Below are positions 1-64,000 of a stretch of 64,000 nucleotides of DNA, piece by piece. Position numbers and translations under genes: made by a program. The stretch covers positions 248,001 through 312,000 of the forward strand of contig NZ_VFRQ01000005.1 in the NCBI RefSeq assembly GCF_006385705.1, written 5' to 3'. The first letter of the stretch is position 1. Each line of letters begins with the position of its first letter. Origin of the DNA: Pontibacter mangrovi (GTDB lineage: Bacteria; Bacteroidota; Bacteroidia; Cytophagales; Hymenobacteraceae). The notes beneath the pieces are model-generated. The model had not been told where the DNA came from, made no database searches, and was given only the letters and a program-made list of their open reading frames with translations.

Positions 1-2400
1 GACGTTGGGATTGAAGTGCTAAAAGGGTTGAAAGACATGAAGCTGAGCATGGATGATGTCATTGATTCTGGCAATATCTATACACAGCAAAGGCTTAATC
101 TCGTTCGGTCAGCAGAAGATCTGGCAGCTGCTCAAAATGAGCTAACAAAGTCTTTTGAAGGTGGTGGTAATACTTTAGAAGTACTCACAAACGACAGCCT
201 GACCTTTCTCTATACTTTGCTGGTGGGTTTAGTGGGCATTTTTAAAGAGATGTTCAGCCCTATTGCCAAAATATGGAACAGCCTGATGGGGCTTGCTGAA
301 TCTGCAGGCTTGGTGAGTAAGGAAGGTAATGCCGCCAAAAGTTGGGCTGAGGGCTTCACAACAGTCCTTAATTTACTTACAATTCCTTTGCAGCTTGCTT
401 ATAAAGCTATTGGGTGGCTGGTTACCGGACTTATTGATATGGCGCGTAACTCACCGGTGGCCATGGCCCAGCTTCGGAACCTGGTATCGGTGGTACAGAC
501 CATCTTTGAGGTACTTTCTAATGCACCAGCTTATGTTGCCGCATTTGGAGCTGCCTTCACAGAGGGCTTCAGCAAGGTTAAAAACATGGTGTCCGCGGCT
601 CTTAGTGGAGATTGGGATGCCGTGAAAGCGGATTATGCCTCTTTTGGTACCGATGTATCAAAAGCATTTGAAGATGCCTATAATGCCGAAATGCAGAAGG
701 CAAAGCAGGAGCGCCAGCGCCAGGCGGAGGCAGAAGTTGCCCAGGCAGTAGAGCAGGAGAAAAAGAAATCGGATGGTATTTCTGCTGAACAGAAGAAAGC
801 AAGGGACAAAGCCGCTGAGGAAGCCAGAAAGCAGGCAGAAAAAGAGGCCAAGGAGCGCGAGAAGTTAGAATTGGAGGCTACCAAAGCCATCGAGGATCTG
901 AAGAATGAGCTGATCCAAAATGAGTACGATCGTAAAATAGCCATTCTGCAGACCAACGCCCAGCGCGAAATTGACCAGGCAAAGGGTACCGCGGATCAGA
1001 TAGCCGAGCAAAAGCGCCTGATCGAGGAGCAGCTGAGCCGAGATGTGGCGGCAGTTGAGAAAGCCCGGGCAGATGATCAGAAGAAGCTGGCCGAGCAGAC
1101 TGCCCGCGAGATTCAGGATATCCGGAACCGATATACGTTGGCCGGCGCTGATCTGGAGGTGCTGCGAGCTGAGGAAGCATTGAAGTCTGCCATTGCCCAG
1201 GCTGGCATTACAGGGCGCTATGAAATGCAGCGGCAGGCAGAAGATAACCTGTTGGCTGCAAAGCAGAACCTGCTGGACCAAGAGTATGAGATTGAGATGC
1301 AGGCCTTGGAGCAGCGTGCTGCCGATAAGTTGCAAAAGGACATCGAGACGCTAGAACTCTCCGGAGAGGATCTGAAAAACTACGAATTGGAGGCTGAGGC
1401 TGCGTTATTGTCAGAAAAGGAGCTACTGTATGCTGATTACCTGGCACGCAAGGGGGAAATGAACACGCAGCACGTAGAGCAGCGCAACAATAACGAGCGT
1501 GCCATAGATGCCCAGAATCTGCAGTATATGCAGCAGGCTACGGGCGCTTTCTTTGATTTTAAACAGGTGGCCAATGATCGAGAGATGGCCAAGCTGGAGA
1601 AAGATAAAAAGCGTAGACTGGCAAGCCTAGATTCAGAGTATAAAGCAGGTAAAATCAGCAAAGAGCAGTATGAGGGGCAGAAATCAGCAATCGAGGCAAA
1701 CTATGATTCTAAAACAAGAGCTCTAAAGAAGAAAGCAGCTGAGGATGAGAAGGCTTCTAAGATTGCAGATGCGACCATGGCAGGTTTACTTGCAGTTATC
1801 AAAGCAGCCCCTAATGTCCCGCTTCAGATCGCAACCGGCATAATGGCTGCAGTGAATGTCGCCAAAATTATCGCTACGCCTATACCAACCTTTGCCAAAG
1901 GTGGTATTATTGGCGGGACCATCAAATCGGCCAAGCGGATGTTTGCCAGCGGGGGCACCATTAACTCCACGGCAGGCGTGCCCACAGCTGGCCAGCTACA
2001 CAGCAACGGAGGAATCAAGATGGTAGACGGAGCCACCGGTGAGTACCTGGGCGAGTGGGAGACTGGCGAGCCGTACATGATCCTGAGCCGAAACACCTAT
2101 GCCAACAACAAACCCGTGATAGATGCCCTGCTTGATTCCAGCCTGCACCGTGGGGGTGCCTCCATTATGCGCAGTGGCGGCATCTATGCTGCTGATGGAG
2201 CCGTTACAGGCCAGGTGCCTTCGGTAAGTTCTGGAGCAGGAGGGGGCGATGCCACTTATGCGGAGATGATCGGGGAGCTGAGGGCGGTCAGAACCGCTAT
2301 ACAGCTACTACCGCGGAATCAGCGTGCTTACGTGGTGTATAGTGATATTGAGGATGCCGCTGCGGAGATCGATGCTGTCAGGGCCGATGCGGCCGGTTAA
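1..2400 (+). CDS. Phage tail tape-measure protein, C-terminal part (5' end outside window)
   Basis: The frame is open from base 1, so this is the C-terminal ~799 residues of a longer protein. Visible order: a hydrophobic stretch near residues 60-75 (LTFLYTLLVGLVGIF) and another near 125-145, a long Glu/Lys/Ala/Gln-rich coiled coil at about 220-600, a hydrophobic Ala/Val segment at about 600-625, then a Gly-rich tail with FAKGGIIGG and SGG repeats. This architecture is typical of tape-measure proteins, which set tail length and form the channel for DNA ejection. Family assignment rests on architecture, not on a unique motif. A strong hairpin follows the stop. It is the only clear virion gene here and marks the window start as prophage. 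Confidence 0.8.
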   Translation, partial: DVGIEVLKGLKDMKLSMDDVIDSGNIYTQQRLNLVRSAEDLAAAQNELTKSFEGGGNTLEVLTNDSLTFLYTLLVGLVGIFKEMFSPIAKIWNSLMGLAESAGLVSKEGNAAKSWAEGFTTVLNLLTIPLQLAYKAIGWLVTGLIDMARNSPVAMAQLRNLVSVVQTIFEVLSNAPAYVAAFGAAFTEGFSKVKNMVSAALSGDWDAVKADYASFGTDVSKAFEDAYNAEMQKAKQERQRQAEAEVAQAVEQEKKKSDGISAEQKKARDKAAEEARKQAEKEAKEREKLELEATKAIEDLKNELIQNEYDRKIAILQTNAQREIDQAKGTADQIAEQKRLIEEQLSRDVAAVEKARADDQKKLAEQTAREIQDIRNRYTLAGADLEVLRAEEALKSAIAQAGITGRYEMQRQAEDNLLAAKQNLLDQEYEIEMQALEQRAADKLQKDIETLELSGEDLKNYELEAEAALLSEKELLYADYLARKGEMNTQHVEQRNNNERAIDAQNLQYMQQATGAFFDFKQVANDREMAKLEKDKKRRLASLDSEYKAGKISKEQYEGQKSAIEANYDSKTRALKKKAAEDEKASKIADATMAGLLAVIKAAPNVPLQIATGIMAAVNVAKIIATPIPTFAKGGIIGGTIKSAKRMFASGGTINSTAGVPTAGQLHSNGGIKMVDGATGEYLGEWETGEPYMILSRNTYANNKPVIDALLDSSLHRGGASIMRSGGIYAADGAVTGQVPSVSSGAGGGDATYAEMIGELRAVRTAIQLLPRNQRAYVVYSDIEDAAAEIDAVRADAAG

Positions 2401-2440
2401 AACAAGTAAGCCACCTATTGTAGGTGGCTTACTTGTTTAT
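2401..2440. terminator. Bidirectional intrinsic terminator
   Basis: A perfect hairpin has 17-bp arms (2401-2417 and 2421-2437) and a 3-nt loop. It begins right after the tape-measure stop codon and lies between that gene and the convergent HicA-like gene. A/T-rich flanks let it serve both strands. Confidence 0.85.
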
Positions 2441-2443
2441 AGG

Positions 2444-2680
2444 TTAGCAATTGGCTGCCACCCACTCCAAAAAATCTTTCTTTTCGATACCCAGAGTCTG
2501 CAGGTTAGTAACTATATGGGCAAAAGGAATCTCTTTTTCTGCTCCCCTGAAAATGATGGAGCGGTGTGCTCCGGGGCATTTCCATTTATGGTGAGAGGCT
2601 TTGATAGAATTGTAAGCGCAACCCAGGGATGTCAAGTAGGCCTCCCAACACTTTGTTGGGATCGGTCGGTGATTCCCCAT
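2444..2680 (-). CDS. HicA-like toxin of a HicBA-type module
   Basis: This 78-residue protein resembles the YcfA/HicA mRNA-interferase family (dsRBD-like fold). It has the short SHHKW segment around residues 30-34, where the family carries its catalytic His, followed by a basic beta strand and a KEIPFAHI segment. Family members cleave mRNA and are held inactive by HicB. Its ATG follows the stop codon of the upstream gene with no gap (TAA then ATG), so the two are translationally coupled, antitoxin first. It lies inside the prophage, consistent with a maintenance or superinfection-defence role (inference). The Bacteroidota variant is divergent from E. coli HicA, so the fold call is moderate. 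Confidence 0.65.
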   Translation of the reverse strand: MGNHRPIPTKCWEAYLTSLGCAYNSIKASHHKWKCPGAHRSIIFRGAEKEIPFAHIVTNLQTLGIEKKDFLEWVAANC

Positions 2681-3058
2681 TTACGCGATCATTAAGAATT
2701 TCTCCTCAACCTTGGTATCCTCAGAAAGCTCAAAATTCTTAAGCAATCCTTCTTTATCTACAAAAGACTGGCTTATTTCAAACCTCTTATTAAAGTATGG
2801 ATTGCGGTTCCATCCATACTTGCGCAGTTCTGCGGTGCGCTCTGCCTCGCTCAAGCTATACAGGTTCTCGCAAAAGTCATCTATCATTACTTCAAACATT
2901 TCCTGGGCCTCCATCATAGAGGAGCCATAAGCCGAAATGTTAAGGGATGGTATGTAGATTATGTAATAGCCATGATCTTCAAACACGACACTGTTAAGCC
3001 CCATCTTGATGCGACCCTTGCCGTTTTCTATTTTCAGATATTCCTGAAGTTCTGCCAT
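2681..3058 (-). CDS. HicB-like antitoxin
   Basis: This 125-residue protein has an N-terminal segment, VFEDHGYYIIYIPSLNISAYGSSMMEAQ, typical of HicB partial RNase-H-like domains (a Y.IYIPSL strand followed by a helix that starts EAxEMFE). The C-terminal half is charged and may bind DNA or the toxin. It sits directly upstream of the HicA-like toxin in the same transcript. HicB proteins normally neutralise HicA and repress their own promoter; the A/T-rich region upstream (3059-3240) is the likely promoter/operator. No classic HTH or RHH motif is obvious at the C terminus. Confidence 0.65.
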   Translation of the reverse strand: MAELQEYLKIENGKGRIKMGLNSVVFEDHGYYIIYIPSLNISAYGSSMMEAQEMFEVMIDDFCENLYSLSEAERTAELRKYGWNRNPYFNKRFEISQSFVDKEGLLKNFELSEDTKVEEKFLMIA

Positions 3059-3444
3059 AGTAAGCTTTAGTGTTAATTACTAAACTATAATCAAAGTGTA
3101 ATCAACTTGTAAACCAAATGTATTACAAATGTAACACAAAAGCTAACACAAAAGTTGTTCAAGTTATCCACAATCTTGAAGCAGTTATTCAAAAACTTTG
3201 CCACCTGTTTGCATATCTCAAAACAAACCTGCACTTTTGAAACGCTAAAACATTCAGTGGTACGGACGCCACTTTAAACCTGTCTGATGGTTTTGGAGTG
3301 GCAATTTTATTTTAGAGACAAACGGTTTCTAACCATATTGTTGCCTCGGTAGAAGGAGTCGGGTGCCAGTAATGGCCCCGGAAATAATCCACTGGATGTT
3401 TTAGCAGCTCCCCCTCTACCGGGGCAATCTTATTTTCAAATGTT
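3059..3444. other. Gene-free prophage spacer with the hicBA promoter region
   Basis: This 386-bp spacer is very A/T-rich at 3060-3250, with repeated short tracts such as TGTAATC, ACAAATGTAACAC and AGCTAACAC that could bind a repressor. It lies between hicB (minus) and a small plus-strand gene, so it should hold divergent promoters. From 3260 on there is an imperfect repeat of AGTGG..GCCACT and GGAGTGGC. No convincing ORF was found. Confidence 0.45.
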
Positions 3445-3681
3445 ATGCTAAAACATCCGAATTTTCCATCCCGCGCTGCAGCAGTGCCGGTGGCCGAACC
3501 GTTCTTCACGGTTAATCTCTACAAGAACAAGATCTATGTGTACAAGAATGTGCGCGTAGGCAAATCCCGTCCTATTACCCTGGGCAAGAAGGTGGCAAAT
3601 TACCCTCAAGACGCTTACCACCTGACTATGATAGAAAAACTGTACCCAAACGCCCTGGTATATGGTACCCAAGCTGCCTGA
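3445..3681 (+). CDS. Small prophage protein of unknown function
   Basis: This 78-residue protein matches no family I recognise. The central segment (residues 25-50) is basic, Tyr/Lys/Val-rich (YKNKIYVYKNVRVGK), consistent with beta strands. It overlaps the next gene by 20 nt, so the two are probably co-translated. Codon choice looks coding, and an antisense frame at 3312-3509 is less convincing. It is likely a phage accessory gene. Confidence 0.5.
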   Translation: MLKHPNFPSRAAAVPVAEPFFTVNLYKNKIYVYKNVRVGKSRPITLGKKVANYPQDAYHLTMIEKLYPNALVYGTQAA

Positions 3682-3916
3682 TTTCCTGAAAGACCGAGGC
3701 GTTAACGTAGAGAAGCTCTCCGTTGCCTTATATGATTACATCTACCAGGCCAAGCAAGAAAAGCTGGATGTGTATAAAGAGCAGGAACTGGCCGTGGAGG
3801 AAAGTCAGTTCTTCTTCCACCTCCTGACAGGCCTATACTTCAGGGATGCCTTCAGGTGGCGCATGCAGCAGCCAGATGATACAGAAGAGGAAGAAGATCC
3901 GGACGAAGATGAATAA
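3662..3916 (+). CDS. Small acidic-tailed prophage protein
   Basis: This 84-residue protein has a helical, mixed-charge body (residues 1-70) and a strongly acidic C-terminal tail (TEEEEDPDEDE). It overlaps the preceding small gene and is closed by a hairpin terminator at 3924-3945. No family recognised. Acidic tails of this kind occur in small phage DNA-mimic or regulatory proteins, but nothing here proves such a role. Confidence 0.5.
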   Translation: MVPKLPDFLKDRGVNVEKLSVALYDYIYQAKQEKLDVYKEQELAVEESQFFFHLLTGLYFRDAFRWRMQQPDDTEEEEDPDEDE

Positions 3917-3923
3917 AAGAATG

Positions 3924-3946
3924 AGCCCCATCAATGGGGCTTTTTC
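3924..3946 (+). terminator. Intrinsic terminator after the small prophage genes
   Basis: The hairpin has arms AGCCCCAT and ATGGGGCT, a 2-nt loop and a following T-run. It starts 7 bp after the stop of the acidic-tailed gene. Confidence 0.8.
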
Positions 3947-3975
3947 GTTATACATCAAAATAACTACTTTTAGCC

Positions 3976-4161
3976 ATGCAGGAACACCAGCAATTGAAAC
4001 CGGTTCATGCAGATAGCCAGATAAAGACATACTCACTGTCGAGAAGCGAAAAGACCGGTCAGGATCAGATTATGTGCCTGAAGTGTGGCAGGGTAAGCCA
4101 CAACTTAAACGATGTGATCAACAAGTATTGTGGGCACTGCCATGTTTTCCACGAGAACTAA
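3976..4161 (+). CDS. Small zinc-ribbon-like protein
   Basis: This 61-residue protein has two metal-binding knuckles in the C-terminal half: CLKCG at about residues 34-38 and CGHCH at about 53-57, with HVFHEN at the end. The spacing of paired cysteines fits a single zinc ribbon. Small ribbons of this type are common beside mobile elements, but their role is unknown. It is the last gene before the iteron cluster and tRNA-Arg, so it marks the prophage edge. Confidence 0.6.
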   Translation: MQEHQQLKPVHADSQIKTYSLSRSEKTGQDQIMCLKCGRVSHNLNDVINKYCGHCHVFHEN

Positions 4162-4238
4162 GTACCCAACTTGAAAAGTGCCCAAAATGGGCGCTGGATA
4201 CCTACAATCTCTTAATTAGTGCCCAATTTAGTGCCCAC
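4161..4238 (+). repeat. Four 9-bp iterons (AGTRCCCAM) beside the tRNA attachment site
   Basis: AGTACCCAA (4161-4169), AGTGCCCAA (4177-4185), AGTGCCCAA (4218-4226) and AGTGCCCAC (4230-4238) are direct repeats, with a degenerate inverted copy near 4187-4195. They lie between the last prophage gene and the 3' end of tRNA-Arg. Arm-type binding sites for tyrosine integrases look like this. The integrase itself is not in the window and is expected at the far prophage end. Confidence 0.55.
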
Positions 4239-4244
4239 AAAAAT

Positions 4245-4280
4245 AAAAAAGCCCCTCAGATGATTCTGAGAGGCTTTTCG
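4245..4280 (-). terminator. Intrinsic terminator of tRNA-Arg
   Basis: On the minus strand the hairpin has about 11-bp arms (TCTGAGAGGCTT-type, one G/T-tolerant pair) with a 4-nt loop and a run of T. It directly follows the tRNA 3' end. Confidence 0.8.
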
Positions 4281-4281
4281 G

Positions 4282-4355
4282 TGGTCACGAAGGGAGTCGA
4301 ACCCCTAACCTTCTGATTCGTAGTCAGATGCTCTATCCAGTTGAGCTACGAGACC
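4282..4355 (-). tRNA. tRNA-Arg (anticodon ACG)
   Basis: The minus strand folds as a cloverleaf. The acceptor stem GGTCTCG/CGTGACC has one T-T mismatch. The anticodon stem is TCTGA/TCAGA with loop CTACGAA (anticodon ACG), the T-loop is GGTTCGACTCC and the discriminator is A. CCA is not encoded (the next bases are CCG). Its 3' end faces the prophage, the usual orientation when a phage integrates into a tRNA gene and restores its 3' end, so the 3' half (roughly 4282-4325) is the probable att core. Confidence 0.93.
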
Positions 4356-4419
4356 ATTCCGTTATTGTGATGCAAAGTAAAGGCGTTTTTTCTTTATACG
4401 CAAGACCTGTGTTAAAAAA

Positions 4420-5142
4420 TTATTCATTTTTAGCGGCTGCATTGCGCAGGGCGCGCTTTAAAGCCCTGTCGAACAGGAAGTAAAGCCCACCGATAGAAAT
4501 TACAATTAATGCTACCATCAGTATCTGTCCGCCGCGGCCGCTGTCCGGGTTCTGCAGGGCCTGCACCACATCGCGGGCCTGCGTGCCTACCCAGAAGAAA
4601 AAAAGCGTGCGGGGCAGCATGCCCACTATACTTGCCACAAAGAACTTGCGCCTGTTTATCTGCAGCAGCGAGAGCACGAAGTTCATCAGGGCAAAGGGCA
4701 GCACCGGCGAAATGCGCGTCAGGAAGATGAGGCTCCAGCTCTCGCTGCGCAGCTCCTGCATGAGGTTGCGGGCCTTCTCAAAGCGGTTCAGAAAGCTCAT
4801 CATCTTGCCGTGGTCTATTAGCTGGGCTATGCTATACCCGATCAGCGCCGCAATGCCATACGACACCACAATGCCCGCAAAGCCGTTCCAGCCCAGATAA
4901 AAGCCGCTTACCAGCGCCACAAAGGTGGTGGGGGTAAGCGCCAGCGCCATCGTTACAGAGATCACGGCAAAGTATAAAAGCATTTGCCACACCGACAGCC
5001 CCTGCAGCAGGTCCTGGTAATTGTACAGCACCACCGCCACCGTAGAGCTTACCACCACCGGCACCACCACGAGCAAGAGCATCGAGACAAACGTGGAGGC
5101 GTTTTCGCGTATAAAGGTGCGCAGTAGCGGGAGTGACTTCAT
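4420..5142 (-). CDS. TVP38/TMEM64-family (VTT-domain) inner-membrane protein
   Basis: This 240-residue protein has about six hydrophobic segments. The VTT/DedA-like domain spans roughly residues 75-195: an SGFYLGWNGFAGIVVSYGIAALIGY segment and a second re-entrant-like motif, LTRISPVLPFALMNFVLSLL, with Arg and Pro, followed by GMLPRTLFFFWVG. Members of this superfamily are implicated in lipid scrambling or transport and membrane homeostasis; the substrate here is unknown. It is transcribed divergently from the PLP-enzyme gene at 5346, with a 203-bp shared upstream region. Confidence 0.85.
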   Translation of the reverse strand: MKSLPLLRTFIRENASTFVSMLLLVVVPVVVSSTVAVVLYNYQDLLQGLSVWQMLLYFAVISVTMALALTPTTFVALVSGFYLGWNGFAGIVVSYGIAALIGYSIAQLIDHGKMMSFLNRFEKARNLMQELRSESWSLIFLTRISPVLPFALMNFVLSLLQINRRKFFVASIVGMLPRTLFFFWVGTQARDVVQALQNPDSGRGGQILMVALIVISIGGLYFLFDRALKRALRNAAAKNE

Positions 5143-5345
5143 GTGGTGATCGTACTTAGTGAGTATCTGAACTTAGACGAAAGACAAAGTACAAAAGATT
5201 TGTGCGGCTTTGAAAGTATAACGGGGCTGTTTGGCTGTCTCCTTTATACTTTAAAGGGATTTTTTAACTTGCAGCAACCGCGTACGCAGACATTACAGTG
5301 CCAACCTGCGAGAAAACAATCATTCATCAGTATAACTTGTAAACT

Positions 5346-6485
5346 ATGAAATTCGGAACGAAGGCTATACATGCTGGCGTGGAGCCAGACCCAAGTACAG
5401 GCGCCATCATGACGCCCATCTACCAGACATCCACCTACGTACAGCGCTCGCCCGGCGACCACAAAGGCTATGAATACTCGCGCACGCACAACCCCACCCG
5501 CACCCAGCTGCAGAACGCGCTGGCGGCGCTGGAGAACGGCAAGCACGGCCTGTGCTTCGCCTCGGGTATGGCGGCCGTGGATGCTATTATGAAGCTGCTG
5601 AAGCCCGGCGATGAGGTAATCTCCACCAACGACCTGTACGGCGGCAGCTACCGCATTTTTACAAAGATCTTCCAGAACTATGGCATCAAGTTCCACTTTA
5701 CCAACATGCAGGATACAGCTAATGTGGAGAAGCTGGTGAACGAGAACACGAAGATGATCTGGGTGGAGACGCCTACCAACCCGCTGCTCAACATCATCGA
5801 CATAAAGGCGTACGGTAAGCTTTGCAAGAAGCACAACTTGCTGCTGGTGGCCGATAACACCTTTGCCACGCCATACCTGCAAACCCCACTGGACATGGGC
5901 GCCGACATGGTGATGCACTCGCTGACCAAGTACATGGGCGGCCACTCGGATGTGGTGATGGGGGCAGTTGTGGTGAACAGTGATGACCTGCGCGAGCGGC
6001 TGGCCTTTATCCAGAACTCCTGCGGCGCCACGCCCGGGCCTCAGGATTGCTTCCTGGTGCTGCGCGGCCTCAAAACCCTGCACCTGCGCATGGAGCGCCA
6101 CTGCCAGAACGGCCGCCAGGTGGCCGAGTTCCTGAAGAATCATCCTAAGGTAAACAAGGTGTACTGGCCTGGCTTTGCCGAGCACCCGAACCACGAGGTG
6201 GCCCAAAAACAAATGCGCGACTTCGGTGGCATGGTGTCGTTTGAACTGAAGGGCAATAACGTGGACGACGCCATTCGTGTGCTGGAGAACCTGAGGCTGT
6301 TTGCGTTGGCTGAGTCGTTGGGCGGCGTGGAGTCGTTGTGCGGCCACCCGGCTACCATGACGCATGCCAGCATCCCGCGCGAAGACCGCATGAAAGCCGG
6401 CCTAAGCGACACGCTGATTCGCCTGAGTGTGGGTGTGGAAGACGCCGAAGACCTCATCTCGGACCTGGAGCAGGCGATTGGATAG
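5346..6485 (+). CDS. Cys/Met-metabolism PLP enzyme, probable cystathionine gamma-synthase or beta-lyase
   Basis: This 379-residue cytosolic enzyme is of full length for the trans-sulfuration family. It has GYEYSRTHNPTR (cofactor-phosphate region, about residues 41-52), FASGMAA (71-77), the ETPTNP segment (141-146) and VADNTF (168-173). The PLP lysine is K195 in HSLTKYMGGHSD. The family makes or breaks cystathionine in methionine/cysteine interconversion. The exact reaction (gamma-synthase, beta-lyase or gamma-lyase) cannot be decided from motifs alone, so no symbol is given. The ATG is preceded by a 200-bp divergent promoter region. No SAM riboswitch was recognised upstream. Confidence 0.9.
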   Translation: MKFGTKAIHAGVEPDPSTGAIMTPIYQTSTYVQRSPGDHKGYEYSRTHNPTRTQLQNALAALENGKHGLCFASGMAAVDAIMKLLKPGDEVISTNDLYGGSYRIFTKIFQNYGIKFHFTNMQDTANVEKLVNENTKMIWVETPTNPLLNIIDIKAYGKLCKKHNLLLVADNTFATPYLQTPLDMGADMVMHSLTKYMGGHSDVVMGAVVVNSDDLRERLAFIQNSCGATPGPQDCFLVLRGLKTLHLRMERHCQNGRQVAEFLKNHPKVNKVYWPGFAEHPNHEVAQKQMRDFGGMVSFELKGNNVDDAIRVLENLRLFALAESLGGVESLCGHPATMTHASIPREDRMKAGLSDTLIRLSVGVEDAEDLISDLEQAIG

Positions 6486-6890
6486 AAGACGCAAAACCTG
6501 ATGTAGACTTAGAAGGGCCGCCAGCTTTATAGTTGTCGGTCTTTTTGTTTGTCTATACTTTGGTGGTGCAGCGGAAGTGTACTTTTGTGCGTAGTTTGGA
6601 GAAGGTGAAATTCGCACATCTCTGGAGTAGTAATTACCTCATGTCCCTCTTCAATGCGAGACTTTTTGCTGTGCCAGTTTATTCCCTCTTGGGAGTAGGG
6701 CCATTTCATCCTCTCTTTTAGTCATCCTGAAAGGATCTTGTGAGCCGGTAGCGTTAGCTTAACACACTTTCTACCAAGATTCTTGACAGAATGACAGGAA
6801 TTAAGAAGCCTATTTTTTAGAATGAAGCAGCTTTGCTGCCAGGGTAAACCATCAACATGAAATGAAGATCCAGAAAGTATAAAACCACAC
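6486..6890. other. Gene-free spacer holding a palindromic repeat
   Basis: This 405-bp stretch follows the PLP-enzyme gene and contains no convincing ORF. It holds a copy of AAGTATA (as TATACTT near 6553) and the imperfect inverted repeat at 6721-6795, listed separately. Short T-rich runs at 6541-6560 may end the upstream transcript (CTTTTTGTTTG). Confidence 0.5.
6721..6795. repeat. Imperfect inverted repeat of the GTCATyCTGA...ATCTTG type
   Basis: The left arm (6721-6742) starts GTCATCCTGAAAGGATCTTG. The right arm (6774-6795) is its imperfect reverse complement, ending GACAGAATGAC. About 31 bp separate them. It lies in an intergenic spacer, as a small dispersed palindromic element would. Only one copy is in the window. 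Confidence 0.55.
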
Positions 6891-7406
6891 ATGGCAGACG
6901 AGCAGATCATACTTTACAGGGAGCGGCAGCGGTTCAGGCAACTATGGCTGTGGGTGGTGGTGCTGGGCGTGGCAGCTATTTTCTGGGTAGGCTTTGTGTA
7001 CCAGGTGCTGATGGGCGGGCTGTATGGCAACAGGCCGGTGCCTGATGTGCAGCTAAGTATACTTTTCGTGCTGGTGGGGCTGGGGCTGCCGTACTTTTTC
7101 TATAGCATGTCGCTTACCACGGAGGTGCAGCCGGGGCAGGTGCTGGTGCGTTTCTGGCCCTTTCATATCAAGCCCGTTAGAATACCGCTGCACCTGGTGC
7201 GGGATTATGAGCGCGTTACCTACAACCCCATCGGCGACTACGGCGGCTGGGGCATCAGGTGGGGCTTTAAGGGCAAAGCCTACAACATGTCGGGCAACGA
7301 GGGCGTGAAGCTATACTTTTACAACAAAGGCCCGCTGCTGATCGGCTCCCAAAACGCGGGCGAACTGTTCCAGGCCATCAGCGAAGCAAAAAAAGCGAAA
7401 GTGTAG
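6891..7406 (+). CDS. Membrane protein of unknown function (DUF6141-like)
   Basis: This 171-residue protein has two N-terminal transmembrane helices (about residues 18-40 and 55-75) and a cytosolic PH-like beta-rich tail. The segment YNPIGDYGGWGIRWGFKGKAYNMSGNEGVKL (about 108-138) is the most family-like feature and recalls small PH-domain/DUF6141 membrane proteins; the DUF number is from memory. The function is unknown. It is a single gene, closed by a bidirectional hairpin shared with the convergent OmpA-like gene. Confidence 0.65.
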   Translation: MADEQIILYRERQRFRQLWLWVVVLGVAAIFWVGFVYQVLMGGLYGNRPVPDVQLSILFVLVGLGLPYFFYSMSLTTEVQPGQVLVRFWPFHIKPVRIPLHLVRDYERVTYNPIGDYGGWGIRWGFKGKAYNMSGNEGVKLYFYNKGPLLIGSQNAGELFQAISEAKKAKV

Positions 7407-7464
7407 TGGATAGTTGCACAGTATATCCTTTCTCTACTTTTCAACCTTCTTGCCCGCAAAACAT

Positions 7465-7500
7465 AAAGCGCCGGTAACCTCTGTGGCTACCGGCGCTTTG
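7465..7500. terminator. Bidirectional intrinsic terminator
   Basis: Perfect 12-bp arms, AAAGCGCCGGTA (7465-7476) and TACCGGCGCTTT (7488-7499), lie between two convergent genes. Confidence 0.85.
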
Positions 7501-7523
7501 GTATTTATTTGGAAGTATAAAAC

Positions 7524-8234
7524 TTAGGCTTTGATGCCCAGGATTTTATAGATCTCAGTAAAGTCTGGCGTCAGGATGATCTCAGTACGACGGTTTTTAG
7601 CTTTCGCCTCCGCAGTGCGTCCTGAGTCAACTGGCATGTAGAAAGAGCGGCCAGCTGGCGTAATTCTGTCCGGAGACAGGCCTTTCTCAGTCATCAGGCG
7701 CGTGATCTCAGTGGCACGCAGCACGCTCAGATCCCAGTTGTCAGTCAGGTATTTCATGCCGTTCAGCACAGATACGTCGTCTGTGTGTCCTTCTACCATC
7801 ACGTCCACTTCCTGGTTATTCTTCAGTACGCTCACCAGCTGGTCAATGGCTTTCTTGCCGCCGGTATTCACTTTCGTGCTGCCAGTCGGGAACAACAGCT
7901 TGTCAGACATAGAAACGTATACTTTGCCGTCTTTCACCGCCACGCTCAGGTCGCCTTGGTTAAAGCCTTTCAGGGCAGCGTTTACTTCGTTTTTCAGGTT
8001 GTCCAGAACCTTCTGCTGCTCGTTCATGGCACGCTCCATGTCAGCAAGTTTCTGCTCACGCTCTCTCAGAGAGGAAGTCAGTTCATCAACTTTAGCTTTT
8101 GAGGCAGCCAGCTCTTGCTCTTGCGCTTCTTTGCTTGCCTGCAGGTCTTCATACTTTTTAGACGATACGCAAGAAGCCATCATCGAAGAGCACAGAACCA
8201 CAGCAAGGGATGCTTTGAAGAAATTGGATTTCAT
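7524..8234 (-). CDS. OmpA-family peptidoglycan-binding lipoprotein
   Basis: This 236-residue protein has a lipoprotein signal peptide with lipobox MASC (Cys22). A coiled coil covers about 28-90 (ASKEAQEQELAASKAKVDEL, then a second helix). The C-terminal OmpA/MotB domain is at about 95-225 and includes LLFPTGSTKV, VEGHTDDV and the NRRTEIIL peptidoglycan-contacting region. It should be anchored in the outer membrane and bind the cell wall. It is monocistronic, convergent with the gene at 6891. The 188-bp upstream region contains only an A/T-rich promoter-like stretch. Confidence 0.92.
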   Translation of the reverse strand: MKSNFFKASLAVVLCSSMMASCVSSKKYEDLQASKEAQEQELAASKAKVDELTSSLREREQKLADMERAMNEQQKVLDNLKNEVNAALKGFNQGDLSVAVKDGKVYVSMSDKLLFPTGSTKVNTGGKKAIDQLVSVLKNNQEVDVMVEGHTDDVSVLNGMKYLTDNWDLSVLRATEITRLMTEKGLSPDRITPAGRSFYMPVDSGRTAEAKAKNRRTEIILTPDFTEIYKILGIKA

Positions 8235-8422
8235 GGGTGATAAATTAATTGTTTGTTTGGTTAATGTTTGAGAATACTTTGCAAATATGGTAAAAGATAA
8301 GCCTGCAAGCTAAGAAAACTATATAAAAACCAAGAAATTACCTGCAATTCAAGTGTATAAACGGAAGATTCCTTGTTATATTGTATAACAACTATATTTT
8401 TCACAACTCTGGCGGCAAGCCG

Positions 8423-9019
8423 CTAGCGCTCTGACAGATAGATTCGGCGCAGGCGCGGCTGCAAAAACCAGATTCCCAGCGGAAGCAGCATAAAAAGAAA
8501 AACGGTGCCCAGGTATTCGCCGCTTTGCGCCACCCGCGGCGTCTCTACGCTAACCAACGACCGGCCAGCAAAATAGGCGGCATACAGGTAGCAGAACGTG
8601 GCGAACAGGTGCATCGGCACCAGCAGCGCCAGCATGCCCAATGGCAAAGTGCCGGCCGCCAAACTGTCCCGGATAACGGCCCAGGTATAGACAAACAGCA
8701 GCGCGTAGAGCAGCATGTACAGGCAGCCCAGATAAAAGTATAACGGCGTGATTTTGATGCTTTCTGGCAAGCGCTTGTAAAGCCGGGCGCCGACTGTCCA
8801 GAGCCAAAGCGTGATAACCGTGGCAGGCAGGGCGTCAAGCAGCATGGTGAGCACGCGGCCTGCCGAGATGCCCAGTGCGCCGAGTAGCCAGAGCAGGCCC
8901 TGTTGCAGCAAAAGCGGTAACACAAACAGCAGCAGGAAAGCCTGCCAGTGCCGTAGCCGGACAAGGAACATACGCGAAAAGTATAGGTGCAGCGGCAAGA
9001 TGAGAAATTTGCGCCGCAT
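8423..9019 (-). CDS. Polytopic membrane protein of unknown function
   Basis: This 198-residue protein has about five hydrophobic helices (residues 25-48, 58-75, 90-115, 125-150 and 165-190) and Arg-rich ends (MRRKF..., ...RLRRIYLSER), consistent with an inner-membrane protein with cytosolic termini. No family motif recognised. It is transcribed divergently from the isoaspartyl peptidase, with only 47 bp between start codons, so the two promoters must overlap. Confidence 0.6.
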   Translation of the reverse strand: MRRKFLILPLHLYFSRMFLVRLRHWQAFLLLFVLPLLLQQGLLWLLGALGISAGRVLTMLLDALPATVITLWLWTVGARLYKRLPESIKITPLYFYLGCLYMLLYALLFVYTWAVIRDSLAAGTLPLGMLALLVPMHLFATFCYLYAAYFAGRSLVSVETPRVAQSGEYLGTVFLFMLLPLGIWFLQPRLRRIYLSER

Positions 9020-9066
9020 ACGCCAAAAAGCCTTATATTTAACCTACAAAATTCCCATATCGACCT

Positions 9067-10098
9067 ATGAAAAAGCATTTATACTTTCTGTGCCTGTTTC
9101 TGCTTAGCGGCTTTGCAAGCCTGGCGCAGGGCAAGCCCGACTATAGCAAAATCACACTGGTGATTCATGGCGGCGCCGGCACCATCACCCGCCAGAACAT
9201 GACGCCGGAGAAAGAGAAAGCCTACCGCGAGAAGCTGAACGAGGCCCTACAGGTTGGGTATGACGTGCTAAAGAAGGGCGGCACCAGCCTGGATGCCGTG
9301 GAGGCCACCATCCACGTGATGGAAAACTCGCCGCTGTTTAACGCGGGCAAGGGCGCCGTGTTCACCAACGAGGGGAAAAACGAGATGGACGCCGCCGTGA
9401 TGGACGGTAAAACGTTGATGGCGGGTTCTGTGGCTAGCGTCACCACCATCAAAAACCCGATTACCGCTGCCCGCGCCGTGATGGAGAAGTCGGAGCACGT
9501 GATGATGATCGGAAGCGGGGCTGAAAAGTTTGCCAAAATGCAGGGCGTGGAGATCGTGGACCCTTCCTACTTCTACACCGAAACGCGCTACAACCAGCTG
9601 CAAAAGCTGAAAGACAAAGAGAAAACGAAGCTGGACCACGATGGCGGCACCAGCAGCAACGAGAATATTTTTATTGAAGGCAAGAAGTTTGGAACGGTGG
9701 GCTGTGTGGCGCTGGATGCCTATGGTAACCTGGCAGCGGGCACCTCCACGGGCGGCATGACGAACAAACGCTACGGGCGCGTAGGGGACGCTCCGATCAT
9801 TGGGGCCGGAACCTATGCCGACAACAACACCTGCGCCGTGTCTGCCACCGGCCACGGCGAGTACTTTATCCGCTCGGTAGTGGCCCACGACATTGCCGCA
9901 CTGATGGAATATAAAGGCTACTCTGTAAAAAAGGCTGCCGAAGAGGTAGTACTGAAGAAACTGGTGGAGCGCGGCGGCGAAGGCGGTGTGATTGCCCTGG
10001 ACAGGAAAGGCAATGTTGCCATGCCGTTCAACTCGGCAGGCATGTACCGTGGCTACATCAAAAACGGCAAGGCAGAGGTGCTGATCTATAAGGATTAG
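9067..10098 (+). CDS. Isoaspartyl peptidase / L-asparaginase, Ntn-hydrolase (T2 family)
   Basis: This 343-residue protein has a Sec signal peptide (MKKHLYFLCLFLLSGFASLAQG), so it acts in the periplasm. VIHGGAGT near residue 34 is the usual N-terminal motif. Autocleavage should occur before the Thr of FGTVGCVALD (about residue 212), releasing the beta subunit whose new N-terminal Thr is the nucleophile. The downstream AGTSTGGMTNKRYGRVGDAPIIGAGTYAD contains the substrate-binding residues. The family removes isoaspartyl residues and hydrolyses asparagine. Monocistronic, with a hairpin terminator after the stop. Confidence 0.93.
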   Translation: MKKHLYFLCLFLLSGFASLAQGKPDYSKITLVIHGGAGTITRQNMTPEKEKAYREKLNEALQVGYDVLKKGGTSLDAVEATIHVMENSPLFNAGKGAVFTNEGKNEMDAAVMDGKTLMAGSVASVTTIKNPITAARAVMEKSEHVMMIGSGAEKFAKMQGVEIVDPSYFYTETRYNQLQKLKDKEKTKLDHDGGTSSNENIFIEGKKFGTVGCVALDAYGNLAAGTSTGGMTNKRYGRVGDAPIIGAGTYADNNTCAVSATGHGEYFIRSVVAHDIAALMEYKGYSVKKAAEEVVLKKLVERGGEGGVIALDRKGNVAMPFNSAGMYRGYIKNGKAEVLIYKD

Positions 10099-10120
10099 GG
10101 CCAGGCATACTTCCTAAGGC

Positions 10121-10150
10121 AAAGTCAGGAGCGTACCTCCTGACTTTTTT
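10121..10150. terminator. Intrinsic terminator after the isoaspartyl peptidase
   Basis: AAAGTCAGGAG and CTCCTGACTTT form an 11-bp stem with a short loop, followed by T. It lies between convergent genes and can serve both. Confidence 0.85.
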
Positions 10151-10174
10151 ATGGCTAAGCCCAACAAGTATAGC

Positions 10175-10960
10175 TTATTGCTTTTTCTCCCTGCCGCCCA
10201 CGTTTATCACAAAGCCAAGCGAAAAGACCGAATAGGCGGCCGTCAGGGTTTCGCGGTTTTTCAGGCCGATGGTGGTGCCGCTAGTGTACTGCAACTGCAC
10301 CGATGGGTTCAGGGTGAGGCGCGTGTAGAAGATCGGCTCCAGAAAAATGTTGTCCTCCAGCGTTCCCGGCTCATTGTTCAGCGCATAGTCATACATGTCC
10401 ACGTAGCTGGCGCGCAGGGCGGTGCCATAGTTCAGCGGAAACTCGCGGTTCAGCAGCCGCAGCGACTTTTTGCGCTTCGAGCTGAAGTTTACCTGCAGAA
10501 AGTACTTGCTGAAGTTGGCATCATGGCGCTCGTAGCTCATCTCGCCGGTCTCCTTGTCCTCTTCTTTCTCGGTGCGCTCCGAACTGCCGCCCCCAAAGCC
10601 GCCGTAAATCTCCAGCACCCGGTTCTGTTCCGGCCCAAAGGTGGTGTAGTAGCCGCCGGCCGCCTCCAGCAGGTTGTGGCGCATGTCGCGTTTGCGGCGG
10701 TCGCTGCTCAGCATAGAGCCATTCAGAAGCACGGCAAAGTGGTCTGATACGGCATATGCGGTGTTAAAAGTGATATTGCCCTTCGGGGTAACATGGCCGC
10801 CCGCGCTCAGCTCTCCCTTTTGCGTGAACATGGGCACGTTGGGCACATTGGGCATGTAAGCGGAGGTGCCGCAACCAGCCAGCAGCAAGGGCATGGCCAG
10901 TAACATAGAGCAGCGTTTTATACTTTTAGTAAGTGTGGAAGCGGTAAAGGGTGTATTCAT
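10175..10960 (-). CDS. Outer-membrane beta-barrel-like lipoprotein, unknown function
   Basis: This 261-residue protein has a lipoprotein signal peptide with lipobox LAGC (Cys30 counted from the first Met; a later Met start is possible). The mature part alternates polar and hydrophobic residues, with Gly/Tyr/Phe-rich strands (GNITFNTAYAVSDHFAVLLNGS, RVLEIYGGFGGGSSER) and ends AAYSVFSLGFVINVGG, like a small outer-membrane barrel. A charged loop occupies about 130-150. Function unknown. Monocistronic. Confidence 0.65.
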   Translation of the reverse strand: MNTPFTASTLTKSIKRCSMLLAMPLLLAGCGTSAYMPNVPNVPMFTQKGELSAGGHVTPKGNITFNTAYAVSDHFAVLLNGSMLSSDRRKRDMRHNLLEAAGGYYTTFGPEQNRVLEIYGGFGGGSSERTEKEEDKETGEMSYERHDANFSKYFLQVNFSSKRKKSLRLLNREFPLNYGTALRASYVDMYDYALNNEPGTLEDNIFLEPIFYTRLTLNPSVQLQYTSGTTIGLKNRETLTAAYSVFSLGFVINVGGREKKQ

Positions 10961-11204
10961 AAAGTGATATTGAGCAAGGCAAAGTATGCCAACTTAGGCA
11001 AAGCCCCCGGCAAACACAAGCACCTAACGGTCGATTTAGTGAAATATTCAGATTTTTGAGTTAAAAGGCGTAGCTGCCTATTGCATTTTTAACTACGGCC
11101 GCTTTGGCGTAGCTTTGCTGCCTAAGAAGCATTGCCTGCGCGGGTTACAGCCACAGGCTTGTTTGAACTATAACCATGTATTAAAGCATTAGCTGTTCAA
11201 AGCT

Positions 11205-11978
11205 ATGATGAAGGAGGAAATCAAGATATCGGCCACGGTCATCACCTTTAACGAGGAGCGGAACATTGCGCGCTGCCTGCAGTCGCTGCAAGGGGTGGCC
11301 GACGAGATCGTGGTGGTGGACTCTTTCTCCACGGACGGCACGCAGGCCATCTGCGAGTCTTTTGGGGTGAGGTTTGTGCAGCATCCGTTTGGGGGCTATA
11401 TTGAGCAGAAAAACTACGCCGTCACGCAGGCCACCTACGACCATGTGCTGGCCCTGGATGCGGATGAGTGCCTTTCCGAAGAGCTCATTGCTTCCATTAA
11501 GGAGAAAAAAAAGAACTTTGACGCAGACGGCTTTATCGTAAACCGCCTGAACAACTACTGCGGGCAGTGGATACACCACGGGGGATTTTACCCGGACGCT
11601 AAGCTGCGCCTCTGGAACCGAAACAAGGGCCAGTGGGGCGGCACCAACCCGCACGATAAGGTGATGCTGCAGGGAGAGGCCCGCAAGCTAAAAGGCGACC
11701 TGCTGCACTATGCCTACGCCACGGTGGGGGAGCATATTGAGCAGGCAAATAAATTTGCCCGTATTGCGGCCGACGCGGCTTATAAAAAGGGCAAAAAAAT
11801 TAACTTTGTAGTTCACGTATTGCTAAACCCTGGCTTTAAGTTCTTTAAGAAGTACTTTCTGAAGCTGGGTTTTCTGGATGGGTACTATGGGTTTGTTTTC
11901 TGTGGCGTGTCGGCGCAGCTAAACTTCCTGAAGTATCTCCGGCTGTACGAGCTGTACAGGCAAGATAAAAAGAAATAA
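11205..11978 (+). CDS. GT2-family glycosyltransferase (WaaE/KdtX-like)
   Basis: This 257-residue protein has a GT-A fold: VITFNEERNIARCLQSL near residue 8, EIVVVDSFSTDGT (about 33-45) and the metal-binding LALDADECL (about 83-91), followed by KLRLWNR and the HxD-like NPHDKVML region. The C-terminal third holds an amphipathic membrane-associated region (FFKKYFLKLGFLDGYYGFVF). This type adds sugars to lipopolysaccharide core or other glycans at the cytosolic face. It is first of a tight three-gene unit; the next gene begins 1 nt after its stop. Confidence 0.88.
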   Translation: MMKEEIKISATVITFNEERNIARCLQSLQGVADEIVVVDSFSTDGTQAICESFGVRFVQHPFGGYIEQKNYAVTQATYDHVLALDADECLSEELIASIKEKKKNFDADGFIVNRLNNYCGQWIHHGGFYPDAKLRLWNRNKGQWGGTNPHDKVMLQGEARKLKGDLLHYAYATVGEHIEQANKFARIAADAAYKKGKKINFVVHVLLNPGFKFFKKYFLKLGFLDGYYGFVFCGVSAQLNFLKYLRLYELYRQDKKK

Positions 11979-11979
11979 C

Positions 11980-12798
11980 ATGAGGGCATCCGTCATCATT
12001 ACAACATACAACGAGCCGGAGTGGCTGCGCAAAGTGCTGATCGGCTACAGCGTGCAGGACACCCTGGATTTTGAGCTTATCATTGCCGACGACGGCTCGG
12101 GGGAGGATACCCGGGCAGTGGTGGAGGAGTTTAAAGGCAGCTACCCTGTGCCGCTCACGCACGTGTGGCACCCGGACGAGGGCTACCAGAAATGTGTTAT
12201 CCTGAACAAAGGCATACTGGCCAGCAACACCGAGTACCTGATCTTTTCGGACGGCGACTGCATTCCGCGCCAGGACTTCGTGTCGACGCACCTGCGGCTA
12301 GCCGAGAGAGGCTATTTTCTGTCCGGCGGATTGCTGCGCCTGCCCATGGAGCTGAGCCAGAAGATCACGAAGGACGACATTGTGAGCCAGCGCATTTTTG
12401 ACCGCGAGTGGATGGAGCAGAACGGCCTGCCGAAAAGCTTTAAGAACAGCAAGCTCTCCAAGAGCAAAGCCTACTCCAGCCTGATGAACGCCGTTACGCC
12501 TACCAAGGCCTCCTGGAACGGGCATAACTCCTCGGGCTGGAAAGCAGACGCGCTGGCCGTGAACGGCTTTAACCACGACATGCACTACGGCGGCCAGGAC
12601 CGGGAGTTTGGCGAGCGCCTGGTAAACTATGGCCTGAAATCGAAGCAGATACGCTACAGTGCCATTTGCGTGCACCTGGAGCACCACAGAGCCTACAAAA
12701 CGCAAACCTCTATCTCCAAAAACAAAGGCATCCGGAGCGAGACCAGAAAAACAAAAGCGATACAAACGCCTAACGGCATAAACAAGCTGCCCACATGA
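11980..12798 (+). CDS. GT2-family glycosyltransferase with C-terminal GT7C-like domain
   Basis: This 272-residue protein starts MRASVIITTYNEPEWLRKVL, has the nucleotide-binding FELIIADDGSG (about 28-38) and the metal-binding FSDGDCIPR (about 89-97). Its C-terminal part contains GGQDREFGERLVNYGL (about 206-221), characteristic of galactosyltransferase-like C-terminal domains. It should transfer a sugar to a surface glycan. It overlaps the next gene by 4 nt (ATGA), so the three genes are one translation-coupled unit. Confidence 0.85.
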   Translation: MRASVIITTYNEPEWLRKVLIGYSVQDTLDFELIIADDGSGEDTRAVVEEFKGSYPVPLTHVWHPDEGYQKCVILNKGILASNTEYLIFSDGDCIPRQDFVSTHLRLAERGYFLSGGLLRLPMELSQKITKDDIVSQRIFDREWMEQNGLPKSFKNSKLSKSKAYSSLMNAVTPTKASWNGHNSSGWKADALAVNGFNHDMHYGGQDREFGERLVNYGLKSKQIRYSAICVHLEHHRAYKTQTSISKNKGIRSETRKTKAIQTPNGINKLPT

Positions 12799-13487
12799 GT
12801 GATTTCTTTCAGCTAAAGCCCACAGTTGCCTCGCAGCTTTACCGCGACGTGAAAGCCAAGTACTACCGCAAGTTTCAGGACCGCTACATTGCGCCCTGGA
12901 TGCGGAGCAAGGAAATTGACCTTATCGGGGAGGCTCTGCACAACATACAGCCGAAACGCGTGTTTGAGTGGGGAGCAGGCTACTCCACGGTTTTCTTCCC
13001 GCAGCTCCTGCAAGGCGAATTTGAGTGGACCTCGGTGGAGCACAATACCGGCTGGGCCACCAAACTGAAAGAGATCATCCACGACCCGCGCATCACCGTG
13101 CACAACATACTGCCCGACGACCCCAATTTTGTGGACAAGCACAACGAGGGCACGCTGGAGGAGTTTCATACCTACGTGAACATGCCGCAGGGCAAGTATG
13201 ACTTTATCTTTATTGATGGGCGCGCCCGCGCCGAGTGCATGAAAAAAGCCCTGAACCACCTAAGCGAGGGGGGACTGGTGATACTGCATGATGCCAACCG
13301 CAAGCACTACCATACTTATAGCCACCTGTACCCGCACCAGGTGCTCATGAAGGATTACCACAAAAACCGCGGGGGCGTGTGGCTGGGCTCCGCTACCCGA
13401 AAAATTGAGGACATTGTGGACATGGAGAAGCACCACAAGCTATGGGGCACACACTATATTATCGGGAAAGCATCTTTTAAGAGCTGA
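12795..13487 (+). CDS. Class I SAM-dependent methyltransferase-like protein
   Basis: This 230-residue protein has a Rossmann-type motif I, RVFEWGAGYST (about residues 53-63), an acidic post-I segment (WTSVEHN), and a post-motif YDFIFIDGRARAEC (about 134-147) followed by LSEGGLVILHDAN. These features match small methyltransferases found in glycan clusters. Whether it modifies a glycan or another substrate is unknown. It ends the cassette and is followed by a strong hairpin terminator. Confidence 0.75.
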   Translation: MSDFFQLKPTVASQLYRDVKAKYYRKFQDRYIAPWMRSKEIDLIGEALHNIQPKRVFEWGAGYSTVFFPQLLQGEFEWTSVEHNTGWATKLKEIIHDPRITVHNILPDDPNFVDKHNEGTLEEFHTYVNMPQGKYDFIFIDGRARAECMKKALNHLSEGGLVILHDANRKHYHTYSHLYPHQVLMKDYHKNRGGVWLGSATRKIEDIVDMEKHHKLWGTHYIIGKASFKS

Positions 13488-13507
13488 TCATACTTCACTC
13501 TCAGTTG

Positions 13508-13552
13508 CAGCGGCACGGACCTTTTTAAGTATGGTCCGTGCCGCTGTGCTTT
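13508..13552 (+). terminator. Intrinsic terminator of the glycan cassette
   Basis: Perfect 14-bp arms (13508-13521 and 13533-13546) with an 11-nt loop are followed by a short T-containing tail. The loop includes AAGTATG, a near-copy of the heptamer discussed in the findings. Confidence 0.8.
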
Positions 13553-13649
13553 AGGCGCATAGTATAGCATACTGAACTTGCTGAAACGGCCGTTTTATAC
13601 TATATTAGCTATATCGAATAGCCGACGAACCTAATCAAAATAAAACTAC

Positions 13650-14951
13650 ATGAAATACCTCCCGATCGGGCAGGAGCTGTTTGTGCATAACCGCAGTAAT
13701 TTTGTAAAGCAGCTCAAGCCCTCATCTATCGCCATCTTCCAGGCCAACGACGTGATGCCCACCAATGCCGATGGCACCATGCCTTTCCGGCAGAACAGCG
13801 ACTTGTTTTACCTCTCCGGCATAGACCAGGAGGAAAGTATACTTTTGCTTTTCCCTGATTGCCGGGAGGAGCACCTGCGGGAGGTGCTGTTTGTGCGCGA
13901 GACCAACGACCACATACTTACCTGGGAGGGTTACAAGCTTACCAAAGAGCAGGCGCGGGAGGTGTCGGGCATACAAACCGTTTTCTGGACGCACCAGTTT
14001 GAGCAGGTGCTGCACACGCTGGCCTTTGAGGCAGAGCACCTGTACCTAAACACCAACGAGCACCTGCGCGCCGTAGTGGAGGTGGAGACCCGCGATGCCC
14101 GCTTCATAAAGAAAGTGAAGGAGCAGTTTCCGCTGCACAAGTATGAGCGCAGCGCGCCCATCATGCACCAACTGCGGGCCATTAAATCGGAGCGGGAGGT
14201 GGAGCTGCTGCAGCTGGCCTGCGACATTACAGGCAAGGCTTTCCGCAGGCTGCTGGGCTTTATTAAACCGGGGGTGATGGAGTATGAGATAGAGGCTGAA
14301 CTGTATCACGAGTTTTTGCGCAACCGCTCCAAAGGCCCGGCCTACGAGCCTATTATTGCTTCCGGCGCCAATGCCTGCATCCTGCACTACACCGACAACA
14401 GCCGCGAGTGCAAAGACGGCGACCTGGTGTTGATGGACTTTGGGGCGGAGTATGCCAACTATGCCGCCGACCTGACGCGCACCGTGCCGGTGAACGGGAA
14501 GTTCACCAAGCGCCAGCGCGAAGTATACGACTCGGTGCTGACCGTGATGAAAGCCGCCAAGCAGATGCTGGTACCGGGCAACACGCTGGGCCAGTACCAC
14601 AGGTTTGTAGGCACCCTGATGGAAAACGAGCTGATAAAGCTGGGCCTGCTGAACGAAGGCGATGTGCGCAACCAGGATCCTGAGAAGCCGCTGTATAAGA
14701 AGTACTTCATGCATGGCACCTCCCACCACCTGGGCCTGGACGTGCACGACGTGGGCAACCGGTTCAGGCCATTTGAGGAGGGCATGGTGTTTACCTGCGA
14801 GCCCGGCATCTACATTCGGGAGGAAGGCATCGGCATCCGCCTGGAAAACGACATCCTGATTACCCACAACGGCCCCAAAGACCTGATGCAGGACATCCCG
14901 CTGGAGGCCGACGATATAGAGCGGCTGATGCAGGCGCACCAGCTTGTATGA
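13650..14951 (+). CDS. pepP: Xaa-Pro aminopeptidase (aminopeptidase P)
   Basis: This 433-residue protein has an AMP_N domain (about 1-135) followed by an M24 pita-bread domain. Visible metal ligands are D263 (LMDFGAEY), D274 (AADLTRT), H359 (HGTSHHLGLDVHD), E384 (CEPGIYI) and E399 (IRLEND). It has no signal peptide, so it is cytosolic. It removes N-terminal residues preceding proline. The length matches the E. coli PepP class. Monocistronic, with a terminator right after the stop. Confidence 0.93.
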   Translation: MKYLPIGQELFVHNRSNFVKQLKPSSIAIFQANDVMPTNADGTMPFRQNSDLFYLSGIDQEESILLLFPDCREEHLREVLFVRETNDHILTWEGYKLTKEQAREVSGIQTVFWTHQFEQVLHTLAFEAEHLYLNTNEHLRAVVEVETRDARFIKKVKEQFPLHKYERSAPIMHQLRAIKSEREVELLQLACDITGKAFRRLLGFIKPGVMEYEIEAELYHEFLRNRSKGPAYEPIIASGANACILHYTDNSRECKDGDLVLMDFGAEYANYAADLTRTVPVNGKFTKRQREVYDSVLTVMKAAKQMLVPGNTLGQYHRFVGTLMENELIKLGLLNEGDVRNQDPEKPLYKKYFMHGTSHHLGLDVHDVGNRFRPFEEGMVFTCEPGIYIREEGIGIRLENDILITHNGPKDLMQDIPLEADDIERLMQAHQLV

Positions 14952-15329
14952 CCTGAATGCTGCTATGCCCATAAGGACGGCTGCCAACTTTACTGGCAGC
15001 CTTTTTTGTTGTACTCACTCTAAAAAAACACCCCTTACATCAAAAAAAAATACTGGAAACAACTTTGCTCCCCGGTTTCAGTTTGAAGTAAAAGAGTGCG
15101 TGTAGGTAAAACCATCTGATAAAAAAGAAGTACAATTTAGCTGATGGCGCACAACGTGTTATGTTCACCTGGTTTATACTTTTTGCCTATGCATGAACAT
15201 AAGCTTTTTGGAAAATGGCATGTCCGGAAACAGAGCGAGAGCGTACCGGAACGGGGATTTTTTTAGAAAAGAAACAAACTCGTTTTAAACATGCACGTAT
15301 TGTCATATCAACATATACTTTGTAGAACC
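14952..15329. other. Spacer with terminator and a 9-bp inverted repeat before the OmpA/TSP3 gene
   Basis: The 378-bp spacer begins with the pepP terminator (14979-15008: GGCTGCCA/TGGCAGCC then T-run). The middle has a run of A (15040-15050). TTATGTTCA (15159-15167) and TGAACATAA (15194-15202) form a perfect inverted repeat with a 26-bp spacer, possibly an operator. Just before the ATG, TATACTTTG at 15314-15322 resembles a -7 element. No gene seen. Confidence 0.5.
14979..15008 (+). terminator. Intrinsic terminator of pepP
   Basis: GGCTGCCA and TGGCAGCC form an 8-bp stem with a short loop, followed by TTTTTTG. Confidence 0.85.
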
Positions 15330-16808
15330 ATGCAAACACATTTATCGAACATTAAAAAAGTTGCTTTGGCGCTCGTTTTCCTGTTTGTGGCAGGACCAAA
15401 CGTCTTCGCGCAAAGCTCTGATCAAAAAACAAACCTGCAGATATACGGAAGTGCCTTACAGTATAAAGGTGACATTACAGGTGATGACAAGTTCGGCGAC
15501 CCGGAGTGGGGCGGCGGCATCTCCCTGAACCGTTACCTGAGCCCTTCTTTTGATGCTGGTTTGCACCTGACCTACGGTAGCACCGAGGACACAGGAAAAG
15601 ATACTTACTCTGGGGCTTCGTTTGATGCCCAGATGGGAACCATAATGCTGGGCCTGCGCCTGAAAATGTATGGTACCATTCTGAAAGAGGATGCCTTTAT
15701 AGGCCCGTACCTGCAAGTGGCAGGTGGTGGCGCCTGGGCTAAAACCGATGCCATGGCTCCTGCCGGAGGGCCTGCCGTTCACAACGACGACAAGTTCTTC
15801 ACGATGGCGGGTAGAGCCGGTGCCGGTATCCGTTTCCGTTTCTCGGATGCGGTGAGCGCCTTTGTGGAAACCAACTACATGATCATCGGGCAGGACAAAA
15901 TTGACGGCTACGATGTAGGCGACAACGACCGCTTTCTGATGCACAACGTAGGCCTTGGCTTTAACCTTGGCAAAGCAAAAGACACGGATGCAGACGGTGT
16001 GCCGGACAGACGCGACGACTGCCCTGACACCCCAACCGGTGTGCAGGTAGACAAGAACGGTTGCCCTGTTGATACAGACGGTGACGGTGTAGCGGACTAC
16101 CAGGACGAGTGCCCAAGCGAGGCTGGCGTGGCTAACCTGAACGGCTGCCCTGACCGCGACGGTGATGGTGTAGCTGACAAAGACGACCAGTGCCCGGATG
16201 AAGCCGGTACTGCCGCTACAAACGGTTGCCCTGACTCTGACAACGATGGTGTAGCTGATGCACAGGATAACTGCCCAGATACTCCTGCCGGCGTACAGGT
16301 TGGCCCGGATGGCTGCCCAACTGACTCTGACGGTGACGGTGTTCCGGATAACGAGGATGCTTGCCCTAACTCTCCAGGTACTGCCGAAACCAAAGGCTGC
16401 CCAGAACTGGATGACGCTACTAAGAAGCTGATCGAGGAGAAAGTGCGCTTCGAGTTTGACAGAGCCCGAGTACAGGATAGCTACAAGCAGCTGCTCGATA
16501 GCATCACAGTGGCCCTGCAGAACTATCCAGACCACGTGCTGCTGATCAAAGGCCACGCTGACTACATTGGCTCCGAAGAGTACAACCAGGCACTGTCTGA
16601 GCGCAGAGCTGAGGCTGTGAAGGAGTACCTGATCCAGCAAGGCGTGCAGAACCCAGACCGTTTGGTAACAAAAGGCTATGGCGAAACCCAGCCGCTTGTT
16701 AAAGTGAACGAGCGCCAGTCCAGACGCAGAACTGCGGAGGCCAGAGCCAAGAACAGGAGGGTAGGTTTCGAGCTGAACACGCCGGACTTACAACTGAACA
16801 TGGAATAA
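15330..16808 (+). CDS. OmpA-family porin-like protein with TSP3 calcium-binding repeats
   Basis: Start chosen at 15330 because it gives a clean Sec signal peptide (MQTHLSNIKKVALALVFLFVAGPNVFAQ); the in-frame Met 13 codons upstream overlaps a promoter-like TATACTTTG. The mature protein has an 8-strand-like beta-barrel (about 30-210), then five or so thrombospondin type-3 repeats (DTDADGVPDRRDDCPD, DTDGDGVADYQDECPS and others, about 215-355), and a C-terminal OmpA domain (VRFEFDRARV, IKGHADYIGSEEYN, RAKNRRVGFEL). It links the outer membrane to peptidoglycan and is probably abundant. A hairpin terminator follows. Confidence 0.92.
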   Translation: MQTHLSNIKKVALALVFLFVAGPNVFAQSSDQKTNLQIYGSALQYKGDITGDDKFGDPEWGGGISLNRYLSPSFDAGLHLTYGSTEDTGKDTYSGASFDAQMGTIMLGLRLKMYGTILKEDAFIGPYLQVAGGGAWAKTDAMAPAGGPAVHNDDKFFTMAGRAGAGIRFRFSDAVSAFVETNYMIIGQDKIDGYDVGDNDRFLMHNVGLGFNLGKAKDTDADGVPDRRDDCPDTPTGVQVDKNGCPVDTDGDGVADYQDECPSEAGVANLNGCPDRDGDGVADKDDQCPDEAGTAATNGCPDSDNDGVADAQDNCPDTPAGVQVGPDGCPTDSDGDGVPDNEDACPNSPGTAETKGCPELDDATKKLIEEKVRFEFDRARVQDSYKQLLDSITVALQNYPDHVLLIKGHADYIGSEEYNQALSERRAEAVKEYLIQQGVQNPDRLVTKGYGETQPLVKVNERQSRRRTAEARAKNRRVGFELNTPDLQLNME

Positions 16809-16828
16809 TTCCTTAGAATAAACTAAAT

Positions 16829-16865
16829 AGAAGCCCCGCTGGCAGTTGCTGGCGGGGCTTCTTAC
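16829..16865 (+). terminator. Intrinsic terminator of the OmpA/TSP3 gene
   Basis: GAAGCCCCGC (16830-16839) and GCGGGGCTTC (16852-16861) form a 10-bp stem with a 12-nt loop, followed by TTACTTT. Confidence 0.8.
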
Positions 16866-16888
16866 TTTCTAGGCCAATGTATAAGTAT

Positions 16889-16918
16889 AATACCAACATC
16901 AGTAATACCAACATCAGT
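16889..16918. repeat. Perfect tandem duplication of a 15-mer
   Basis: AATACCAACATCAGT occurs twice with no gap (16889-16903 and 16904-16918), in a non-coding spacer. It looks like a recent slippage or small duplication event. Confidence 0.8.
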
Positions 16919-16956
16919 TGAACTGCGCGCGCCATAACTTCTTAGCCTTCTGATAA

Positions 16957-16988
16957 ATTCCCCTCCTGGTAGAGGTTAGGGGTGGGGT
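16957..16988. repeat. Dispersed G/C-rich intergenic box, single arm
   Basis: ATTCCCCTCCTGG...AGGTTAGGGGTGGGG matches the right arm of the larger inverted repeat at 45487-45568, so this is a second, shorter copy of the same intergenic repeat family. Confidence 0.65.
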
Positions 16989-17161
16989 CAGGAAGCAGGT
17001 AAACTGGCAATAGCTTCAAGCGCACGATCATTTTATAAGTATGAGTAGTATGACCAAGCTTGTCTCCGGCGGATACCATACTTTACGGCAGTTCCTAATC
17101 CCTTTACAAGGCACCTGCAAGGCCAAACAACGGCCTGTCCTTCAAGGTAAGCAGCTAAAGC

Positions 17162-17195
17162 AAAAAGCCGCTCTAAACTGATAGAGCGGCTTTTT
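17162..17195. terminator. Intrinsic terminator of pyrR-pyrB
   Basis: AAAAAGCCGCTCTA (17162-17175) and TAGAGCGGCTTTTT (17182-17195) form a 14-bp stem with a 6-nt loop. It works for the minus-strand pyr operon and could also stop plus-strand readthrough. Confidence 0.85.
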
Positions 17196-17217
17196 GATGT
17201 TGGGGAAGTATATGCTT

Positions 17218-18141
17218 CTATCCTCGCTGGGCCAGCAAGTATAAAACCGCCATCCGTATGGCCACCCCGTTTTCTACCTGGTTCAGGATGATGGAATGGT
17301 GCGAGTCGGCGGCATCGGAGCTGAGTTCCACGCCGCGGTTTATCGGGCCTGGGTGCATCAGCACGATTTCCTTGTTCAGGCTGTCCAGCATCTTTTTGTC
17401 GATGCCATAGTATAGTGTGTACTCGCGCAGCGACGGGAAGTACTTCATTTGTTGGCGCTCCAGCTGTATGCGCAGCACGTTGGCCACATCGCACCACTCC
17501 AAGGCCTTGCGCACGTTCGTTTCCACCTTCACGCCCAACTGCTGGATATACTTTGGCAGCAGCGTGATCGGACCGCACACCATCACCTCGGCCCCCTGCT
17601 TCTGCAGTGCAAAGATGTTTGACAGTGCCACCCGCGAGTGCAGGATATCTCCGATGATCACCACTTTTTTGCCAGCTACCTCGCCTAGTCTCTCCCTTAT
17701 AGAAAAAGAGTCGAGCAGAGCCTGGGTTGGGTGCTCGTGGGTGCCGTCGCCGGCGTTTACGATGTTGGCCGGGATGTGCTTGCTCAGGAAGTGCGGTGCC
17801 CCGGGGCTGGAGTGGCGCATCACAATCATATCCACCTTCATGGCCAGGATGTTGTTGACCGTATCCAGCAGGGTTTCGCCTTTTTTTACCGAGCTGCCGC
17901 TGCTGCTGAAGTTGATCACGTCGGCAGAGAGGCGCTTTTCGGCCAGCTCAAAAGAGAGGCGCGTGCGCGTGGAGTTCTCGAAAAATACGTTGGCGATGGT
18001 GATGTCGCGCAGCGAAGGCACTTTCTTAATCGGCCTGTTCAGTACATCCTTAAAATTATCAGCAGTCTCAAAAATGAGCTGGATGTCTTGGGGGGTGATG
18101 TCTTTGATACCTAACAGGTGCCTGACGCTGAGCTCTTGCAT
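17218..18141 (-). CDS. pyrB: Aspartate carbamoyltransferase catalytic subunit
   Basis: This 307-residue cytosolic enzyme catalyses the committed step of pyrimidine synthesis (carbamoyl phosphate plus aspartate). Diagnostic motifs: FFENSTRTRLSFE (carbamoyl-phosphate binding, about residues 53-65), MRHSSPG (about 107-113), HEHPTQALLD (about 134-143), GDILHSRVALSN and HPGPINRGVEL near the C terminus. It lies 12 bp downstream of pyrR and is transcribed with it. No pyrI regulatory subunit is present nearby. Terminated at 17162-17195. Confidence 0.96.
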   Translation of the reverse strand: MQELSVRHLLGIKDITPQDIQLIFETADNFKDVLNRPIKKVPSLRDITIANVFFENSTRTRLSFELAEKRLSADVINFSSSGSSVKKGETLLDTVNNILAMKVDMIVMRHSSPGAPHFLSKHIPANIVNAGDGTHEHPTQALLDSFSIRERLGEVAGKKVVIIGDILHSRVALSNIFALQKQGAEVMVCGPITLLPKYIQQLGVKVETNVRKALEWCDVANVLRIQLERQQMKYFPSLREYTLYYGIDKKMLDSLNKEIVLMHPGPINRGVELSSDAADSHHSIILNQVENGVAIRMAVLYLLAQRG

Positions 18142-18153
18142 GTATGAGATAGT

Positions 18154-18702
18154 TTATTCGTCGGTTTTTGTAACTAGCCAGATGGCGTCCTCCTCGGCCT
18201 GCTGCTCCTTCCACTCCACCAGCACCCGCTGGCTTAGCAGCGAGTTTACCTGCCGGCCCACATAGGTAGGCTGTATGGGCAGGTGGCGCGTGTAGAGGCG
18301 GTCTACGAGCACCAGCAGCTCCACGCTGGCCGGGCGGCCATAGGCAATCATGGCGTCCAGGGCGGCCCTTACAGAGCGGCCCGTGTACAGCACGTCATCC
18401 ACCAGGATCACTTTCTTGCCCTCTACCAGAAAATCGATTTTTGTGGCGTTTGCGGCAATAGGCGTGTCGCGGCGGCGGAAGTCGTCGCGGTGGAAAGTGG
18501 TGTCGAGGAGGCCGGTGGGTACCTGCTTGCCAAGTATGCTGGCCAGGGTGCGCTGGATGCGCTGCGCCACATACTTGCCGCGCGGCTGCAAGCCCAGGAT
18601 CACAGAATCAGAAAAGTCGCCATGGTTCTCGATAAGCTGGTGGCACAGGCGCATCACCATGATCTCGAGCAGTTGGTGGTTTACGATGAGTCTTTTCTGC
18701 AT
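18154..18702 (-). CDS. pyrR: PyrR bifunctional pyrimidine regulator / uracil phosphoribosyltransferase
   Basis: A 182-residue protein from the ATG at 18702 (MQKRLIVNHQLLEIMVMRLC). An in-frame extension upstream would start inside the promoter. It has ILGLQPRGKYVAQRI and the PRPP-binding loop VILVDDVLYTGRSVRAALDA, hallmarks of PyrR-type phosphoribosyltransferases. In Bacillus, PyrR attenuates pyr transcripts. Here no attenuator was recognised, because the leader is only about 10 nt if the -7 box at 18721-18728 is used, so regulation may differ. It is first gene of pyrR-pyrB. Confidence 0.92.
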   Translation of the reverse strand: MQKRLIVNHQLLEIMVMRLCHQLIENHGDFSDSVILGLQPRGKYVAQRIQRTLASILGKQVPTGLLDTTFHRDDFRRRDTPIAANATKIDFLVEGKKVILVDDVLYTGRSVRAALDAMIAYGRPASVELLVLVDRLYTRHLPIQPTYVGRQVNSLLSQRVLVEWKEQQAEEDAIWLVTKTDE

Positions 18703-18720
18703 AGCCGTGATAATTACATG

Positions 18721-18728
18721 CAAATATA
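18721..18728 (-). promoter_or_regulatory. -7 promoter box for pyrR-pyrB
   Basis: Reads TATATTTG on the minus strand, a full match to the Bacteroidota -7 consensus TAnnTTTG. It lies about 19 bp before the pyrR ATG at 18702, giving a very short leader. No clear -33 TTG/TTTG at the usual spacing was found. Confidence 0.55.
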
Positions 18729-18749
18729 GAAAGGATTAAGAGAGATGGA

Positions 18750-18811
18750 AAGTTAGAAAGTTAAAGAGTTACAAAGTTAGAAAGTTGTAGAGACGCAATA
18801 CTTTGCGTCTT
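18750..18811. repeat. Short intergenic repeat tract with a 8-bp hairpin
   Basis: A tract of GTTAGAAAGTT-type units (18750-18787) is followed by a hairpin with arms AGACGCAA (18791-18798) and TTGCGTCT (18803-18810). A related tract, GAGTTAAAGAGTTAGAAAGTT, recurs at 21031-21051 upstream of the EVE gene. These look like remnants of a small dispersed element. Confidence 0.55.
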
Positions 18812-18942
18812 ATAGTTAGAAAGTCAGTAAATTCTGAATGTTTAATTGTTAAATGGCTGTATGGTTAAGCGGGTAGGGAGGATTGCAGCAAAACAATCCT
18901 GGTGATAAAATCTGAGCCACGCAGGCATTCAACAATCAACCA

Positions 18943-20430
18943 TTAAAAAGTAATCTTGTTGATGTAGAACACTGTGCGAACATCCCCGCGGCCTCTTATC
19001 CGCTGAAAGCCAAAAGCGGCCATGTGGTTGCCGTACCAACGGATGATGCCGGGAGTTTGCGTGAACAGGATCTTCTCGTTTTCCTCGTAAGGCTGCAGTT
19101 CCAGCTCCTGCCTCTCCTGGTCACGGTCATACCGCACATCGTCCATCACCTGATAGAATATACTGCTGTCGTCAGGGTAGGCCATCACCATGCGCCCATC
19201 GGGCAGGGCCTGCGCTTCCACGGCCGGGGCCACGATATAGGTGGTGAGGCCGGCGAGCGGGAACGTGTTGTCCCAGAGCAGGGTGCCGTTTTTGTCGAAG
19301 CCCAGCGCCACGGCGTGGGTGCGTTTAATGCCGCGCGGCATCTTATGATGCTCGCCGTCAATGTCCAGGGCCGTGTGGCGCTCCTGGGGGTTGTCGTACT
19401 GCAGGTAGTATGCCTCGGCAACCAGCACATAGCCATAGGAGGTCGGGAGAAGGTCGTGCAGCAGCAGGCGGTAGTTCATACCCTTGCTGCGGCCAGACTC
19501 CAGGCGCTTCTCTTCGCGGCGGCGGGTGCGGGCCTCGCGGCGGGGCTTCATGTATTTCAGGAAATTGCGCAGCTGCAGCAGGTTGTAGAAGTTGCCAGTG
19601 ACCACCCTAGAGGCGAGAGGCGCTGCAAAAAATCCCTGGGCATAGCGCAGGTCGCGGGTGCCGTAGGTGCCAAGCAGCAGCTTTTCGGTAGAGTCGCCGG
19701 GGGTGATCTCGGCATTTAGCAGACTAGTGCCCTCTTTCTGAAGCACAAAATAATTGTTGAGCAGCTCTCCGTCGGCATCAAAGCTTTTTACCTGTAGCCG
19801 GGATACCCGCCCGTTAGACTCTGAGATCACAGCGTCTACACGGCCGTAGTCAGCATCGGTCAGCAGGTCGGCAAAGGAAGACTGCTCGCCGTAGATAGAA
19901 GGCAGCGGCTTATACTCACCGGTTTGGGGGTTGAGGTGCAGCAGCATGGGCTTGCCGTCTTTGCGGTTGCGGCCAATGATGAAGAACTTGCCGTTCAGTA
20001 CGTTGTACTCATAGATGTCCTCCAGTTGCTCCAGCTCAAACTGCTTGTGCCAGGTGCTGCCGGTGCGGTGGTCCAGGCGCACAAAAGTATACTCCCGCAG
20101 GTTATCCCGCCCAAAAACCATGTAAGTATAGGGGGCGCTGTTGTAGTAGCGGAGGTAGTCGTTGTCGGCGGCAATGTCCACGGTGTCGGACCATACTTCC
20201 TCTAACTGGCTGTTATACTTCGTGAAGTAAAACATAGACTCTGTCTCCCAGGCGTTGCTGAGCTTGTGGTAGACCAGCAGGCTACTGTCGGGGAGGGCAA
20301 TAACGGACACTTCGGTATTTTCCGGTTCCAGGGGGAGCTCCAGGCGCAGTGGCTGTGCAGGCTTTTGCGCCAGCAGAGGCACAGCAACACCAACAAAAAA
20401 CACCAGGAGCAGGAAGCGGACGTGTAGCAT
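18943..20430 (-). CDS. Secreted protein of unknown function
   Basis: This 495-residue protein has a Sec signal peptide (MLHVRFLLLVFFVGVAVPLLAQ). The mature part has many short beta-rich repeats with Asp/Gly turns (for example YTFVRLDHRTGSTWHKQF, FFIIGRNRKDGKPMLLHLNPQTGEYKPLPS, ALGFDKNGTLLWDNTF), suggesting a beta-propeller. A basic insert lies near residues 293-315 (KPRREARTRRREEKRLESGRSKG). No catalytic motif or family was recognised. It is monocistronic, and both neighbours are also minus strand but far away. Confidence 0.6.
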   Translation of the reverse strand: MLHVRFLLLVFFVGVAVPLLAQKPAQPLRLELPLEPENTEVSVIALPDSSLLVYHKLSNAWETESMFYFTKYNSQLEEVWSDTVDIAADNDYLRYYNSAPYTYMVFGRDNLREYTFVRLDHRTGSTWHKQFELEQLEDIYEYNVLNGKFFIIGRNRKDGKPMLLHLNPQTGEYKPLPSIYGEQSSFADLLTDADYGRVDAVISESNGRVSRLQVKSFDADGELLNNYFVLQKEGTSLLNAEITPGDSTEKLLLGTYGTRDLRYAQGFFAAPLASRVVTGNFYNLLQLRNFLKYMKPRREARTRRREEKRLESGRSKGMNYRLLLHDLLPTSYGYVLVAEAYYLQYDNPQERHTALDIDGEHHKMPRGIKRTHAVALGFDKNGTLLWDNTFPLAGLTTYIVAPAVEAQALPDGRMVMAYPDDSSIFYQVMDDVRYDRDQERQELELQPYEENEKILFTQTPGIIRWYGNHMAAFGFQRIRGRGDVRTVFYINKITF

Positions 20431-20603
20431 AAGGCAAGGGTATAAATGCTATAAGTTGCAGGAAAAGTATAAGAAAGAGCAGCTACTGCATTTTACTGCA
20501 AATAGCGGCTCTTCGTTGTTCAGGAAGTATATTTTTACGCGTTGCCTCCGACAAAGCGCAGCTGCCCGTTAACAGCCGTGCACCGGTCAGGTTACGCTAT
20601 ACT

Positions 20604-21014
20604 TTAGTTTCCCAATGCCAGCAGGATGTCGAACTCCTCGGCCTTTAGCGGCATCACCGAGAGGCGCGACTGGCGCAGCAGTGCAATGTCCTGCAGGCGC
20701 TCGTCCTTTTTTATCTGCTCCAGCGTTACCGGCTCTTTAAAATCACGGAAAGGCACCAGGTCCACTACCACCCATTTGCCCTTGTCGTCTTTAGCGGTTG
20801 GGTCGGGGTAGGCAGCTTTGTCTACCTTGGCGATGCCCACGATAGCTTTTTCGGATACGCTGTGGTAGAATAGCACCAGGTCGCCGGGCTGCATCTGCTG
20901 CATGTTGTTGCGGGCTTGGTAATTGCGCACGCCGTCCCACATGGTGCGGCCGTCTTTTACCAGGTCGGCCCATGAGTATGTTTCAGGTTCTGATTTCACT
21001 AACCAGTGTTGCAT
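20604..21014 (-). CDS. EVE-domain protein
   Basis: This 136-residue protein is a single EVE (PUA-like) domain: it starts MQHWLVKSEPETYSWADL, has MWDGVRNYQARNNM (about 25-38), GDLVLFYHS (about 44-52) and VGIAKVDKAAYPDPTA. EVE domains bind modified cytosine or adenine in DNA or RNA. Standalone bacterial members have an unknown cellular role. Length is typical. It is likely monocistronic, with a repeat-containing spacer on its upstream side. Confidence 0.9.
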   Translation of the reverse strand: MQHWLVKSEPETYSWADLVKDGRTMWDGVRNYQARNNMQQMQPGDLVLFYHSVSEKAIVGIAKVDKAAYPDPTAKDDKGKWVVVDLVPFRDFKEPVTLEQIKKDERLQDIALLRQSRLSVMPLKAEEFDILLALGN

Positions 21015-21030
21015 TGTTGTAAGGGTGAAG

Positions 21031-21053
21031 GAGTTAAAGAGTTAGAAAGTTTG
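21031..21053. repeat. Second copy of the GTTAAAGAGTTAGAAAGTT tract
   Basis: Located just upstream of the EVE gene start. It shares a 20-bp core with the tract at 18750-18787. Its presence twice within 2.3 kb suggests a family of short intergenic repeats. Confidence 0.5.
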
Positions 21054-21166
21054 GGAGACATACATGCGCTACGGAAAGCATCAGCAGAAAAGCTCTGACC
21101 AGCCCTCTGCTGTTGTAAGAAAGGCTTTCGAATGTTTTCATCGTCGGCTAAAAGTATGGCGGCGCG

Positions 21167-21589
21167 TTAGTTTTTGTTTATCGTGATCTTTTGCCTGCTG
21201 CGGTGGCGTTGGTAGCGGGCAAGGTCGTCGGCAATAAGGGGTAGCAGCAAACCGCTCAGCAAGCCGGCCCAGAAGGAGTCCAGCACATGCGCCATCAAAA
21301 GTATAAAAATGAGCGCTTGCAGGCCTGCCTTAAAGTATAGCTTTTGGTCTCTGCCCAGGCTGTGGTAAGCTTTAAGTACACCGGTTTTCCTGTGGCCGGA
21401 AAAAAAAGAGCGCTTGCAGAACCGCTGTGCCTCCAGCTCGAACTGCACCAGGAGCACCCCCAGCACCAACCCCCCGAAAAAACTGATGAACAGATCGGCT
21501 ACCGCAAGCACCATGAACAGCAGAAGCAGCAGCATGGCCGTCCTGGTCCGCGACGATTTTGAAAGCTTCTCATAGTTCAGCATAAGCAC
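21167..21589 (-). CDS. Small membrane protein of unknown function
   Basis: This 140-residue protein has two hydrophobic hairpins: about residues 17-47 (LLLLLFMVLAVADLFISFFGGLVLGVLL) and about 88-118. Basic loops and a basic tail (RYQRHRSRQK) suggest inner-membrane location with cytosolic ends. No family recognised. Three AAGTATA-type heptamers lie in or just beside the gene. Confidence 0.5.
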   Translation of the reverse strand: MLMLNYEKLSKSSRTRTAMLLLLLFMVLAVADLFISFFGGLVLGVLLVQFELEAQRFCKRSFFSGHRKTGVLKAYHSLGRDQKLYFKAGLQALIFILLMAHVLDSFWAGLLSGLLLPLIADDLARYQRHRSRQKITINKN

Positions 21590-21673
21590 GCTGTTTGGTA
21601 AAGTGATGGTGCTGGCCAGCCAAATGGAATGTTCCTATAGGTATACTTCCAAAGTATGGCCAGCGTTCAGAAT

Positions 21674-22066
21674 TTATTCTATCCGTTTTACTTTCAGTAA
21701 GTCATCTTTTAGTTGGATCACCTGGATGCGATACGCTACCGGCGGGTTGCTGCCTTCCGGCATCCGGATCTGCACCAGGCCCTTTTCCAGCTGCTCCCAC
21801 TCGCCGGTTTCTTCCTGCAGGCCGTCGGCAGGAGCAATTTCGTAGCGCTTAAAAACGCCGCCCGGCTCCAGGCTAAAGCCCGTTCGGCCACGGGAAGCCG
21901 GAAAATCATAGGTGTTGGGGCGGTATACCCAAAGGCCCTCCGCGTCTTCCTCAAAAGAGTGCAGCCATACTTTCCCGGCCAGCTGCGCCGCCACCTTATC
22001 GTTTTTCTTGCACGTAACAGCCATAAAAATCAGGCACAGCAGGCAAAGTACTGACGTATATCTCAT
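21674..22066 (-). CDS. Putative small lipoprotein
   Basis: This 130-residue protein has an N-terminal hydrophobic segment (MRYTSVLCLLCLIFMAVTC) ending at a Cys19 that could be lipidated, although AVTC is not a strict lipobox. The rest is a compact beta-rich domain (GKVWLHSFEEDAEGLWVYRPNTYDFP, GFSLEPGGVFKRYEIAP), resembling small lipocalin-like or META-like Bacteroidota proteins, without a firm match. Function unknown. Monocistronic. Confidence 0.5.
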   Translation of the reverse strand: MRYTSVLCLLCLIFMAVTCKKNDKVAAQLAGKVWLHSFEEDAEGLWVYRPNTYDFPASRGRTGFSLEPGGVFKRYEIAPADGLQEETGEWEQLEKGLVQIRMPEGSNPPVAYRIQVIQLKDDLLKVKRIE

Positions 22067-22208
22067 GGGTAATGTATCCGTTTTATGTAAGCAATATAGG
22101 CAATTGCAGGCGCATATAGAAGTATAAATATATAAGTGCCGGAGGCTGAAGCGGTTGCCCGCCTGGCAGGCGGCGGGCGCAGCAGGGCAACGGTTCGGCG
22201 CTATTTGC

Positions 22209-22216
22209 TATCTTTG
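22209..22216 (+). promoter_or_regulatory. -7 promoter box before the PHP/PolX-like gene
   Basis: TATCTTTG, an exact TAnnTTTG match, lies 25 bp upstream of the TTG start codon at 22241. The short leader supports that start. Confidence 0.55.
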
Positions 22217-22240
22217 TAACACATACTCAAGACGCAGGCT

Positions 22241-23944
22241 TTGGAAAACAAGAAGATCATAAAACAGTTTAAGCTGGCAGCCGAGCTCATGGAGCTCCAC
22301 GACGAGAATCCATTTAAAATACGCTCGTACACCAACGCAGTGGGGGCGCTGGAGCTGGTGGAGGAGCCGCTGGAGCAGATGACGCAGGCGCGGCTGGAAA
22401 GTATACAGGGCGTTGGCAAGGGCATCGCATCCAAAATTGTGGAGATAAACGAGAAAGGCTCTTTTGATGACCTGGACCAGATGCTGGAGGTAACACCGAA
22501 CGGGGTGGTGGAGATGCTGCGCATCAAAGGCATCGGGCCAAAGAAAGTGCGCAACCTCTGGAAAGAGTTGGGAGCCGAAACCGTGGAAGAGCTGCTGGAG
22601 GCTTGCGAGCAGGACAAGGTAAGCAAGCTGAAGGGCTTCGGAGCCAAAACGCAGGAAAACATAAAGCAGGCCCTGCTCTTTACGCAGCAGAACCGTGGTA
22701 AACTACTGTATGCTGAGGCCGAACTGGTGGCGGAGCAGCTTTTACAAAGTATAAAATCCGCCGTGCCGGAGGCGCAGGTAGAGTTGGTAGGGGAGATGCG
22801 CCGCCGCATGGAGATCATCACCACGCTGCAGTTTATACTTGCCACCGATACCCCGGCGCAGGCGCACCAGGCGCTGCAAGGTATGGCGGAGCTGCAGGAG
22901 GATGAAAAAGCCTCAGGTCCGTTTGCCTGGCGCGGCTCTTTGGCCGAGAACGGCATGCCAGTGGAGGTGAAGCTGGTATCAACAGAACGCTTTGCCAACG
23001 AGGTTTTGTTGCACTCCTCGGCCCCGGAGCACCTGGCGCAGCTGTTTACGGGCAGCACCAACCTGCTGACGGTGGTGCGCGAGCAGGGCTATACTTCGGA
23101 GGCGGATATCTACAAATCGGCGGGCATGGCTTACGTGGAGCCGGAGCTGCGCGAGGGAACTAATGAGCTGGAACTGGCGCTGCAAAACAAGCTGCCCAAG
23201 CTGCTGGAGCTGTCGGACCTGAAGGGCATCCTGCACAACCACAGCACTTACTCCGATGGCGCCCATACGTTGGAGCAGATGGCCACCTACTGCCGCGACA
23301 TGGGCTATCAGTACCTGGGCATCTCCGACCACAGCAAAACTGCCTCTTATGCCGGCGGCCTGCGCGAGGGTGATGTGCTACGCCAGCAAAAAGAAATCGA
23401 CGAGCTGAACAAGAAACTGGCCCCGTTCAAAATCTTCAAGGGCATTGAGTCGGATATTCTGGGCGATGGCTCGCTGGATTATGACAAGGATATCCTGCAA
23501 ACCTTTGACTTTATTGTGGCCAGCATCCACAGCAGCCTGAACATGGACGAGAAAAAGGCCACTGCACGATTAATCACCGCCATCGAGAACCCTTACACCA
23601 CTATGCTGGGCCACCCCACCGGCCGCCTGCTGCTGCGCCGCGAGGGCTACCCCATCAACCACAAAATGGTGATCGATGCCTGCGCCGCCAACAACGTCAT
23701 CATCGAGATCAACGCCAATCCCTGGCGCCTGGACCTGGACTGGCGCCATGTGCAGTATGCGCTGGAAAAAGGCGTAATGCTAAGTATAAACCCCGACGCC
23801 CATCACACCAACGGCTACGACGACATGAAGTACGGCGTACTGGTTGGCAGAAAAGGAGGCCTCACCAAAGAGATGACTTTCAATGCCAAGCCGCTGGAGG
23901 AAGTGGAGAAGTATTTCAGGGAGCGGAAGGAGAAGATAAAGTAG
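22241..23944 (+). CDS. PHP-domain / PolX-family protein with a degenerate polymerase active site
   Basis: This 567-residue protein, start codon TTG, has the PolX order: N-terminal helix-hairpin-helix region (about 1-150, with SIQGVGKGIASKI and IKGIGPKKVRNL), palm/fingers-like region (about 160-310), C-terminal PHP phosphoesterase (about 325-567). The PHP metal-binding motifs look intact: LHNHSTYSDG (about 329), ISDHSKT, GIESDI, ASIHS, LGHPTGR and NPDAHHT. In the polymerase part the catalytic DxD of the GSxRRxKETxxDxD motif reads GEMRRRMEIITTLQ, so both aspartates are replaced (T and Q), and the third is Glu (PVEVKL). It is probably a 3'-phosphoesterase or exonuclease used in DNA repair, not a polymerase. 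It may be annotated as dnaX-like or polX elsewhere. Confidence 0.88.
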   Translation: MENKKIIKQFKLAAELMELHDENPFKIRSYTNAVGALELVEEPLEQMTQARLESIQGVGKGIASKIVEINEKGSFDDLDQMLEVTPNGVVEMLRIKGIGPKKVRNLWKELGAETVEELLEACEQDKVSKLKGFGAKTQENIKQALLFTQQNRGKLLYAEAELVAEQLLQSIKSAVPEAQVELVGEMRRRMEIITTLQFILATDTPAQAHQALQGMAELQEDEKASGPFAWRGSLAENGMPVEVKLVSTERFANEVLLHSSAPEHLAQLFTGSTNLLTVVREQGYTSEADIYKSAGMAYVEPELREGTNELELALQNKLPKLLELSDLKGILHNHSTYSDGAHTLEQMATYCRDMGYQYLGISDHSKTASYAGGLREGDVLRQQKEIDELNKKLAPFKIFKGIESDILGDGSLDYDKDILQTFDFIVASIHSSLNMDEKKATARLITAIENPYTTMLGHPTGRLLLRREGYPINHKMVIDACAANNVIIEINANPWRLDLDWRHVQYALEKGVMLSINPDAHHTNGYDDMKYGVLVGRKGGLTKEMTFNAKPLEEVEKYFRERKEKIK

Positions 23945-23970
23945 CCGGCAAAGAATAAACTAAAGACATG

Positions 23971-24047
23971 GCGCAAGCGTCCGCTTGTGCCGCTTTTCTT
24001 TTCTGCCACTTTAACGGTAAAATAGTAGCACAAGCGGACGCTTGCGC
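23971..24047. repeat. Perfect 20-bp inverted repeat (dispersed palindromic element)
   Basis: The 20-nt left arm (23971-23990) starts GCGCAAGCG; the right arm (24028-24047) is its exact reverse complement. The spacer is 37 bp. Each arm is itself nearly palindromic (GCrCAAGCG-CGCTTGyGC). It sits between two co-directional genes and could form a hairpin in RNA or act as a mobile palindrome. Confidence 0.8.
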
Positions 24048-24065
24048 TTTACTTGAAAGTATAAC

Positions 24066-25043
24066 ATGCCAAAAATCCTCATACTACGTTTTTCCTCCAT
24101 CGGCGATATTGTGCTGACCACGCCTGTTATCCGCTGCATCAAGCAGCAGGTGCCGGGGGCGGAGGTGCATTACGTTACTAAGAAAGCTTTCCAAAGTATA
24201 GTGGCCAACAACCCTTACGTGGACAAGGTGCATGTGCTGGGCGAGAAGCTGGGCGACCTGGTGCAGGCGCTGAAGGCGGAGAACTTCGATTACGTGGTAG
24301 ACCTGCACAACAACCTGCGCACCCGCGTTATAAAAGCAAGATTGGGCAAGCCGAGCCGCAGCTTCAACAAGCTCAACTATGAGAAGTGGCTGATGGTGAA
24401 CTTCAAGCGCAACCGCCTGCCCGACGTGCACATTGTGCAACGCTACCTGGATGCCGCCGCCGCTTTAGGCGTGAAAGACGATGGCGGTGGCTTGGATTAC
24501 TTTATACCTGCCCAGGACGAAGTGGACGTTCATACCTTGCCGGAAGGCTTTCAGAACGGCTACGTGGCCTTTGCTATCGGTGCGCAGCACTACACCAAGC
24601 GTCTGCCCACCGAGCGGATTATAGAGCTGTGCGAGCGCCTGCAGCAGCCGGTTATACTTTTGGGAGGCAAGGAAGACGCCGCCACCGGCGAAGAAATAGC
24701 CGCTCATTTTTCAGCAAGCAACAAGCAACAAGCAACAATTATCTACAACGCCTGCGGCAAGTATAACCTCCATGGCTCGGCCTCGTTGGTAAGGCAGGCG
24801 ACGCAGGTGGTGAGCCACGACACAGGTCTGATGCACATTGCGGCCGCGTTCCAGAAAGAGATCATCAGCGTGTGGGGCAATACCATTCCGGAGTTTGGCA
24901 TGTACCCGTTCCGGACCAAGTATAAAGTGCTGGAGGTGCAAGGCCTCAGTTGCCGCCCCTGCTCTAAGATCGGTTACAGCAAGTGCCCCAAAGGGCATTT
25001 TAAGTGCATGCGAGATATCTCGTTTGAGGATCTGGAAGTATGA
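24066..25043 (+). CDS. GT9-family glycosyltransferase (heptosyltransferase-like)
   Basis: This 325-residue protein starts MPKILILRFSSIGDIVLTTPVIRCIKQ, typical of GT9 enzymes. It has VVDLHNNLRTRVI (about 79-91), a C-terminal sugar-nucleotide site with VVSHDTGLMHIAAAFQKEIISVWG (about 247-270), and a Cys-rich tail (LSCRPCSKIGYSKCPKGHFKC) common in the family. It probably builds the lipopolysaccharide inner core. Its stop overlaps the next gene's ATG by 4 nt (ATGA). Confidence 0.9.
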   Translation: MPKILILRFSSIGDIVLTTPVIRCIKQQVPGAEVHYVTKKAFQSIVANNPYVDKVHVLGEKLGDLVQALKAENFDYVVDLHNNLRTRVIKARLGKPSRSFNKLNYEKWLMVNFKRNRLPDVHIVQRYLDAAAALGVKDDGGGLDYFIPAQDEVDVHTLPEGFQNGYVAFAIGAQHYTKRLPTERIIELCERLQQPVILLGGKEDAATGEEIAAHFSASNKQQATIIYNACGKYNLHGSASLVRQATQVVSHDTGLMHIAAAFQKEIISVWGNTIPEFGMYPFRTKYKVLEVQGLSCRPCSKIGYSKCPKGHFKCMRDISFEDLEV

Positions 25044-25651
25044 AAGCGGGGCTGTTGAGAAGATTTTATACTTGTTTGCTTGCTCTTATACTTCTGCAGG
25101 GCTGCGGTGAGGCGCAGCAAAATATAGCTGAGCCTGATGCTGTGGAGACAGGAAGAGCTAAGGCGACACCTACAGCTGAGGATCAAACTTTTGATGCACT
25201 GCCTGGTTGGGCTGAGGAAGCATTTCTGGCACAGCACCTAAACCAGAAGTATACCCTCGGTACCTGGATGCAGCCAAACATCCTGCTAGGAGATTTTGAC
25301 GGGGATGAGCGGGAGGATGTCGCCTTTTTGATTATAAACTCTGCTACGGACGAGAAAGGAGTGATGATTCTGCATCAGAATGAGAGAAATAGCTTTAGCG
25401 TGTTTGGCGCAGGTACTGAGTTTGCTGAAATGCGTAACCTGAACTGGGTAGAGGTTTTTGAGAAAGTAGACGCTGGCAAAAGTGTGGCGCCAACGCTGAT
25501 AGATGAGGAAACAGGAGACATACTAGGCGATGATCTGGAGAATGCTGTGCCGTTAAAATCCGACGCTATTTTTATACATGTAGCCGAAGCATGTGGAGGG
25601 GGCATCATTTACAAAAAAGACAACGGCTACGGCTGGATAAATATTGAATAA
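25040..25651 (+). CDS. Lipoprotein of unknown function
   Basis: This 203-residue protein has a lipoprotein signal with lipobox LQGC (Cys22). A Ca-loop-like ILLGDFDGDEREDVAFLI (about 80-97) is similar to VCBS/FG-GAP repeats. The C-terminal half contains VAEACGGGIIYKKDNGYGWI, a Gly/Cys-rich end. No family was recognised. It is translationally coupled to the GT9 gene and 6 nt ahead of the next, so the three form one operon. Confidence 0.6.
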   Translation: MKAGLLRRFYTCLLALILLQGCGEAQQNIAEPDAVETGRAKATPTAEDQTFDALPGWAEEAFLAQHLNQKYTLGTWMQPNILLGDFDGDEREDVAFLIINSATDEKGVMILHQNERNSFSVFGAGTEFAEMRNLNWVEVFEKVDAGKSVAPTLIDEETGDILGDDLENAVPLKSDAIFIHVAEACGGGIIYKKDNGYGWINIE

Positions 25652-25657
25652 GAAACT

Positions 25658-26059
25658 ATGCCTAAATATAACTTAACCTGGCAGGAAACCGATGTGCAAC
25701 TTCTGGAGGCACTGTTGTTAGCATCTGGCGAAGAAGGCGGTGCGCCGCTGCACGAAGTGTTGTTGATGGCCGATGCCGTGGACGGAACCGTGCTGACGCA
25801 CCCGGAAGTGGAACAGGGGCTGGAGAAACTAATGTCGGTGGGGTATGTGGCGATAAAGAAGAACAAGCTCCTGCTAACGCCCGGCTTCTTAAAAGACTAC
25901 GAAGACGTAGACGGCGCCGAAGACGAGCACGAGGCGCTGGAGAAGCTGCTGCAAACCAAAGCGCTGCAAGCCGAGAACCTCGACGAGCCCAAGATCCTGA
26001 TCAAGAAGTATAAACTCAAAAGCCAATACCAGGCTTACCTGGAGCAGTTTGGAGGGTAA
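25658..26059 (+). CDS. Conserved-looking protein of unknown function
   Basis: This 133-residue protein has an N-terminal helical segment with a pattern like a winged-helix fold (LLEALLLASGEEGGAPLHEVLLMADAVDGTVLTHPEVEQGLEKLMSVGYVAIKKNKLLLTPGF): a helix-rich start followed by a short beta wing. The C-terminal part is acidic then basic. It may be a DNA-binding protein, but that is only a shape inference. It ends the GT9 operon. Confidence 0.5.
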   Translation: MPKYNLTWQETDVQLLEALLLASGEEGGAPLHEVLLMADAVDGTVLTHPEVEQGLEKLMSVGYVAIKKNKLLLTPGFLKDYEDVDGAEDEHEALEKLLQTKALQAENLDEPKILIKKYKLKSQYQAYLEQFGG

Positions 26060-26165
26060 TGTGCTAATGGTTTAATGTGCTGATGTAGATTCAGAAACCT
26101 AAAGAGGAGGCGATAGACCTCACAGCGTCTTTCAGACCTGTGAGCGTCTTGCCAGCTACAAATCA

Positions 26166-26199
26166 AAAAGCCGCTGAAGTATAAATCCAGCGGCTTTTC
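26166..26199. terminator. Bidirectional intrinsic terminator
   Basis: AAAAGCCGCTG (26166-26176) and CAGCGGCTTTT (26188-26198) form an 11-bp stem. The loop contains AAGTATA. It lies between the GT9 operon and the convergent serS. Confidence 0.85.
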
Positions 26200-26250
26200 C
26201 ATTATCTAATTCGGAGCATCTTCACATCTCCAAATTTCTAAATCTTCACA

Positions 26251-27525
26251 TTAAGAGATCTTCTCAAACCCTAAGTATGGGTGCAGCACCTTTGGCATGT
26301 TGATGCCGTCCGGGGTCTGGTTGTTCTCCAGGATGGCGGCTACGATGCGTGGCAGGGCCAGGGCGCTACCGTTCAACGTATGCAGCAGCTGCGTTTTACC
26401 GCTTTCTGTTTTGTAGCGCAGCTTCAGGCGGTTGGCCTGGTAAGTCTCAAAGTTAGAGGCTGAGCTTACTTCCAGCCAGCGGCCCTGGGCGGCAGAGTAT
26501 ACTTCCATGTCGTAGGTGAGGGCAGAGGTGAAGCCCATGTCGCCGCCGCACAGACGCAGCACGCGGTAAGGCAGCTCCAGCTTCTGCAACAGGCCCTGTA
26601 TGTAGCTGCTCATCTCCTCCAGCGCCTCATAAGACTTCTCCGGCAGCGTGATCTGCACAATCTCCACCTTATCAAACTGGTGCAGGCGGTTCAGGCCGCG
26701 CACATCGGCGCCCCACGAACCGGCCTCACGTCTAAAGCAAGGCGTATGGCCTGCGTTCTTAATTGGCAACTGCTCCACCGGAACAATTTCATCGCGGTAC
26801 ATGTTCGTGATAGGAACCTCCGCCGTCGGAATCAGGTACAGGTTGTCTGCCGTGGCATGATACATCTGTCCGTCCTTGTCGGGCAACTGGCCCGTGCCAT
26901 AGCCAGAGGCCTCGTTTACCACAATTGGTGGCTGCACCTCCATGTATCCGGCTTTGATGGCCTCGTCTAAAAAGAAGTTGATGAGCGCGCGCTGCAGACG
27001 GGCACCCTGCTTCTTGTAAAACGGAAAACCGGCTCCGGATACCTTGTTGCCCAGCTCAAAATCGATGATGTCGTATTTTTGGATCAGCTCCCAGTGCGGC
27101 TGCGCCCCTTCGTGCAGCTGCGGAATGGCACCGTGCTCCAGCACTACCTCGTTGTCCTCGGCGCTTTTGCCAAAGGGCACGCTCTCGTGCGGCAGGTTCG
27201 GCAGCTTGTACAAAGCCTTCTGGATTTCATCCTCTAACGAGGAAAGTTGCTCAGCTAAAGCTTTGGTTTGTTGCTTCAGTTCGGACGTTTCGGCTTTGGC
27301 GGCCTCGGCCTTCTCGCGCTCCCCGTTCTTCATCAGCATGCCGATTTCTTTGGAGATGGAGTTGGCGCGGCTCTGAAGCGTATCGTGCTCGTTCTGTACC
27401 TGTCGGCGCTGCTGGTCAAGCTCCAGCAGAGCGGCAACTTCCTCGGCTGCGTTTTTGTAGTTTCTCTTGCTCAGACCCGCAATCACTTGCTCGGTCTGCT
27501 CTCTTAAAACTGTTAGCTGTAGCAT
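26251..27525 (-). CDS. serS: Seryl-tRNA synthetase
   Basis: This 424-residue class II synthetase has an N-terminal antiparallel coiled-coil arm (about 25-105) that grips tRNA-Ser, then the catalytic core. Motif 2 is TPCFRREAGSWGADVRGLNRLHQFDKVE (about 260-287). Motif 3 is the C-terminal LNGSALALPRIVAAILENNQ (about 384-403). LIPTAEVPITNM and VSSASNFETYQANRL are the substrate-binding loops. Length is normal. Monocistronic. Confidence 0.97.
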   Translation of the reverse strand: MLQLTVLREQTEQVIAGLSKRNYKNAAEEVAALLELDQQRRQVQNEHDTLQSRANSISKEIGMLMKNGEREKAEAAKAETSELKQQTKALAEQLSSLEDEIQKALYKLPNLPHESVPFGKSAEDNEVVLEHGAIPQLHEGAQPHWELIQKYDIIDFELGNKVSGAGFPFYKKQGARLQRALINFFLDEAIKAGYMEVQPPIVVNEASGYGTGQLPDKDGQMYHATADNLYLIPTAEVPITNMYRDEIVPVEQLPIKNAGHTPCFRREAGSWGADVRGLNRLHQFDKVEIVQITLPEKSYEALEEMSSYIQGLLQKLELPYRVLRLCGGDMGFTSALTYDMEVYSAAQGRWLEVSSASNFETYQANRLKLRYKTESGKTQLLHTLNGSALALPRIVAAILENNQTPDGINMPKVLHPYLGFEKIS

Positions 27526-27812
27526 AGTAAAGTATAAAGTGTAAACGCAAAAATAGAGTTTTTAAACTATTTAGAGGCTTTTACGAAATCTTTTAGACAA
27601 AAATTGAAACTTTTTTTCCAAAACAACCCGTAATATTTGTTAATTAAAAGGCATTGCAATAACATTGCGGTACATTTGACGAAGGCCCTGTTTCCCGTGC
27701 CTTTCTGACTCTTTCGCAACCTATTCTATTTTCCTGATTAAAAAGATAATCTCTCGCTTTGTTCGCGCACCGCGAAACCTGGCAAGTTACGTTAACTACC
27801 ATACCATTATTT
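27526..27812. other. Divergent serS/rho promoter region and rho leader
   Basis: This 287-bp divergent region has an A/T-rich serS side with a copy of AAGTATA at 27532. A TACATTTG box (27671-27678, exact TAnnTTTG) would start rho with a leader of about 135 nt. That length leaves room for autoregulation, as rho genes often have, but no specific structure is recognised. An in-frame upstream start for rho was rejected. Confidence 0.5.
27671..27678 (+). promoter_or_regulatory. -7 promoter box for rho
   Basis: TACATTTG matches TAnnTTTG. No TTTG at the ideal -33 distance was found; TTGC at 27654-27657 is closest. Confidence 0.5.
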
Positions 27813-29516
27813 ATGTACAAAATTGAAGAATTGAAAGATAGACTTCTTTCAGAACTCAAAGAAATTGCTGAGCAACTGGGTGTTAAAAACTTTAAGAAAC
27901 TCAGCAAGCAAGACCTCATCTATAAAATCCTCGACCAACAAGCCATTACTCCTCCCGAAGATATAACTAAAAAGTCCAATGATGCGCCCGCAGTTGAGGT
28001 GACTGGTAGTGCCGAAACTCCTGAAAATACAGTTGCTAAGGAAGAGAGCGCGCAAGAGGCCCCGGCCCGTCCGGAAAGACGCCCCCGCACCCAGGCTGCT
28101 GGCCGCCGCGAAGACAGAGCTCAAACAGCTGTTGCAACAGAGGCTCCGGCCAAAGACCACGGCGCTCAAAACCAGCGCGAGCGTGTAAGGCGCGACAACC
28201 GTAACGACAACAAGGACGAGAATCGCAACGACAGCCGCGATAACCGCGGAAGCGATAACAACAGAGGCGACAGAGAGACAGCGCGTTACGACAACCGCAA
28301 CAACGACGGCAGAGACAGCCGCAACGATAACCGTAACAACGATAACACGCGCCGTAGCAACAATCCGCAGAACGCAGCCAACACCACTAATTTTAAAGAA
28401 TTTGATGGTATCATCCTGAACGAGGGGGTGCTGGAGCTGATGCAGGACGGTTACGGCTTCCTGCGGTCTACGCACTACAACTACCTGGCCTCTCCAGATG
28501 ATATCTATGTTTCGCCTTCGCAGATAAAGCTTTTTGGACTGAAAACCGGTGACACGGTAAAAGGCCAGATCCGCCCGCCGAAGGAAGGCGAAAAGTATTT
28601 TGCCCTGCTGAAAGTGGAAACCGTGAACGGCCGCACCACCGAAGAGATCCGCGACCGTATCCCGTTCCAGCACCTGACACCGCTTTTCCCGGAAGAGCGC
28701 CTGAAACTGACCACCCGCCCAAGCCAGTTATCAACCCGTATCCTGGATCTGTTTGCCCCAATCGGTAAAGGCCAGCGTGGTATGATCGTGGCGCAGCCAA
28801 AAACAGGTAAAACCGTGTTGCTGAAGGAAATAGCCAACGCTATCTCTGAAAATCACCCGGAAGTATACCTGATGATACTGCTGATTGACGAACGCCCGGA
28901 AGAGGTGACGGATATGGCCCGCAGCGTGAAGGCAGAGGTTATTGCCTCTACGTTTGACGAGCAGGCCGAGCGCCACGTAAAAGTATCTAGCATTGTACTG
29001 GATAAAGCCAAACGCATGGTAGAGTGCGGCCACGATGTGGTTATACTTCTGGATTCCATCACGCGTCTGGCACGTGCCTATAACACCGTAGTTCCTTCGT
29101 CCGGCAAGATCCTGTCGGGTGGTGTGGATGCCAACGCACTGCACAAGCCGAAGCGCTTCTTCGGTGCGGCCCGTAACGTGGAGAACGGCGGCTCGCTTAC
29201 CATCATCGCCACGGCCCTGATCGACACCGGCTCTAAGATGGACGAGGTGATCTTCGAAGAATTTAAAGGTACCGGTAACATGGAACTGCAACTGGACCGC
29301 AAGCTGGCCAACCGCAGAGTCTACCCTGCTATCGACGTTCCGGCTTCCGGCACACGCCGCGAGGACCTGCTGATGGACCGCGACGAGCTGAACCGTATCT
29401 GGATCCTGCGCAAGTTTATGTCCGACATGAACTCAATCGAAGCCATGGAGTTCCTGAAAGAGCGTATGAAGGGCACCAAGAGCAACGAAGAGTTCCTGAT
29501 CTCGATGAACGGATAA
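27813..29516 (+). CDS. rho: Transcription termination factor Rho with an Asn/Asp/Arg-rich insert
   Basis: The start at 27813 ([23 protein letters not shown]) gives the normal Rho_N domain at the N terminus; upstream in-frame codons are not needed. Order: Rho_N (about 1-45), a low-complexity linker (about 50-195) rich in Asn, Asp and Arg (repeats such as [15 protein letters not shown]), RNA-binding cold-shock domain (about 205-280), then the RecA-like ATPase with Walker A QPKTGKT (about 328), Walker B LLIDERP, R-loop [19 protein letters not shown], and [12 protein letters not shown] near the C terminus. It unwinds RNA-DNA hybrids to end transcription. The insert is typical of Bacteroidota and may promote condensate formation. 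A hairpin follows. Confidence 0.96.
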
Positions 29517-29531
29517 GACAGGAATTAGCAC

Positions 29532-29576
29532 AAAAAGCGGCCCCGCTATACAGAAGTATGGCGGGGCCGCTTTTTT
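29532..29576. terminator. Bidirectional intrinsic terminator between rho and dnaX
   Basis: Perfect 15-bp arms (29532-29546 and 29561-29575, GCGGCCCCGC core) with A and T tails. It separates two convergent essential genes. Confidence 0.9.
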
Positions 29577-29598
29577 TATACTTTATATCCAGCGGAGG

Positions 29599-31440
29599 CT
29601 AAAAATCTGCATCCAACCCGAAACGCTGCTTCAGGTCTACGAGCACGGGGTACTTTTCGGCGAGGTAGTTAAACTTATCGGCTGACGTATACAGCTTGCG
29701 GCCATCATCCTGCACTTCTATCACCTCCGCCCTTAGTTTTATACTTCGGTTGCCCAGCTGCTGCTTCAGCTCGCGCAGGATGTCCGGGCGCAGCGCGGTG
29801 AACTGGTCCATCATCACGTGGTTTTCCAGCTGCAGCACAATCTCGTTGTCGGGGCCGATGTGGTAGTGGCGGTTCAGGAGCGTGAACTCCATCATGTTCT
29901 CCGCCTTCTTGCGGCGCAGGATGGCGTGCCACACCGTTTTCAGCTTCGCCTCGTCCACGGGTAGTACTGCGCCATAGTTGATGTCCTCTTCCTCCTCGGC
30001 CACGGCAACCTCTGCCACGGCAGCCTGCGGGTTTTGCAGGTCTTTCAGGCTGGGCAGCTTGCTTAGCTTTTTCTGAGGCGGCAGCTGCAGCCCGGCCCGC
30101 GGTTTATCAGGGGCAGGCGCGGCTGGTGCCGCTGCCTGAGGGGGTGCCAGGTGTGCGTCTGGCGTTACCTGCTGTGGCTTCGGTGGCTGTTGCAGGTCCT
30201 CCGAAGGCACATGCTGCGGCGTATGCGGCGGCTGCAGCCTCTCGGAAGGCACAGGGGTGGCACCTATTGTACCGGTAGAGGCTGGCGCCGGGGCCGCTAC
30301 CTTAGCTTTTTTTGGCTCAGATCCTTCCTGGGCTGCAAAGCTGAGCGCCGCATTCAGGTGCGCCAGCTTCATCAGGCACAGCTCCACGTGCAGGCGCTGG
30401 TTTTTGCTGCTCTTGTAGTTGGTGTCGCAGGAGCTTACCAGGTTCAGGCCCGACAGCAGGAACGACACGCTGGACTTCTGCGACTGCTCCGCATACTTGG
30501 CCTTGATGTTGTCCGATACCTCCAGCAGCTGTATCGTCTGCGGGTCTTTGCACACCAGCAGGCTGCGGAAGTGCTCGCCAATGCCGATCAGGAAGTTATG
30601 GGCATCAAAGCCGTTCTTCAGGATCTCATCAAACAGCAGCAACGAGCCCGACAGGTTCTGCTCCAGCAAATGGTCTGTCAGCCGGAAATAGTAGTCATAG
30701 TCCAGGATGTGCAGGTTCTCAACCGTGGATTTGTACGTCACGTTGCTACCGGAGAAGGTAACCATCTGGTCGAAGATCGAGAGGGCGTCGCGCAGGGCAC
30801 CGTCGGCTTTCTGCGAGATCAGGTGCAGGGCGTCGGGCTCAGCCTGTATACTTTCCTTGGTGGCGATGTTGCCCAGGTGGCGCACCATGTCCTCAATTCG
30901 AATTCTATTGAAGTCGAAGATCTGGCAACGCGAAAGGATGGTCGGGATGATCTTGTGGCGCTCGGTGGTAGCAAGTATGAAAATAGCATAAGAAGGCGGC
31001 TCCTCCAGCGTCTTCAGAAACGCGTTGAAGGCCTGGTTCGAGAGCATGTGCACCTCATCTATGATATAGATCTTATACTTGCCCGTCTGCGGCGCATAGC
31101 GCACCTGCTCCACCAGGTTCCGTATGTCCTCCACCGAGTTGTTGGAGGCAGCATCCAGCTCATGGATGTTAAAGGAACTGTTGGAGTTAAAGCTGCGGCA
31201 CGACTCGCACTCGTTGCAGGCCTCCACTTCCGGGGTAATGTTCTGGCAGTTGATGGTTTTGGCCAGGATACGGGCACAGGTGGTCTTGCCCACACCGCGC
31301 GGTCCGCAGAAAAGGAAAGCTTGCGCCAAATGCTTGCTGCTGATGGCGTTTTTAAGGGTATTGGTTATATGGTGCTGCCCTACTACGCTGTCGAACGTGG
31401 TGGGGCGGTATTTACGCGCTGATACTACAAAATTTTCCAT
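29599..31440 (-). CDS. dnaX: DNA polymerase III subunit gamma/tau
   Basis: This 613-residue clamp-loader subunit has Walker A GPRGVGKTTC (about 47), the zinc-binding cysteines of CQNITPEVEACNECESC, Walker B IIDEVHMLS, sensor 1 ATTERHKIIPTILSRC, domain III, then a Pro/Ala-rich linker (about 375-470) and a C-terminal tau-like domain. The length suggests a tau form. No programmed-frameshift slippery A-run is evident inside the linker, so gamma production by frameshift is unproven. It is convergent with rho. Confidence 0.95.
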   Translation of the reverse strand: MENFVVSARKYRPTTFDSVVGQHHITNTLKNAISSKHLAQAFLFCGPRGVGKTTCARILAKTINCQNITPEVEACNECESCRSFNSNSSFNIHELDAASNNSVEDIRNLVEQVRYAPQTGKYKIYIIDEVHMLSNQAFNAFLKTLEEPPSYAIFILATTERHKIIPTILSRCQIFDFNRIRIEDMVRHLGNIATKESIQAEPDALHLISQKADGALRDALSIFDQMVTFSGSNVTYKSTVENLHILDYDYYFRLTDHLLEQNLSGSLLLFDEILKNGFDAHNFLIGIGEHFRSLLVCKDPQTIQLLEVSDNIKAKYAEQSQKSSVSFLLSGLNLVSSCDTNYKSSKNQRLHVELCLMKLAHLNAALSFAAQEGSEPKKAKVAAPAPASTGTIGATPVPSERLQPPHTPQHVPSEDLQQPPKPQQVTPDAHLAPPQAAAPAAPAPDKPRAGLQLPPQKKLSKLPSLKDLQNPQAAVAEVAVAEEEEDINYGAVLPVDEAKLKTVWHAILRRKKAENMMEFTLLNRHYHIGPDNEIVLQLENHVMMDQFTALRPDILRELKQQLGNRSIKLRAEVIEVQDDGRKLYTSADKFNYLAEKYPVLVDLKQRFGLDADF

Positions 31441-31597
31441 TACTACAAAGATAATGATTCTGAAGCTGAGTTGGGAGTGCTTTTTATCAAGTACTTATCC
31501 AGACAGTTATCCACCGGCTCAGCCCGCCTCTGTTGTAAAGGAAACAGGAAAAGGCACTATAAAATGCCTTTTCTGCCAAGTATAAAAGCTGCGGGCC

Positions 31598-32545
31598 CTA
31601 AACAGTATACAGGGTAGCCACCACCATGCCAAAGCCGCTCATCAGAAGCAGGAAAGTATAGGCAAATGCCAGCATCAGAAACTTAAATACTGTGAGCCAG
31701 CGGCGGCTTCTGTAAATAGTGCGCATCGACTGGTAAATGTACCAGATGCTCACAACAAAACCGGCAAACAGGAGCCAGCCCGACAGGAAAGGCAACAACC
31801 ATTTTAAGGCAATAAGTATAGAGCCGAACAAAAACAGGAACGAATGCACATGTATAGAGTAAATCAGGTGCTCTGCATAGAATTTCTTAGACCGGAAGTT
31901 CACCAGCTTTAGGATTAAGGCAAACAAGGGCAGCAGAACGAACATGATTTTGGGCAAGTGGCTTACCAGCTTATTCCTGAAAAGCGCATTCTTTGTCTCG
32001 TCATGCCTCACCTCCCGGAATTTAGCATTAAGGTCATTTATAGGTACTTCCCACCCGGCGATGGTAATTTTATCTTTAATGGCCGGGGCTTCTTCTTTTT
32101 CGGGCTCTGCGGCAAGTACAGTCTTTTCGGCGTTGGCCGTTGCTTTTGCCTGGTTCTTAGCGCCGGTGTCTTCTTCTTTGGTTATCGTTTTTTCTTCAGC
32201 TGCGTCCTCTTTCAGGATCTCTTTTTTGTTGATGTTAGAGTTGGCCGTGAAAAGAAAAAAGAACAGAATGCTGATGGAAATGTACATGCTGATCGGGTTG
32301 AGGTGCGAGGCGCGTCTGCCAGCAAAATACTCTTTGGTTAGATGGCCCGGCTTCGTTAAAAGAGGAACCAAGCTGTTAAAGAACTTAGACTCGAAATGAA
32401 AGTAGTGCCCTACGCTGTGTAGCATCAGGTGCAGAAAGTTTTCATGCAGCTCCAGGTTTTCCTGTCCACAGCTGGAGCAGTATTTGTCATTTACAACAGT
32501 GCCACAGTTCAGGCAGTTGCTGTCGGAACGGTAATGTTTTTTCAT
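31598..32545 (-). CDS. DUF3667-domain membrane protein
   Basis: Start chosen at 32545 (MKKHYRSDSNCLNCGTVV); longer starts add no coding signal. The N terminus has a zinc ribbon (CLNCG and CSSCG at about residues 11-32), then GYYFHFESKF-like and LTKPGHLTKEYFAGRRASHLNP (about 62-86), the signature of DUF3667. Four or so transmembrane helices follow, with a charged linker (about 110-170). Function unknown. Widespread in Bacteroidota. Single gene. Confidence 0.85.
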   Translation of the reverse strand: MKKHYRSDSNCLNCGTVVNDKYCSSCGQENLELHENFLHLMLHSVGHYFHFESKFFNSLVPLLTKPGHLTKEYFAGRRASHLNPISMYISISILFFFLFTANSNINKKEILKEDAAEEKTITKEEDTGAKNQAKATANAEKTVLAAEPEKEEAPAIKDKITIAGWEVPINDLNAKFREVRHDETKNALFRNKLVSHLPKIMFVLLPLFALILKLVNFRSKKFYAEHLIYSIHVHSFLFLFGSILIALKWLLPFLSGWLLFAGFVVSIWYIYQSMRTIYRSRRWLTVFKFLMLAFAYTFLLLMSGFGMVVATLYTV

Positions 32546-32813
32546 AGTGCAAGGATAAAAGGTTCGGTGCCGGCTCAAGTAAGGTTTTTGAGTCCGGTTT
32601 AAAGTGCGAAAGTAAGGAATTGCAGGATTTTTTTATGATGCCGTTCCTTAATATTTATTTTATACTATATATAAAGGCTTCGCAAGCTTAGGGCAAAGCG
32701 GTCGGGCAGCCTGATTTCTATACTTGCATGGGGCGGTGATTTCGCTTACAGCCACTCTAAACCCACCCGGGAGAAGATTTTGCTTGCTTATAAGTTCTGA
32801 AGCGGTGTAGGGG

Positions 32814-34178
32814 CTATGCCTGAAAGTTCAGCTTGAAAACAGTTCCTACGCCCACCTTAGAGTCAACCTGTATGCTGCCCTTGTGCAGCAGCATGATGTG
32901 CTTGGCCAGGCTCAGGCCAATGCCGGAACCGTCTTTGTGCGAGGTGAAGAAAGGGATGAAAATGCTTTCCAGCAGCTCCTCCGGAATGCCGGTGCCGTTG
33001 TCCTGCACTTCGATCACGGTTTTGCCGTTTTCCTGCTCCGCTGTAAGTATAACCTGCGGGTTTGGGCGCCCTTGCACGGCACGCTTGGCATTCAGAATAA
33101 GGTTGATGATGACCTGCTCCAGCAGGTTCACGTCGCCGTGCAGCGAGAGGTTAGGCGGCTCTACATGGCATTCCAGCTTTACGCCGTGCCCCTCCAGCTG
33201 CGGGCGCATCAGCCCGTTTATACTTTTAAACAGCTCCTGCACATACACCGTGGTCAGCATCAGCTCCTGCGACTTGCTCAGGTTGCGGTAGAAATGGGCA
33301 AAGCGCAGCAGTCCTTCGCTACGTTTCTTGATGATGGAAATGCCTTCCTCGGTGTCCTGCAGCAGCTCCGGGTCTGCCTTAGCGCCGGGCTCCTGCTCAT
33401 ACTTCTCGCGCTCCATTTGCAGGTGCCGGCCCAGCGTGTCGGCAAGTGAGGCGATAGGGGCCACCGAGTTCATGATTTCGTGCGTCATCACGCGCAGCAG
33501 TTTTTGCCAGGCCTCTGTTTCGGTGGCATCTACGGTGGCGCTCACGTTTTTAAGTGCAATAAGCAGCAGGTGGCGGTGCTGCATGGTAAAAGCCGTTGCC
33601 GAGAGCAGCAGCTGCGACGCACCGTCCTGCAGCTTCAGCTTAAGGAGCTTGCTGTCGCCCGGCTTTATACCTTGCACTGCCTCGTGCAGCAGCGGGTAGC
33701 GCGCCTCCAGCCCGTTTATACTTTTCAGGTAAGGCAGGTGCAGTATACTTTTAAAGGCCTCGTTCACCCACTCCACCTCGCCTGTCTCCTCATCCACGGC
33801 CATAATGCCCGTGTCGATCATCTGCAGAATGGTTTGCATGTACTGGAACTGCGCCTCTTTCTCGATGTGCAGCTGCTTATAGGTATCGTTGATGAGGTTG
33901 AAGGCGGTGTGCAGCTGCCGCAGCGAGCTGTTGGTTGTATGCTCGTTAAACCGCTGTGAAAAATCGCGCTGCTTAACGGCCTGTAGAAACTTAGCCAGCT
34001 CGTTGTTGCCCCGGGTAATGTACCTGGCCAGCTCCCATACCTGCGCCAGCATCACAAGCATACCTGAGCCCATTTGCAGCCAGGTAAACTGGGTGAGAAA
34101 GTGCACCGTGAGGTACATCATGCCCAGCAAAAGTATAACCCGGACGAGCAGCCCAAATTCGAGGCGGTTAAATATCAT
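32814..34178 (-). CDS. Membrane sensor histidine kinase (NtrY-like)
   Basis: This 454-residue protein has two transmembrane helices (about 9-30 and 36-54), a PAS domain (about 112-215, with TILQMIDTGIMAVDEETGEVEWVNEAFKSIL), HisKA with the phospho-acceptor H233 in RVMTHEIMNSVAPIASL, and HATPase_c motifs NLILNAKRAV, DNGTGIPEELLESIF and FFTSHKDGSGIGLSLAKHI. It autophosphorylates and passes phosphate to the response regulator encoded upstream, whose 3' end overlaps this gene by 11 bp. The signal is unknown; the periplasmic part is tiny, so sensing is likely within the membrane or via PAS. Confidence 0.92.
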   Translation of the reverse strand: MIFNRLEFGLLVRVILLLGMMYLTVHFLTQFTWLQMGSGMLVMLAQVWELARYITRGNNELAKFLQAVKQRDFSQRFNEHTTNSSLRQLHTAFNLINDTYKQLHIEKEAQFQYMQTILQMIDTGIMAVDEETGEVEWVNEAFKSILHLPYLKSINGLEARYPLLHEAVQGIKPGDSKLLKLKLQDGASQLLLSATAFTMQHRHLLLIALKNVSATVDATETEAWQKLLRVMTHEIMNSVAPIASLADTLGRHLQMEREKYEQEPGAKADPELLQDTEEGISIIKKRSEGLLRFAHFYRNLSKSQELMLTTVYVQELFKSINGLMRPQLEGHGVKLECHVEPPNLSLHGDVNLLEQVIINLILNAKRAVQGRPNPQVILTAEQENGKTVIEVQDNGTGIPEELLESIFIPFFTSHKDGSGIGLSLAKHIMLLHKGSIQVDSKVGVGTVFKLNFQA

Positions 34179-35544
34179 GCTTGTTCAGTCGGCGGTAAAG
34201 GGCGGTGCGCGTAAGGCCCAGTTCCTTGGCTGTTCTGGAGATGTTGCCTTTGTTCTTCTCCAGCACCCGGATAATGGTCTCGCGTTCGATCTCGCTCAGC
34301 GGCATGGGGGCATCCGGCACAAAGGCCGCGGCTGGGGCGTCGGGCGCCACTTCCATAGCCGAGAAACTGAAGTCCTGCGGCTGCAGCACGTTGCCCTCTG
34401 CCAGTATGATGGCGCGCTCCACGGCATGCTGCAGCTCGCGCACGTTGCCCGGCCAGCTGTGTCTGTTCAGCTTCTGCAGTGTTTCGGTGGCAAATTCAGG
34501 AGTAGCTTTGTGGTTTTTCCGGGCATAGATGGCGGCGAAATGGCGGGCCAGCAGCTCCACGTCGCCGTGGCGCTGGCGCAGCGGCGGCAGCGTTATCTCT
34601 ACGGTGTTGATGCGGTAGATAAGGTCCTTGCGGAACTGGTTGCGGGCGGCCAGCTCGTAAATCGGCTCGTTCGTGGCCGAGATCAGACGGATATCTACCG
34701 GTATGGGCGTGTTGGAGCCGAGCGGCGTTACCTGCCGGTTCTGCAGCACCGTGAGCAGCTTGGCTTGCATGGCCGGCGAAATGTTGCCAATCTCATCCAG
34801 GAACAAGGTGCCGCCGTTGGCCGCCTCAAAACGGCCGGGCCGGTCTTCGCGGGCATCGGTAAAGGCGCCCTTTTTGTAACCGAACAGCTCGCTCTCAAAC
34901 AGGCTGTCCGTCAACGCGCCCATGTCTACGCTCACAAAAGGCTTGGCAGCCCTGAACGACTTCTCGTGCAGCGCCCGCGCCACCAGCTCTTTGCCGGTGC
35001 CGTTCTCGCCAAGTATAAGCACGTTGGCCTCGGTAGGCGCGATCTTCTCTAGCTTATACAGCACCTCTTTTATGGCCTCGCTCTCGCCAAGTATAGTGGT
35101 GTGGGTGTTTTTGTTAGCGGATGCTGTAGCTGCACCTCCCTTTGCTTTCTGTTGCCGTTTTTCCAGCGTTTGGTGCAGGGTCTCCAGCAGCTTTTCGTTG
35201 TGCCAGGGCTTCACAATAAAATCGGTGGCACCTTCTTTCAGGGATTTTACGGCCAGCTCCACATCGCCGTAGGCCGTGATCAGTATAACCGAAACGTCTT
35301 TGTCTTTCTCCAGGATCTGCCGCAGCCAGAACAGCCCTTCGTTGCCGGTGTTCAGGGCGCTTTTAAAGTTCATGTCCAGAAAGATGACGTCGAACTTCTG
35401 CCGCTCCAGCAGGCCAGGCAGCAGGTCGGGGTTCTTTTCGGTCACCACTTCTTTTACCTCGGTTTTGAGCAGCATCTTCAGGGCGAACAGAACATCTGTT
35501 TCGTCGTCTACCACCAGCACACGGGCATTTTTTACAGAGGCCAT
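34168..35544 (-). CDS. Sigma-54-dependent response regulator (NtrC-like)
   Basis: Start chosen at 35544 (MASVKNARVLVVDDETD); 53 upstream in-frame codons are not protein-like. Order: REC domain with phospho-acceptor D57 (VIFLDMNF), AAA+ central domain (about 140-380: Walker A LGENGTGKELVARALH, sigma-54-contact loop KKGAFTDA in place of GAFTGA, Walker B GGTLFLDEIGN, R-finger region), C-terminal Fis-type HTH (GNISRTAKELGLTRTALYRRL). It activates sigma-54 promoters. Divergent from the FtsX-type permease gene; likely targets are the two cassettes at 35652-35760 and 38342-38449. Confidence 0.93.
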   Translation of the reverse strand: MASVKNARVLVVDDETDVLFALKMLLKTEVKEVVTEKNPDLLPGLLERQKFDVIFLDMNFKSALNTGNEGLFWLRQILEKDKDVSVILITAYGDVELAVKSLKEGATDFIVKPWHNEKLLETLHQTLEKRQQKAKGGAATASANKNTHTTILGESEAIKEVLYKLEKIAPTEANVLILGENGTGKELVARALHEKSFRAAKPFVSVDMGALTDSLFESELFGYKKGAFTDAREDRPGRFEAANGGTLFLDEIGNISPAMQAKLLTVLQNRQVTPLGSNTPIPVDIRLISATNEPIYELAARNQFRKDLIYRINTVEITLPPLRQRHGDVELLARHFAAIYARKNHKATPEFATETLQKLNRHSWPGNVRELQHAVERAIILAEGNVLQPQDFSFSAMEVAPDAPAAAFVPDAPMPLSEIERETIIRVLEKNKGNISRTAKELGLTRTALYRRLNKHDI

Positions 35545-35616
35545 AGGTACTATAATTTCTGATTCAGAAACCGAATATACCAATTCTATCTGATAAAAAT
35601 AAAAATAGGATAAACA

Positions 35617-35637
35617 GTATACTTTACTTAAGTATAC
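35617..35637. promoter_or_regulatory. 21-bp inverted repeat upstream of the response regulator
   Basis: GTATACTT (35617-35624) and AAGTATAC (35630-35637) form a perfect 8-bp inverted repeat with a 5-nt spacer, 73 bp before the response-regulator ATG. It is built from two copies of the genome-abundant heptamer in convergent orientation, so it may be an operator or a coincidence of that motif. Confidence 0.4.
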
Positions 35638-35651
35638 GCTGTGTTTATACT

Positions 35652-35702
35652 TGTAGCGGAAGCGCACAGGTGTACTGGAGGCAGGTGTATCAAAAGCGAA
35701 CA
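35652..35702. promoter_or_regulatory. Putative activator-binding cassette 1 (two 17-bp boxes)
   Basis: TGTAGCGGAAGCGCACA (35652-35668) and TGTATCAAAAGCGAACA (35686-35702) share the consensus TGTRKCRAAAGCGNACA with TGT/ACA dyad ends. The boxes start 34 bp apart and are separated by TGTAC...GGCAGG. A matching cassette lies at 38342-38391. Confidence 0.6.
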
Positions 35703-35754
35703 CTTATACTTGCTGGGATTGCGGCAAATAGCTAATAAACAAGTTTTTATGGTT

Positions 35755-35770
35755 TTGGCACTCTGTTTTC
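35755..35770 (+). promoter_or_regulatory. Putative sigma-54 promoter for the permease
   Basis: TTGGCA at 35755-35760 fits a -24 element; at the expected spacing the -12 reads TTTC instead of TTGC. The -24 element begins 53 bp after the end of the upstream box. It should drive the permease gene with a leader of roughly 70 nt. Confidence 0.5.
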
Positions 35771-35848
35771 TTGTGAGTCTTAAGATGACCTGGAAAAATC
35801 TTCAGAAAAATCGCTTAGCTATACTTTCACACCGCAACGCTTAAAACT

Positions 35849-38215
35849 ATGTTCAAGAACTACCTCAAAATGGCCTACCGCAACCTGATGCGCCACAAGG
35901 TCTTCTCGCTCATCAACGTTTCCGGCCTGGCGCTGGGCATGACCTGTTCCATACTTATACTTTTGTGGGTGCGGGACGAGCTGAGCGTCAACCGCTTCCA
36001 CAAGGATATTGACAATCTGTACCGGGTGATGGAAGTGCAGCGCTACCCTGGCGCTGATGATTTAACCGTTGATGCGACACCGGGGCCACTGGCCGAGGCG
36101 CTGGAGCGGGATATGCCGGAGGTGGTACATGCCGTCCGCTCCACCACCTGGGACTGGAAACAGCTTTTTGCTTACAACGACAAAGTGCTAAAAGTAAACG
36201 GCCGGTATGCCGATCCGGAGTTTTTTGAAGTGTTTACTTTTCCGCTGCTACAGGGGGATGCAAAGAACGTGCTGGCGCAGCCAAACTCGGTGGTGATTTC
36301 GGAAACGGTGGCAAGCCAGTTCTTCAACTCGCCGGAAGAGGCCATGGGTAAGCTTTTTAAGATCAATAACAGCAAGAGCTACAAAGTAACCGGGGTGATG
36401 CAGGACGTTCCGAAGAACTCCACCATGCAGTTCGACTATGTGATGCCCGTAAACGATTGGATCAATAGCCCCGGAAGCGATTGGCTGAAGGAATGGGGGA
36501 GCAACGCCCTGCGCACTTTCCTGTTGTTACAGCCCGGTACCGACATTGCCGCTTTCAACGAGAAGGTAAAGCCTTTCATAAAGAAGTACCAGCCAGGCGC
36601 TAAGACAGATTTGTTTGTGCAGCCTGTTAGCGAAATGTACTTGTACGGCGATTTTACGGGTAGCAAAGCGGTTGGCGGCAACGTAGAGGTGGTGCGTCTC
36701 TTTACAGTGGTGGCCGTGTTTATACTGATCATTGCCTGCATCAACTTTATGAACCTGGCCACGGCGCGCTCTGCCAAACGAGCGAAAGAAGTAGGCGTGC
36801 GCAAAGCTATCGGAGCCAACAAAGCGGCTTTGGTCCGGCAGTTTATGGTGGAGTCTGTGCTGGTGGCTTTCCTGGCGCTGTTCATATCCGTGAACCTGGT
36901 AGGCATGCTGCTTCCGCACTTTAACGACTTAACAGGTAAATTTATAGAACTTAACCTCTCGGATCCCTCACTGCTGCTGATGCTGTTGGGCGTAGCTGCC
37001 CTTACGGGCATCCTTTCGGGCAGCTATCCGGCTTTCTTCTTGTCGTCCTTTAATCCCGCGGTGGTTCTGAAAGGAACGGCTAAGCTAAGCAAGCGCGTAT
37101 CCGTGTTCCGTAAGGGCCTGGTGGTGTTTCAGTTTATACTTTCCGCCTTGCTAATCATCAGCACCCTAGTGGTGTACCTGCAGCTGCACTTTATCCGAAC
37201 GAAGAATATTGGCTTAAACCGGGAAAACGTAGTGCTGCTGCCGCTGGAAGGTGATCTCCGCGACCGCTATGATGTCATGAAGGAGGAGATGCTGAAAGTG
37301 CCAGGCATAACAGGCGTCACGGCTGCAAACCAAAACCCACTGATGGTCGGCAACTCTACCGGGGATGTGGAGTGGGAGGGGAAAGACCTTAATGCGGATA
37401 TCCTGTTCAGCATCCTGAAAGTAGACTATGATTTTCTGGAAACGATGGGGATGCAGCTGAAAGAGGGCAGAAGCTTCTCGAAAGACTTTGGCGCCGAAGA
37501 CAGCAAGTTTATCATCAACGAGGAGGCTGCCCGGCTGATGCAGATGCAGGAGCCGGTAGGGCAGTGGCTAAATCGCGGAGATCAGCACGCAACGGTTATC
37601 GGGGTGGTAAAGGACTTTAAGACAACCTCTATGCACGAAAACATGAAGCCCCTTGTGATGATGTTGGACATGAATGACGCAAACACGATTTTTGTCCGCG
37701 TTAGATCCGAGAATACGCCTGAGGCACTGTCTGCCATGGAAAGTATCGTGCAGAGGCACAATCCCGCCTTCCCGTTCGAGTACCACTTCCTGGATGAGGA
37801 TTTTGAGCGGATGTACAAGACAGAGGCCATTATGGGTGAGCTCACCAGGTACTTTGCCGGCATCGCCATCTTTATCTCCTGCCTCGGCTTGTTTGGCTTG
37901 GCGCTGTTTACGGCGGAGCAGCGCACCAAAGAGATCGGGGTGCGCAAGGTGCTGGGCGCCTCTGTTACGAGCATCGTGTACATGCTTTCCAAGGATTTCC
38001 TGAAACTAGTGCTCATCGCCAACATCATTGCGCTGCCGGTGGGCTGGTACCTGATGCATAACTGGCTAAACGACTATGCCGACCGCATGGAGCTGAGCTG
38101 GTGGATCTTTGCGATAGCTTTTGTGGCGACCATTATCATCGCGATTGTTACGCTTAGCTTCCATGCCATTAAAACAGCCGTTGCCAACCCGGTCAATTCG
38201 CTCCGGGCAGAGTAG
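35849..38215 (+). CDS. FtsX/MacB-type ABC transporter permease
   Basis: This 788-residue protein has an N-terminal transmembrane helix (FSLINVSGLALGMTCSILILLWVRDE), a MacB-type periplasmic core domain (about 50-240), FtsX domain 1 (three helices, about 285-415, with FMNLATARSAKRAKEVGVRKAIGA), a second helix and periplasmic core (about 430-660), and FtsX domain 2 (about 675-785, with FTAEQRTKEIGVRKVLGAS). This tandem-FtsX form is common in Bacteroidota. No ATPase gene is adjacent. It probably belongs to a mechanotransmission or efflux complex; the substrate is unknown. Divergent from the response regulator. Confidence 0.92.
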   Translation: MFKNYLKMAYRNLMRHKVFSLINVSGLALGMTCSILILLWVRDELSVNRFHKDIDNLYRVMEVQRYPGADDLTVDATPGPLAEALERDMPEVVHAVRSTTWDWKQLFAYNDKVLKVNGRYADPEFFEVFTFPLLQGDAKNVLAQPNSVVISETVASQFFNSPEEAMGKLFKINNSKSYKVTGVMQDVPKNSTMQFDYVMPVNDWINSPGSDWLKEWGSNALRTFLLLQPGTDIAAFNEKVKPFIKKYQPGAKTDLFVQPVSEMYLYGDFTGSKAVGGNVEVVRLFTVVAVFILIIACINFMNLATARSAKRAKEVGVRKAIGANKAALVRQFMVESVLVAFLALFISVNLVGMLLPHFNDLTGKFIELNLSDPSLLLMLLGVAALTGILSGSYPAFFLSSFNPAVVLKGTAKLSKRVSVFRKGLVVFQFILSALLIISTLVVYLQLHFIRTKNIGLNRENVVLLPLEGDLRDRYDVMKEEMLKVPGITGVTAANQNPLMVGNSTGDVEWEGKDLNADILFSILKVDYDFLETMGMQLKEGRSFSKDFGAEDSKFIINEEAARLMQMQEPVGQWLNRGDQHATVIGVVKDFKTTSMHENMKPLVMMLDMNDANTIFVRVRSENTPEALSAMESIVQRHNPAFPFEYHFLDEDFERMYKTEAIMGELTRYFAGIAIFISCLGLFGLALFTAEQRTKEIGVRKVLGASVTSIVYMLSKDFLKLVLIANIIALPVGWYLMHNWLNDYADRMELSWWIFAIAFVATIIIAIVTLSFHAIKTAVANPVNSLRAE

Positions 38216-38341
38216 GGTAAAGTATAAAGTATTACTTCTAACCCGAGGAAGCGCCCGCCCCCCTGTAAGCTACCCAGCCTGCAGAGGGACGGGCGCTTCT
38301 CCATAGATGATGTAAAAGTGATCTTTAGGAAAGTAGGAAGG

Positions 38342-38391
38342 TGTAGCGAAAGCGAACGGGTGTACGGGAACAGGTGTGTCGAAAGCGTACA
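38342..38391. promoter_or_regulatory. Putative activator-binding cassette 2 (two 17-bp boxes)
   Basis: TGTAGCGAAAGCGAACG (38342-38358) and TGTGTCGAAAGCGTACA (38375-38391) are 33 bp apart. They align with cassette 1 at about 40 of 50 positions, with one 1-nt indel. Confidence 0.6.
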
Positions 38392-38443
38392 GTATAATTT
38401 TATAGTATAGGCTTAATTGATTGATATACAGATCTTTATTGTT

Positions 38444-38459
38444 TTGGCATCTTAATTAC
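38444..38459 (+). promoter_or_regulatory. Putative sigma-54 promoter for the transglutaminase-like gene
   Basis: TTGGCA at 38444-38449 fits a -24 element; the -12 reads TTAC. The -24 element begins 53 bp after the end of the second box, exactly as in cassette 1. TTTAT-GTTTTGGCA is shared with the first promoter. Leader about 80 nt. Confidence 0.5.
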
Positions 38460-38553
38460 ATATAGCGATTATGGAAGTCTTGGTAAAATCAGGCTTGCCA
38501 CCCCAATAAGTATAAAACCATTATCCATTTAACGCCAAGTACAAAATAAAACC

Positions 38554-39690
38554 ATGAAAAAGTCATTAACCTCAATGCTCCTGATGCTGGTGCTGGTGGC
38601 ACCGGTGTTCGCACAGAAAGTTTACAAAGGCCTGCCTGTTATAAAAGCAAGCGCCACTGCCGCCGACTATAGAATCGGGAAAGACCTGGTGAAAGGCAGC
38701 TGGAACATTTCGCCGCAACTGTCGCCGGACGTGCTACGGGTGCCGGTGCCGGAAGCCAGGCAGAAGTTCACTTTCTACACCAACACCGACTCTATCAGCT
38801 TTATAGTAAAGGCGGGCAAGTCCTATCGTTTCTACGTAAACCTGAACGACACTGCTTACGCGCTGACCGAGCTGCAGGGGTATGGCTTTGAGGCTGTTAA
38901 GTTTAACAAGAAGCAGAGCGTGCCGGCTTATACCTTGCTGTATGAGCAAAATGCCGACAATGCCTACCTGCAGGAGCTGCGCACCAAGTATAACCTGGAT
39001 GCCGTAGTGGCAGGCGCCGCCAACGACACCGAGAAAGCGCTGCGCATGGTAAACTGGGTGCACAAGCAGTGGCAGCACAATGGCATGAACGAGCCCAGCA
39101 GCCCCGATGCCCTCACTATACTGGCAGAGGTTAAGGATGGGAAGCAGTTCCGCTGCGTAGAGTATGGCATCGTAACCACCGCCTGCCTCAACGCCATCGG
39201 CCTGCCTGCCCGCACCATGGGCCTGAAGATGAAGGAAGTGGAAACCATAGAGTTTGGCGCGGGCCACGTGCTGCTGGAGGTATACCTGCCAGACCTGAAG
39301 AAATGGGCAATGCTGGACGGACAGTTTGATGTGATGCCGGTGCTGAACAACGTGCCGCTCAACGCCGTGGAGTTCCAGAACGCCATAGCCAACAACTACA
39401 ACAAATTGGAAATCAGAAGCATTTCCGGCACAGGCAAGGCACAGTACGTAAATTGGGTGTATCCTTACCTGTACTACTTTGACGTGAAATTTGACAACCG
39501 CGAGGGCGTGGCTTTCCAGCGGGAGACGGTGGACGGAAAAGGTTCGCTGATGCTGGTGCCGGTAGGGGCCAAGGTGCCGGAGGTATTCCAGCGCAAGTAT
39601 AAATTGGACCGCTACAAGCACACCAACTCGCTCGCAGACCTGTACCAGGCGCCAGTGCTGCCAGCAGCCACTACCACGGCATCCAGATAA
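38554..39690 (+). CDS. Transglutaminase-like protease-fold protein, secreted
   Basis: This 378-residue protein has a Sec signal peptide (MKKSLTSMLLMLVLVAPVFAQ). A core of the transglutaminase-like superfamily lies in the middle: catalytic Cys in GKQFRCVEYGIVTTACLNAIGLPARTMGL (about 207-235), His in FGAGHVLLEVYLPDLKKWAMLDGQFD (about 245-270), with Asp in LDGQFD. It has an N-terminal beta-rich region. The enzyme could be a peptidase, an N-acetylmuramoyl-L-alanine-type hydrolase or a cross-linker; the substrate is not visible. A sigma-54-like promoter lies upstream. Confidence 0.75.
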   Translation: MKKSLTSMLLMLVLVAPVFAQKVYKGLPVIKASATAADYRIGKDLVKGSWNISPQLSPDVLRVPVPEARQKFTFYTNTDSISFIVKAGKSYRFYVNLNDTAYALTELQGYGFEAVKFNKKQSVPAYTLLYEQNADNAYLQELRTKYNLDAVVAGAANDTEKALRMVNWVHKQWQHNGMNEPSSPDALTILAEVKDGKQFRCVEYGIVTTACLNAIGLPARTMGLKMKEVETIEFGAGHVLLEVYLPDLKKWAMLDGQFDVMPVLNNVPLNAVEFQNAIANNYNKLEIRSISGTGKAQYVNWVYPYLYYFDVKFDNREGVAFQRETVDGKGSLMLVPVGAKVPEVFQRKYKLDRYKHTNSLADLYQAPVLPAATTTASR

Positions 39691-39777
39691 GCATAAGGCA
39701 GTATAAATTGAAACCTTTTGGCTGTCACCTCGCGTTAAATAAGCGCTGGTGACAGCCAAAATGCCGTAAATTATTCG

Positions 39778-39785
39778 TACATTTG
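39778..39785 (+). promoter_or_regulatory. -7 promoter box for ssrA
   Basis: TACATTTG, exact TAnnTTTG, 50 bp before the mature tmRNA 5' end. The transcript would be a precursor trimmed by RNase P. Confidence 0.55.
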
Positions 39786-39834
39786 TGGCATACTTCTTGA
39801 AGTATAAACAGCAAGAATTCGTTCTTTAACTTAT

Positions 39835-40201
39835 GGGGATGACCGGAATTGACAGCTTGTGCAGATTGCGTGTAAGCATGTCGGGTGATGAACGTACCAC
39901 CTGTTAAAAATCCGTTCGAACAATAACTGGCGAATATAACTACGCCATGGCTGCCTAGTCTAGGTACTAAGCACTAGCCATAGTCTCGTGCAGGTTTCGT
40001 GAATCTGCTTGCACATACGAGGCTTCGATCCGATTTACTAGCTTGTGCAAGGGTGCGGTGCACAGGCGAAATAAAGCATCTAAGGAGTGCGCATTAGTTT
40101 GGTTTATACTAGCAAGCTCCCGACAATCCGAATAAACCTAAGCATGTAGAAGGCACGACGGTTTCCTTGTCTGGACCAGGGTTCGAATCCCTGCATCTCC
40201 A
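39835..40201 (+). ncRNA. ssrA: tmRNA (ssrA)
   Basis: The 5' end GGGGATG pairs with the 3' end CATCTCC as a tRNA-like acceptor stem, with a TPsiC arm (GGTTCGAATCC) at the end. The 3' CCA is not encoded. An open tag frame (39929-39958) encodes GEYNYAMAA then TAG, a proteolysis tag; the preceding resume Ala is not decided. Pseudoknot-like stems fill the middle. It rescues stalled ribosomes with SmpB. A hairpin terminator follows. Confidence 0.93.
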
Positions 40202-40216
40202 CTTAGTACTCTTACG

Positions 40217-40250
40217 AAAAAGGCTTTAGCAACCCGCTAAAGCCTTTTTC
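40217..40250 (+). terminator. Intrinsic terminator of ssrA
   Basis: AAAAAGGCTTTAGC (40217-40230) and GCTAAAGCCTTTTT (40236-40249) form a 14-bp stem and T-run. Confidence 0.9.
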
Positions 40251-40315
40251 GTTTGTAAGCCGCTCAATTGGCATCGGCACCTTAAACGAGGAGCCCATTT
40301 CAGGGCACATAAGAC

Positions 40316-41002
40316 CTAAGCGTTAGGTTGATGCGCTACTAGCGCCTGTTCCGGATAGTTTTCAAGGTAGAACTGCTCTTCATCATGCTGGCCCTGTAGT
40401 ACCCGCCCAAACATGTAGCCTACGCCAGCCATTCCCCCTAAACAAGTCAGTAATTCCCCGCCGATGGTCCGGCTCATGTTAAGTGGAACAAGCATCTGTA
40501 GTCCAAAAGTGATGGCAACAGCCAGCAAGCCGCACCAGGCAAACCGCTGATAGCTAAAGGTGCTGCCATAGGGGCTGTTCTCCCGGCCTAAAAATTTCAT
40601 AGCAAGTTTGGCCATAGCCCGGAAGTAGAAGAATAGTATAACCAGTACCGGTAAAATAGCAACGTATAAAAAGAAAGGTATCATAAAGATCAGCATAAAG
40701 CTAAGTCCCACGCCGGCTCCTGCCACTACATAATAAGCGGCACTGATTAGTAAGGGTTTATAAAACAAGGCTGCAGATGCGGGTGCGGAGCCTTTGTCCA
40801 GCATGTCGAGGTTAGGAAGTACCAAAGCCAGGAAGAAGAGCACGCCTGGCAAGAGCCAAAGCAGGTATGAGAGAATAGGAAGAATAGCGAGAACATACTC
40901 ACTAAAAAGGTTGAAAAACGACTCTAAAATGATATGAATGACAGGTACAAGCCCACAAGTTGTTGCCGTGGTGAGTGCCCTTTTGCTTCTGATTGTTTTC
41001 AT
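40316..41002 (-). CDS. Polytopic membrane protein of unknown function
   Basis: This 228-residue protein has about five to six transmembrane helices (residues 20-40, 44-65, 85-110, 112-135, 155-175 and 180-200), an Arg/Lys-rich N terminus and an acidic C terminus (GQHDEEQFYLENYPEQ). No family recognised. It lies alone between the ssrA terminator and the gene-poor region that follows. Confidence 0.55.
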   Translation of the reverse strand: MKTIRSKRALTTATTCGLVPVIHIILESFFNLFSEYVLAILPILSYLLWLLPGVLFFLALVLPNLDMLDKGSAPASAALFYKPLLISAAYYVVAGAGVGLSFMLIFMIPFFLYVAILPVLVILFFYFRAMAKLAMKFLGRENSPYGSTFSYQRFAWCGLLAVAITFGLQMLVPLNMSRTIGGELLTCLGGMAGVGYMFGRVLQGQHDEEQFYLENYPEQALVAHQPNA

Positions 41003-41780
41003 ACTATAAACAGCTGTTTTTGCCAGGCATCAGCATCGTTATGCCGCTACTGAAACAGCGTCAAATATATGATTTCTTAAGTTTTACCTGCCGTGTTTTT
41101 TCTTCTTATATGTAGAATATTTATTCTAATATTCTGGAAAGCATCTTGCATGTCCCCAGCTACGGCGGCAGAGCCTGACAATAGCATTTCCGTAGAGGGC
41201 GGCTACTTATCTAAGCACTCGTTATCAAGCAGAATCTTCATGTAATTACCCCTCCCAAAACGAGCATCACCATACAGGACCAGGAGATTGTACTGTGGCA
41301 GGTGAAACGCAAAGTAGCCAGCGAACTGGAGCGCATTCCGGTTTCTGAGCTGCAGACGGTACATTTTAAATTGACGGTACAGGACGGCCACAAACTGAAT
41401 TTTGCCTGGAGCCCTGACGGCAGCAGTTGGAACGAAGCCAACAAAGGAGAGCCAGTCGACGGCGCTTTTCTGCCGCCCTGGGACCGCGGTGTGCGTGTTG
41501 GCCTAAGTGCCAAAGGTGCGGCAACGGCCTCGGCCGCATTTAACTGGTTTAAATTAAATTACAGCAAGAAAGAGATTTAAACCTCGCTCTATTGCTGGTG
41601 TCTAAACGGCAAAGAAACAAGGCATGTTTGGGCAGCGATCGCGAGGAAAACAACGAGAAGCGGCCTTGGGAAGGGCGGGGATAAACTGAACGTGGTGTAA
41701 ACATATCCCTGTCATCGTTTTTGAACAGCACCTAACAAATCGTCTGCAGGCCTGAGAAGGGCGTTTAGTGAAAACCTACC
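41003..41780. other. Gene-poor region with one gene remnant
   Basis: 778 bp between the membrane protein and the TonB-dependent receptor. Apart from the remnant at 41215-41580 it holds no coding frame; 41041-41160 is A/T-rich. The last 200 bp is the probable promoter region of the receptor gene, without a clear -7 box. Confidence 0.5.
41215..41580 (+). pseudogene. C-terminal remnant of a GH43-type glycoside hydrolase
   Basis: The frame is open from 41215 (stop just before at 41212-41214) to 41580 and reads like the C-terminal concanavalin-like domain of beta-xylosidases: IVLWQVKRKV, TVHFKLTVQDGHKLNFAWSPDGSSW, DGAFLPPWDRGVRVGLSAKG, FNWFKLNY. The catalytic propeller is missing, there is no start codon with a promoter, and nothing upstream continues it. 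It is probably a decayed gene, fitting a sugar-utilisation neighbourhood that has rearranged. Confidence 0.65.
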
Positions 41781-44261
41781 ATGAGAAGACTTTTATTTCT
41801 TGTAGCTATTCTTGTGCTGTTGGCTGCCCCTGTGTATGCAAGCGGGAATAAACCTATACTTGGTGTTGTGGTGGATGCTACTACCAAACAACCGGTCGCT
41901 TTTGCCACAGTAGCTTTAAAGAACAAGGCGGATGGTATACTGGCAGGCGTAAACACCGACGTAGCCGGTAAGTTCACGATACCCAATGTTGCCCCTGGTG
42001 AGTACAAACTGTTTATTACTTATGTTGGCTATACGCCCAAGACTCAACCAATCAAAGTGCCCGAAGCCGGTGAAAGTGTAGATTTAGGAAGTATAGAGCT
42101 GGCCGCCGCAGAGCTGGCCCTCAAAGAGGTGGAGATTAGCGTGGAGCGGCCCTTGGTGGAAGATACGGACGACGGGTATGTATACAATGCCGAGAACGAT
42201 GCCAGTGCAACGGGAGGTACTGCCGCCGACTTGCTTACCAATGTGCCGGGCCTCACGCTGGGCGCAGACGGCAACCTGGAGATGATGGGCACAACCAAGA
42301 TCAAAGTGCTCATGGACGGCAAGCCCTCATCCATCATGGCCGGCGACATGGCCGAGGCCCTGCGCCAGATCCCGGCAGACATTATCGCTAAAGTAGAGGT
42401 GATTACCACGCCCTCCGCAAAGTATGATGCCGAGGGAACAGGCGGCGTGATCAACATCATCACCAAGAAAAACAAGCAAATGAAGGGCTACAACGGCTCT
42501 GCAAGTATAACGGGCGGCAACAGGGGCAAAAGCGGAGGTATAAATTTTTATACCCGCACAGGAAAACTGAACCTGCGCAGCAGCCTGAACGGAAGCACCG
42601 GCAGAGACTTTGGCGACAACAAGGTGGAGCAGGTATACTATAAAGGCCGGATCGTAAACCAGGACAATGAGTTTACCGAAGCCGGCGCTAAGGTAAACGG
42701 GCACTTTGTAGGGGAACTTGACCTGAACGAGAAGAATAGTCTGAGAGCCACGGTAAAGGGGGTAAACACCGATTCTGATACCGACCAGCGAAACCTAAGC
42801 ATAGAGAGATCCTCAAAAGAAACCGACTATGGCCGTGAGATAAACCGAAATCTGCGCTTGACAGACAAAACGAAAGGAATCGAAAGTATAGATGCTAATC
42901 TGGATTACACCAGGTACTTTAAGCAGAAAAACCAGGAGCTTAGCCTGATGATGATGTATAGCGGCACAGGCCGAAAGGACAATAACCTAACCACCCGCCA
43001 GAACGCGAACGATGTCATCAACCTCGTGCAGCACAACGACAACAGCAGCACCAACGACGAGCTCACGTTCCAGATTGACTATGTGCATCCGTTTAAAAAA
43101 CTAGGCCGCATAGAGACAGGGGCCAAGGCGATTCTGCGCGATGCCACGAGCAACTATCTGGTATCTTCGGCATCGTCCTGGGAAGAGCCGCTTCAGGAGG
43201 ATACAAGGCGCACAAACGTGTTTAACTACCACCAGGACGTTTTCTCGGGCTATTTCTCCCATACTTTGTCAATCAACAAAAAGTATACTTTGCGGACGGG
43301 GGGGCGCTATGAGTACACCACCATAGACGCCAACTTTGTGTCGAGCGGCACCAGTATGAGCAAAACATACCTCAACTTTATGCCAAACATCAACCTGAGC
43401 ATGAGGCTGAAAAAAGACCAGCGCGTGGCGGTTAGCTACTCCAGCCGCATCCACCGTCCGCAAATCCATTACCTGAACCCTTTCTTCGACGATACTAACG
43501 AGCGTAACATCAGGGTAGGCAACCCGGATCTGCTGCCCGAGGTGTCGCACAACACCACGCTTAGCTACAGCAGGTACATCAACCAGCTCACGCTTAAAGG
43601 CACCGCCTACTGGCGGCAAACAAACAACGACATCAGTAGCTACCGTTCATTTGACAGGCGCCCGAGCCGCGTGGCCCCTTACGACTCCATAGACGCCATT
43701 ATCACCTCATTTATGAATGTGGGAAAGAACAGCACCGTTGGTGCCTCTCTGTCTGTCACGCTGCGGCTCAACAAAAGCGGAAACATCGGGACTACGCTGG
43801 GAGCTTACCACAGCCAGATCAACGGCGTAACCTACAACCCTATACTGAAAACGACGGAGCTAACCACCCGCAGCGGCATGGTGTACAACTGGCAGGTAAA
43901 CGGCACTTACAGATTTCAGAAAGACGTGGTGGCCCAGTTGTCCACTTCGCTTAGCTCGCCGCGCTTACAGGCGCAGGGTTCCATTACCATGGTGCAGAAG
44001 TATAATGTATCCTTACGGAAGGATTTTTGGAACAGGACAGCCTCGCTTGGGTTTACCATCGATAATTTTTTGAGTAACAAGGATTTGGCGAGGCAGGTAA
44101 CCAACGCCGATCTCTTTACAAGTACGAATTGGCGATATTCATACAACAGGGTTTACCGGCTTAGCTTAACGTACCGCTTTAAAAAGATGGAGTTTAAGGA
44201 GAGAGCCCCTAAAGACCATAAAACGATTGTAAACGACGACAAGGAAAAGGCTGTTCAGTAA
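41781..44261 (+). CDS. TonB-dependent receptor-like outer-membrane protein
   Basis: This 826-residue protein has a Sec signal peptide (MRRLLFLVAILVLLAAPVYASG), a CarboxypepD-regulatory-like domain (about 25-110: VVVDATTKQPVAFATVALKN, GEYKLFITYVGYT), a plug (about 145-225: LLTNVPGLTLGADGNLEM, VEVITTPSAKYDAEGTGGVINIITKK) and a C-terminal barrel of the OMP_b-brl_3 type (about 390-800). It imports a ligand with TonB energy, although in this subgroup a SusD partner is usually absent, as here. It lies 45 bp upstream of galK on the same strand, so a galactose-containing ligand is a reasonable guess. Confidence 0.9.
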   Translation: MRRLLFLVAILVLLAAPVYASGNKPILGVVVDATTKQPVAFATVALKNKADGILAGVNTDVAGKFTIPNVAPGEYKLFITYVGYTPKTQPIKVPEAGESVDLGSIELAAAELALKEVEISVERPLVEDTDDGYVYNAENDASATGGTAADLLTNVPGLTLGADGNLEMMGTTKIKVLMDGKPSSIMAGDMAEALRQIPADIIAKVEVITTPSAKYDAEGTGGVINIITKKNKQMKGYNGSASITGGNRGKSGGINFYTRTGKLNLRSSLNGSTGRDFGDNKVEQVYYKGRIVNQDNEFTEAGAKVNGHFVGELDLNEKNSLRATVKGVNTDSDTDQRNLSIERSSKETDYGREINRNLRLTDKTKGIESIDANLDYTRYFKQKNQELSLMMMYSGTGRKDNNLTTRQNANDVINLVQHNDNSSTNDELTFQIDYVHPFKKLGRIETGAKAILRDATSNYLVSSASSWEEPLQEDTRRTNVFNYHQDVFSGYFSHTLSINKKYTLRTGGRYEYTTIDANFVSSGTSMSKTYLNFMPNINLSMRLKKDQRVAVSYSSRIHRPQIHYLNPFFDDTNERNIRVGNPDLLPEVSHNTTLSYSRYINQLTLKGTAYWRQTNNDISSYRSFDRRPSRVAPYDSIDAIITSFMNVGKNSTVGASLSVTLRLNKSGNIGTTLGAYHSQINGVTYNPILKTTELTTRSGMVYNWQVNGTYRFQKDVVAQLSTSLSSPRLQAQGSITMVQKYNVSLRKDFWNRTASLGFTIDNFLSNKDLARQVTNADLFTSTNWRYSYNRVYRLSLTYRFKKMEFKERAPKDHKTIVNDDKEKAVQ

Positions 44262-44306
44262 GTATAGTCTGAGTAAGTGCAGCAAGCAAATCAATATTTA
44301 TAAAGT

Positions 44307-45470
44307 ATGATTAACGAGATTATTGAGAAATTCAAAGAGCTTTACCAGCAGGAGCCGACAGTAGTGAGATCGCCGGGGAGGGTAAACCTGATTGGGGAGC
44401 ACACCGATTACAACGACGGATTTGTGCTGCCGGCCGCAATCGATAAAGAAATTTACTTTGCCATAGCACCTAACGGACAGGAGATCTGCCGCGTGCACGC
44501 CTTCAACGAGAGCCAAAGCGACACCTTTAAGCTGGAAAAACACATCGAGCCGTCGGCCGGTGGCTGGGTAAACTATATCAAAGGCGTTGTGGCCCAGTTT
44601 ATAAAGGCAAACTATGAGATCGGCGGCTTTGACCTGGTGTTCGGCGGAAACGTGCCCATCGGCGCGGGTTTGTCGTCGTCAGCTGCCGTGGAGTGCGGGC
44701 TTGCTTTCGGGCTTAACCATATATTTAATTTGGGTGTGGAGAAATTTGAACTGGTGAAGATGGCCCAGAAGGCAGAGCATGAGTATGCCGGCGTGAAGTG
44801 CGGCATCATGGACCAGTTCGCCAGCATGTTCGGGAAAGAGGGACACGTGGTAAAGCTGGACTGCCGCTCGCTTGAGTATACTTACTACAGCTCCGATCTG
44901 GAGGGTTACCGCATCGTGCTCTGCGACACGCAGGTAAAGCACTCGCTGGCCTCATCGGAGTATAACACCCGTCGCCAGGAGTGCGAGGCCGGCGTGGCGC
45001 TTCTGCAAAAGCATTACCCACAGGTGCAGAGCCTGCGCGATGTAACAATTGGCATGCTGGAGCAGCACCAAGCTGATTTTGAGCCGGTTATCTATAAACG
45101 CTGTAAGTATGTGGTGAGCGAGAACAACCGGGTGGAGGAAGCCTGCCAGCATTTGCAGGAGGGCAACCTGAAAGCCTTCGGAGAAAATATGTATGCCTCC
45201 CATGCAGGCCTGCAGCACGACTACGAGGTGAGCTGCCCTGAGCTGGATTTCCTGGTAGACCAGACCAGAAATGATGAGAGTGTACTTGGCGCGAGGATGA
45301 TGGGCGGCGGCTTCGGCGGTTGCACAATCAACATCGTGAAACTGGACGAGCTGGAGAATTTCTCCGGAAGAATTGAAGCGGCATACCAGCAGCAGTTCGG
45401 CAGAAAGCCACAGATCTATGTTGCCCAAATAGTGGACGGCAGCAGCCTGGTGGAGCCAGGGAAAGTATAA
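44307..45470 (+). CDS. galK: Galactokinase
   Basis: This 387-residue GHMP kinase phosphorylates alpha-D-galactose to galactose 1-phosphate in the Leloir pathway. Signatures: SPGRVNLIGEHTDYNDGFVLP (about 20-40), GGNVPIGAGLSSSAAVECG (ATP loop, about 113-131), GIMDQFASMFGKEGH, and LGARMMGGGFGGCTI (about 328-342). Length is normal. The final codons GGG AAA GTA TAA run into a second AAGTATAA copy, so the abundant heptamer supplies the stop codon. A dispersed inverted repeat separates it from galT. Confidence 0.96.
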   Translation: MINEIIEKFKELYQQEPTVVRSPGRVNLIGEHTDYNDGFVLPAAIDKEIYFAIAPNGQEICRVHAFNESQSDTFKLEKHIEPSAGGWVNYIKGVVAQFIKANYEIGGFDLVFGGNVPIGAGLSSSAAVECGLAFGLNHIFNLGVEKFELVKMAQKAEHEYAGVKCGIMDQFASMFGKEGHVVKLDCRSLEYTYYSSDLEGYRIVLCDTQVKHSLASSEYNTRRQECEAGVALLQKHYPQVQSLRDVTIGMLEQHQADFEPVIYKRCKYVVSENNRVEEACQHLQEGNLKAFGENMYASHAGLQHDYEVSCPELDFLVDQTRNDESVLGARMMGGGFGGCTINIVKLDELENFSGRIEAAYQQQFGRKPQIYVAQIVDGSSLVEPGKV

Positions 45471-45486
45471 AGTATAAGCTTCGGCT

Positions 45487-45568
45487 AACCCACCTCTGCC
45501 CCCTCCAAGGAGGGGAATTTCTATACGAGTAATTTATTCCCCTCCTCGGAGGGGTTAGGGGTGGGTTT
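45487..45568. repeat. Dispersed G/C-rich inverted repeat
   Basis: Left arm 45487-45517 (AACCCACCTCTGCCCCCTCC...) and right arm 45538-45568 (...GGAGGGGTTAGGGGTGGGTT) are imperfect reverse complements. A single-arm relative lies at 16957-16988. It sits in the galK-galT spacer. Confidence 0.8.
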
Positions 45569-45640
45569 ACATTATACTAAAAGCAATCAACCATAATTAG
45601 TTGAAGCCCTTTTCGGGCGATAACATAAGAGGAATTTAGC

Positions 45641-46669
45641 ATGCCTGATTTTGATTTAGCAGAACACCCCCACCGGCGTTATAACCCTTTGCTCGACGAG
45701 TGGGTGCTGGTGTCGCCGCACCGGGCCAAGCGGCCGTGGCAGGGGCAGGAAGAGGACGTGCAGAAAGATGCCAGGCCGGAGTATGACCCAACCTGCTATT
45801 TGTGCCCGACCAATACCCGCGCAAATGGAGAAAAGAACCCAGACTATACTTCCACCTACGTATTCGAGAATGATTTCGGGGCGCTGCAAGCCACTACCCC
45901 CGAAGGTGCTTATACTAAAGGCAAGCTGCTTCGCGCCGAGAGCGAGCGGGGCATCTGCAAGGTGATCTGCTTTTCACCGCGCCACGACCTGACCCTGCCC
46001 GACATGGAAGTTGCCGACATCAGGAAAGTGGTAGACCTGTGGGAGCTGGAATACTTGGAGCTCGGAAAAATCGACTTCATCAACCATGTGCAGATATTTG
46101 AGAACAAGGGTGCCGTGATGGGCTGCAGCAACCCCCACCCGCACGGACAGATATGGGCGCAAAGCGCTGTGCCTGCCGGTCCGGCACGCGAGTCCAAAAC
46201 GCAGGCTGCCTATTATGCAGCCAATAAGAGAAGCCTCTTGCAAGACTACCTGGAGCTTGAGTTGGAGGAACAGGCGCGCATCGTGTACAGCAACGAACAC
46301 TTTGTGGCGCTGGTGCCGTTTTGGGCTGTGTGGCCTTTTGAGACGATGCTGTTGCCCCGCCGCCACGTGCAGCACCTGGGGCAGCTGAGGACAGAGGAGA
46401 AAGACGCTTTCGCCGATGCCATCAAAAAGCTGACCATGGTATACGACAAAGTGTTTAATGTGTCGTTCCCCTACTCGGCGGGCATTCACCAGCAGCCAAC
46501 AAACAACGACGACCACAGCGGCTGGCACCTGCACATGCACTTTTATCCGCCCTTGCTGCGTTCAGCCTCCGTCAAAAAGTTTATGGTTGGTTACGAAATG
46601 CTTGGAGACCCGCAACGCGATATAACACCGGAAACAAGCGCAGAGCGTCTTAGAGGAATATTATCGTAG
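45641..46669 (+). CDS. galT: Galactose-1-phosphate uridylyltransferase
   Basis: This 342-residue enzyme exchanges UDP between UDP-glucose and galactose 1-phosphate. The active-site motif [10 protein letters not shown] (about 164-173) is present with both histidines; the second His is the nucleophile. The N-terminal [25 protein letters not shown] and the zinc-site cysteines (CYLCP at about 52-56) match the family. It forms the Leloir pair with galK; galE is not in the window. Confidence 0.95.
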
Positions 46670-46988
46670 ACTTTTTTGGTTATTTGTAAAGAGTAAGATA
46701 GTGTCTTTTTACTGAAGATGTAATGGTTAGCTAACAAGATGCTTAGCTATATCAGCTCGTGACAAATCATTAAGACTTGTTCTTGGGTGACGACCTATTC
46801 CGTCTTAAGATTGGGAGGAAACCAATCTCCGCAAGCACATCGGGCAGTGCTATATTGCGCCATAGGTGCTAAATTCTGGCAAAATAATCGTACTTTGTGT
46901 GCGGTCAGTACGGAGGCAGTCCTGCCAGCATAATAATCAAAGCTTTCCCTCCCTGCTAACCGGAACTTATTCTCCCTGCATAACCGTA
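46670..46988. other. Spacer and upstream region of the LacI-family gene
   Basis: 319 bp after galT. It holds a small hairpin (AGATTGG 46808-46814 / CCAATCT 46822-46828) and a TACTTTG element at about 46893 that may be a -7 box. No gene or clear operator was found. Confidence 0.45.
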
Positions 46989-48020
46989 ATGAAAAAGAAG
47001 CTGCAAATTAGTGATATAGCTAAACAACTAAATGTTTCCATCACTACCGTCTCTTTCATACTGAACGGTAAGGCAAAGGAAAAGCGCATCAGCGATGACC
47101 TGACGGCAAGGGTGTTGAAACTGGTAGAAGAAGTAGGCTATCGCCCTAACCAGTTGGCCCAGAGCCTGCGCACAGGTAAAACCAAAACCATAGGCCTTAT
47201 GGTGGAGGATATTTCAAACCCTTTCTTTGCCAACATTGCGCGCCTAATTGAAGAGAGAGCCCATAAGGAAGGCTACAAAATAGTATACTGTAGCACCGAG
47301 GACGATACTGAAAGGACAAAGGAACTCATCAGCATGTTTAGGGACATGCATGTGGATGGCTACATCATCACGCCCCCCGAGGGAGTGGAGGAAGATATAA
47401 AAAAACTAATTGCTGATGGTTTTCCTGTTGTGCTGGCAGACCGGCAAGTTGCCGGCGTGGATGCGCATTGCGTTATTGTTGATAATTTGTTGGGTGCCTA
47501 CAATGCCACGACTCATTTAATTGAGCGGGGCTATCAGCGTATTGCCTTTATCACGATAGATTCAAAGCAAAGCCAGATGGTGCAGCGGCTGGAAGGATAC
47601 ACAAAGGCACTGGAAGAGAATGACCTAGAGGCCGTTGTGTTAGAAGTGCCATACCGCTATGACGCAAAGCAGATGATACAGTCTATTACATCTTTTCTGG
47701 AGGAAAGAAAAAACATTGACGCTGTTCTTTTTGCGACAAACTATGTGGCAGTAAGAGGATTAGAAGAAATCTCTCAAATCAGTCCAGCCGATGCACCTGC
47801 CAAGTTGGGGCTGGTGTCTTATGATGATCATGACGTTTTTAAATTTTTCAAGCCGACGGTTACGGCAGTTGCGCAGCCTACGGAGGCGATTGCAAATCAT
47901 GTCATCAACCTCATGCTGAACCTGTTGGGGCAGAAAAATAGCACCTTGAAAGCCGAGACAATCATTCTTCCGACAAGCCTTGTTGTCAGAAACTCCTCTC
48001 TCCACAAAACAAAAGTATAA
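46989..48020 (+). CDS. LacI-family transcriptional regulator
   Basis: Start chosen at 46989 (MKKKLQISDIAKQLNVSITTVSFILNGKAKEKRISDDL), which puts the HTH at the N terminus as expected; earlier in-frame starts add non-family residues. The DNA-binding HTH (about 5-30), hinge helix (RPNQLAQSLRTGKTKTIG) and periplasmic-binding-like ligand domain (LMVEDISNPFFANIARLIEE, ADRQVAGVDAHCVIVDN, GYQRIAFITIDSK, LGLVSYDDHDVFKFFKPTVTAVAQP) are complete. It lies between galT and the DUF1080 block, and a 26-bp palindrome downstream (48301-48326) is a candidate operator. Its last codons are AAA GTA TAA, so the stop lies in an AAGTATAA copy. Confidence 0.92.
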   Translation: MKKKLQISDIAKQLNVSITTVSFILNGKAKEKRISDDLTARVLKLVEEVGYRPNQLAQSLRTGKTKTIGLMVEDISNPFFANIARLIEERAHKEGYKIVYCSTEDDTERTKELISMFRDMHVDGYIITPPEGVEEDIKKLIADGFPVVLADRQVAGVDAHCVIVDNLLGAYNATTHLIERGYQRIAFITIDSKQSQMVQRLEGYTKALEENDLEAVVLEVPYRYDAKQMIQSITSFLEERKNIDAVLFATNYVAVRGLEEISQISPADAPAKLGLVSYDDHDVFKFFKPTVTAVAQPTEAIANHVINLMLNLLGQKNSTLKAETIILPTSLVVRNSSLHKTKV

Positions 48021-48073
48021 AGGCCTGGCTGTCAATAAGCCTGGCTATGAGTTGTAGTCCCTATTAGATCCAT

Positions 48074-48115
48074 GCACCTTAAGTAGTGCCAGAACTTAAG
48101 GTGCCTTTTATTTTG
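48074..48115 (+). terminator. Intrinsic terminator of the LacI-family gene
   Basis: GCACCTTAAGT (48074-48084) and ACTTAAGGTGC (48094-48104) form an 11-bp stem with a 9-nt loop and a T-rich tail. Confidence 0.85.
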
Positions 48116-48192
48116 TAACCTTCTCGTTTGAGTGCCCTAATGATTAATCACTCAATATTCTTAATATCTTCTGTTTAAGCTTTTATTTTAAT

Positions 48193-48223
48193 GTAATACT
48201 GCTAAATTTGAAAATAGTATTAC
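48193..48223 (+). promoter_or_regulatory. Promoter box enclosed by an inverted repeat
   Basis: GTAATACT (48193-48200) and AGTATTAC (48216-48223) are exact reverse complements. They enclose TAAATTTG (48203-48210), an exact -7 box TAnnTTTG. A dimeric repressor bound there would cover the promoter. The upstream -33 element is not clear. Confidence 0.6.
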
Positions 48224-48300
48224 CCAAATTTTAAGGGTGAAGCAGCAAGAATTATCTTTTTCTAAACAGTAGGTGGGGACAGGGGGCTTATTTTTTAGAT

Positions 48301-48326
48301 TGTTTGCTAAAAGGTTTTAGCAAACA
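48301..48326 (+). promoter_or_regulatory. 26-bp palindrome, candidate LacI-family operator
   Basis: TGTTTGCTAAAA and TTTTAGCAAACA are perfect 12-bp arms separated by GG. Its size and symmetry fit LacI-family operators. The palindrome lies about 85-110 nt downstream of the probable start site (inferred from the -7 box), so a bound repressor could act as a roadblock. Confidence 0.55.
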
Positions 48327-48514
48327 CTTCGCAGCATTGCAGCTGCGATGGTAAAAGAATCTAAAACACCCTAAGTATAAATTACGAGATGGCCACCACG
48401 CCAAACAAGGAGCGCGGCACCAAAGCGGATGCTTACCCATACTCCCTGTCGAATGAGAAATAGAAACACTTTACATATTGTGCAACTCGGGTCATCCCAA
48501 CTAAAAACAGGTAT

Positions 48515-50389
48515 ATGATTAAACGTAAAACCACACCGATGCGGGGCATGTGGCTGGCGGGTATCGCGCTGATGTGCAGCACCGGCGTATCCCTGGCGCA
48601 GTCTGCGGCGCCTCAGACTACGGCCATACCACTTGATAACCTGTCCTCCTTCCAGAATCCGGGAAAGAGCTGGCAGGTTGCCGGCGATGTGACGGCCAAA
48701 CTTGATAAAGATAACGAGCTGGATGTTAAGGAAGGAACAGGTATTCTGGTGAACGAGCCCAGCAGAAAGAAGAAAGGCGTAGACCTGCTCACCAACTTTG
48801 AGCATGGGGACGTGGACCTGGAGCTGGACTACATGATGGCCAAGGGCTCCAACTCCGGTATATACCTGCAGGGCCGCTACGAAGTGCAGCTGGAAGACAG
48901 CTGGGGCGTGAAGAACCCTACCTCGGCAAACAACGGCGCGGTGTATGAGCGCTGGGACGAAAGCCGCCCTAACGGACAGAAAGGCTTTGAGGGCTATGCC
49001 CCCCGCCAAAATGTGAGCCGGGCACCGGGTCTGTGGCAGCACCTGAAAATCTCGTTTCAGGCCCCTCGCTTCGATGCCAGTGGCAAGAAAATAGAGAACG
49101 CCAAAATACTTCACGCCGAGCTGAACGGTGTAACCATACATGAGAATGTGGAGCTTTTCGGGCCAACACGCGGCGCCCTGGGAGGCAACGAGGTGGCCAT
49201 GGGGCCGCTGCGCCTGCAGGGCGACCACGGCGCTGTGGCCTTCCGCGACATCAAGGTAACGAAGTATGGCAAACCAAGGCCCGAGCTGGTAGACCTGAAG
49301 TACCAGGTGTTCAAAGGGAAGTTTGAGGCGGAGCCCCGGTACGACAGCATCCCGCCAGAGGCTGAAGGCACATCGGTGGCGCTAACCTCGGAGATAAGCC
49401 CCTTCCAGAAAGACTTCCTGGTTCGCTATACCGGCACACTGCGGGTAAAGGAGCCGGGAGAGTATACCTTTAACCTGAACACCAACGGTGGCGGAGGGTT
49501 GATGCGGATCAACAACAAAGTGGTTGTTCCGATAGAAGGCCGAGACCGAAAAGGTACCGTTACGCTACCCGCAGGCGACATGCCGTTTGAGCTGGTGTAC
49601 TCCAAAGTTGTGGAGTGGGGAAGACCTGCGCTGGGGATTGCCGTGGTAGGGCCCGGCATCCGGGAGTACCTGATCGGTGACCCTGTGGCCGGAGGAAACG
49701 ATAACTCCCAAGGACCAATCCTGGTGGACGCTCCGGTAAACACCATTCTCCGCAGCTTCATGGACCTGCCGGTTCCGGGCGAAAATGGCAAGAAAAACAC
49801 CAGAGTGGTACATGCCGTGAACGTAGGGAGCCCGGACCAGGTGCATTATACCTATGACATGGACAAGGGAAATATGATACAAGTATGGCGAGGAGGGTTC
49901 CTGGACGCCACGCCGATGTGGTATAGCCGTGGCGATGGGTCATCCCGTCCGGTTGGGGCGGTGCAGCACTTTGGGCAGCCGGCCTTTACCCTGGCGAAAC
50001 TGGCTAATCCGCAGGCGGCTTGGGTGATAGATACGGCGGGCACTGGTTTCCGCCCCGAAGGATACGACCTGGACAAGGCAGACCAGCCAACCTTTAGCTA
50101 CCGTGTGTACGGCACAAACGTGCAGGACGCCATCCGTGTAGTGGAAGGCGGCAAAGGCTTTCAGCGGGAGCTGACGGTGCAGAACCCTGCGGAGAACCTG
50201 TATGCCCGACTGGCAGAAGGAAGTAGCATTGAGCCGGTGTCGAAGGACATGTACCTGGTAGACGGGAAATCCTACTATGTCAGGATAGACGATGCCGGAG
50301 GTCAGAAGCCTGTTGTACGAGATGCCAACGGGCAGAAAGAGCTGATTGTGCCGGTGCGTGGCAAGCTACGCTACTCTATCATTTTCTAA
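48515..50389 (+). CDS. DUF1080 (3-keto-glycoside hydrolase-like) protein with PA14-like domain
   Basis: This 624-residue protein has a Sec signal peptide with basic N terminus (MIKRKTTPMRGMWLAGIALMCSTGVSLAQ). The first half (about 35-250) is DUF1080-like concanavalin fold (WQVAGDVTAKLDK, SNSGIYLQGRYEVQLEDSWG, GPLRLQGDHGAVAFRDIKVTKYG). DUF1080 has been assigned 3-keto-disaccharide hydrolase activity in other Bacteroidota. The middle (about 285-395) resembles a PA14-like beta domain (FLVRYTGTLRVKEPGEYTFNLNTNGGGGLMRINN). The remainder is a beta-rich tail of unknown role. It is first of the 15-kb catabolic block and 21 bp from the next gene. Confidence 0.82.
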   Translation: MIKRKTTPMRGMWLAGIALMCSTGVSLAQSAAPQTTAIPLDNLSSFQNPGKSWQVAGDVTAKLDKDNELDVKEGTGILVNEPSRKKKGVDLLTNFEHGDVDLELDYMMAKGSNSGIYLQGRYEVQLEDSWGVKNPTSANNGAVYERWDESRPNGQKGFEGYAPRQNVSRAPGLWQHLKISFQAPRFDASGKKIENAKILHAELNGVTIHENVELFGPTRGALGGNEVAMGPLRLQGDHGAVAFRDIKVTKYGKPRPELVDLKYQVFKGKFEAEPRYDSIPPEAEGTSVALTSEISPFQKDFLVRYTGTLRVKEPGEYTFNLNTNGGGGLMRINNKVVVPIEGRDRKGTVTLPAGDMPFELVYSKVVEWGRPALGIAVVGPGIREYLIGDPVAGGNDNSQGPILVDAPVNTILRSFMDLPVPGENGKKNTRVVHAVNVGSPDQVHYTYDMDKGNMIQVWRGGFLDATPMWYSRGDGSSRPVGAVQHFGQPAFTLAKLANPQAAWVIDTAGTGFRPEGYDLDKADQPTFSYRVYGTNVQDAIRVVEGGKGFQRELTVQNPAENLYARLAEGSSIEPVSKDMYLVDGKSYYVRIDDAGGQKPVVRDANGQKELIVPVRGKLRYSIIF

Positions 50390-50410
50390 TCCTAGACCGC
50401 TTTTACCAAC

Positions 50411-52411
50411 ATGAAATATACGCATAGAAAATCATACAGAAAGTCCGTGCTCAGCTTCCTGCTGACGGCGGCTACTATAACTGGGTTCGGTGCCTCGGCC
50501 GTAGCACAGGAATCACCCATGGAAGAGGATTACTTCAGGATCATGGGCGTGAGTTCGCCGGAAGGCGCCTTGCTGGAGGTGGGCGGCCTGACGGTGCTGC
50601 CTTCAGGAGACCTGGGCATATCCACACGCCGCGGCGATGTATACATTGTGGAGAACCCCACAAGCCAGCGGCCATACTTCCGCAAGTTCGCCTCCGGCCT
50701 GCACGAGATTCTGGGCCTGGCCTACAAAGATGGGGCGCTGTATGCTGCCCAGCGCGGCGAACTTACCAAGTTGGTGGACACGGACATGGACGGCAAGGCA
50801 GACAAGTATAAAACGGTTTATGCATGGCCGATTTCGGGACATTACCACGAGTACAGCTTTGGGCCTAAAATAGCCCCGGACGGCAGCTTCTTTGTTACCG
50901 GCAACGTAGCCTTCGGCGATGAGGAATGGTGGCGCGGCGAAAGCCGGGTGCCTTGGCGTGGCTGGACGATGAAGATCAGCGAAGACGGCAAGATGGAGCC
51001 ATGGGCCACAGGTATGCGCTCCCCGGCAGGACCAGGCGTTATAGATGGAGAACTGTTTTATACCGATAACCAGGGAGACTGGATGGGTTCAGGTGGACTC
51101 TGGCACTTGCCGAAAGGGGCATTTACCGGACACCCTGCAGGGCTGCGCTGGAGCAATATGCCCAACTCTCCTGTGAAAGCAACCGCGGAGCAGCTATACG
51201 CCCAGGTAGATCAACGTAAGGTCAGAGACGAAAACGGCCGCTATATCAAGCCTGAGAATGTGGTGGATGAGGAGTTCAAGACCCTGTACGAGGTGAAGAA
51301 GGCTGTTCCGGAGCTGCAGTTGCCTGCGGTGTGGCTGCCCCACGGCATCCTGGGAATCTCTAACTCAGAACCGATCAAAATCCCAGAAGATAACTTTGGA
51401 CCGTTTGGTGGTCAGGTGTTGGTAGGCGATCAGGGCATGAGCCTTATCTCCCGCGTGTTCCTGGAGAAAGTGAACGGCGAGTACCAGGGAGCTGCCTTCC
51501 TGTTCAGGTCCGGTTTCCAGTCGGGTGTGCTCCGTATGGCCTGGGCCAAAGACGGTTCCCTGTTTGTAGGGGAGACGAACCGCGGCTGGGGTTCGGCGGG
51601 TGACGCCAACCAGGGCCTGCAGCGCCTGGTGTGGAACAACAGGGTACCTTTCGAGATGCGGGCAGTGCGCGCCATGCCGGATGGCTTCGAGATAGAGTTT
51701 ACCAAGCCGGTTGACAAAAAATCAGCCGAGAACGTTGCTTCTTACAGCGTTTCAAGCTTCATCTATAAATACCATCCCGTGTACGGAAGCCCTCCAGTCA
51801 ACACTGAAGAGTGCGTGATAAAAGGCGTGAAGGTGTCGGAGGACGGCATGAAAGCGCGCCTGGTGGTGGATAACCTGCGTCGCCACTACATCCACAACAT
51901 TACGCTGAATGGCGTACGGGAGCGGGATAACTACCACTCGTTGGTGCACCCAACGGCTTACTACACGCTCAACAACATTCCGGAAGGGGAGAAGTTGTCT
52001 ATGAGCGAGTTGAGCACAAAAGGGGCTGCAGCGGAGACTGAAAAGAGTGCCGCTGCAAAGAAAGCGGCGCCTGCTAAAAAAACGGCAAAGCCCGCTGCAA
52101 AAAAGGCGCCTGCTAAAGCCACAGCTGCAGCGCCAACCTATACCGAGGTAAAAGGGCTGCTGGCAAAGTATACTTGCCTAGCTTGCCACAACACGGATAA
52201 GAGACAGGTAGGCCCAGCTTATGTGGATGTGGCTAAAAGAGGCTACACGCCGCAAAAGATCGTGGAGCTGATCCACAACCCGGAGCCTAAGAACTGGCCG
52301 GATTATGCCACAGAGATGCCTCCTATGCCACAGGTACCGAAGGAGGATGCCCTTAAGATTGCGAAGTGGATTAACTCGCTGGCCTCAGCTGAGAAAAGCT
52401 CCTCTAAGTAA
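50411..52411 (+). CDS. Beta-propeller dehydrogenase-like protein fused to cytochrome c
   Basis: This 666-residue protein starts with a signal peptide (SVLSFLLTAATITGFGASAVAQ). A glucose/sorbosone-dehydrogenase or NHL-like propeller follows (about 40-430: GLTVLPSGDLGISTRRGDVYIVENP, WLPHGILGISNSEP, GQVLVGDQGMSLISRV, FVGETNRGWGS). A Lys/Ala/Pro linker of about 40 residues (about 538-577, AAAKKAAPAKKTAKPAAKKA) leads to a C-terminal cytochrome c domain with heme motif CLACH (about 592-596) and a likely Met ligand (EMPPMPQVP, about 637). It is exported and should pass electrons from sugar oxidation. The propeller's own substrate is unclear. Confidence 0.85.
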   Translation: MKYTHRKSYRKSVLSFLLTAATITGFGASAVAQESPMEEDYFRIMGVSSPEGALLEVGGLTVLPSGDLGISTRRGDVYIVENPTSQRPYFRKFASGLHEILGLAYKDGALYAAQRGELTKLVDTDMDGKADKYKTVYAWPISGHYHEYSFGPKIAPDGSFFVTGNVAFGDEEWWRGESRVPWRGWTMKISEDGKMEPWATGMRSPAGPGVIDGELFYTDNQGDWMGSGGLWHLPKGAFTGHPAGLRWSNMPNSPVKATAEQLYAQVDQRKVRDENGRYIKPENVVDEEFKTLYEVKKAVPELQLPAVWLPHGILGISNSEPIKIPEDNFGPFGGQVLVGDQGMSLISRVFLEKVNGEYQGAAFLFRSGFQSGVLRMAWAKDGSLFVGETNRGWGSAGDANQGLQRLVWNNRVPFEMRAVRAMPDGFEIEFTKPVDKKSAENVASYSVSSFIYKYHPVYGSPPVNTEECVIKGVKVSEDGMKARLVVDNLRRHYIHNITLNGVRERDNYHSLVHPTAYYTLNNIPEGEKLSMSELSTKGAAAETEKSAAAKKAAPAKKTAKPAAKKAPAKATAAAPTYTEVKGLLAKYTCLACHNTDKRQVGPAYVDVAKRGYTPQKIVELIHNPEPKNWPDYATEMPPMPQVPKEDALKIAKWINSLASAEKSSSK

Positions 52412-52956
52412 GGCGGCTTTGGCAATGTATCATATAACAAAAGCTGTTTTGCTTCTGAATGGGAACAGCAGTTTTTTGCAGGTATTTAGCAATTCTTAGT
52501 TTGTACAGCCCTGCTATGTATGAGCCATATTTATTCTGCCGGTGACTTAGTAGGTTGGGTTTTCAAATTCATTTTTTCTTTGTTTATCAGATATCATTTT
52601 TACCAAGCCTGCACTTACCTTAAAATCCTGAGATTGCCTGTTTACTTCTTATCAATAAATACATTTTAGAAGTATGTTTATTCTGATATATTGATTAGTT
52701 TAAGCTGTGTATTTTGATGTCGCAGCAAATGTATACTTGCAACATCATAATCTTCAGGTGGCCATTGGTGTGCTGAACTATACCTAGGTCCCCGTCAACG
52801 ATAGATTAAAAATTCAAGAGGCCTTTGTGGTCTGTTTTAAGCTTTAGCTAACCTTAGAGGCCTTTGGGGAAACCCGGCGGGCCTTTAAGGTTATAGCTTC
52901 TTAGAACAGCTGTTATGCCTGCAAAGTACCTCTTCACCCTTTTTACAAATTTTCTT
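52412..52956. other. Spacer before the GMC oxidoreductase gene with a thrice-repeated box
   Basis: 545 bp, A/T-rich. A weak hairpin at about 52442-52480 (GCTGTT/AACAGC then TTTTTT) may terminate the first transcript. Three related boxes (GAGGCCTTTGTGG, GAGGCCTTTGGGG, GCGGGCCTTTAAGG) occur at 52817-52890, listed separately. No additional gene is seen. Confidence 0.5.
52817..52890 (+). repeat. Three GGCCTTT-centred boxes in the leader
   Basis: AGAGGCCTTTGTGG (52817-52830), AGAGGCCTTTGGGG (52856-52869) and GCGGGCCTTTAAGG (52877-52890). The flanks AAGCTTTAGCTAACCTTA and TAAGGTTATAGCTT could also pair into a stem. They may be regulator-binding sites or part of an RNA structure. Confidence 0.5.
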
Positions 52957-54696
52957 ATGGAAGATGTCCAGGTAAAAAAGAAAACAAAAAAATATGATGC
53001 TGTCATCGTTGGCTCCGGGGCGGGCGGCGGCATGGCGGCTTACGTGCTGGCCAATGCCGGCTTAAAAGTATGCCTGCTCGAGGCGGGCGCCATGTATGAT
53101 CCTGCCACGGACTCAGCACAACTTAAAAACCCTTGGGAGTCGCCAAGAAGAGGGGCCAGTACCAAGTTCAGGCCATTTGGCGACTTTGACGGTTGCTACT
53201 GGGGATGGGAGATAGACGGCGAGCCCTACACAAAGGCCGAAGGAACGGAATGGGACTGGTGGCGCGCCCGTATGTTGGGGGGCAGAACCAACCACTGGGG
53301 AAGAATCTCCCTGCGCTTCGGGCCAAAAGACTTTAAGCACAAAAGTATAGACGGGCTGGGGGAAGACTGGCCGATAGGCTATGAAGACGTAAAGCCATAC
53401 TACGACAAGGTGGATCGCCTGATCGGCGTGTTTGGGACAAACGAGGGCCTGGAGGATGATCCGGACGGGATTTTCCTGCCGCCACCACTGCCCCGCCTGC
53501 ACGAGCTGATGATCAAGAAAGCGGCCACGGGAATAGGCATTCCAGTTATACCTTCGCGCTTATCCATCCTTACCCAAAAGATAAACGATGAGCGGGGGCA
53601 GTGCTTTTACTGTGCCCAGTGCGGACGCAGCTGCAAAGCCTATGCAGACTTTTCATCCTCCTCCTGCCTGATAAAGCCTGCCGTGGCCACCGGAAACGTG
53701 GATGTTATTCCGCATGCCATGGCGCGTGAAGTCATCACCAATGCAGAAGGCTTGGCCACGGGCGTATCCTATGTTGATACGCTGGACATGCTGGACTACC
53801 AGGTAGACGGCAGGGTGGTGATACTGGCTGCCAGCGCCTGTGAGAGTGCGCGATTGCTACTCAATTCCGTATCCCGCCGCCACCCGAATGGCCTGGCCAA
53901 CTCCAGCGATGTGGTGGGGAAATACCTGCACGACTCTACCGGTGCGGCCGTGGGGGGCGTACTGCCCCAACTGATGGGGCGCAAGCGCTACAATGAGGAC
54001 GGCGTAGGCGGCATGCACGTGTACACGCCCTGGTGGCTGGATAACAAAAAGCTCGATTTTCCGAGGGGCTACCACATAGAGTACTGGGGAGGTATGCAGC
54101 AACCGGCCTACGGGTTTGGCTGGGGCATAGAGAACCTGAACGGGAAAATGCAGGTGCACGGCAAAACAAAAGAGGCCGGCGGTTATGGCAAGTCCCTGAA
54201 AGAAGATTACCGTTTCATGTACGGGGCAAGCGTGGGCATGGCCGGCCGCGGAGAAGCCATCGCTTTCGAGAGTAACTACTGCGAGATAGACCCGAACGTA
54301 GTCGACAAGTATGGCATACCGGTTTTGCGCTTTAATGTGAAGTATTCCGACTACGAGATCAACCAGGCCAAGCACATGAACGAGACGTTCAAGGAGATCA
54401 TGCACGAGATGGGAGCTATCATTACGTGGGGTGGCGATGCTGGACCGCACAATAACTGGGGACTGGAGAATCCGGGCAAGATCATACATGAGGCAGGCAC
54501 CGTGCGTATGGGCAACGACCCGAAAAAATCAGCCCTGAACAAGTATAGCCAGGCGCATGACTGCAAAAACGTGTTCTGTGTGGACGGGGGGCAGTTTGTG
54601 TCACAGGGCGATAAGAATATCACCTGGACCATTATGGCCCTGTCGATGCGGGCGTCTGAGTACATTGTTGATCAAATGAAAAAGCAAAACCTGTAG
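52957..54696 (+). CDS. GMC-family oxidoreductase, LacA/FAD-sugar-3-dehydrogenase-like
   Basis: Start chosen at 52957 (MEDVQVKKKTKKYDAVIVGSGAGGG); a start at 52915 would add 14 residues. It has the FAD-binding GxGxxG (VGSGAGGG), a Cys cluster CFYCAQCGRSC (about residues 216-226) in the position where FAD-dependent glucose dehydrogenases carry a 3Fe-4S cluster, and a C-terminal catalytic region HEAGTVRMGNDP...KNITWTIMALSMRASEY. There is no signal peptide; it probably leaves the cell with the twin-Arg partner encoded next. It should oxidise a glycoside at C3. It is 29 bp ahead of its partner gene. Confidence 0.88.
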   Translation: MEDVQVKKKTKKYDAVIVGSGAGGGMAAYVLANAGLKVCLLEAGAMYDPATDSAQLKNPWESPRRGASTKFRPFGDFDGCYWGWEIDGEPYTKAEGTEWDWWRARMLGGRTNHWGRISLRFGPKDFKHKSIDGLGEDWPIGYEDVKPYYDKVDRLIGVFGTNEGLEDDPDGIFLPPPLPRLHELMIKKAATGIGIPVIPSRLSILTQKINDERGQCFYCAQCGRSCKAYADFSSSSCLIKPAVATGNVDVIPHAMAREVITNAEGLATGVSYVDTLDMLDYQVDGRVVILAASACESARLLLNSVSRRHPNGLANSSDVVGKYLHDSTGAAVGGVLPQLMGRKRYNEDGVGGMHVYTPWWLDNKKLDFPRGYHIEYWGGMQQPAYGFGWGIENLNGKMQVHGKTKEAGGYGKSLKEDYRFMYGASVGMAGRGEAIAFESNYCEIDPNVVDKYGIPVLRFNVKYSDYEINQAKHMNETFKEIMHEMGAIITWGGDAGPHNNWGLENPGKIIHEAGTVRMGNDPKKSALNKYSQAHDCKNVFCVDGGQFVSQGDKNITWTIMALSMRASEYIVDQMKKQNL

Positions 54697-54725
54697 CCAG
54701 GCTGTAGGTATAAACTGATACTCAT

Positions 54726-55400
54726 ATGGATAGAAGAGAATCATTTAAAGCGATCGTGCTGGGCACTGTTTCCTCCGTGTTGCTCCTGGAGTCCTGCGAC
54801 AGCAAAACCGAGGAACAGGTTGCTGATGTCATCAAGTCGCCTGAGGCTTCCGCAACCTATGGCCGTATGCCGGAAGAGGTGGCGCGCCTGAAGGAAATAA
54901 CTTCTAAAACTTTCTTTACAGAGGAGGAATTGGCCACCATCACCCTACTGGCTGATATTATTATTCCGGCCGATGACGTAAGTGGCAGTGCATCTGACGC
55001 CGAGGTTCCTGCCTTTATCGAGTTCATCGTAAAGGACAAGCCGGAGTTCCAGACCCCGATGCGCAGCGGCTTGAAGTGGCTGGATATCCAGTGCCTGAAC
55101 CAGTATGAAAAGCCGTTTCGGGACTGTAGCGAAAAGCAGCAGCTGGACATGGTGGATGCCATTGCCTATCCGGAACAGGCGGCCCCTGAAATGAAGAAAG
55201 GCGTGGCGTTCTTTAACCTGATGCGCAACCTGACGGCAACCGGCTTTTTTACCTCCGAAATGGGAGTGAAGGACCTGGACTACCAGGGCAACCGGCCAAA
55301 CCAATGGAAAGGCATTCCGGAGGAGGTGCTGAAACAGTACAAGTTGGCTTACACCGAAAAAGAGCTGAAGGAATGCATCACGTTTGACCGCACGGCATAA
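54726..55400 (+). CDS. Gluconate 2-dehydrogenase subunit 3-like (LacC-like) partner
   Basis: This 224-residue protein starts MDRRESFKAIVLGTVSSVLLLESC, with a twin-Arg motif and a Cys at 24 that may be lipidated. The mature part (FFTEEELATITLLADIIIPADDVSGSASDAEVPAFIEFIV, then LKWLD and FFNLMRNLTATGFFTSEMG) is typical of gluconate 2-dehydrogenase subunit 3. In LacABC-type and FAD-GDH systems this small subunit carries the Tat signal and exports the GMC subunit. Located between the GMC gene and the DUF1080 gene. Confidence 0.88.
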   Translation: MDRRESFKAIVLGTVSSVLLLESCDSKTEEQVADVIKSPEASATYGRMPEEVARLKEITSKTFFTEEELATITLLADIIIPADDVSGSASDAEVPAFIEFIVKDKPEFQTPMRSGLKWLDIQCLNQYEKPFRDCSEKQQLDMVDAIAYPEQAAPEMKKGVAFFNLMRNLTATGFFTSEMGVKDLDYQGNRPNQWKGIPEEVLKQYKLAYTEKELKECITFDRTA

Positions 55401-55465
55401 GCCGGTTTTCGTTGTCTATTTTCAGAAGCAGGTAAGAATCGTATACAGATCAAATTGAGCACCAG

Positions 55466-56236
55466 ATGACAGCTAAACTTTTAATGACAGCCTTGTTAGC
55501 AGGTAGTTTTTTTATGGCACAGGCACAGCAAAAAGCAAAACCGGAAGACACAGAAGTATGGGAGCCCGTACCCGAAGTGGTAAAGCCCGGGGAAGTAAGT
55601 ATAGAGGCTCCGGCGGATGCGGTTTTCCTGTTCAATGGGAAAAGCCTGGATCAGTGGGTATCCACGAATGATAGGTCCAAGCCCGCAGGGTGGACTGTTT
55701 CGGATGGGGTTATGACGGTAAACAAGCAGGCCGGCAACATCGAGACGAAAAAAGCTTTCACGGATTACCAACTGCACATCGAGTGGCGCATTCCGGAGAA
55801 CATCAACCTGGAGGGGCAGTCGCGGGGCAACAGCGGCCTGTTCCTGGCCTCTACAGGCAAAGGCGATGATGGATATGAACTGCAGTTGCTGGACTCCTAC
55901 AACAACAAAACCTACGTGAACGGGATGGCGGGCAGCATTTACAAGCAGTTTGTTCCGTTGGCAAACCCAGCCAGGAAGCCCGGTGAGTGGCAGAGCTACG
56001 ATGTGTTCTGGAAAGCGCCTGTTTTCGCCGAGGATGGCTCCGTGAAATCTCCTGCACGGGTAACCGTACTGTTCAACGGCGTGCTGGTACAGAACAACGT
56101 GGAGTTGCTCGGGCCTACGCAGTACATCGGAAAACCATCCTACAAAAAGCACGGGCCAGCCCCGATAAAGCTACAGGCGCATGGTGATAAAAGCGTGCCT
56201 ATCAGCTTCCGCAACATCTGGATAAGAGAGCTTTAA
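55466..56236 (+). CDS. DUF1080-domain protein
   Basis: This 256-residue protein has a Sec signal peptide (MTAKLLMTALLAGSFFMAQAQ) followed by one DUF1080 domain (about 45-255): FLFNGKSLDQWVSTNDRSKPAGWTVSDGVMTV, HIEWRIPENINLEGQSRGNSGLFLAS, GYELQLLDSYNNKTYVNGMAGSIY, APIKLQAHGDKSVPISFRNIWIREL. By family it should be a periplasmic 3-keto-glycoside hydrolase or lyase. It is 65 bp behind the subunit-3 gene, so probably co-transcribed. A strong terminator follows. Confidence 0.88.
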   Translation: MTAKLLMTALLAGSFFMAQAQQKAKPEDTEVWEPVPEVVKPGEVSIEAPADAVFLFNGKSLDQWVSTNDRSKPAGWTVSDGVMTVNKQAGNIETKKAFTDYQLHIEWRIPENINLEGQSRGNSGLFLASTGKGDDGYELQLLDSYNNKTYVNGMAGSIYKQFVPLANPARKPGEWQSYDVFWKAPVFAEDGSVKSPARVTVLFNGVLVQNNVELLGPTQYIGKPSYKKHGPAPIKLQAHGDKSVPISFRNIWIREL

Positions 56237-56763
56237 TGCCGCTGTAGTATAAGTATAAACGATTTTTTTAAAGTGAGGATGAAGTCGCAGCTTGACACCT
56301 TTTTACAAGGCCGAAAGCTGCGGCTTCTTTTTTATAGGGTTTGTAAAGAAGCTTGAGAAACAGCGGCACCAGCTTGCTAAAGTTGATGCCGCACAGAATA
56401 AGATTATTTCTGGACTTTTAGGCCCTGTGGCTTTTCTTATACTCTTATAATTTATATATTAATACGCTGAAAGTCAGCTGACAGCTCCTGAACCCGCTAC
56501 TGCAGTTATGCAGAAAAACTAATCCAGGATGAGACGCCATGCATTGGCACCGCCTCTCTAAACCCAGTACACCGCTATCCAGCGAAAGCCGCTATTACTC
56601 TAAACCAGAGCAGCGGCAAGATACGCTTACCTCCGGAGTGCCGCGGCCTCACAGGGCGGATGCAGGCATTTGGTTTCGGATGAATACGCTTACTGTTTGT
56701 TTTTAATGGCTTTAACGAGCCGGATAAGTATAAAAGTTAACGTAGTATAAACCTTCACTCTTC
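56237..56763. other. Spacer with terminator before the Gfo/Idh/MocA gene
   Basis: 527 bp. It starts with a terminator (56281-56333). It holds a 10-bp palindrome GTCAGCTGAC (56472-56481) and two heptamers (AAGTATA near 56251 and 56727). No clear gene. Confidence 0.5.
56281..56333 (+). terminator. Intrinsic terminator after the DUF1080 gene
   Basis: GAAGTCGCAGCTT (56281-56293) and AAGCTGCGGCTTC (56315-56327) form a 13-bp stem with one mismatch, followed by TTTTTT. Confidence 0.85.
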
Positions 56764-58038
56764 ATGAAACCAGACCAAGAGAACTCAAGGCGGGATTTTT
56801 TAAAGAAGTCTGCCCTTGCACTAGCTTCATTCACCATTGTGCCGCGCTTTGTGTTGGGGGGCAAAGGATACGTGGCCCCCAGCGACCAGCTCACCAAAGG
56901 CGTGATCGGCGTAGGCTCCATGGGCCGCAACCACTTTCCCTACGGCGATACCCGCGTGGTGGCCGTTTGTGACGTGGACCAGAACCACCTGAAAACCGCC
57001 GTGGACATGCTGGGCAAAGGCGTAAAAACCTTCACCGACTACCGGGAGCTGATCCAGCTGCCGGAGGTGGATATCGTGCACATCGCCACGCCGCCGCACT
57101 GGCACGGCATTATGGCGGCCGATGCGGCACGGGCCGGAAAGGACATCTGGTGCGAAAAGCCGATGACCCGCACCATCGGGGAGGGCAAACGCGTGGTGGA
57201 GGCCGTGCAGCAGCACGGGCGCATCTTCCGCCTCAACACCTGGTTCCGCTTCGACGATGTTTTCTACGGCATGGGCACCACCGTTAAGCCAATCAAGAAG
57301 CTGGTGGACAGCGGCCTTTTGGGCTGGCCTTTAAAAGTAACCGTGGGCCGCGGTACCGGCTACGACTGGAAGTTCTACTGGGTAGGCAAGACTAACCTGG
57401 ACCCGGTTCCGGTGCCGAAAGATCTGGACTACAACAGGTGGCTGGGGCCGGCTCCCTACAAGCCCTACAACCCGCACCGCGTGCACGGCACCTTCCGCGG
57501 CTACTGGGACTACGACGGCGGCGGCCTCGGCGATATGGGCCAGCACTACATGGACCCCATACAGTATTTCCTGGGCAAGGACAACACCAGCCCGGTGTCC
57601 GTGGAAATCGATGCGCCGCAGCAGCACACCGATGCCGTTGGCACCTGGCGCAGAATCACCTATACTTATGAAGACGGCTGCCAGATCATCCTGGATGGCG
57701 AGGGGAAAGAAGAAAACATCCCTTACATCGAAGGGCCAAAGGGAAAACTTTACCCCGGCTTTCGTTCCGACATCCCTGACCTCCAGCGGAAACTGGCCGC
57801 CTTCCCGGACCCCGAGCCGCAGGTGACGGACTTTGTGCAGGCCGTGAAGAATCGCCAGAAGTTCGCGCTAAACGAGGAGAACGGCCACCGGTCCTGCACG
57901 CTGGTGAACATGGGCCTGGCGGCCCTGCGGCTGGGGCGCTCCCTCAGGTTCGATCCCGTGAAGCAGGAGTTCATCGACGATGAGGGTGCGAACCGCCTGG
58001 TATACCAGCCCATGCGCTCCGACTGGACGCTGGCGTAG
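56764..58038 (+). CDS. Gfo/Idh/MocA-family oxidoreductase, Tat-exported
   Basis: This 424-residue protein has a twin-Arg signal (NSRRDFLKKSALALASFTIVPRFVLGG). The Rossmann domain follows (GVIGVGSMGRNHF, about 44-56; VVAVCDVDQ; IVHIATPPHWH; the EKPMTR lysine-bearing motif at about 133) and the C-terminal dimerisation/substrate domain (GGGLGDMGQHYMDPIQYF). Such periplasmic enzymes carry tightly bound NAD(P) and catalyse redox changes on sugars, for example reduction of keto sugars or 1,5-anhydro-sugar formation. Its role here as keto-sugar reductase is inferred from neighbours. Confidence 0.9.
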   Translation: MKPDQENSRRDFLKKSALALASFTIVPRFVLGGKGYVAPSDQLTKGVIGVGSMGRNHFPYGDTRVVAVCDVDQNHLKTAVDMLGKGVKTFTDYRELIQLPEVDIVHIATPPHWHGIMAADAARAGKDIWCEKPMTRTIGEGKRVVEAVQQHGRIFRLNTWFRFDDVFYGMGTTVKPIKKLVDSGLLGWPLKVTVGRGTGYDWKFYWVGKTNLDPVPVPKDLDYNRWLGPAPYKPYNPHRVHGTFRGYWDYDGGGLGDMGQHYMDPIQYFLGKDNTSPVSVEIDAPQQHTDAVGTWRRITYTYEDGCQIILDGEGKEENIPYIEGPKGKLYPGFRSDIPDLQRKLAAFPDPEPQVTDFVQAVKNRQKFALNEENGHRSCTLVNMGLAALRLGRSLRFDPVKQEFIDDEGANRLVYQPMRSDWTLA

Positions 58039-58097
58039 CTGTAACATAAAACTCAAAAGCATTCTTGTATAGGTTAGAATTATACTGCACCGATATC

Positions 58098-61000
58098 ATG
58101 AAAAGAACATCACTCTTGCTCCTGGCTTTGCTTATGGTAAGCACTGCCGTTGTGGGGCAACGAAAAAATGACCAGCGAACCCTTTCCACGAAGATCGCTG
58201 ACTTGCTGGCAGAGCTGCCGGCAAAAGACGAAAAACACCTTCAGGCAAGCATGGCGGAAATGGCCGCTATGGGAGAGGAGGGCCTCGTGGAAATGGCCGG
58301 CTTGCTGTCGGCCCCCGGCGAGGGGGACAACACAGGTATAGAGTATGCGCTGGGAGGATTCTCCGCTTACGTGATGCAGCCAGAGAGAAAGGAATGGCGG
58401 AAGATGAGCGCCAATGCCTATTGCCGCGCCCTGCAAAATGCCACGCATGAGGAGAACAAAGCCTTTTTGATCAGGCAGCTGCAGACGGTCGGGGATGATG
58501 CCGCTGTTTCCTGTCTGCAGGGCTATCTGGGCGACGAACGCCTGTGCGGACCCGCCGCCAGAGCCCTTACAAGTATAAATAGTCCCGCCGCCAGCCAGGC
58601 GCTCCTGCAGGCCCTGCAAAAGGCGCAAGGCGACTGTCAACTGTCCATGGTGGAGGCGCTCGGTGACACCCGCCATACTGGAGCAGCTTCGGCCTTGGCG
58701 CCGCTGACAAGCAGCCAGGATGAGAAACTGAGAAAGCTCACGCTTTACGCCCTGGCCAACATCGCAAATCCTTCTTCGGAGGCCATACTTGCTAAAGCGG
58801 CGGAAGAAGATCAGTATAAGTATGACGAAGACAACGCCACCGCCACTTACCTGTTGTTTGCCAAAAGGCTGGCAGAGAACGGGCAGCAGCCACAGGCAGA
58901 GAAGATAGCTCAATCCATCCTGAGCAAGGCCACTGCCGAGGAGCAGGTGCACACGCGTACGGCAGCCCTGAAGCTTTTGGCCGACCTGCAAAAAGAGCAA
59001 AGTATGAACCTGTTGGTAGAGGCAGCGGGCAACCCGAATCCGGAATACCGCGCCGCCGCCCTGAAATTTGCCGCGCCATACCTGACCGCTGACAACACGG
59101 CCCTGTGGGTGAAGAAGCAAAAGAAAGCCGATGCCCAGGTGCAGGCAGAGATCATCACCATGCTGGGCAAGAGCGGCGCAAAGAGTGCGCTGCCGGCAGT
59201 GGAAAAGGCGCTGAAGGATAAAGACATGCAGGTAAGGCTTGCAGCCATTGGCGCGGCCGGCAGATTGGGGCAGGAAGAGGCGCTGCCCTCCTTGTTTAAA
59301 ACGATGCGAAAAGGCGGCGAGGAAGAAGCGGTAGCCGTGAAAAATGCCTTGCTGATCATGAAAGGCGAGGGTATGACGGACAAAGTATCGGAGGCCTTGC
59401 CAAAGATGCCCGCAGTGGCCCAGGCGGAGCTGTTGGCAGTTTTAGGAGCCCGCGGCGAGAACCGGAAGTTCCAGGAAGTGCTGCCGTACGCAAAGCATGA
59501 TAACGCTAAAGTGCGCCTGGCTGCGCTGGAGGCACTCGCCAACATGGCCACCAAAGAGAACCTGCCACAGCTGTTCGCTCTTCTGAACGAAACCACGCAA
59601 CCGGAAGAACTGGCGGCGGTGCAAAAAGCCGTGGTGGCAGCGGTAGGCGATTATGAAAATCAGTCGGAGAAGGCAGCGCTGGTGCTGCAAAAAATGAACG
59701 AGGCGCCGGCAGAGAAGAAACCGGCCTATTATAACATACTGGCAAGTATAGGCGGGGACCAGGCGCTGCAGGCTGTCGCGCAGGCATTCGAAAACGGAAA
59801 TGAGGCCAGCAAATCCGCCGCCCTGGCAGCGCTTTCGCAATGGTCGGATGTGAGCGCGGCAAAAGAGCTGTACCGCATCAGCGCCAGTGCCAACAACGCC
59901 ACCTACCTGGACGAGGCGCTGAAAGGCTACATCCGTACCGTGAGCCTCTCCACATACCCGGCGGCCCAGAAGGTGCTGATGCTCCGTAAGGCCATGGAGG
60001 TGGCCAAAACAACAGAGCAGAAGCAGCTTATACTTTCTGAAGTAGGCCGGAACAAGACGTTCCCGGCGCTGGTATTTGCCGGCACGTACCTGAATCAACC
60101 TGATCTGCAGCAAGAAGCCGCGCATGCGGTCATGAACATTGCGCTCTCCAACAAGGAGTTCCAGGGAGACGTGGTGCGTGGTTACCTGAACAAGACCATC
60201 CAGGTGCTGCAGGGGCCCGACAGCGAGTATCAGAAAGAGTCGATGCGCAAGTTTCTGGCCGAGATGCCGGAGGGAGAGGGCTTTGTGCCGCTGTTCAACG
60301 GCAAAGACCTGAGCGGGTGGAAAGGACTGGTCGGCAACCCGATAGAGCGGGCCAAGATGGACAGCAAGACGCTGGCTCAGAAGCAAAAAGTGGCCGACGA
60401 GGAAATGCGACGAGACTGGAAAGTAGAGAACGGTGAGATCATTTACGTGGGGCATGGCTTCAACAACCTCGCTACCCAGAAGAAGTATGGCGACTTTGAA
60501 ATGTATGTGGACTGGAAGATCTTTGACGATGGAAACAAGGAAGGCGATGCCGGCATTTACCTGCGCGGCACGCCGCAGGTGCAGATGTGGGACACCTCGC
60601 GGGTAGACGTGGGGGCACAGGTAGGCTCCGGAGGCCTGTACAACAACCAGGTGCACCCAAGCAAGCCGCTGAAGGTAGCCGATAACGCGCTGGGCGAGTG
60701 GAACAACTTCCGCATCCTGATGAAAGGCGACCGTGTGACCGTATACCTGAACGGGGAGCTGGTGACCGATAACGTGATCCTGGAGAACTACTGGGACAGG
60801 GGCCTGCCGATCTTCCCGGAGGAGCAGCTGGAGCTGCAGGCGCATGGTTCCAGGGTAGCCTACCGCGATATTTACATCCGTGAGATCCCGCGCCCTGAGC
60901 CGTTTCAGCTGAGCGCTGCAGAGAAGAAAGAAGGTTTTAAGGTGCTGTTCGACGGCACCAACATGCACAGCTGGCAGGGCAACACCACCGACTATGTGAT

Positions 61001-61529
61001 TGAGGATGGCGTGATGGTGGTGCACAAACCCAAGTTCGGAAGCGGCGGTAACCTGTATACCAAGGAGGAGTACAGCGATTTTGTTTTCCGTTTCGAGTTT
61101 AAGCTGACGCCGGGAGCCAACAATGGTCTGGGCGTGCGTGCGCCGCTGGAGGGAGACGCTGCCTACCAAGGCATGGAACTGCAGATCCTGGACAACGACG
61201 CCGACATCTACCGCAACCTGGAGGACTACCAGTACCATGGCTCCGTGTACGGGGTGATCACCGCGAAGCGGGGTGCCCTGAAGCCTGTGGGCGAGTGGAA
61301 TTATCAGGAGGTGATCGTGAAAGGGCCGAAGGTGAAGGTGATTCTGAACGGCACCACCATCATGGACGGGGATATCGCGGAAGCCAGCAAGAACGGAACA
61401 CTGGACGGGAAAGACCACCCGGGGCTGAAGCGGAAGAAAGGCTACATCGGCTTCCTGGGCCACGGTTCAACGGTATGGTTCCGCAACATCCGCATCAAAG
61501 ACCTGAGCAAAGACCAGAAAGCTTTATAG
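58098..61529 (+). CDS. HEAT-repeat protein fused to two DUF1080 domains
   Basis: Start chosen at 58098 (MKRTSLLLLALLMVSTAVVGQ, a signal peptide); the longer in-frame start adds 11 non-signal residues. About 1143 residues. The first ~700 are HEAT/armadillo-like helical repeats (many LL..AL..ANPS, ALAALSQWSD units). Two DUF1080 domains follow: about 728-930 (FVPLFNGKDLSGWKG...GIYLRGTPQVQMWDTSRVDVG) and about 947-1137 (FKVLFDGTNMHSWQGNTTDY...GLGVRAPLEGDAAYQGMELQILDNDADIY). Both look intact. Tandem DUF1080 with a helical scaffold is uncommon and suggests a large exported complex on 3-keto-glycosides. Confidence 0.88.
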   Translation: MKRTSLLLLALLMVSTAVVGQRKNDQRTLSTKIADLLAELPAKDEKHLQASMAEMAAMGEEGLVEMAGLLSAPGEGDNTGIEYALGGFSAYVMQPERKEWRKMSANAYCRALQNATHEENKAFLIRQLQTVGDDAAVSCLQGYLGDERLCGPAARALTSINSPAASQALLQALQKAQGDCQLSMVEALGDTRHTGAASALAPLTSSQDEKLRKLTLYALANIANPSSEAILAKAAEEDQYKYDEDNATATYLLFAKRLAENGQQPQAEKIAQSILSKATAEEQVHTRTAALKLLADLQKEQSMNLLVEAAGNPNPEYRAAALKFAAPYLTADNTALWVKKQKKADAQVQAEIITMLGKSGAKSALPAVEKALKDKDMQVRLAAIGAAGRLGQEEALPSLFKTMRKGGEEEAVAVKNALLIMKGEGMTDKVSEALPKMPAVAQAELLAVLGARGENRKFQEVLPYAKHDNAKVRLAALEALANMATKENLPQLFALLNETTQPEELAAVQKAVVAAVGDYENQSEKAALVLQKMNEAPAEKKPAYYNILASIGGDQALQAVAQAFENGNEASKSAALAALSQWSDVSAAKELYRISASANNATYLDEALKGYIRTVSLSTYPAAQKVLMLRKAMEVAKTTEQKQLILSEVGRNKTFPALVFAGTYLNQPDLQQEAAHAVMNIALSNKEFQGDVVRGYLNKTIQVLQGPDSEYQKESMRKFLAEMPEGEGFVPLFNGKDLSGWKGLVGNPIERAKMDSKTLAQKQKVADEEMRRDWKVENGEIIYVGHGFNNLATQKKYGDFEMYVDWKIFDDGNKEGDAGIYLRGTPQVQMWDTSRVDVGAQVGSGGLYNNQVHPSKPLKVADNALGEWNNFRILMKGDRVTVYLNGELVTDNVILENYWDRGLPIFPEEQLELQAHGSRVAYRDIYIREIPRPEPFQLSAAEKKEGFKVLFDGTNMHSWQGNTTDYVIEDGVMVVHKPKFGSGGNLYTKEEYSDFVFRFEFKLTPGANNGLGVRAPLEGDAAYQGMELQILDNDADIYRNLEDYQYHGSVYGVITAKRGALKPVGEWNYQEVIVKGPKVKVILNGTTIMDGDIAEASKNGTLDGKDHPGLKRKKGYIGFLGHGSTVWFRNIRIKDLSKDQKAL

Positions 61530-61554
61530 CAGGACAAGTATAAATTACAGCTTA

Positions 61555-61583
61555 CCGAAGGCCGGCATGTACCGGCCTTCGGC
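61555..61583 (+). terminator. Hairpin after the HEAT-DUF1080 gene
   Basis: CCGAAGGCCGG (61555-61565) and CCGGCCTTCGG (61572-61582) form a perfect 11-bp stem with a 6-nt loop, followed by CATTCATTTC. The T-run is weak, so it may be an attenuator or RNA-stabilising hairpin; the next gene starts 25 bp on. Confidence 0.6.
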
Positions 61584-61607
61584 ATTCATTTCACTTCAAG
61601 AAACATC

Positions 61608-63329
61608 ATGGCAAATATCAATACGTCCGGGCTAGCTGATCATACTTTCGATGCCATCGTGATCGGGTCCGGGATTAGCGGGGGCTGGGCAGCCAAAGAG
61701 CTTTGCGAGCAGGGCCTCAAAACGCTGGTGCTGGAGCGGGGCAGGAACGTGGAGCATCTGAAAGATTATCCTACGGCCACTAAAAATCCCTGGGAGTTGC
61801 CGCACCGTGGCCGCCTGTCGCTGGACCTAAGAGAGGAGAACCCAATCGCCTCCAGGTGCTACGCGTTTAAAGAGGATGCCACCCACTTTTTTGTGAAGGA
61901 CAAAGAACACCCTTATGTGCAGGAGAAGCCCTTCGACTGGATTCGTGGCTACCAGGTGGGTGGCAAGTCACTGTTGTGGGCCCGGCAAACACAGCGCTGG
62001 AGCAAGTATGATTTCGAGGGACCGGCCCGGGATGGCTTCGCCGTAGACTGGCCCATCCGCTACGACGACCTGGCCCCCTGGTACAGCCATGTGGAGCGAT
62101 TTGTCGGGATCAGCGGCAACAAAGATGGGCTGGACACCTTGCCGGATGGGGAGTTCCTGCCGCCCTGGGAGATGAACGTGGTCGAGAAAGCTATCCGCAA
62201 AAGAATTGTGGAGGCGTACCAGGACCGGCATGTGGTGATTGGCCGCTGTGCCCATTTAACGAAGCCCCAGGAGATCCACCATCAGCAGGGGCGCGGGCAG
62301 TGCCAGGCCAGAAGCCTGTGCCAGCGCGGTTGCCCTTACGGCGGCTATTTCTCCTCCAATTCCTCCACACTGCCCTGGGCCGCCAAAACCGGTAACCTCA
62401 CCCTGCGCCCCGACTCCGTGGTGCACTCCATTATGTATGATGAGAAAAAGGGAAGAGCGGTAGGCGTAAGGGTGATAGACGCGCACACGAAAGAGGCAAC
62501 CGAGTACTTTGCCAAAATTATCTTCGTGAACGCCTCCACCCTGAACACCAACCTCATCCTGCTGAACTCCACCTCCTCGCGGTTCCCCAGCGGCTTGGGC
62601 AACGACAATGGCTTACTGGGCAAGTATGTGGCTTTCCATAACTACCGGGGCTCGCTTTCGGCAAGTATGGAAGGGTATGAGGATAGCTATTACTACGGCC
62701 GCCGGCCCTGCGCCGTAATGATGCCGAACTTCCGCAACGTGCACAGGCAGGAGACAGATTTCCTGCGGGGCTACATGGTTTTCTACAGCGCCAGCAGGGG
62801 GAGAGGAGGCGCCGCCGCAAACGGCGAGCAGCTAGGGGCCGCCTACAAGGATGCGCTGCTGGAGCCCGGCGGCTGGGGCATTTACATGATGATGCAGGGA
62901 GAGACGATCCCGAAGGAGAGCAACCATGTGCGCCTGAGTGCCGACGAGAAAGATGCCTGGGGCGTGCCGCTGCTGAAGGTGTCGGTGGGGTATGATGAGA
63001 ATGATGAGAAATCCCTGAAGGACTTCCTGGAGCAGGGCGCGGAGATGCTGGACAAAGCCGGTTGCAAAAACATCCACGTCAACGACAGCCGTCAGGCCCC
63101 GGGGCTGGACATACACGAGATGGGCGGCGTACGCATGGGCCACGATCCGAAGACTTCGCTCCTGAATAAGTATAACCAACTGCATGCCTGCCAAAATGTA
63201 TTCGTAACCGACGGCGCCTGCATGACCTCCACCGGCACGCAGAACCCATCAATCACTTACATGGCGCTAACGGCAAGGGCTGTAAACCATGCGGTGAGCG
63301 AACTGAAGCAGGGGAATCTACAAGTATAA
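61608..63329 (+). CDS. Second GMC-family oxidoreductase, LacA-like
   Basis: This 573-residue protein has FAD-binding VIGSGISGGWAAKEL (about 18-31), QVGGKSLLWARQTQRW (about 117-132), a Cys motif CQARSLCQRGCPYGGYFSSNS (about 228-248), and C-terminal HEMGGVRMGHDP with ITYMALTARAVNHAVSEL (catalytic His-Asn type). The CxxGCPYG form matches other glycoside 3-dehydrogenases more closely than the first GMC protein does. No subunit-3 gene is next to it. Its final codons are CAA GTA TAA, so the stop codon lies in an AAGTATAA copy. It is the last gene of the block. Confidence 0.9.
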   Translation: MANINTSGLADHTFDAIVIGSGISGGWAAKELCEQGLKTLVLERGRNVEHLKDYPTATKNPWELPHRGRLSLDLREENPIASRCYAFKEDATHFFVKDKEHPYVQEKPFDWIRGYQVGGKSLLWARQTQRWSKYDFEGPARDGFAVDWPIRYDDLAPWYSHVERFVGISGNKDGLDTLPDGEFLPPWEMNVVEKAIRKRIVEAYQDRHVVIGRCAHLTKPQEIHHQQGRGQCQARSLCQRGCPYGGYFSSNSSTLPWAAKTGNLTLRPDSVVHSIMYDEKKGRAVGVRVIDAHTKEATEYFAKIIFVNASTLNTNLILLNSTSSRFPSGLGNDNGLLGKYVAFHNYRGSLSASMEGYEDSYYYGRRPCAVMMPNFRNVHRQETDFLRGYMVFYSASRGRGGAAANGEQLGAAYKDALLEPGGWGIYMMMQGETIPKESNHVRLSADEKDAWGVPLLKVSVGYDENDEKSLKDFLEQGAEMLDKAGCKNIHVNDSRQAPGLDIHEMGGVRMGHDPKTSLLNKYNQLHACQNVFVTDGACMTSTGTQNPSITYMALTARAVNHAVSELKQGNLQV

Positions 63330-63381
63330 ACTTTGGGAGCAGAGTAGCCTTACTGCATAGATGTATAAAAAGTATAAGTAT

Positions 63382-63423
63382 AAAAAGAAAACCACCTGTA
63401 AAACTACAGGTGGTTTTCTTTTT
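63382..63423. terminator. Bidirectional intrinsic terminator closing the block
   Basis: Perfect 19-bp arms (63382-63400 and 63405-63423, core AACCACCTGTA) with a 4-nt loop, A-rich before and T-rich after. It separates the catabolic block from the convergent SusD gene. Confidence 0.95.
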
Positions 63424-63474
63424 ATACATTCCGTTGTGCTGGAATGTAATGCAAAGTATAGATGATACTATAGC

Positions 63475-64000
63475 TTAGTAGCCAGGGTTCTGCGTCAGCG
63501 TAGAAACTCCGTTTACCGTTTGCAGGTCTATCTGTATTTGCGGGATTGGGAAGTACTCATTCTTGCCTGTCACAAAGTTTCCACCGTTTACATCTGGTAG
63601 AATAGCCCCTTCATAGTTGAAGAAAGCGTTTAGCTCCTCTTCCGCCTTGCCCCAGCGCACCAAGTCAAAGAAACGATGGCCCTCCAGCGCTAATTCCAGC
63701 TTGCGCTCAAAGTAGATTGCCTCCAGTGCCTGCTCTTGGCCAAGCCCTGCAAAGTAGCCATCCGGGTATGGCGCTACGTTGTAATTGGCGGCTTCCTCAT
63801 TGCTGAAGCCGGCTGTAGGGTTTTCCGGGTCTTTGTAGTCATAAACTTTGTTTACCGGCAGGGCCGCTCTGGCGCGCACCATATTTACGTATTCCTGTGC
63901 CTGCGCCAGGTTACCCAGTTGGGCTTCCGCCTCGGCAGCCATTAACAGCACGTCAGCAAAGCGGATCAGCACTACGTTGATGGCTGAGCCCGGTGCCCAT
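63475..64000 (-). CDS. RagB/SusD-family nutrient-uptake lipoprotein, C-terminal part (5' end outside window)
   Basis: The frame is open to the window edge, so the coding part seen is the last ~175 residues. LIRFADVLLMAAEAEAQLGN (near the start of the visible part) is the classic SusD signature, followed by AQEYVNMVRARAALP and, later, AIYFERKLELALEGHRFFDLVRWGKAEEEL. The end YFPIPQIQIDLQTVNG..LTQNPGY is typical of SusD C termini. It should be the surface lid of a SusC/D importer, whose SusC gene would lie beyond the window. It likely supplies glycans to the adjacent pathway. Confidence 0.93.
   Translation of the reverse strand, partial: WAPGSAINVVLIRFADVLLMAAEAEAQLGNLAQAQEYVNMVRARAALPVNKVYDYKDPENPTAGFSNEEAANYNVAPYPDGYFAGLGQEQALEAIYFERKLELALEGHRFFDLVRWGKAEEELNAFFNYEGAILPDVNGGNFVTGKNEYFPIPQIQIDLQTVNGVSTLTQNPGY

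Follow-up and report, generated by a model that had tools for sequence, protein, structure and literature searches.

The heptamer AAGTATA occurs in real, genome-wide excess in Pontibacter mangrovi, and the word AAGTATR is on balance probably a signal of the DNA-uptake-sequence type by which cells recognize their own DNA. This is the best reading of the data, since the DUS dialects of the Neisseriaceae show the same behavior. To our knowledge, firmly documented uptake words are confined to Neisseriaceae and Pasteurellaceae, families that take up DNA by pili, and no uptake-type word was reported for Pontibacter or other Bacteroidota among the matches listed in the open-access literature. If true, an independent uptake word in a pilus-less phylum would make a new receptor findable by genetics. 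Fifty genomes caught at various points of a dialect change, mixed ones included, would allow a test of how such a self-tag spreads and gives way to another, and the genus would permit a test of whether word loss accompanies genome growth.

In the window (the whole 64-kb stretch analyzed), 70 copies of AAGTATA and 46 of TATACTT were found, giving 116 on both strands, close to the 109 or so counted by hand in the first-pass annotation. Markov models predict 4.2 (order 1), 7.6 (order 2) and 22.9 copies (order 3), AAGTATA being the top-ranked heptamer under all three; the low-order models give 4–8 copies, that annotation roughly 6–8. Over the genome (4.88 Mb, 35 contigs), AAGTATA totals 7,209 copies versus 324 for the reversed heptamer. 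The positions in the window are as follows.

211..63460, no strand assigned: span of all 116 copies (exact matches).
Forward strand, AAGTATA, first half, starts of exact matches: 4970, 5214, 6875, 7055, 7513, 8736, 8979, 10166, 13835, 14521, 16883, 17206, 17237, 20085, 20124, 20465, 20525, 21299, 21333, 22120, 22399, 22747, 23782, 24057, 24194, 24759, 24918, 25247, 26006, 26177, 27530, 28861, 31578, 31654, 31814.
Forward strand, AAGTATA, second half, starts of exact matches: 33045, 34131, 35011, 35089, 35630, 38220, 38508, 38986, 39595, 39800, 42089, 42503, 42884, 43281, 43998, 44260, 45463, 45470, 48013, 48373, 50804, 52166, 53343, 54541, 55597, 56251, 56726, 58571, 59744, 61536, 63168, 63322, 63370, 63376, 63454.
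TATACTT, starts of exact matches: 211, 3834, 4627, 5245, 6554, 7058, 7312, 7918, 9080, 10919, 13838, 15175, 15314, 17547, 20214, 20598, 21642, 22834, 23090, 24653, 25067, 25087, 26498, 29042, 29577, 29740, 30847, 31074, 32719, 33219, 33717, 33744, 35618, 35646, 35705, 35820, 35956, 37135, 41855, 43284, 44877, 45845, 52169, 52732, 57661, 60029.
7055..7064, no strand assigned: overlapping head-to-head pair AAGTATACTT, a 10-bp palindrome (from copy positions).
13835-13844, 43281-43290 and 52166-52175: further head-to-head palindromic pairs (from copy positions).
1..2400, no strand assigned: right part of a motif-poor prophage, with a tape measure gene at 16-2400 (phrog_3336, phrog_24).
10926..13834, no strand assigned: stretch without any motif copy (from copy positions), holding two glycosyltransferase genes and one gene with a methyltransferase domain.

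It is barely credible that the word results from base composition, codon usage or directed mutation, an origin that the shuffle and plasmid results largely contradict. High-order Markov models built from the same DNA do predict 62 (order 4) and 104 copies (order 5), but these orders absorb the motif signal because they were trained on the motif-bearing DNA itself. When synonymous codons were shuffled within genes (429 kb of the strain's own sequence, genes from our own simple gene caller), the mean was 37 sense and 17 antisense copies, with maxima of 51 and 25 over 100 runs, versus 251 and 189 observed; about 54 copies, one eighth of the 440 in coding sequence, are thus returned. An AT-rich stretch of 4.8 kb contains no copy, and 39 differences from AAGTATA between close genomes cover all seven positions (10 of them the variant AAGTATG); both observations count against such an origin. 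Both outcomes named beforehand as fatal to the claim, a count explained by codon usage and relatives without an excess, failed to appear, many relatives showing the excess. A mutational relic, also suggested earlier, fits poorly with so sharp a motif, with the codon shuffles and with the plasmid data given below.

The sharpness of the motif was seen in a single-mismatch scan, where AAGTATA reached 10.9 times and AAGTATG 5.1 times the expectation, while the remaining 20 one-mismatch words stayed at 0.8–2.0 times. AAGTATG, already described as common, has 47 copies in the window with both strands summed, and the longer form said to be favored, AAAGTATAAA, has 8 on each strand. The consensus is AAGTATR, non-palindromic and with asymmetric A-rich flanks.

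Copies occupy every reading phase of genes, in sense and antisense, and are densest between genes (2.56 per kb, versus 1.25 per kb in coding sequence); the intergenic density rises to 3.1–4.9 per kb once very long gaps are set aside. This density, together with the sharp motif and its A-rich flanks, would suit sites bound by an abundant protein of the chromosome, either a nucleoid protein or a global regulator, and preserved by site-wise selection, a rival that stands from the first annotation but is improbable. Spacing is near exponential apart from an excess of closely set pairs and some long stretches without copies, and thousands of in-gene sites in all phases, as well as a clade-wide change of the word, would be hard to maintain under site-wise selection. 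Overlaps of the head-to-head kind account for 16 of 143 plus-then-minus neighbors in the 429 kb.

Orientation follows gene direction rather than one strand in the two largest pieces of own sequence. The first has 204 forward and 149 reverse copies with 111 of 158 genes on the plus strand, and the second has 87 and 130 with 64 of 105 genes on the minus strand, GC skew being positive in both; a 20-kb piece is discordant (13 forward and 28 reverse copies, 9 of 14 genes plus, negative skew). A Chi-like recombination signal, or a polar replication or segregation signal, would fit a short word that is frequent, lacks palindromic symmetry and is rare in phage and plasmid DNA. It is considered very improbable; the orientation pattern of the two largest pieces and a sense-to-antisense ratio of just 57:43 speak against it within the 429 kb covered. 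The chromosome-organizing role proposed earlier finds no support so far from the same data.

Scarcity in acquired DNA, as expected of an uptake word, was seen in one prophage and two plasmids. The 32.5 kb assigned to the prophage contain 14 motifs versus 49 expected; its tape measure gene was called from the phrog_3336 and phrog_24 matches, and other phage genes lie upstream of the window. Two copies, at 211 and 3834, are present in the first 4.3 kb, where a single one had been counted. The plasmids belong to two congeners: that of P. kalidii carries 20 copies versus 131 expected, and that of P. actiniarum 40 versus 85 (100 of 204 kb). The copy-free gap placed at about 10.93–13.83 kb was reproduced, with no copy between 10,919 and 13,835; some, but not all, of the other long word-free gaps look acquired.

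Dialects within the genus are a new finding of this analysis. Among 50 Pontibacter genomes, the ratio of AAGTATA to the reversed word ranges from 0.8 to about 38 (maximum in G016). Assigned by eye from word counts in 14–429 kb per genome (14 kb only for G017), three clear dialects share the pattern A-NN-TATA: AAGTATA (dialect A, 19 of 50), AGGTATA (B, 12) and AACTATA (C, 4). Four further genomes mix AAGTATA with AACTATA, three are weak, one is unclear and seven show none. A first reading of the dnaX tree as two separate origins of AACTATA was abandoned, since two multi-gene trees place the AACTATA genomes in one clade. In two genomes the dnaX region holds more A-type words than the other regions retrieved: G018 has 18 A to 34 C there versus 22 to 204 elsewhere (p = 3e-5), and G028, whose dnaX has a stop and was analyzed as far as that stop, 15 to 49 versus 23 to 231 (p = 0.004). 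Local import or slow change could account for this excess, and an identity scan gave no clear imported block. No dialect status is given to ATATATA, the 'T' word seen in G035. Outside the genus, strong words of two other Bacteroidota were set aside, that of L083 for its period-3 coding-repeat pattern and that of L045 as perhaps the same, and a related genus may have a further, differently built word, AACGCTAT.

Within a dialect, the word is kept above permuted words in all five pairs of close relatives in the dnaX tree. Replacement by the word of another dialect exceeds the control in five of seven tests on distinct sites (uncorrected p < 0.05), which supersede stronger pairwise percentages that counted sites repeatedly: G032 to B (11/25 versus 76/587 control sites), G025 to B (8/34 versus 44/462), G000 to C (5/46 versus 5/862), G028 to A (6/70 versus 30/1283) and G018 to mixed genomes (4/26 versus 12/592). 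Replacement was not significant from G000 to B (0/18 versus 26/263) or from G042 to A (7/34 versus 78/428). Toward dialect-less genomes, word loss at distinct sites was not significant either, with 4/37 kept versus 24% of controls for G000 (p = 0.07) and 5/23 versus 38% for G042 (p = 0.12).

Dialects, scarcity in the prophage and plasmids, a non-palindromic form and site replacement make the DNA-uptake-like signal the best supported of the roles first proposed, uptake itself being putative. In the available parts of PMC3630211 and PMC7371117, Neisseriaceae DUS are likewise short non-palindromic words with thousands of copies, roughly one per 400–1100 bp, whose dialects share an invariant core and differ at few surrounding positions, and which are scarce on acquired islands. 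One Neisseriaceae genome carries two dialects in equal numbers, according to the accessible portion of PMC3630211. The Pontibacter word differs from DUS in its core of 7 rather than 10–12 bases, its phylum and the lack of a recognized type IV pilus ATPase. With Pasteurellaceae USS, whose uptake is pilus-based, it shares the character of a non-palindromic over-represented word, linked on the USS side to competence as far as the partial source goes; the words are unrelated and the phyla different.

A parallel for the swapping of words is offered by HIP1 and the alternate HIPs of cyanobacteria, which reach high copy number and switch between lineages along with methyltransferases (available part of PMC4390886). 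By analogy, an orphan DNA methyltransferase or linked repair would make and keep the word within the cell, the dialects reflecting different methyltransferases. This main rival to the uptake reading is unlikely, although two observations point to it. Of 23 single-base differences in AGGTATA genomes, 18 fall on the first or last base, the bias described for HIP sites in that part of the source, versus 18 of 39 for AAGTATA. In addition, N6_N4_Mtase (PF01555) occurs in 2 of 7 dialect-less genomes versus 13 of 19 A, 10 of 12 B and 3 of 4 mixed ones. However, PF01555 is absent from all four C genomes, 6 of 19 A genomes and 19 of 50 overall, and Eco57I (PF07669) goes unmatched in 3 of 50 genomes, many others giving weak matches only; neither of these two families, which made up the survey, is found in all word-bearing genomes. 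HIPs are GC-rich palindromes with matching methyltransferases, unlike the AT-rich, non-palindromic AAGTATA core with its asymmetric flanks. The two plasmids are word-poor within word-bearing cells, though recent arrival could explain this.

For a self-recognition signal, a cell-surface or periplasmic DNA-binding protein would prefer incoming DNA with the local word, word-bearing alleles would more often be taken in and recombined into the chromosome, and the word would build up wherever coding constraint permits. A shift in receptor specificity, from AAG to AGG or from AAG via AAG+AAC to AAC, would then be followed by the genome. Known uptake-word receptors are pilins, a point against the uptake reading. 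Type IV pilus machinery would be expected on that model, and no pilus ATPase was recognized in the 50 genomes: PF00437 gave short segments covering no more than 66 of 370 profile positions, three just over the cut-off, in a search where only part of the first-look candidates was scored in most genomes, while 14 of 14 control genomes matched, 13 over the cut-off. A pilin-type receptor would therefore not apply in Pontibacter; the receptor would be of another kind and the outer-membrane step would need a non-pilus machine, followed by the widely conserved HHH protein, ComEC and DprA. With confidence slightly short of even, we propose that these pilus-less Bacteroidota perform sequence-specific uptake through a new receptor class, whose specificity shifted within one genus from AAGTATA to AGGTATA and, by way of mixed genomes, to AACTATA, with thousands of sites following each time, the related genus perhaps doing so with AACGCTAT.

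ComEC and DprA are present in all 50 genomes, with stops in two. Since they are free of stops in all seven dialect-less genomes, their presence does not track the word. The small HHH protein (304–346 aa) is found in 49 genomes and broken in G021. With the HHH_3 profile it scores top in all four C genomes and in three of the four mixed ones, and it was rejected as the determinant since its tree follows the neighboring genes. Residues shared by dialect in nine proteins (four in ComEC, two in PhoH, one in the HHH protein, none in the rest) were not clearly beyond those of control proteins, and by eye no uptake cluster was recognized around comEC or the HHH gene in 20 genomes each. No receptor or determinant was found among the candidate families, shared residues and neighborhoods examined.

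Transformation of Riemerella anatipestifer, also of the Bacteroidota, needs ComEC, DprA and a predicted periplasmic HHH protein, plus proteins unlike known machinery, and no uptake word is mentioned in the available part of that source (PMC8459023). Pontibacter shares the first three, the HHH likeness being by domain only; the Riemerella surface pair of a DUF5689 protein and a putative barrel was not recognized as a competence pair. DUF5689 is present in 22 of 50 genomes (6/19 A, 5/12 B, 4/4 C, 2/4 mixed, 2/3 weak and 3/7 without a dialect) and gave no determinant. In the seven DUF5689 loci viewed, six adjoin a SusD-like gene, as judged by eye, L188 being the one without.

The word AAGTATA/TATACTT was counted 116 times in the window, where Markov models of orders 1 and 2 predict 4.2–7.6 copies, and it is the top over-represented heptamer at orders 1 to 3. 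The excess recorded in the first-pass annotation, about 109 copies, is confirmed and larger than stated. The draft genome of the same organism (4.88 Mb) holds 7,209 copies (3,481 forward and 3,728 reverse), against 324 of the word read backwards. Motif shape was determined on 429 kb of its sequence (the window plus further stretches) with a third-order model in which the word was masked. AAGTATA reached 10.9 times its expectation and AAGTATG 5.1 times, while the remaining 20 single-mismatch words were at 0.8–2.0 times. This step-like preference suggests that AAGTATR is recognised, rather than a gradual bias. A is preferred directly 5′ (1.8) and 3′ (2.4) of the word, and a 3′ T is disfavoured (0.21).

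Copies within genes occupy all six phase-orientation classes, in agreement with the earlier statement that they lie in several frames, sense and antisense. Synonymous-codon shuffling (n = 100) gave 37 sense and 17 antisense copies (maxima 51 and 25), compared with 251 and 189 observed. The density is 2.56 per kb in intergenic and 1.25 per kb in coding sequence, and reaches 4.9 per kb in the spacers of convergent genes. Coding copies show a sense-strand bias (250 vs 188, p = 0.0035); copy orientation tracks gene direction in the two biggest pieces of own sequence, but not in a 20-kb piece, C2.

Across 50 Pontibacter genomes, the copy ratio of AAGTATA to the reversed word spans 0.8 to about 38; it does not exceed 2.5 in 66 genomes representing five other genera, drawn evenly from the family. 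De novo word counts on 14–429 kb per genome, from which dialects were called, showed that many congeners carry a different word: AAGTATA (A) in 19, AGGTATA (B) in 12, AACTATA (C) in 4, AAGTATA with AACTATA (mixed) in 4 (G013, G015, G045 and G049), a weak signal in 3, an unclear one in 1, and none in 7. A-NN-TATA is common to all dialects, and AGGTATA and AACTATA often have G next. In a dnaX tree the 12 AGGTATA genomes form a single clade. In two multi-gene trees (20 genomes each, midpoint-rooted, some supports low), the AACTATA genomes (4 and 3 included) nest in a clade with mixed early branches; G049, also mixed, stands apart from the other mixed genomes. The dnaX tree conflicts with these two trees. 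In the dnaX regions (L150, L166) of the C genomes G018 and G028, A-type words are commoner than in their other fetched regions, and import from an A species is possible. In the window, rho adjoins dnaX (27759–31440); by tblastn it was absent from the dnaX stretch (14–20 kb) of all 49 other genomes.

Fate of matching sites (percentages over all pairwise alignments, in which sites are counted repeatedly)
Comparison; outcome; sites; control
A vs A; AAGTATA identical; 53%; permuted words 26%
B vs B; AGGTATA identical; 72%; permuted words 25%
A vs B; AGGTATA at A sites; 21%; equal change in control contexts 4.6%
A vs B; AAGTATA retained; 10%; control contexts 18%, permuted words 9%
A vs C; AACTATA at A sites; 5.3%; 0.9%
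A vs C; AAGTATA retained; 21%; 22% and 20%
A vs word-less; A sites retained; 8%; 18% and 14%

Retention is therefore not lowered between A and C. Tests on distinct sites used single genomes. Of seven cross-dialect tests, five (G032 to B, G025 to B, G000 to C, G028 to A, G018 to mixed) showed more replacement than the control, and two (G000 to B, G042 to A) did not. Inside a dialect the word was kept more often than the control: at 23/28 sites from G000 to A (control 51%), 52/54 from G042 to B (71%) and 27/38 from G028 to C (53%). Loss in word-less genomes went in the same direction without significance (p = 0.07, 0.12). In close pairs, the word was retained above permuted words in 5/5.

Foreign DNA was poor in the word. 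One such element reaches into the window:
left edge of the window, spanning it: prophage, with the tape measure gene inside and terminase, head protease, portal and endolysin genes upstream
In the prophage, taken as 32.5 kb, 14 copies were counted where 49 were expected (p = 3e-9). Plasmid stretches of 6 kb from G001 and G020 match records of P. actiniarum and P. kalidii, respectively, with full identity, which fixes the genus as Pontibacter. The 74-kb P. kalidii plasmid, typed as mobilizable and with annotated conjugation genes, has 20 copies, where the density of its chromosome would predict 131; the P. actiniarum plasmid has 40 against 85 (100 of its 204 kb). Other long gaps, judged by eye from protein starts, contain transposases with SusC/SusD-like genes and the groEL operon. 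Since the latter falls in a gap, constraint can also exclude the word, not foreignness alone. A motif-free AT-rich gap (fetched stretch L015, 10961–15400; GC 0.375 vs 0.525) carries short ORFs beside an aminotransferase-like gene and gave no Rfam match.

The best-supported reading, in our judgement somewhat probable, is a self-tag of the DNA-uptake type that comes in dialects. Of the roles first offered, the uptake-like one is favoured by the dialects, the site replacement and the poor prophage and plasmids; no receptor was found for this candidate role. The word would make uptake and recombination of the DNA that carries it more likely, and such a signal explains both the clade-wide word replacement and the word-poor plasmids. 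DUS dialects behave likewise (PMC3630211, PMC7371117). Clade-wide replacement is not easily accounted for by functional binding sites. The main rival, methylation or repair acting on the word, is considered unlikely: a cell-wide process should also tag plasmids, unless these are recent arrivals. It draws on the differences between close pairs. For AGGTATA, 18 of 23 single-base differences alter the first or last base, resembling the pattern described for HIP sites (PMC4390886); this bias is either HIP-like or reflects bases less needed for recognition. For AAGTATA, 39 differences fall over all seven positions, 10 of them giving AAGTATG. Each of the two methyltransferase families examined is missing from some word-bearing genomes: N6_N4_Mtase occurs in 13/19 A, 10/12 B, 0/4 C, 3/4 mixed, 2/3 weak, 1/1 unclear and 2/7 word-less genomes, and Eco57I matches, many weak, in 47/50.

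As to the machinery under the self-tag reading, a PF00437 profile gave nothing longer than short segments in the 50 genomes, and a pilus route is therefore unlikely. Riemerella, of the same phylum, depends on ComEC, DprA and an HHH protein together with an unusual surface pair (PMC8459023). ComEC and DprA were present in 50/50 Pontibacter genomes and, among the matches listed, which cover all 50 genomes, the small HHH protein in 49/50 (broken in G021). All three were found in word-less genomes as well, which may take up DNA without preference. In-frame stops in both ComEC and DprA were seen in G021 and G040 (2/50), where sequencing errors are possible. AAGTATA per kb in G021 is below that of G023 and the own genome, and P. 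actiniarum is lower still. Among the matches listed, no paper treated this word or a Bacteroidota uptake word, and papers giving the word alone could escape the search terms.

The seven word-less genomes (G008, G014, G027, G029, G033, G036, G047) average 5.99 Mb (5.2–6.5) and the 39 word-bearing ones 4.59 Mb (maximum 5.5); 6 of the 7 exceed all 39 (rank test p = 4e-5, shared ancestry ignored).

Other words are over-represented in the family. AACGCTA(T), with A-rich and T-rich flanks, stands out in G050 and G055 of genus g2 (L036, L242), with 2,172 copies (0.49 per kb; reversed 320) and 1,019 copies (0.20 per kb; reversed 334), respectively; other genomes counted reach at most about 0.13 per kb. 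Some of these have so few reversed copies that their ratio surpasses that of G050 and G055 (279 vs 22 in G057), so the ratio by itself is a poor guide. In Hymenobacter polaris (L040, 1–22046), the palindromic CCCTAGG occurs 47 times in 22 kb, with 3 expected, and is a HIP-like case; CCTAGG words are also frequent in a second genome of the family (L245).
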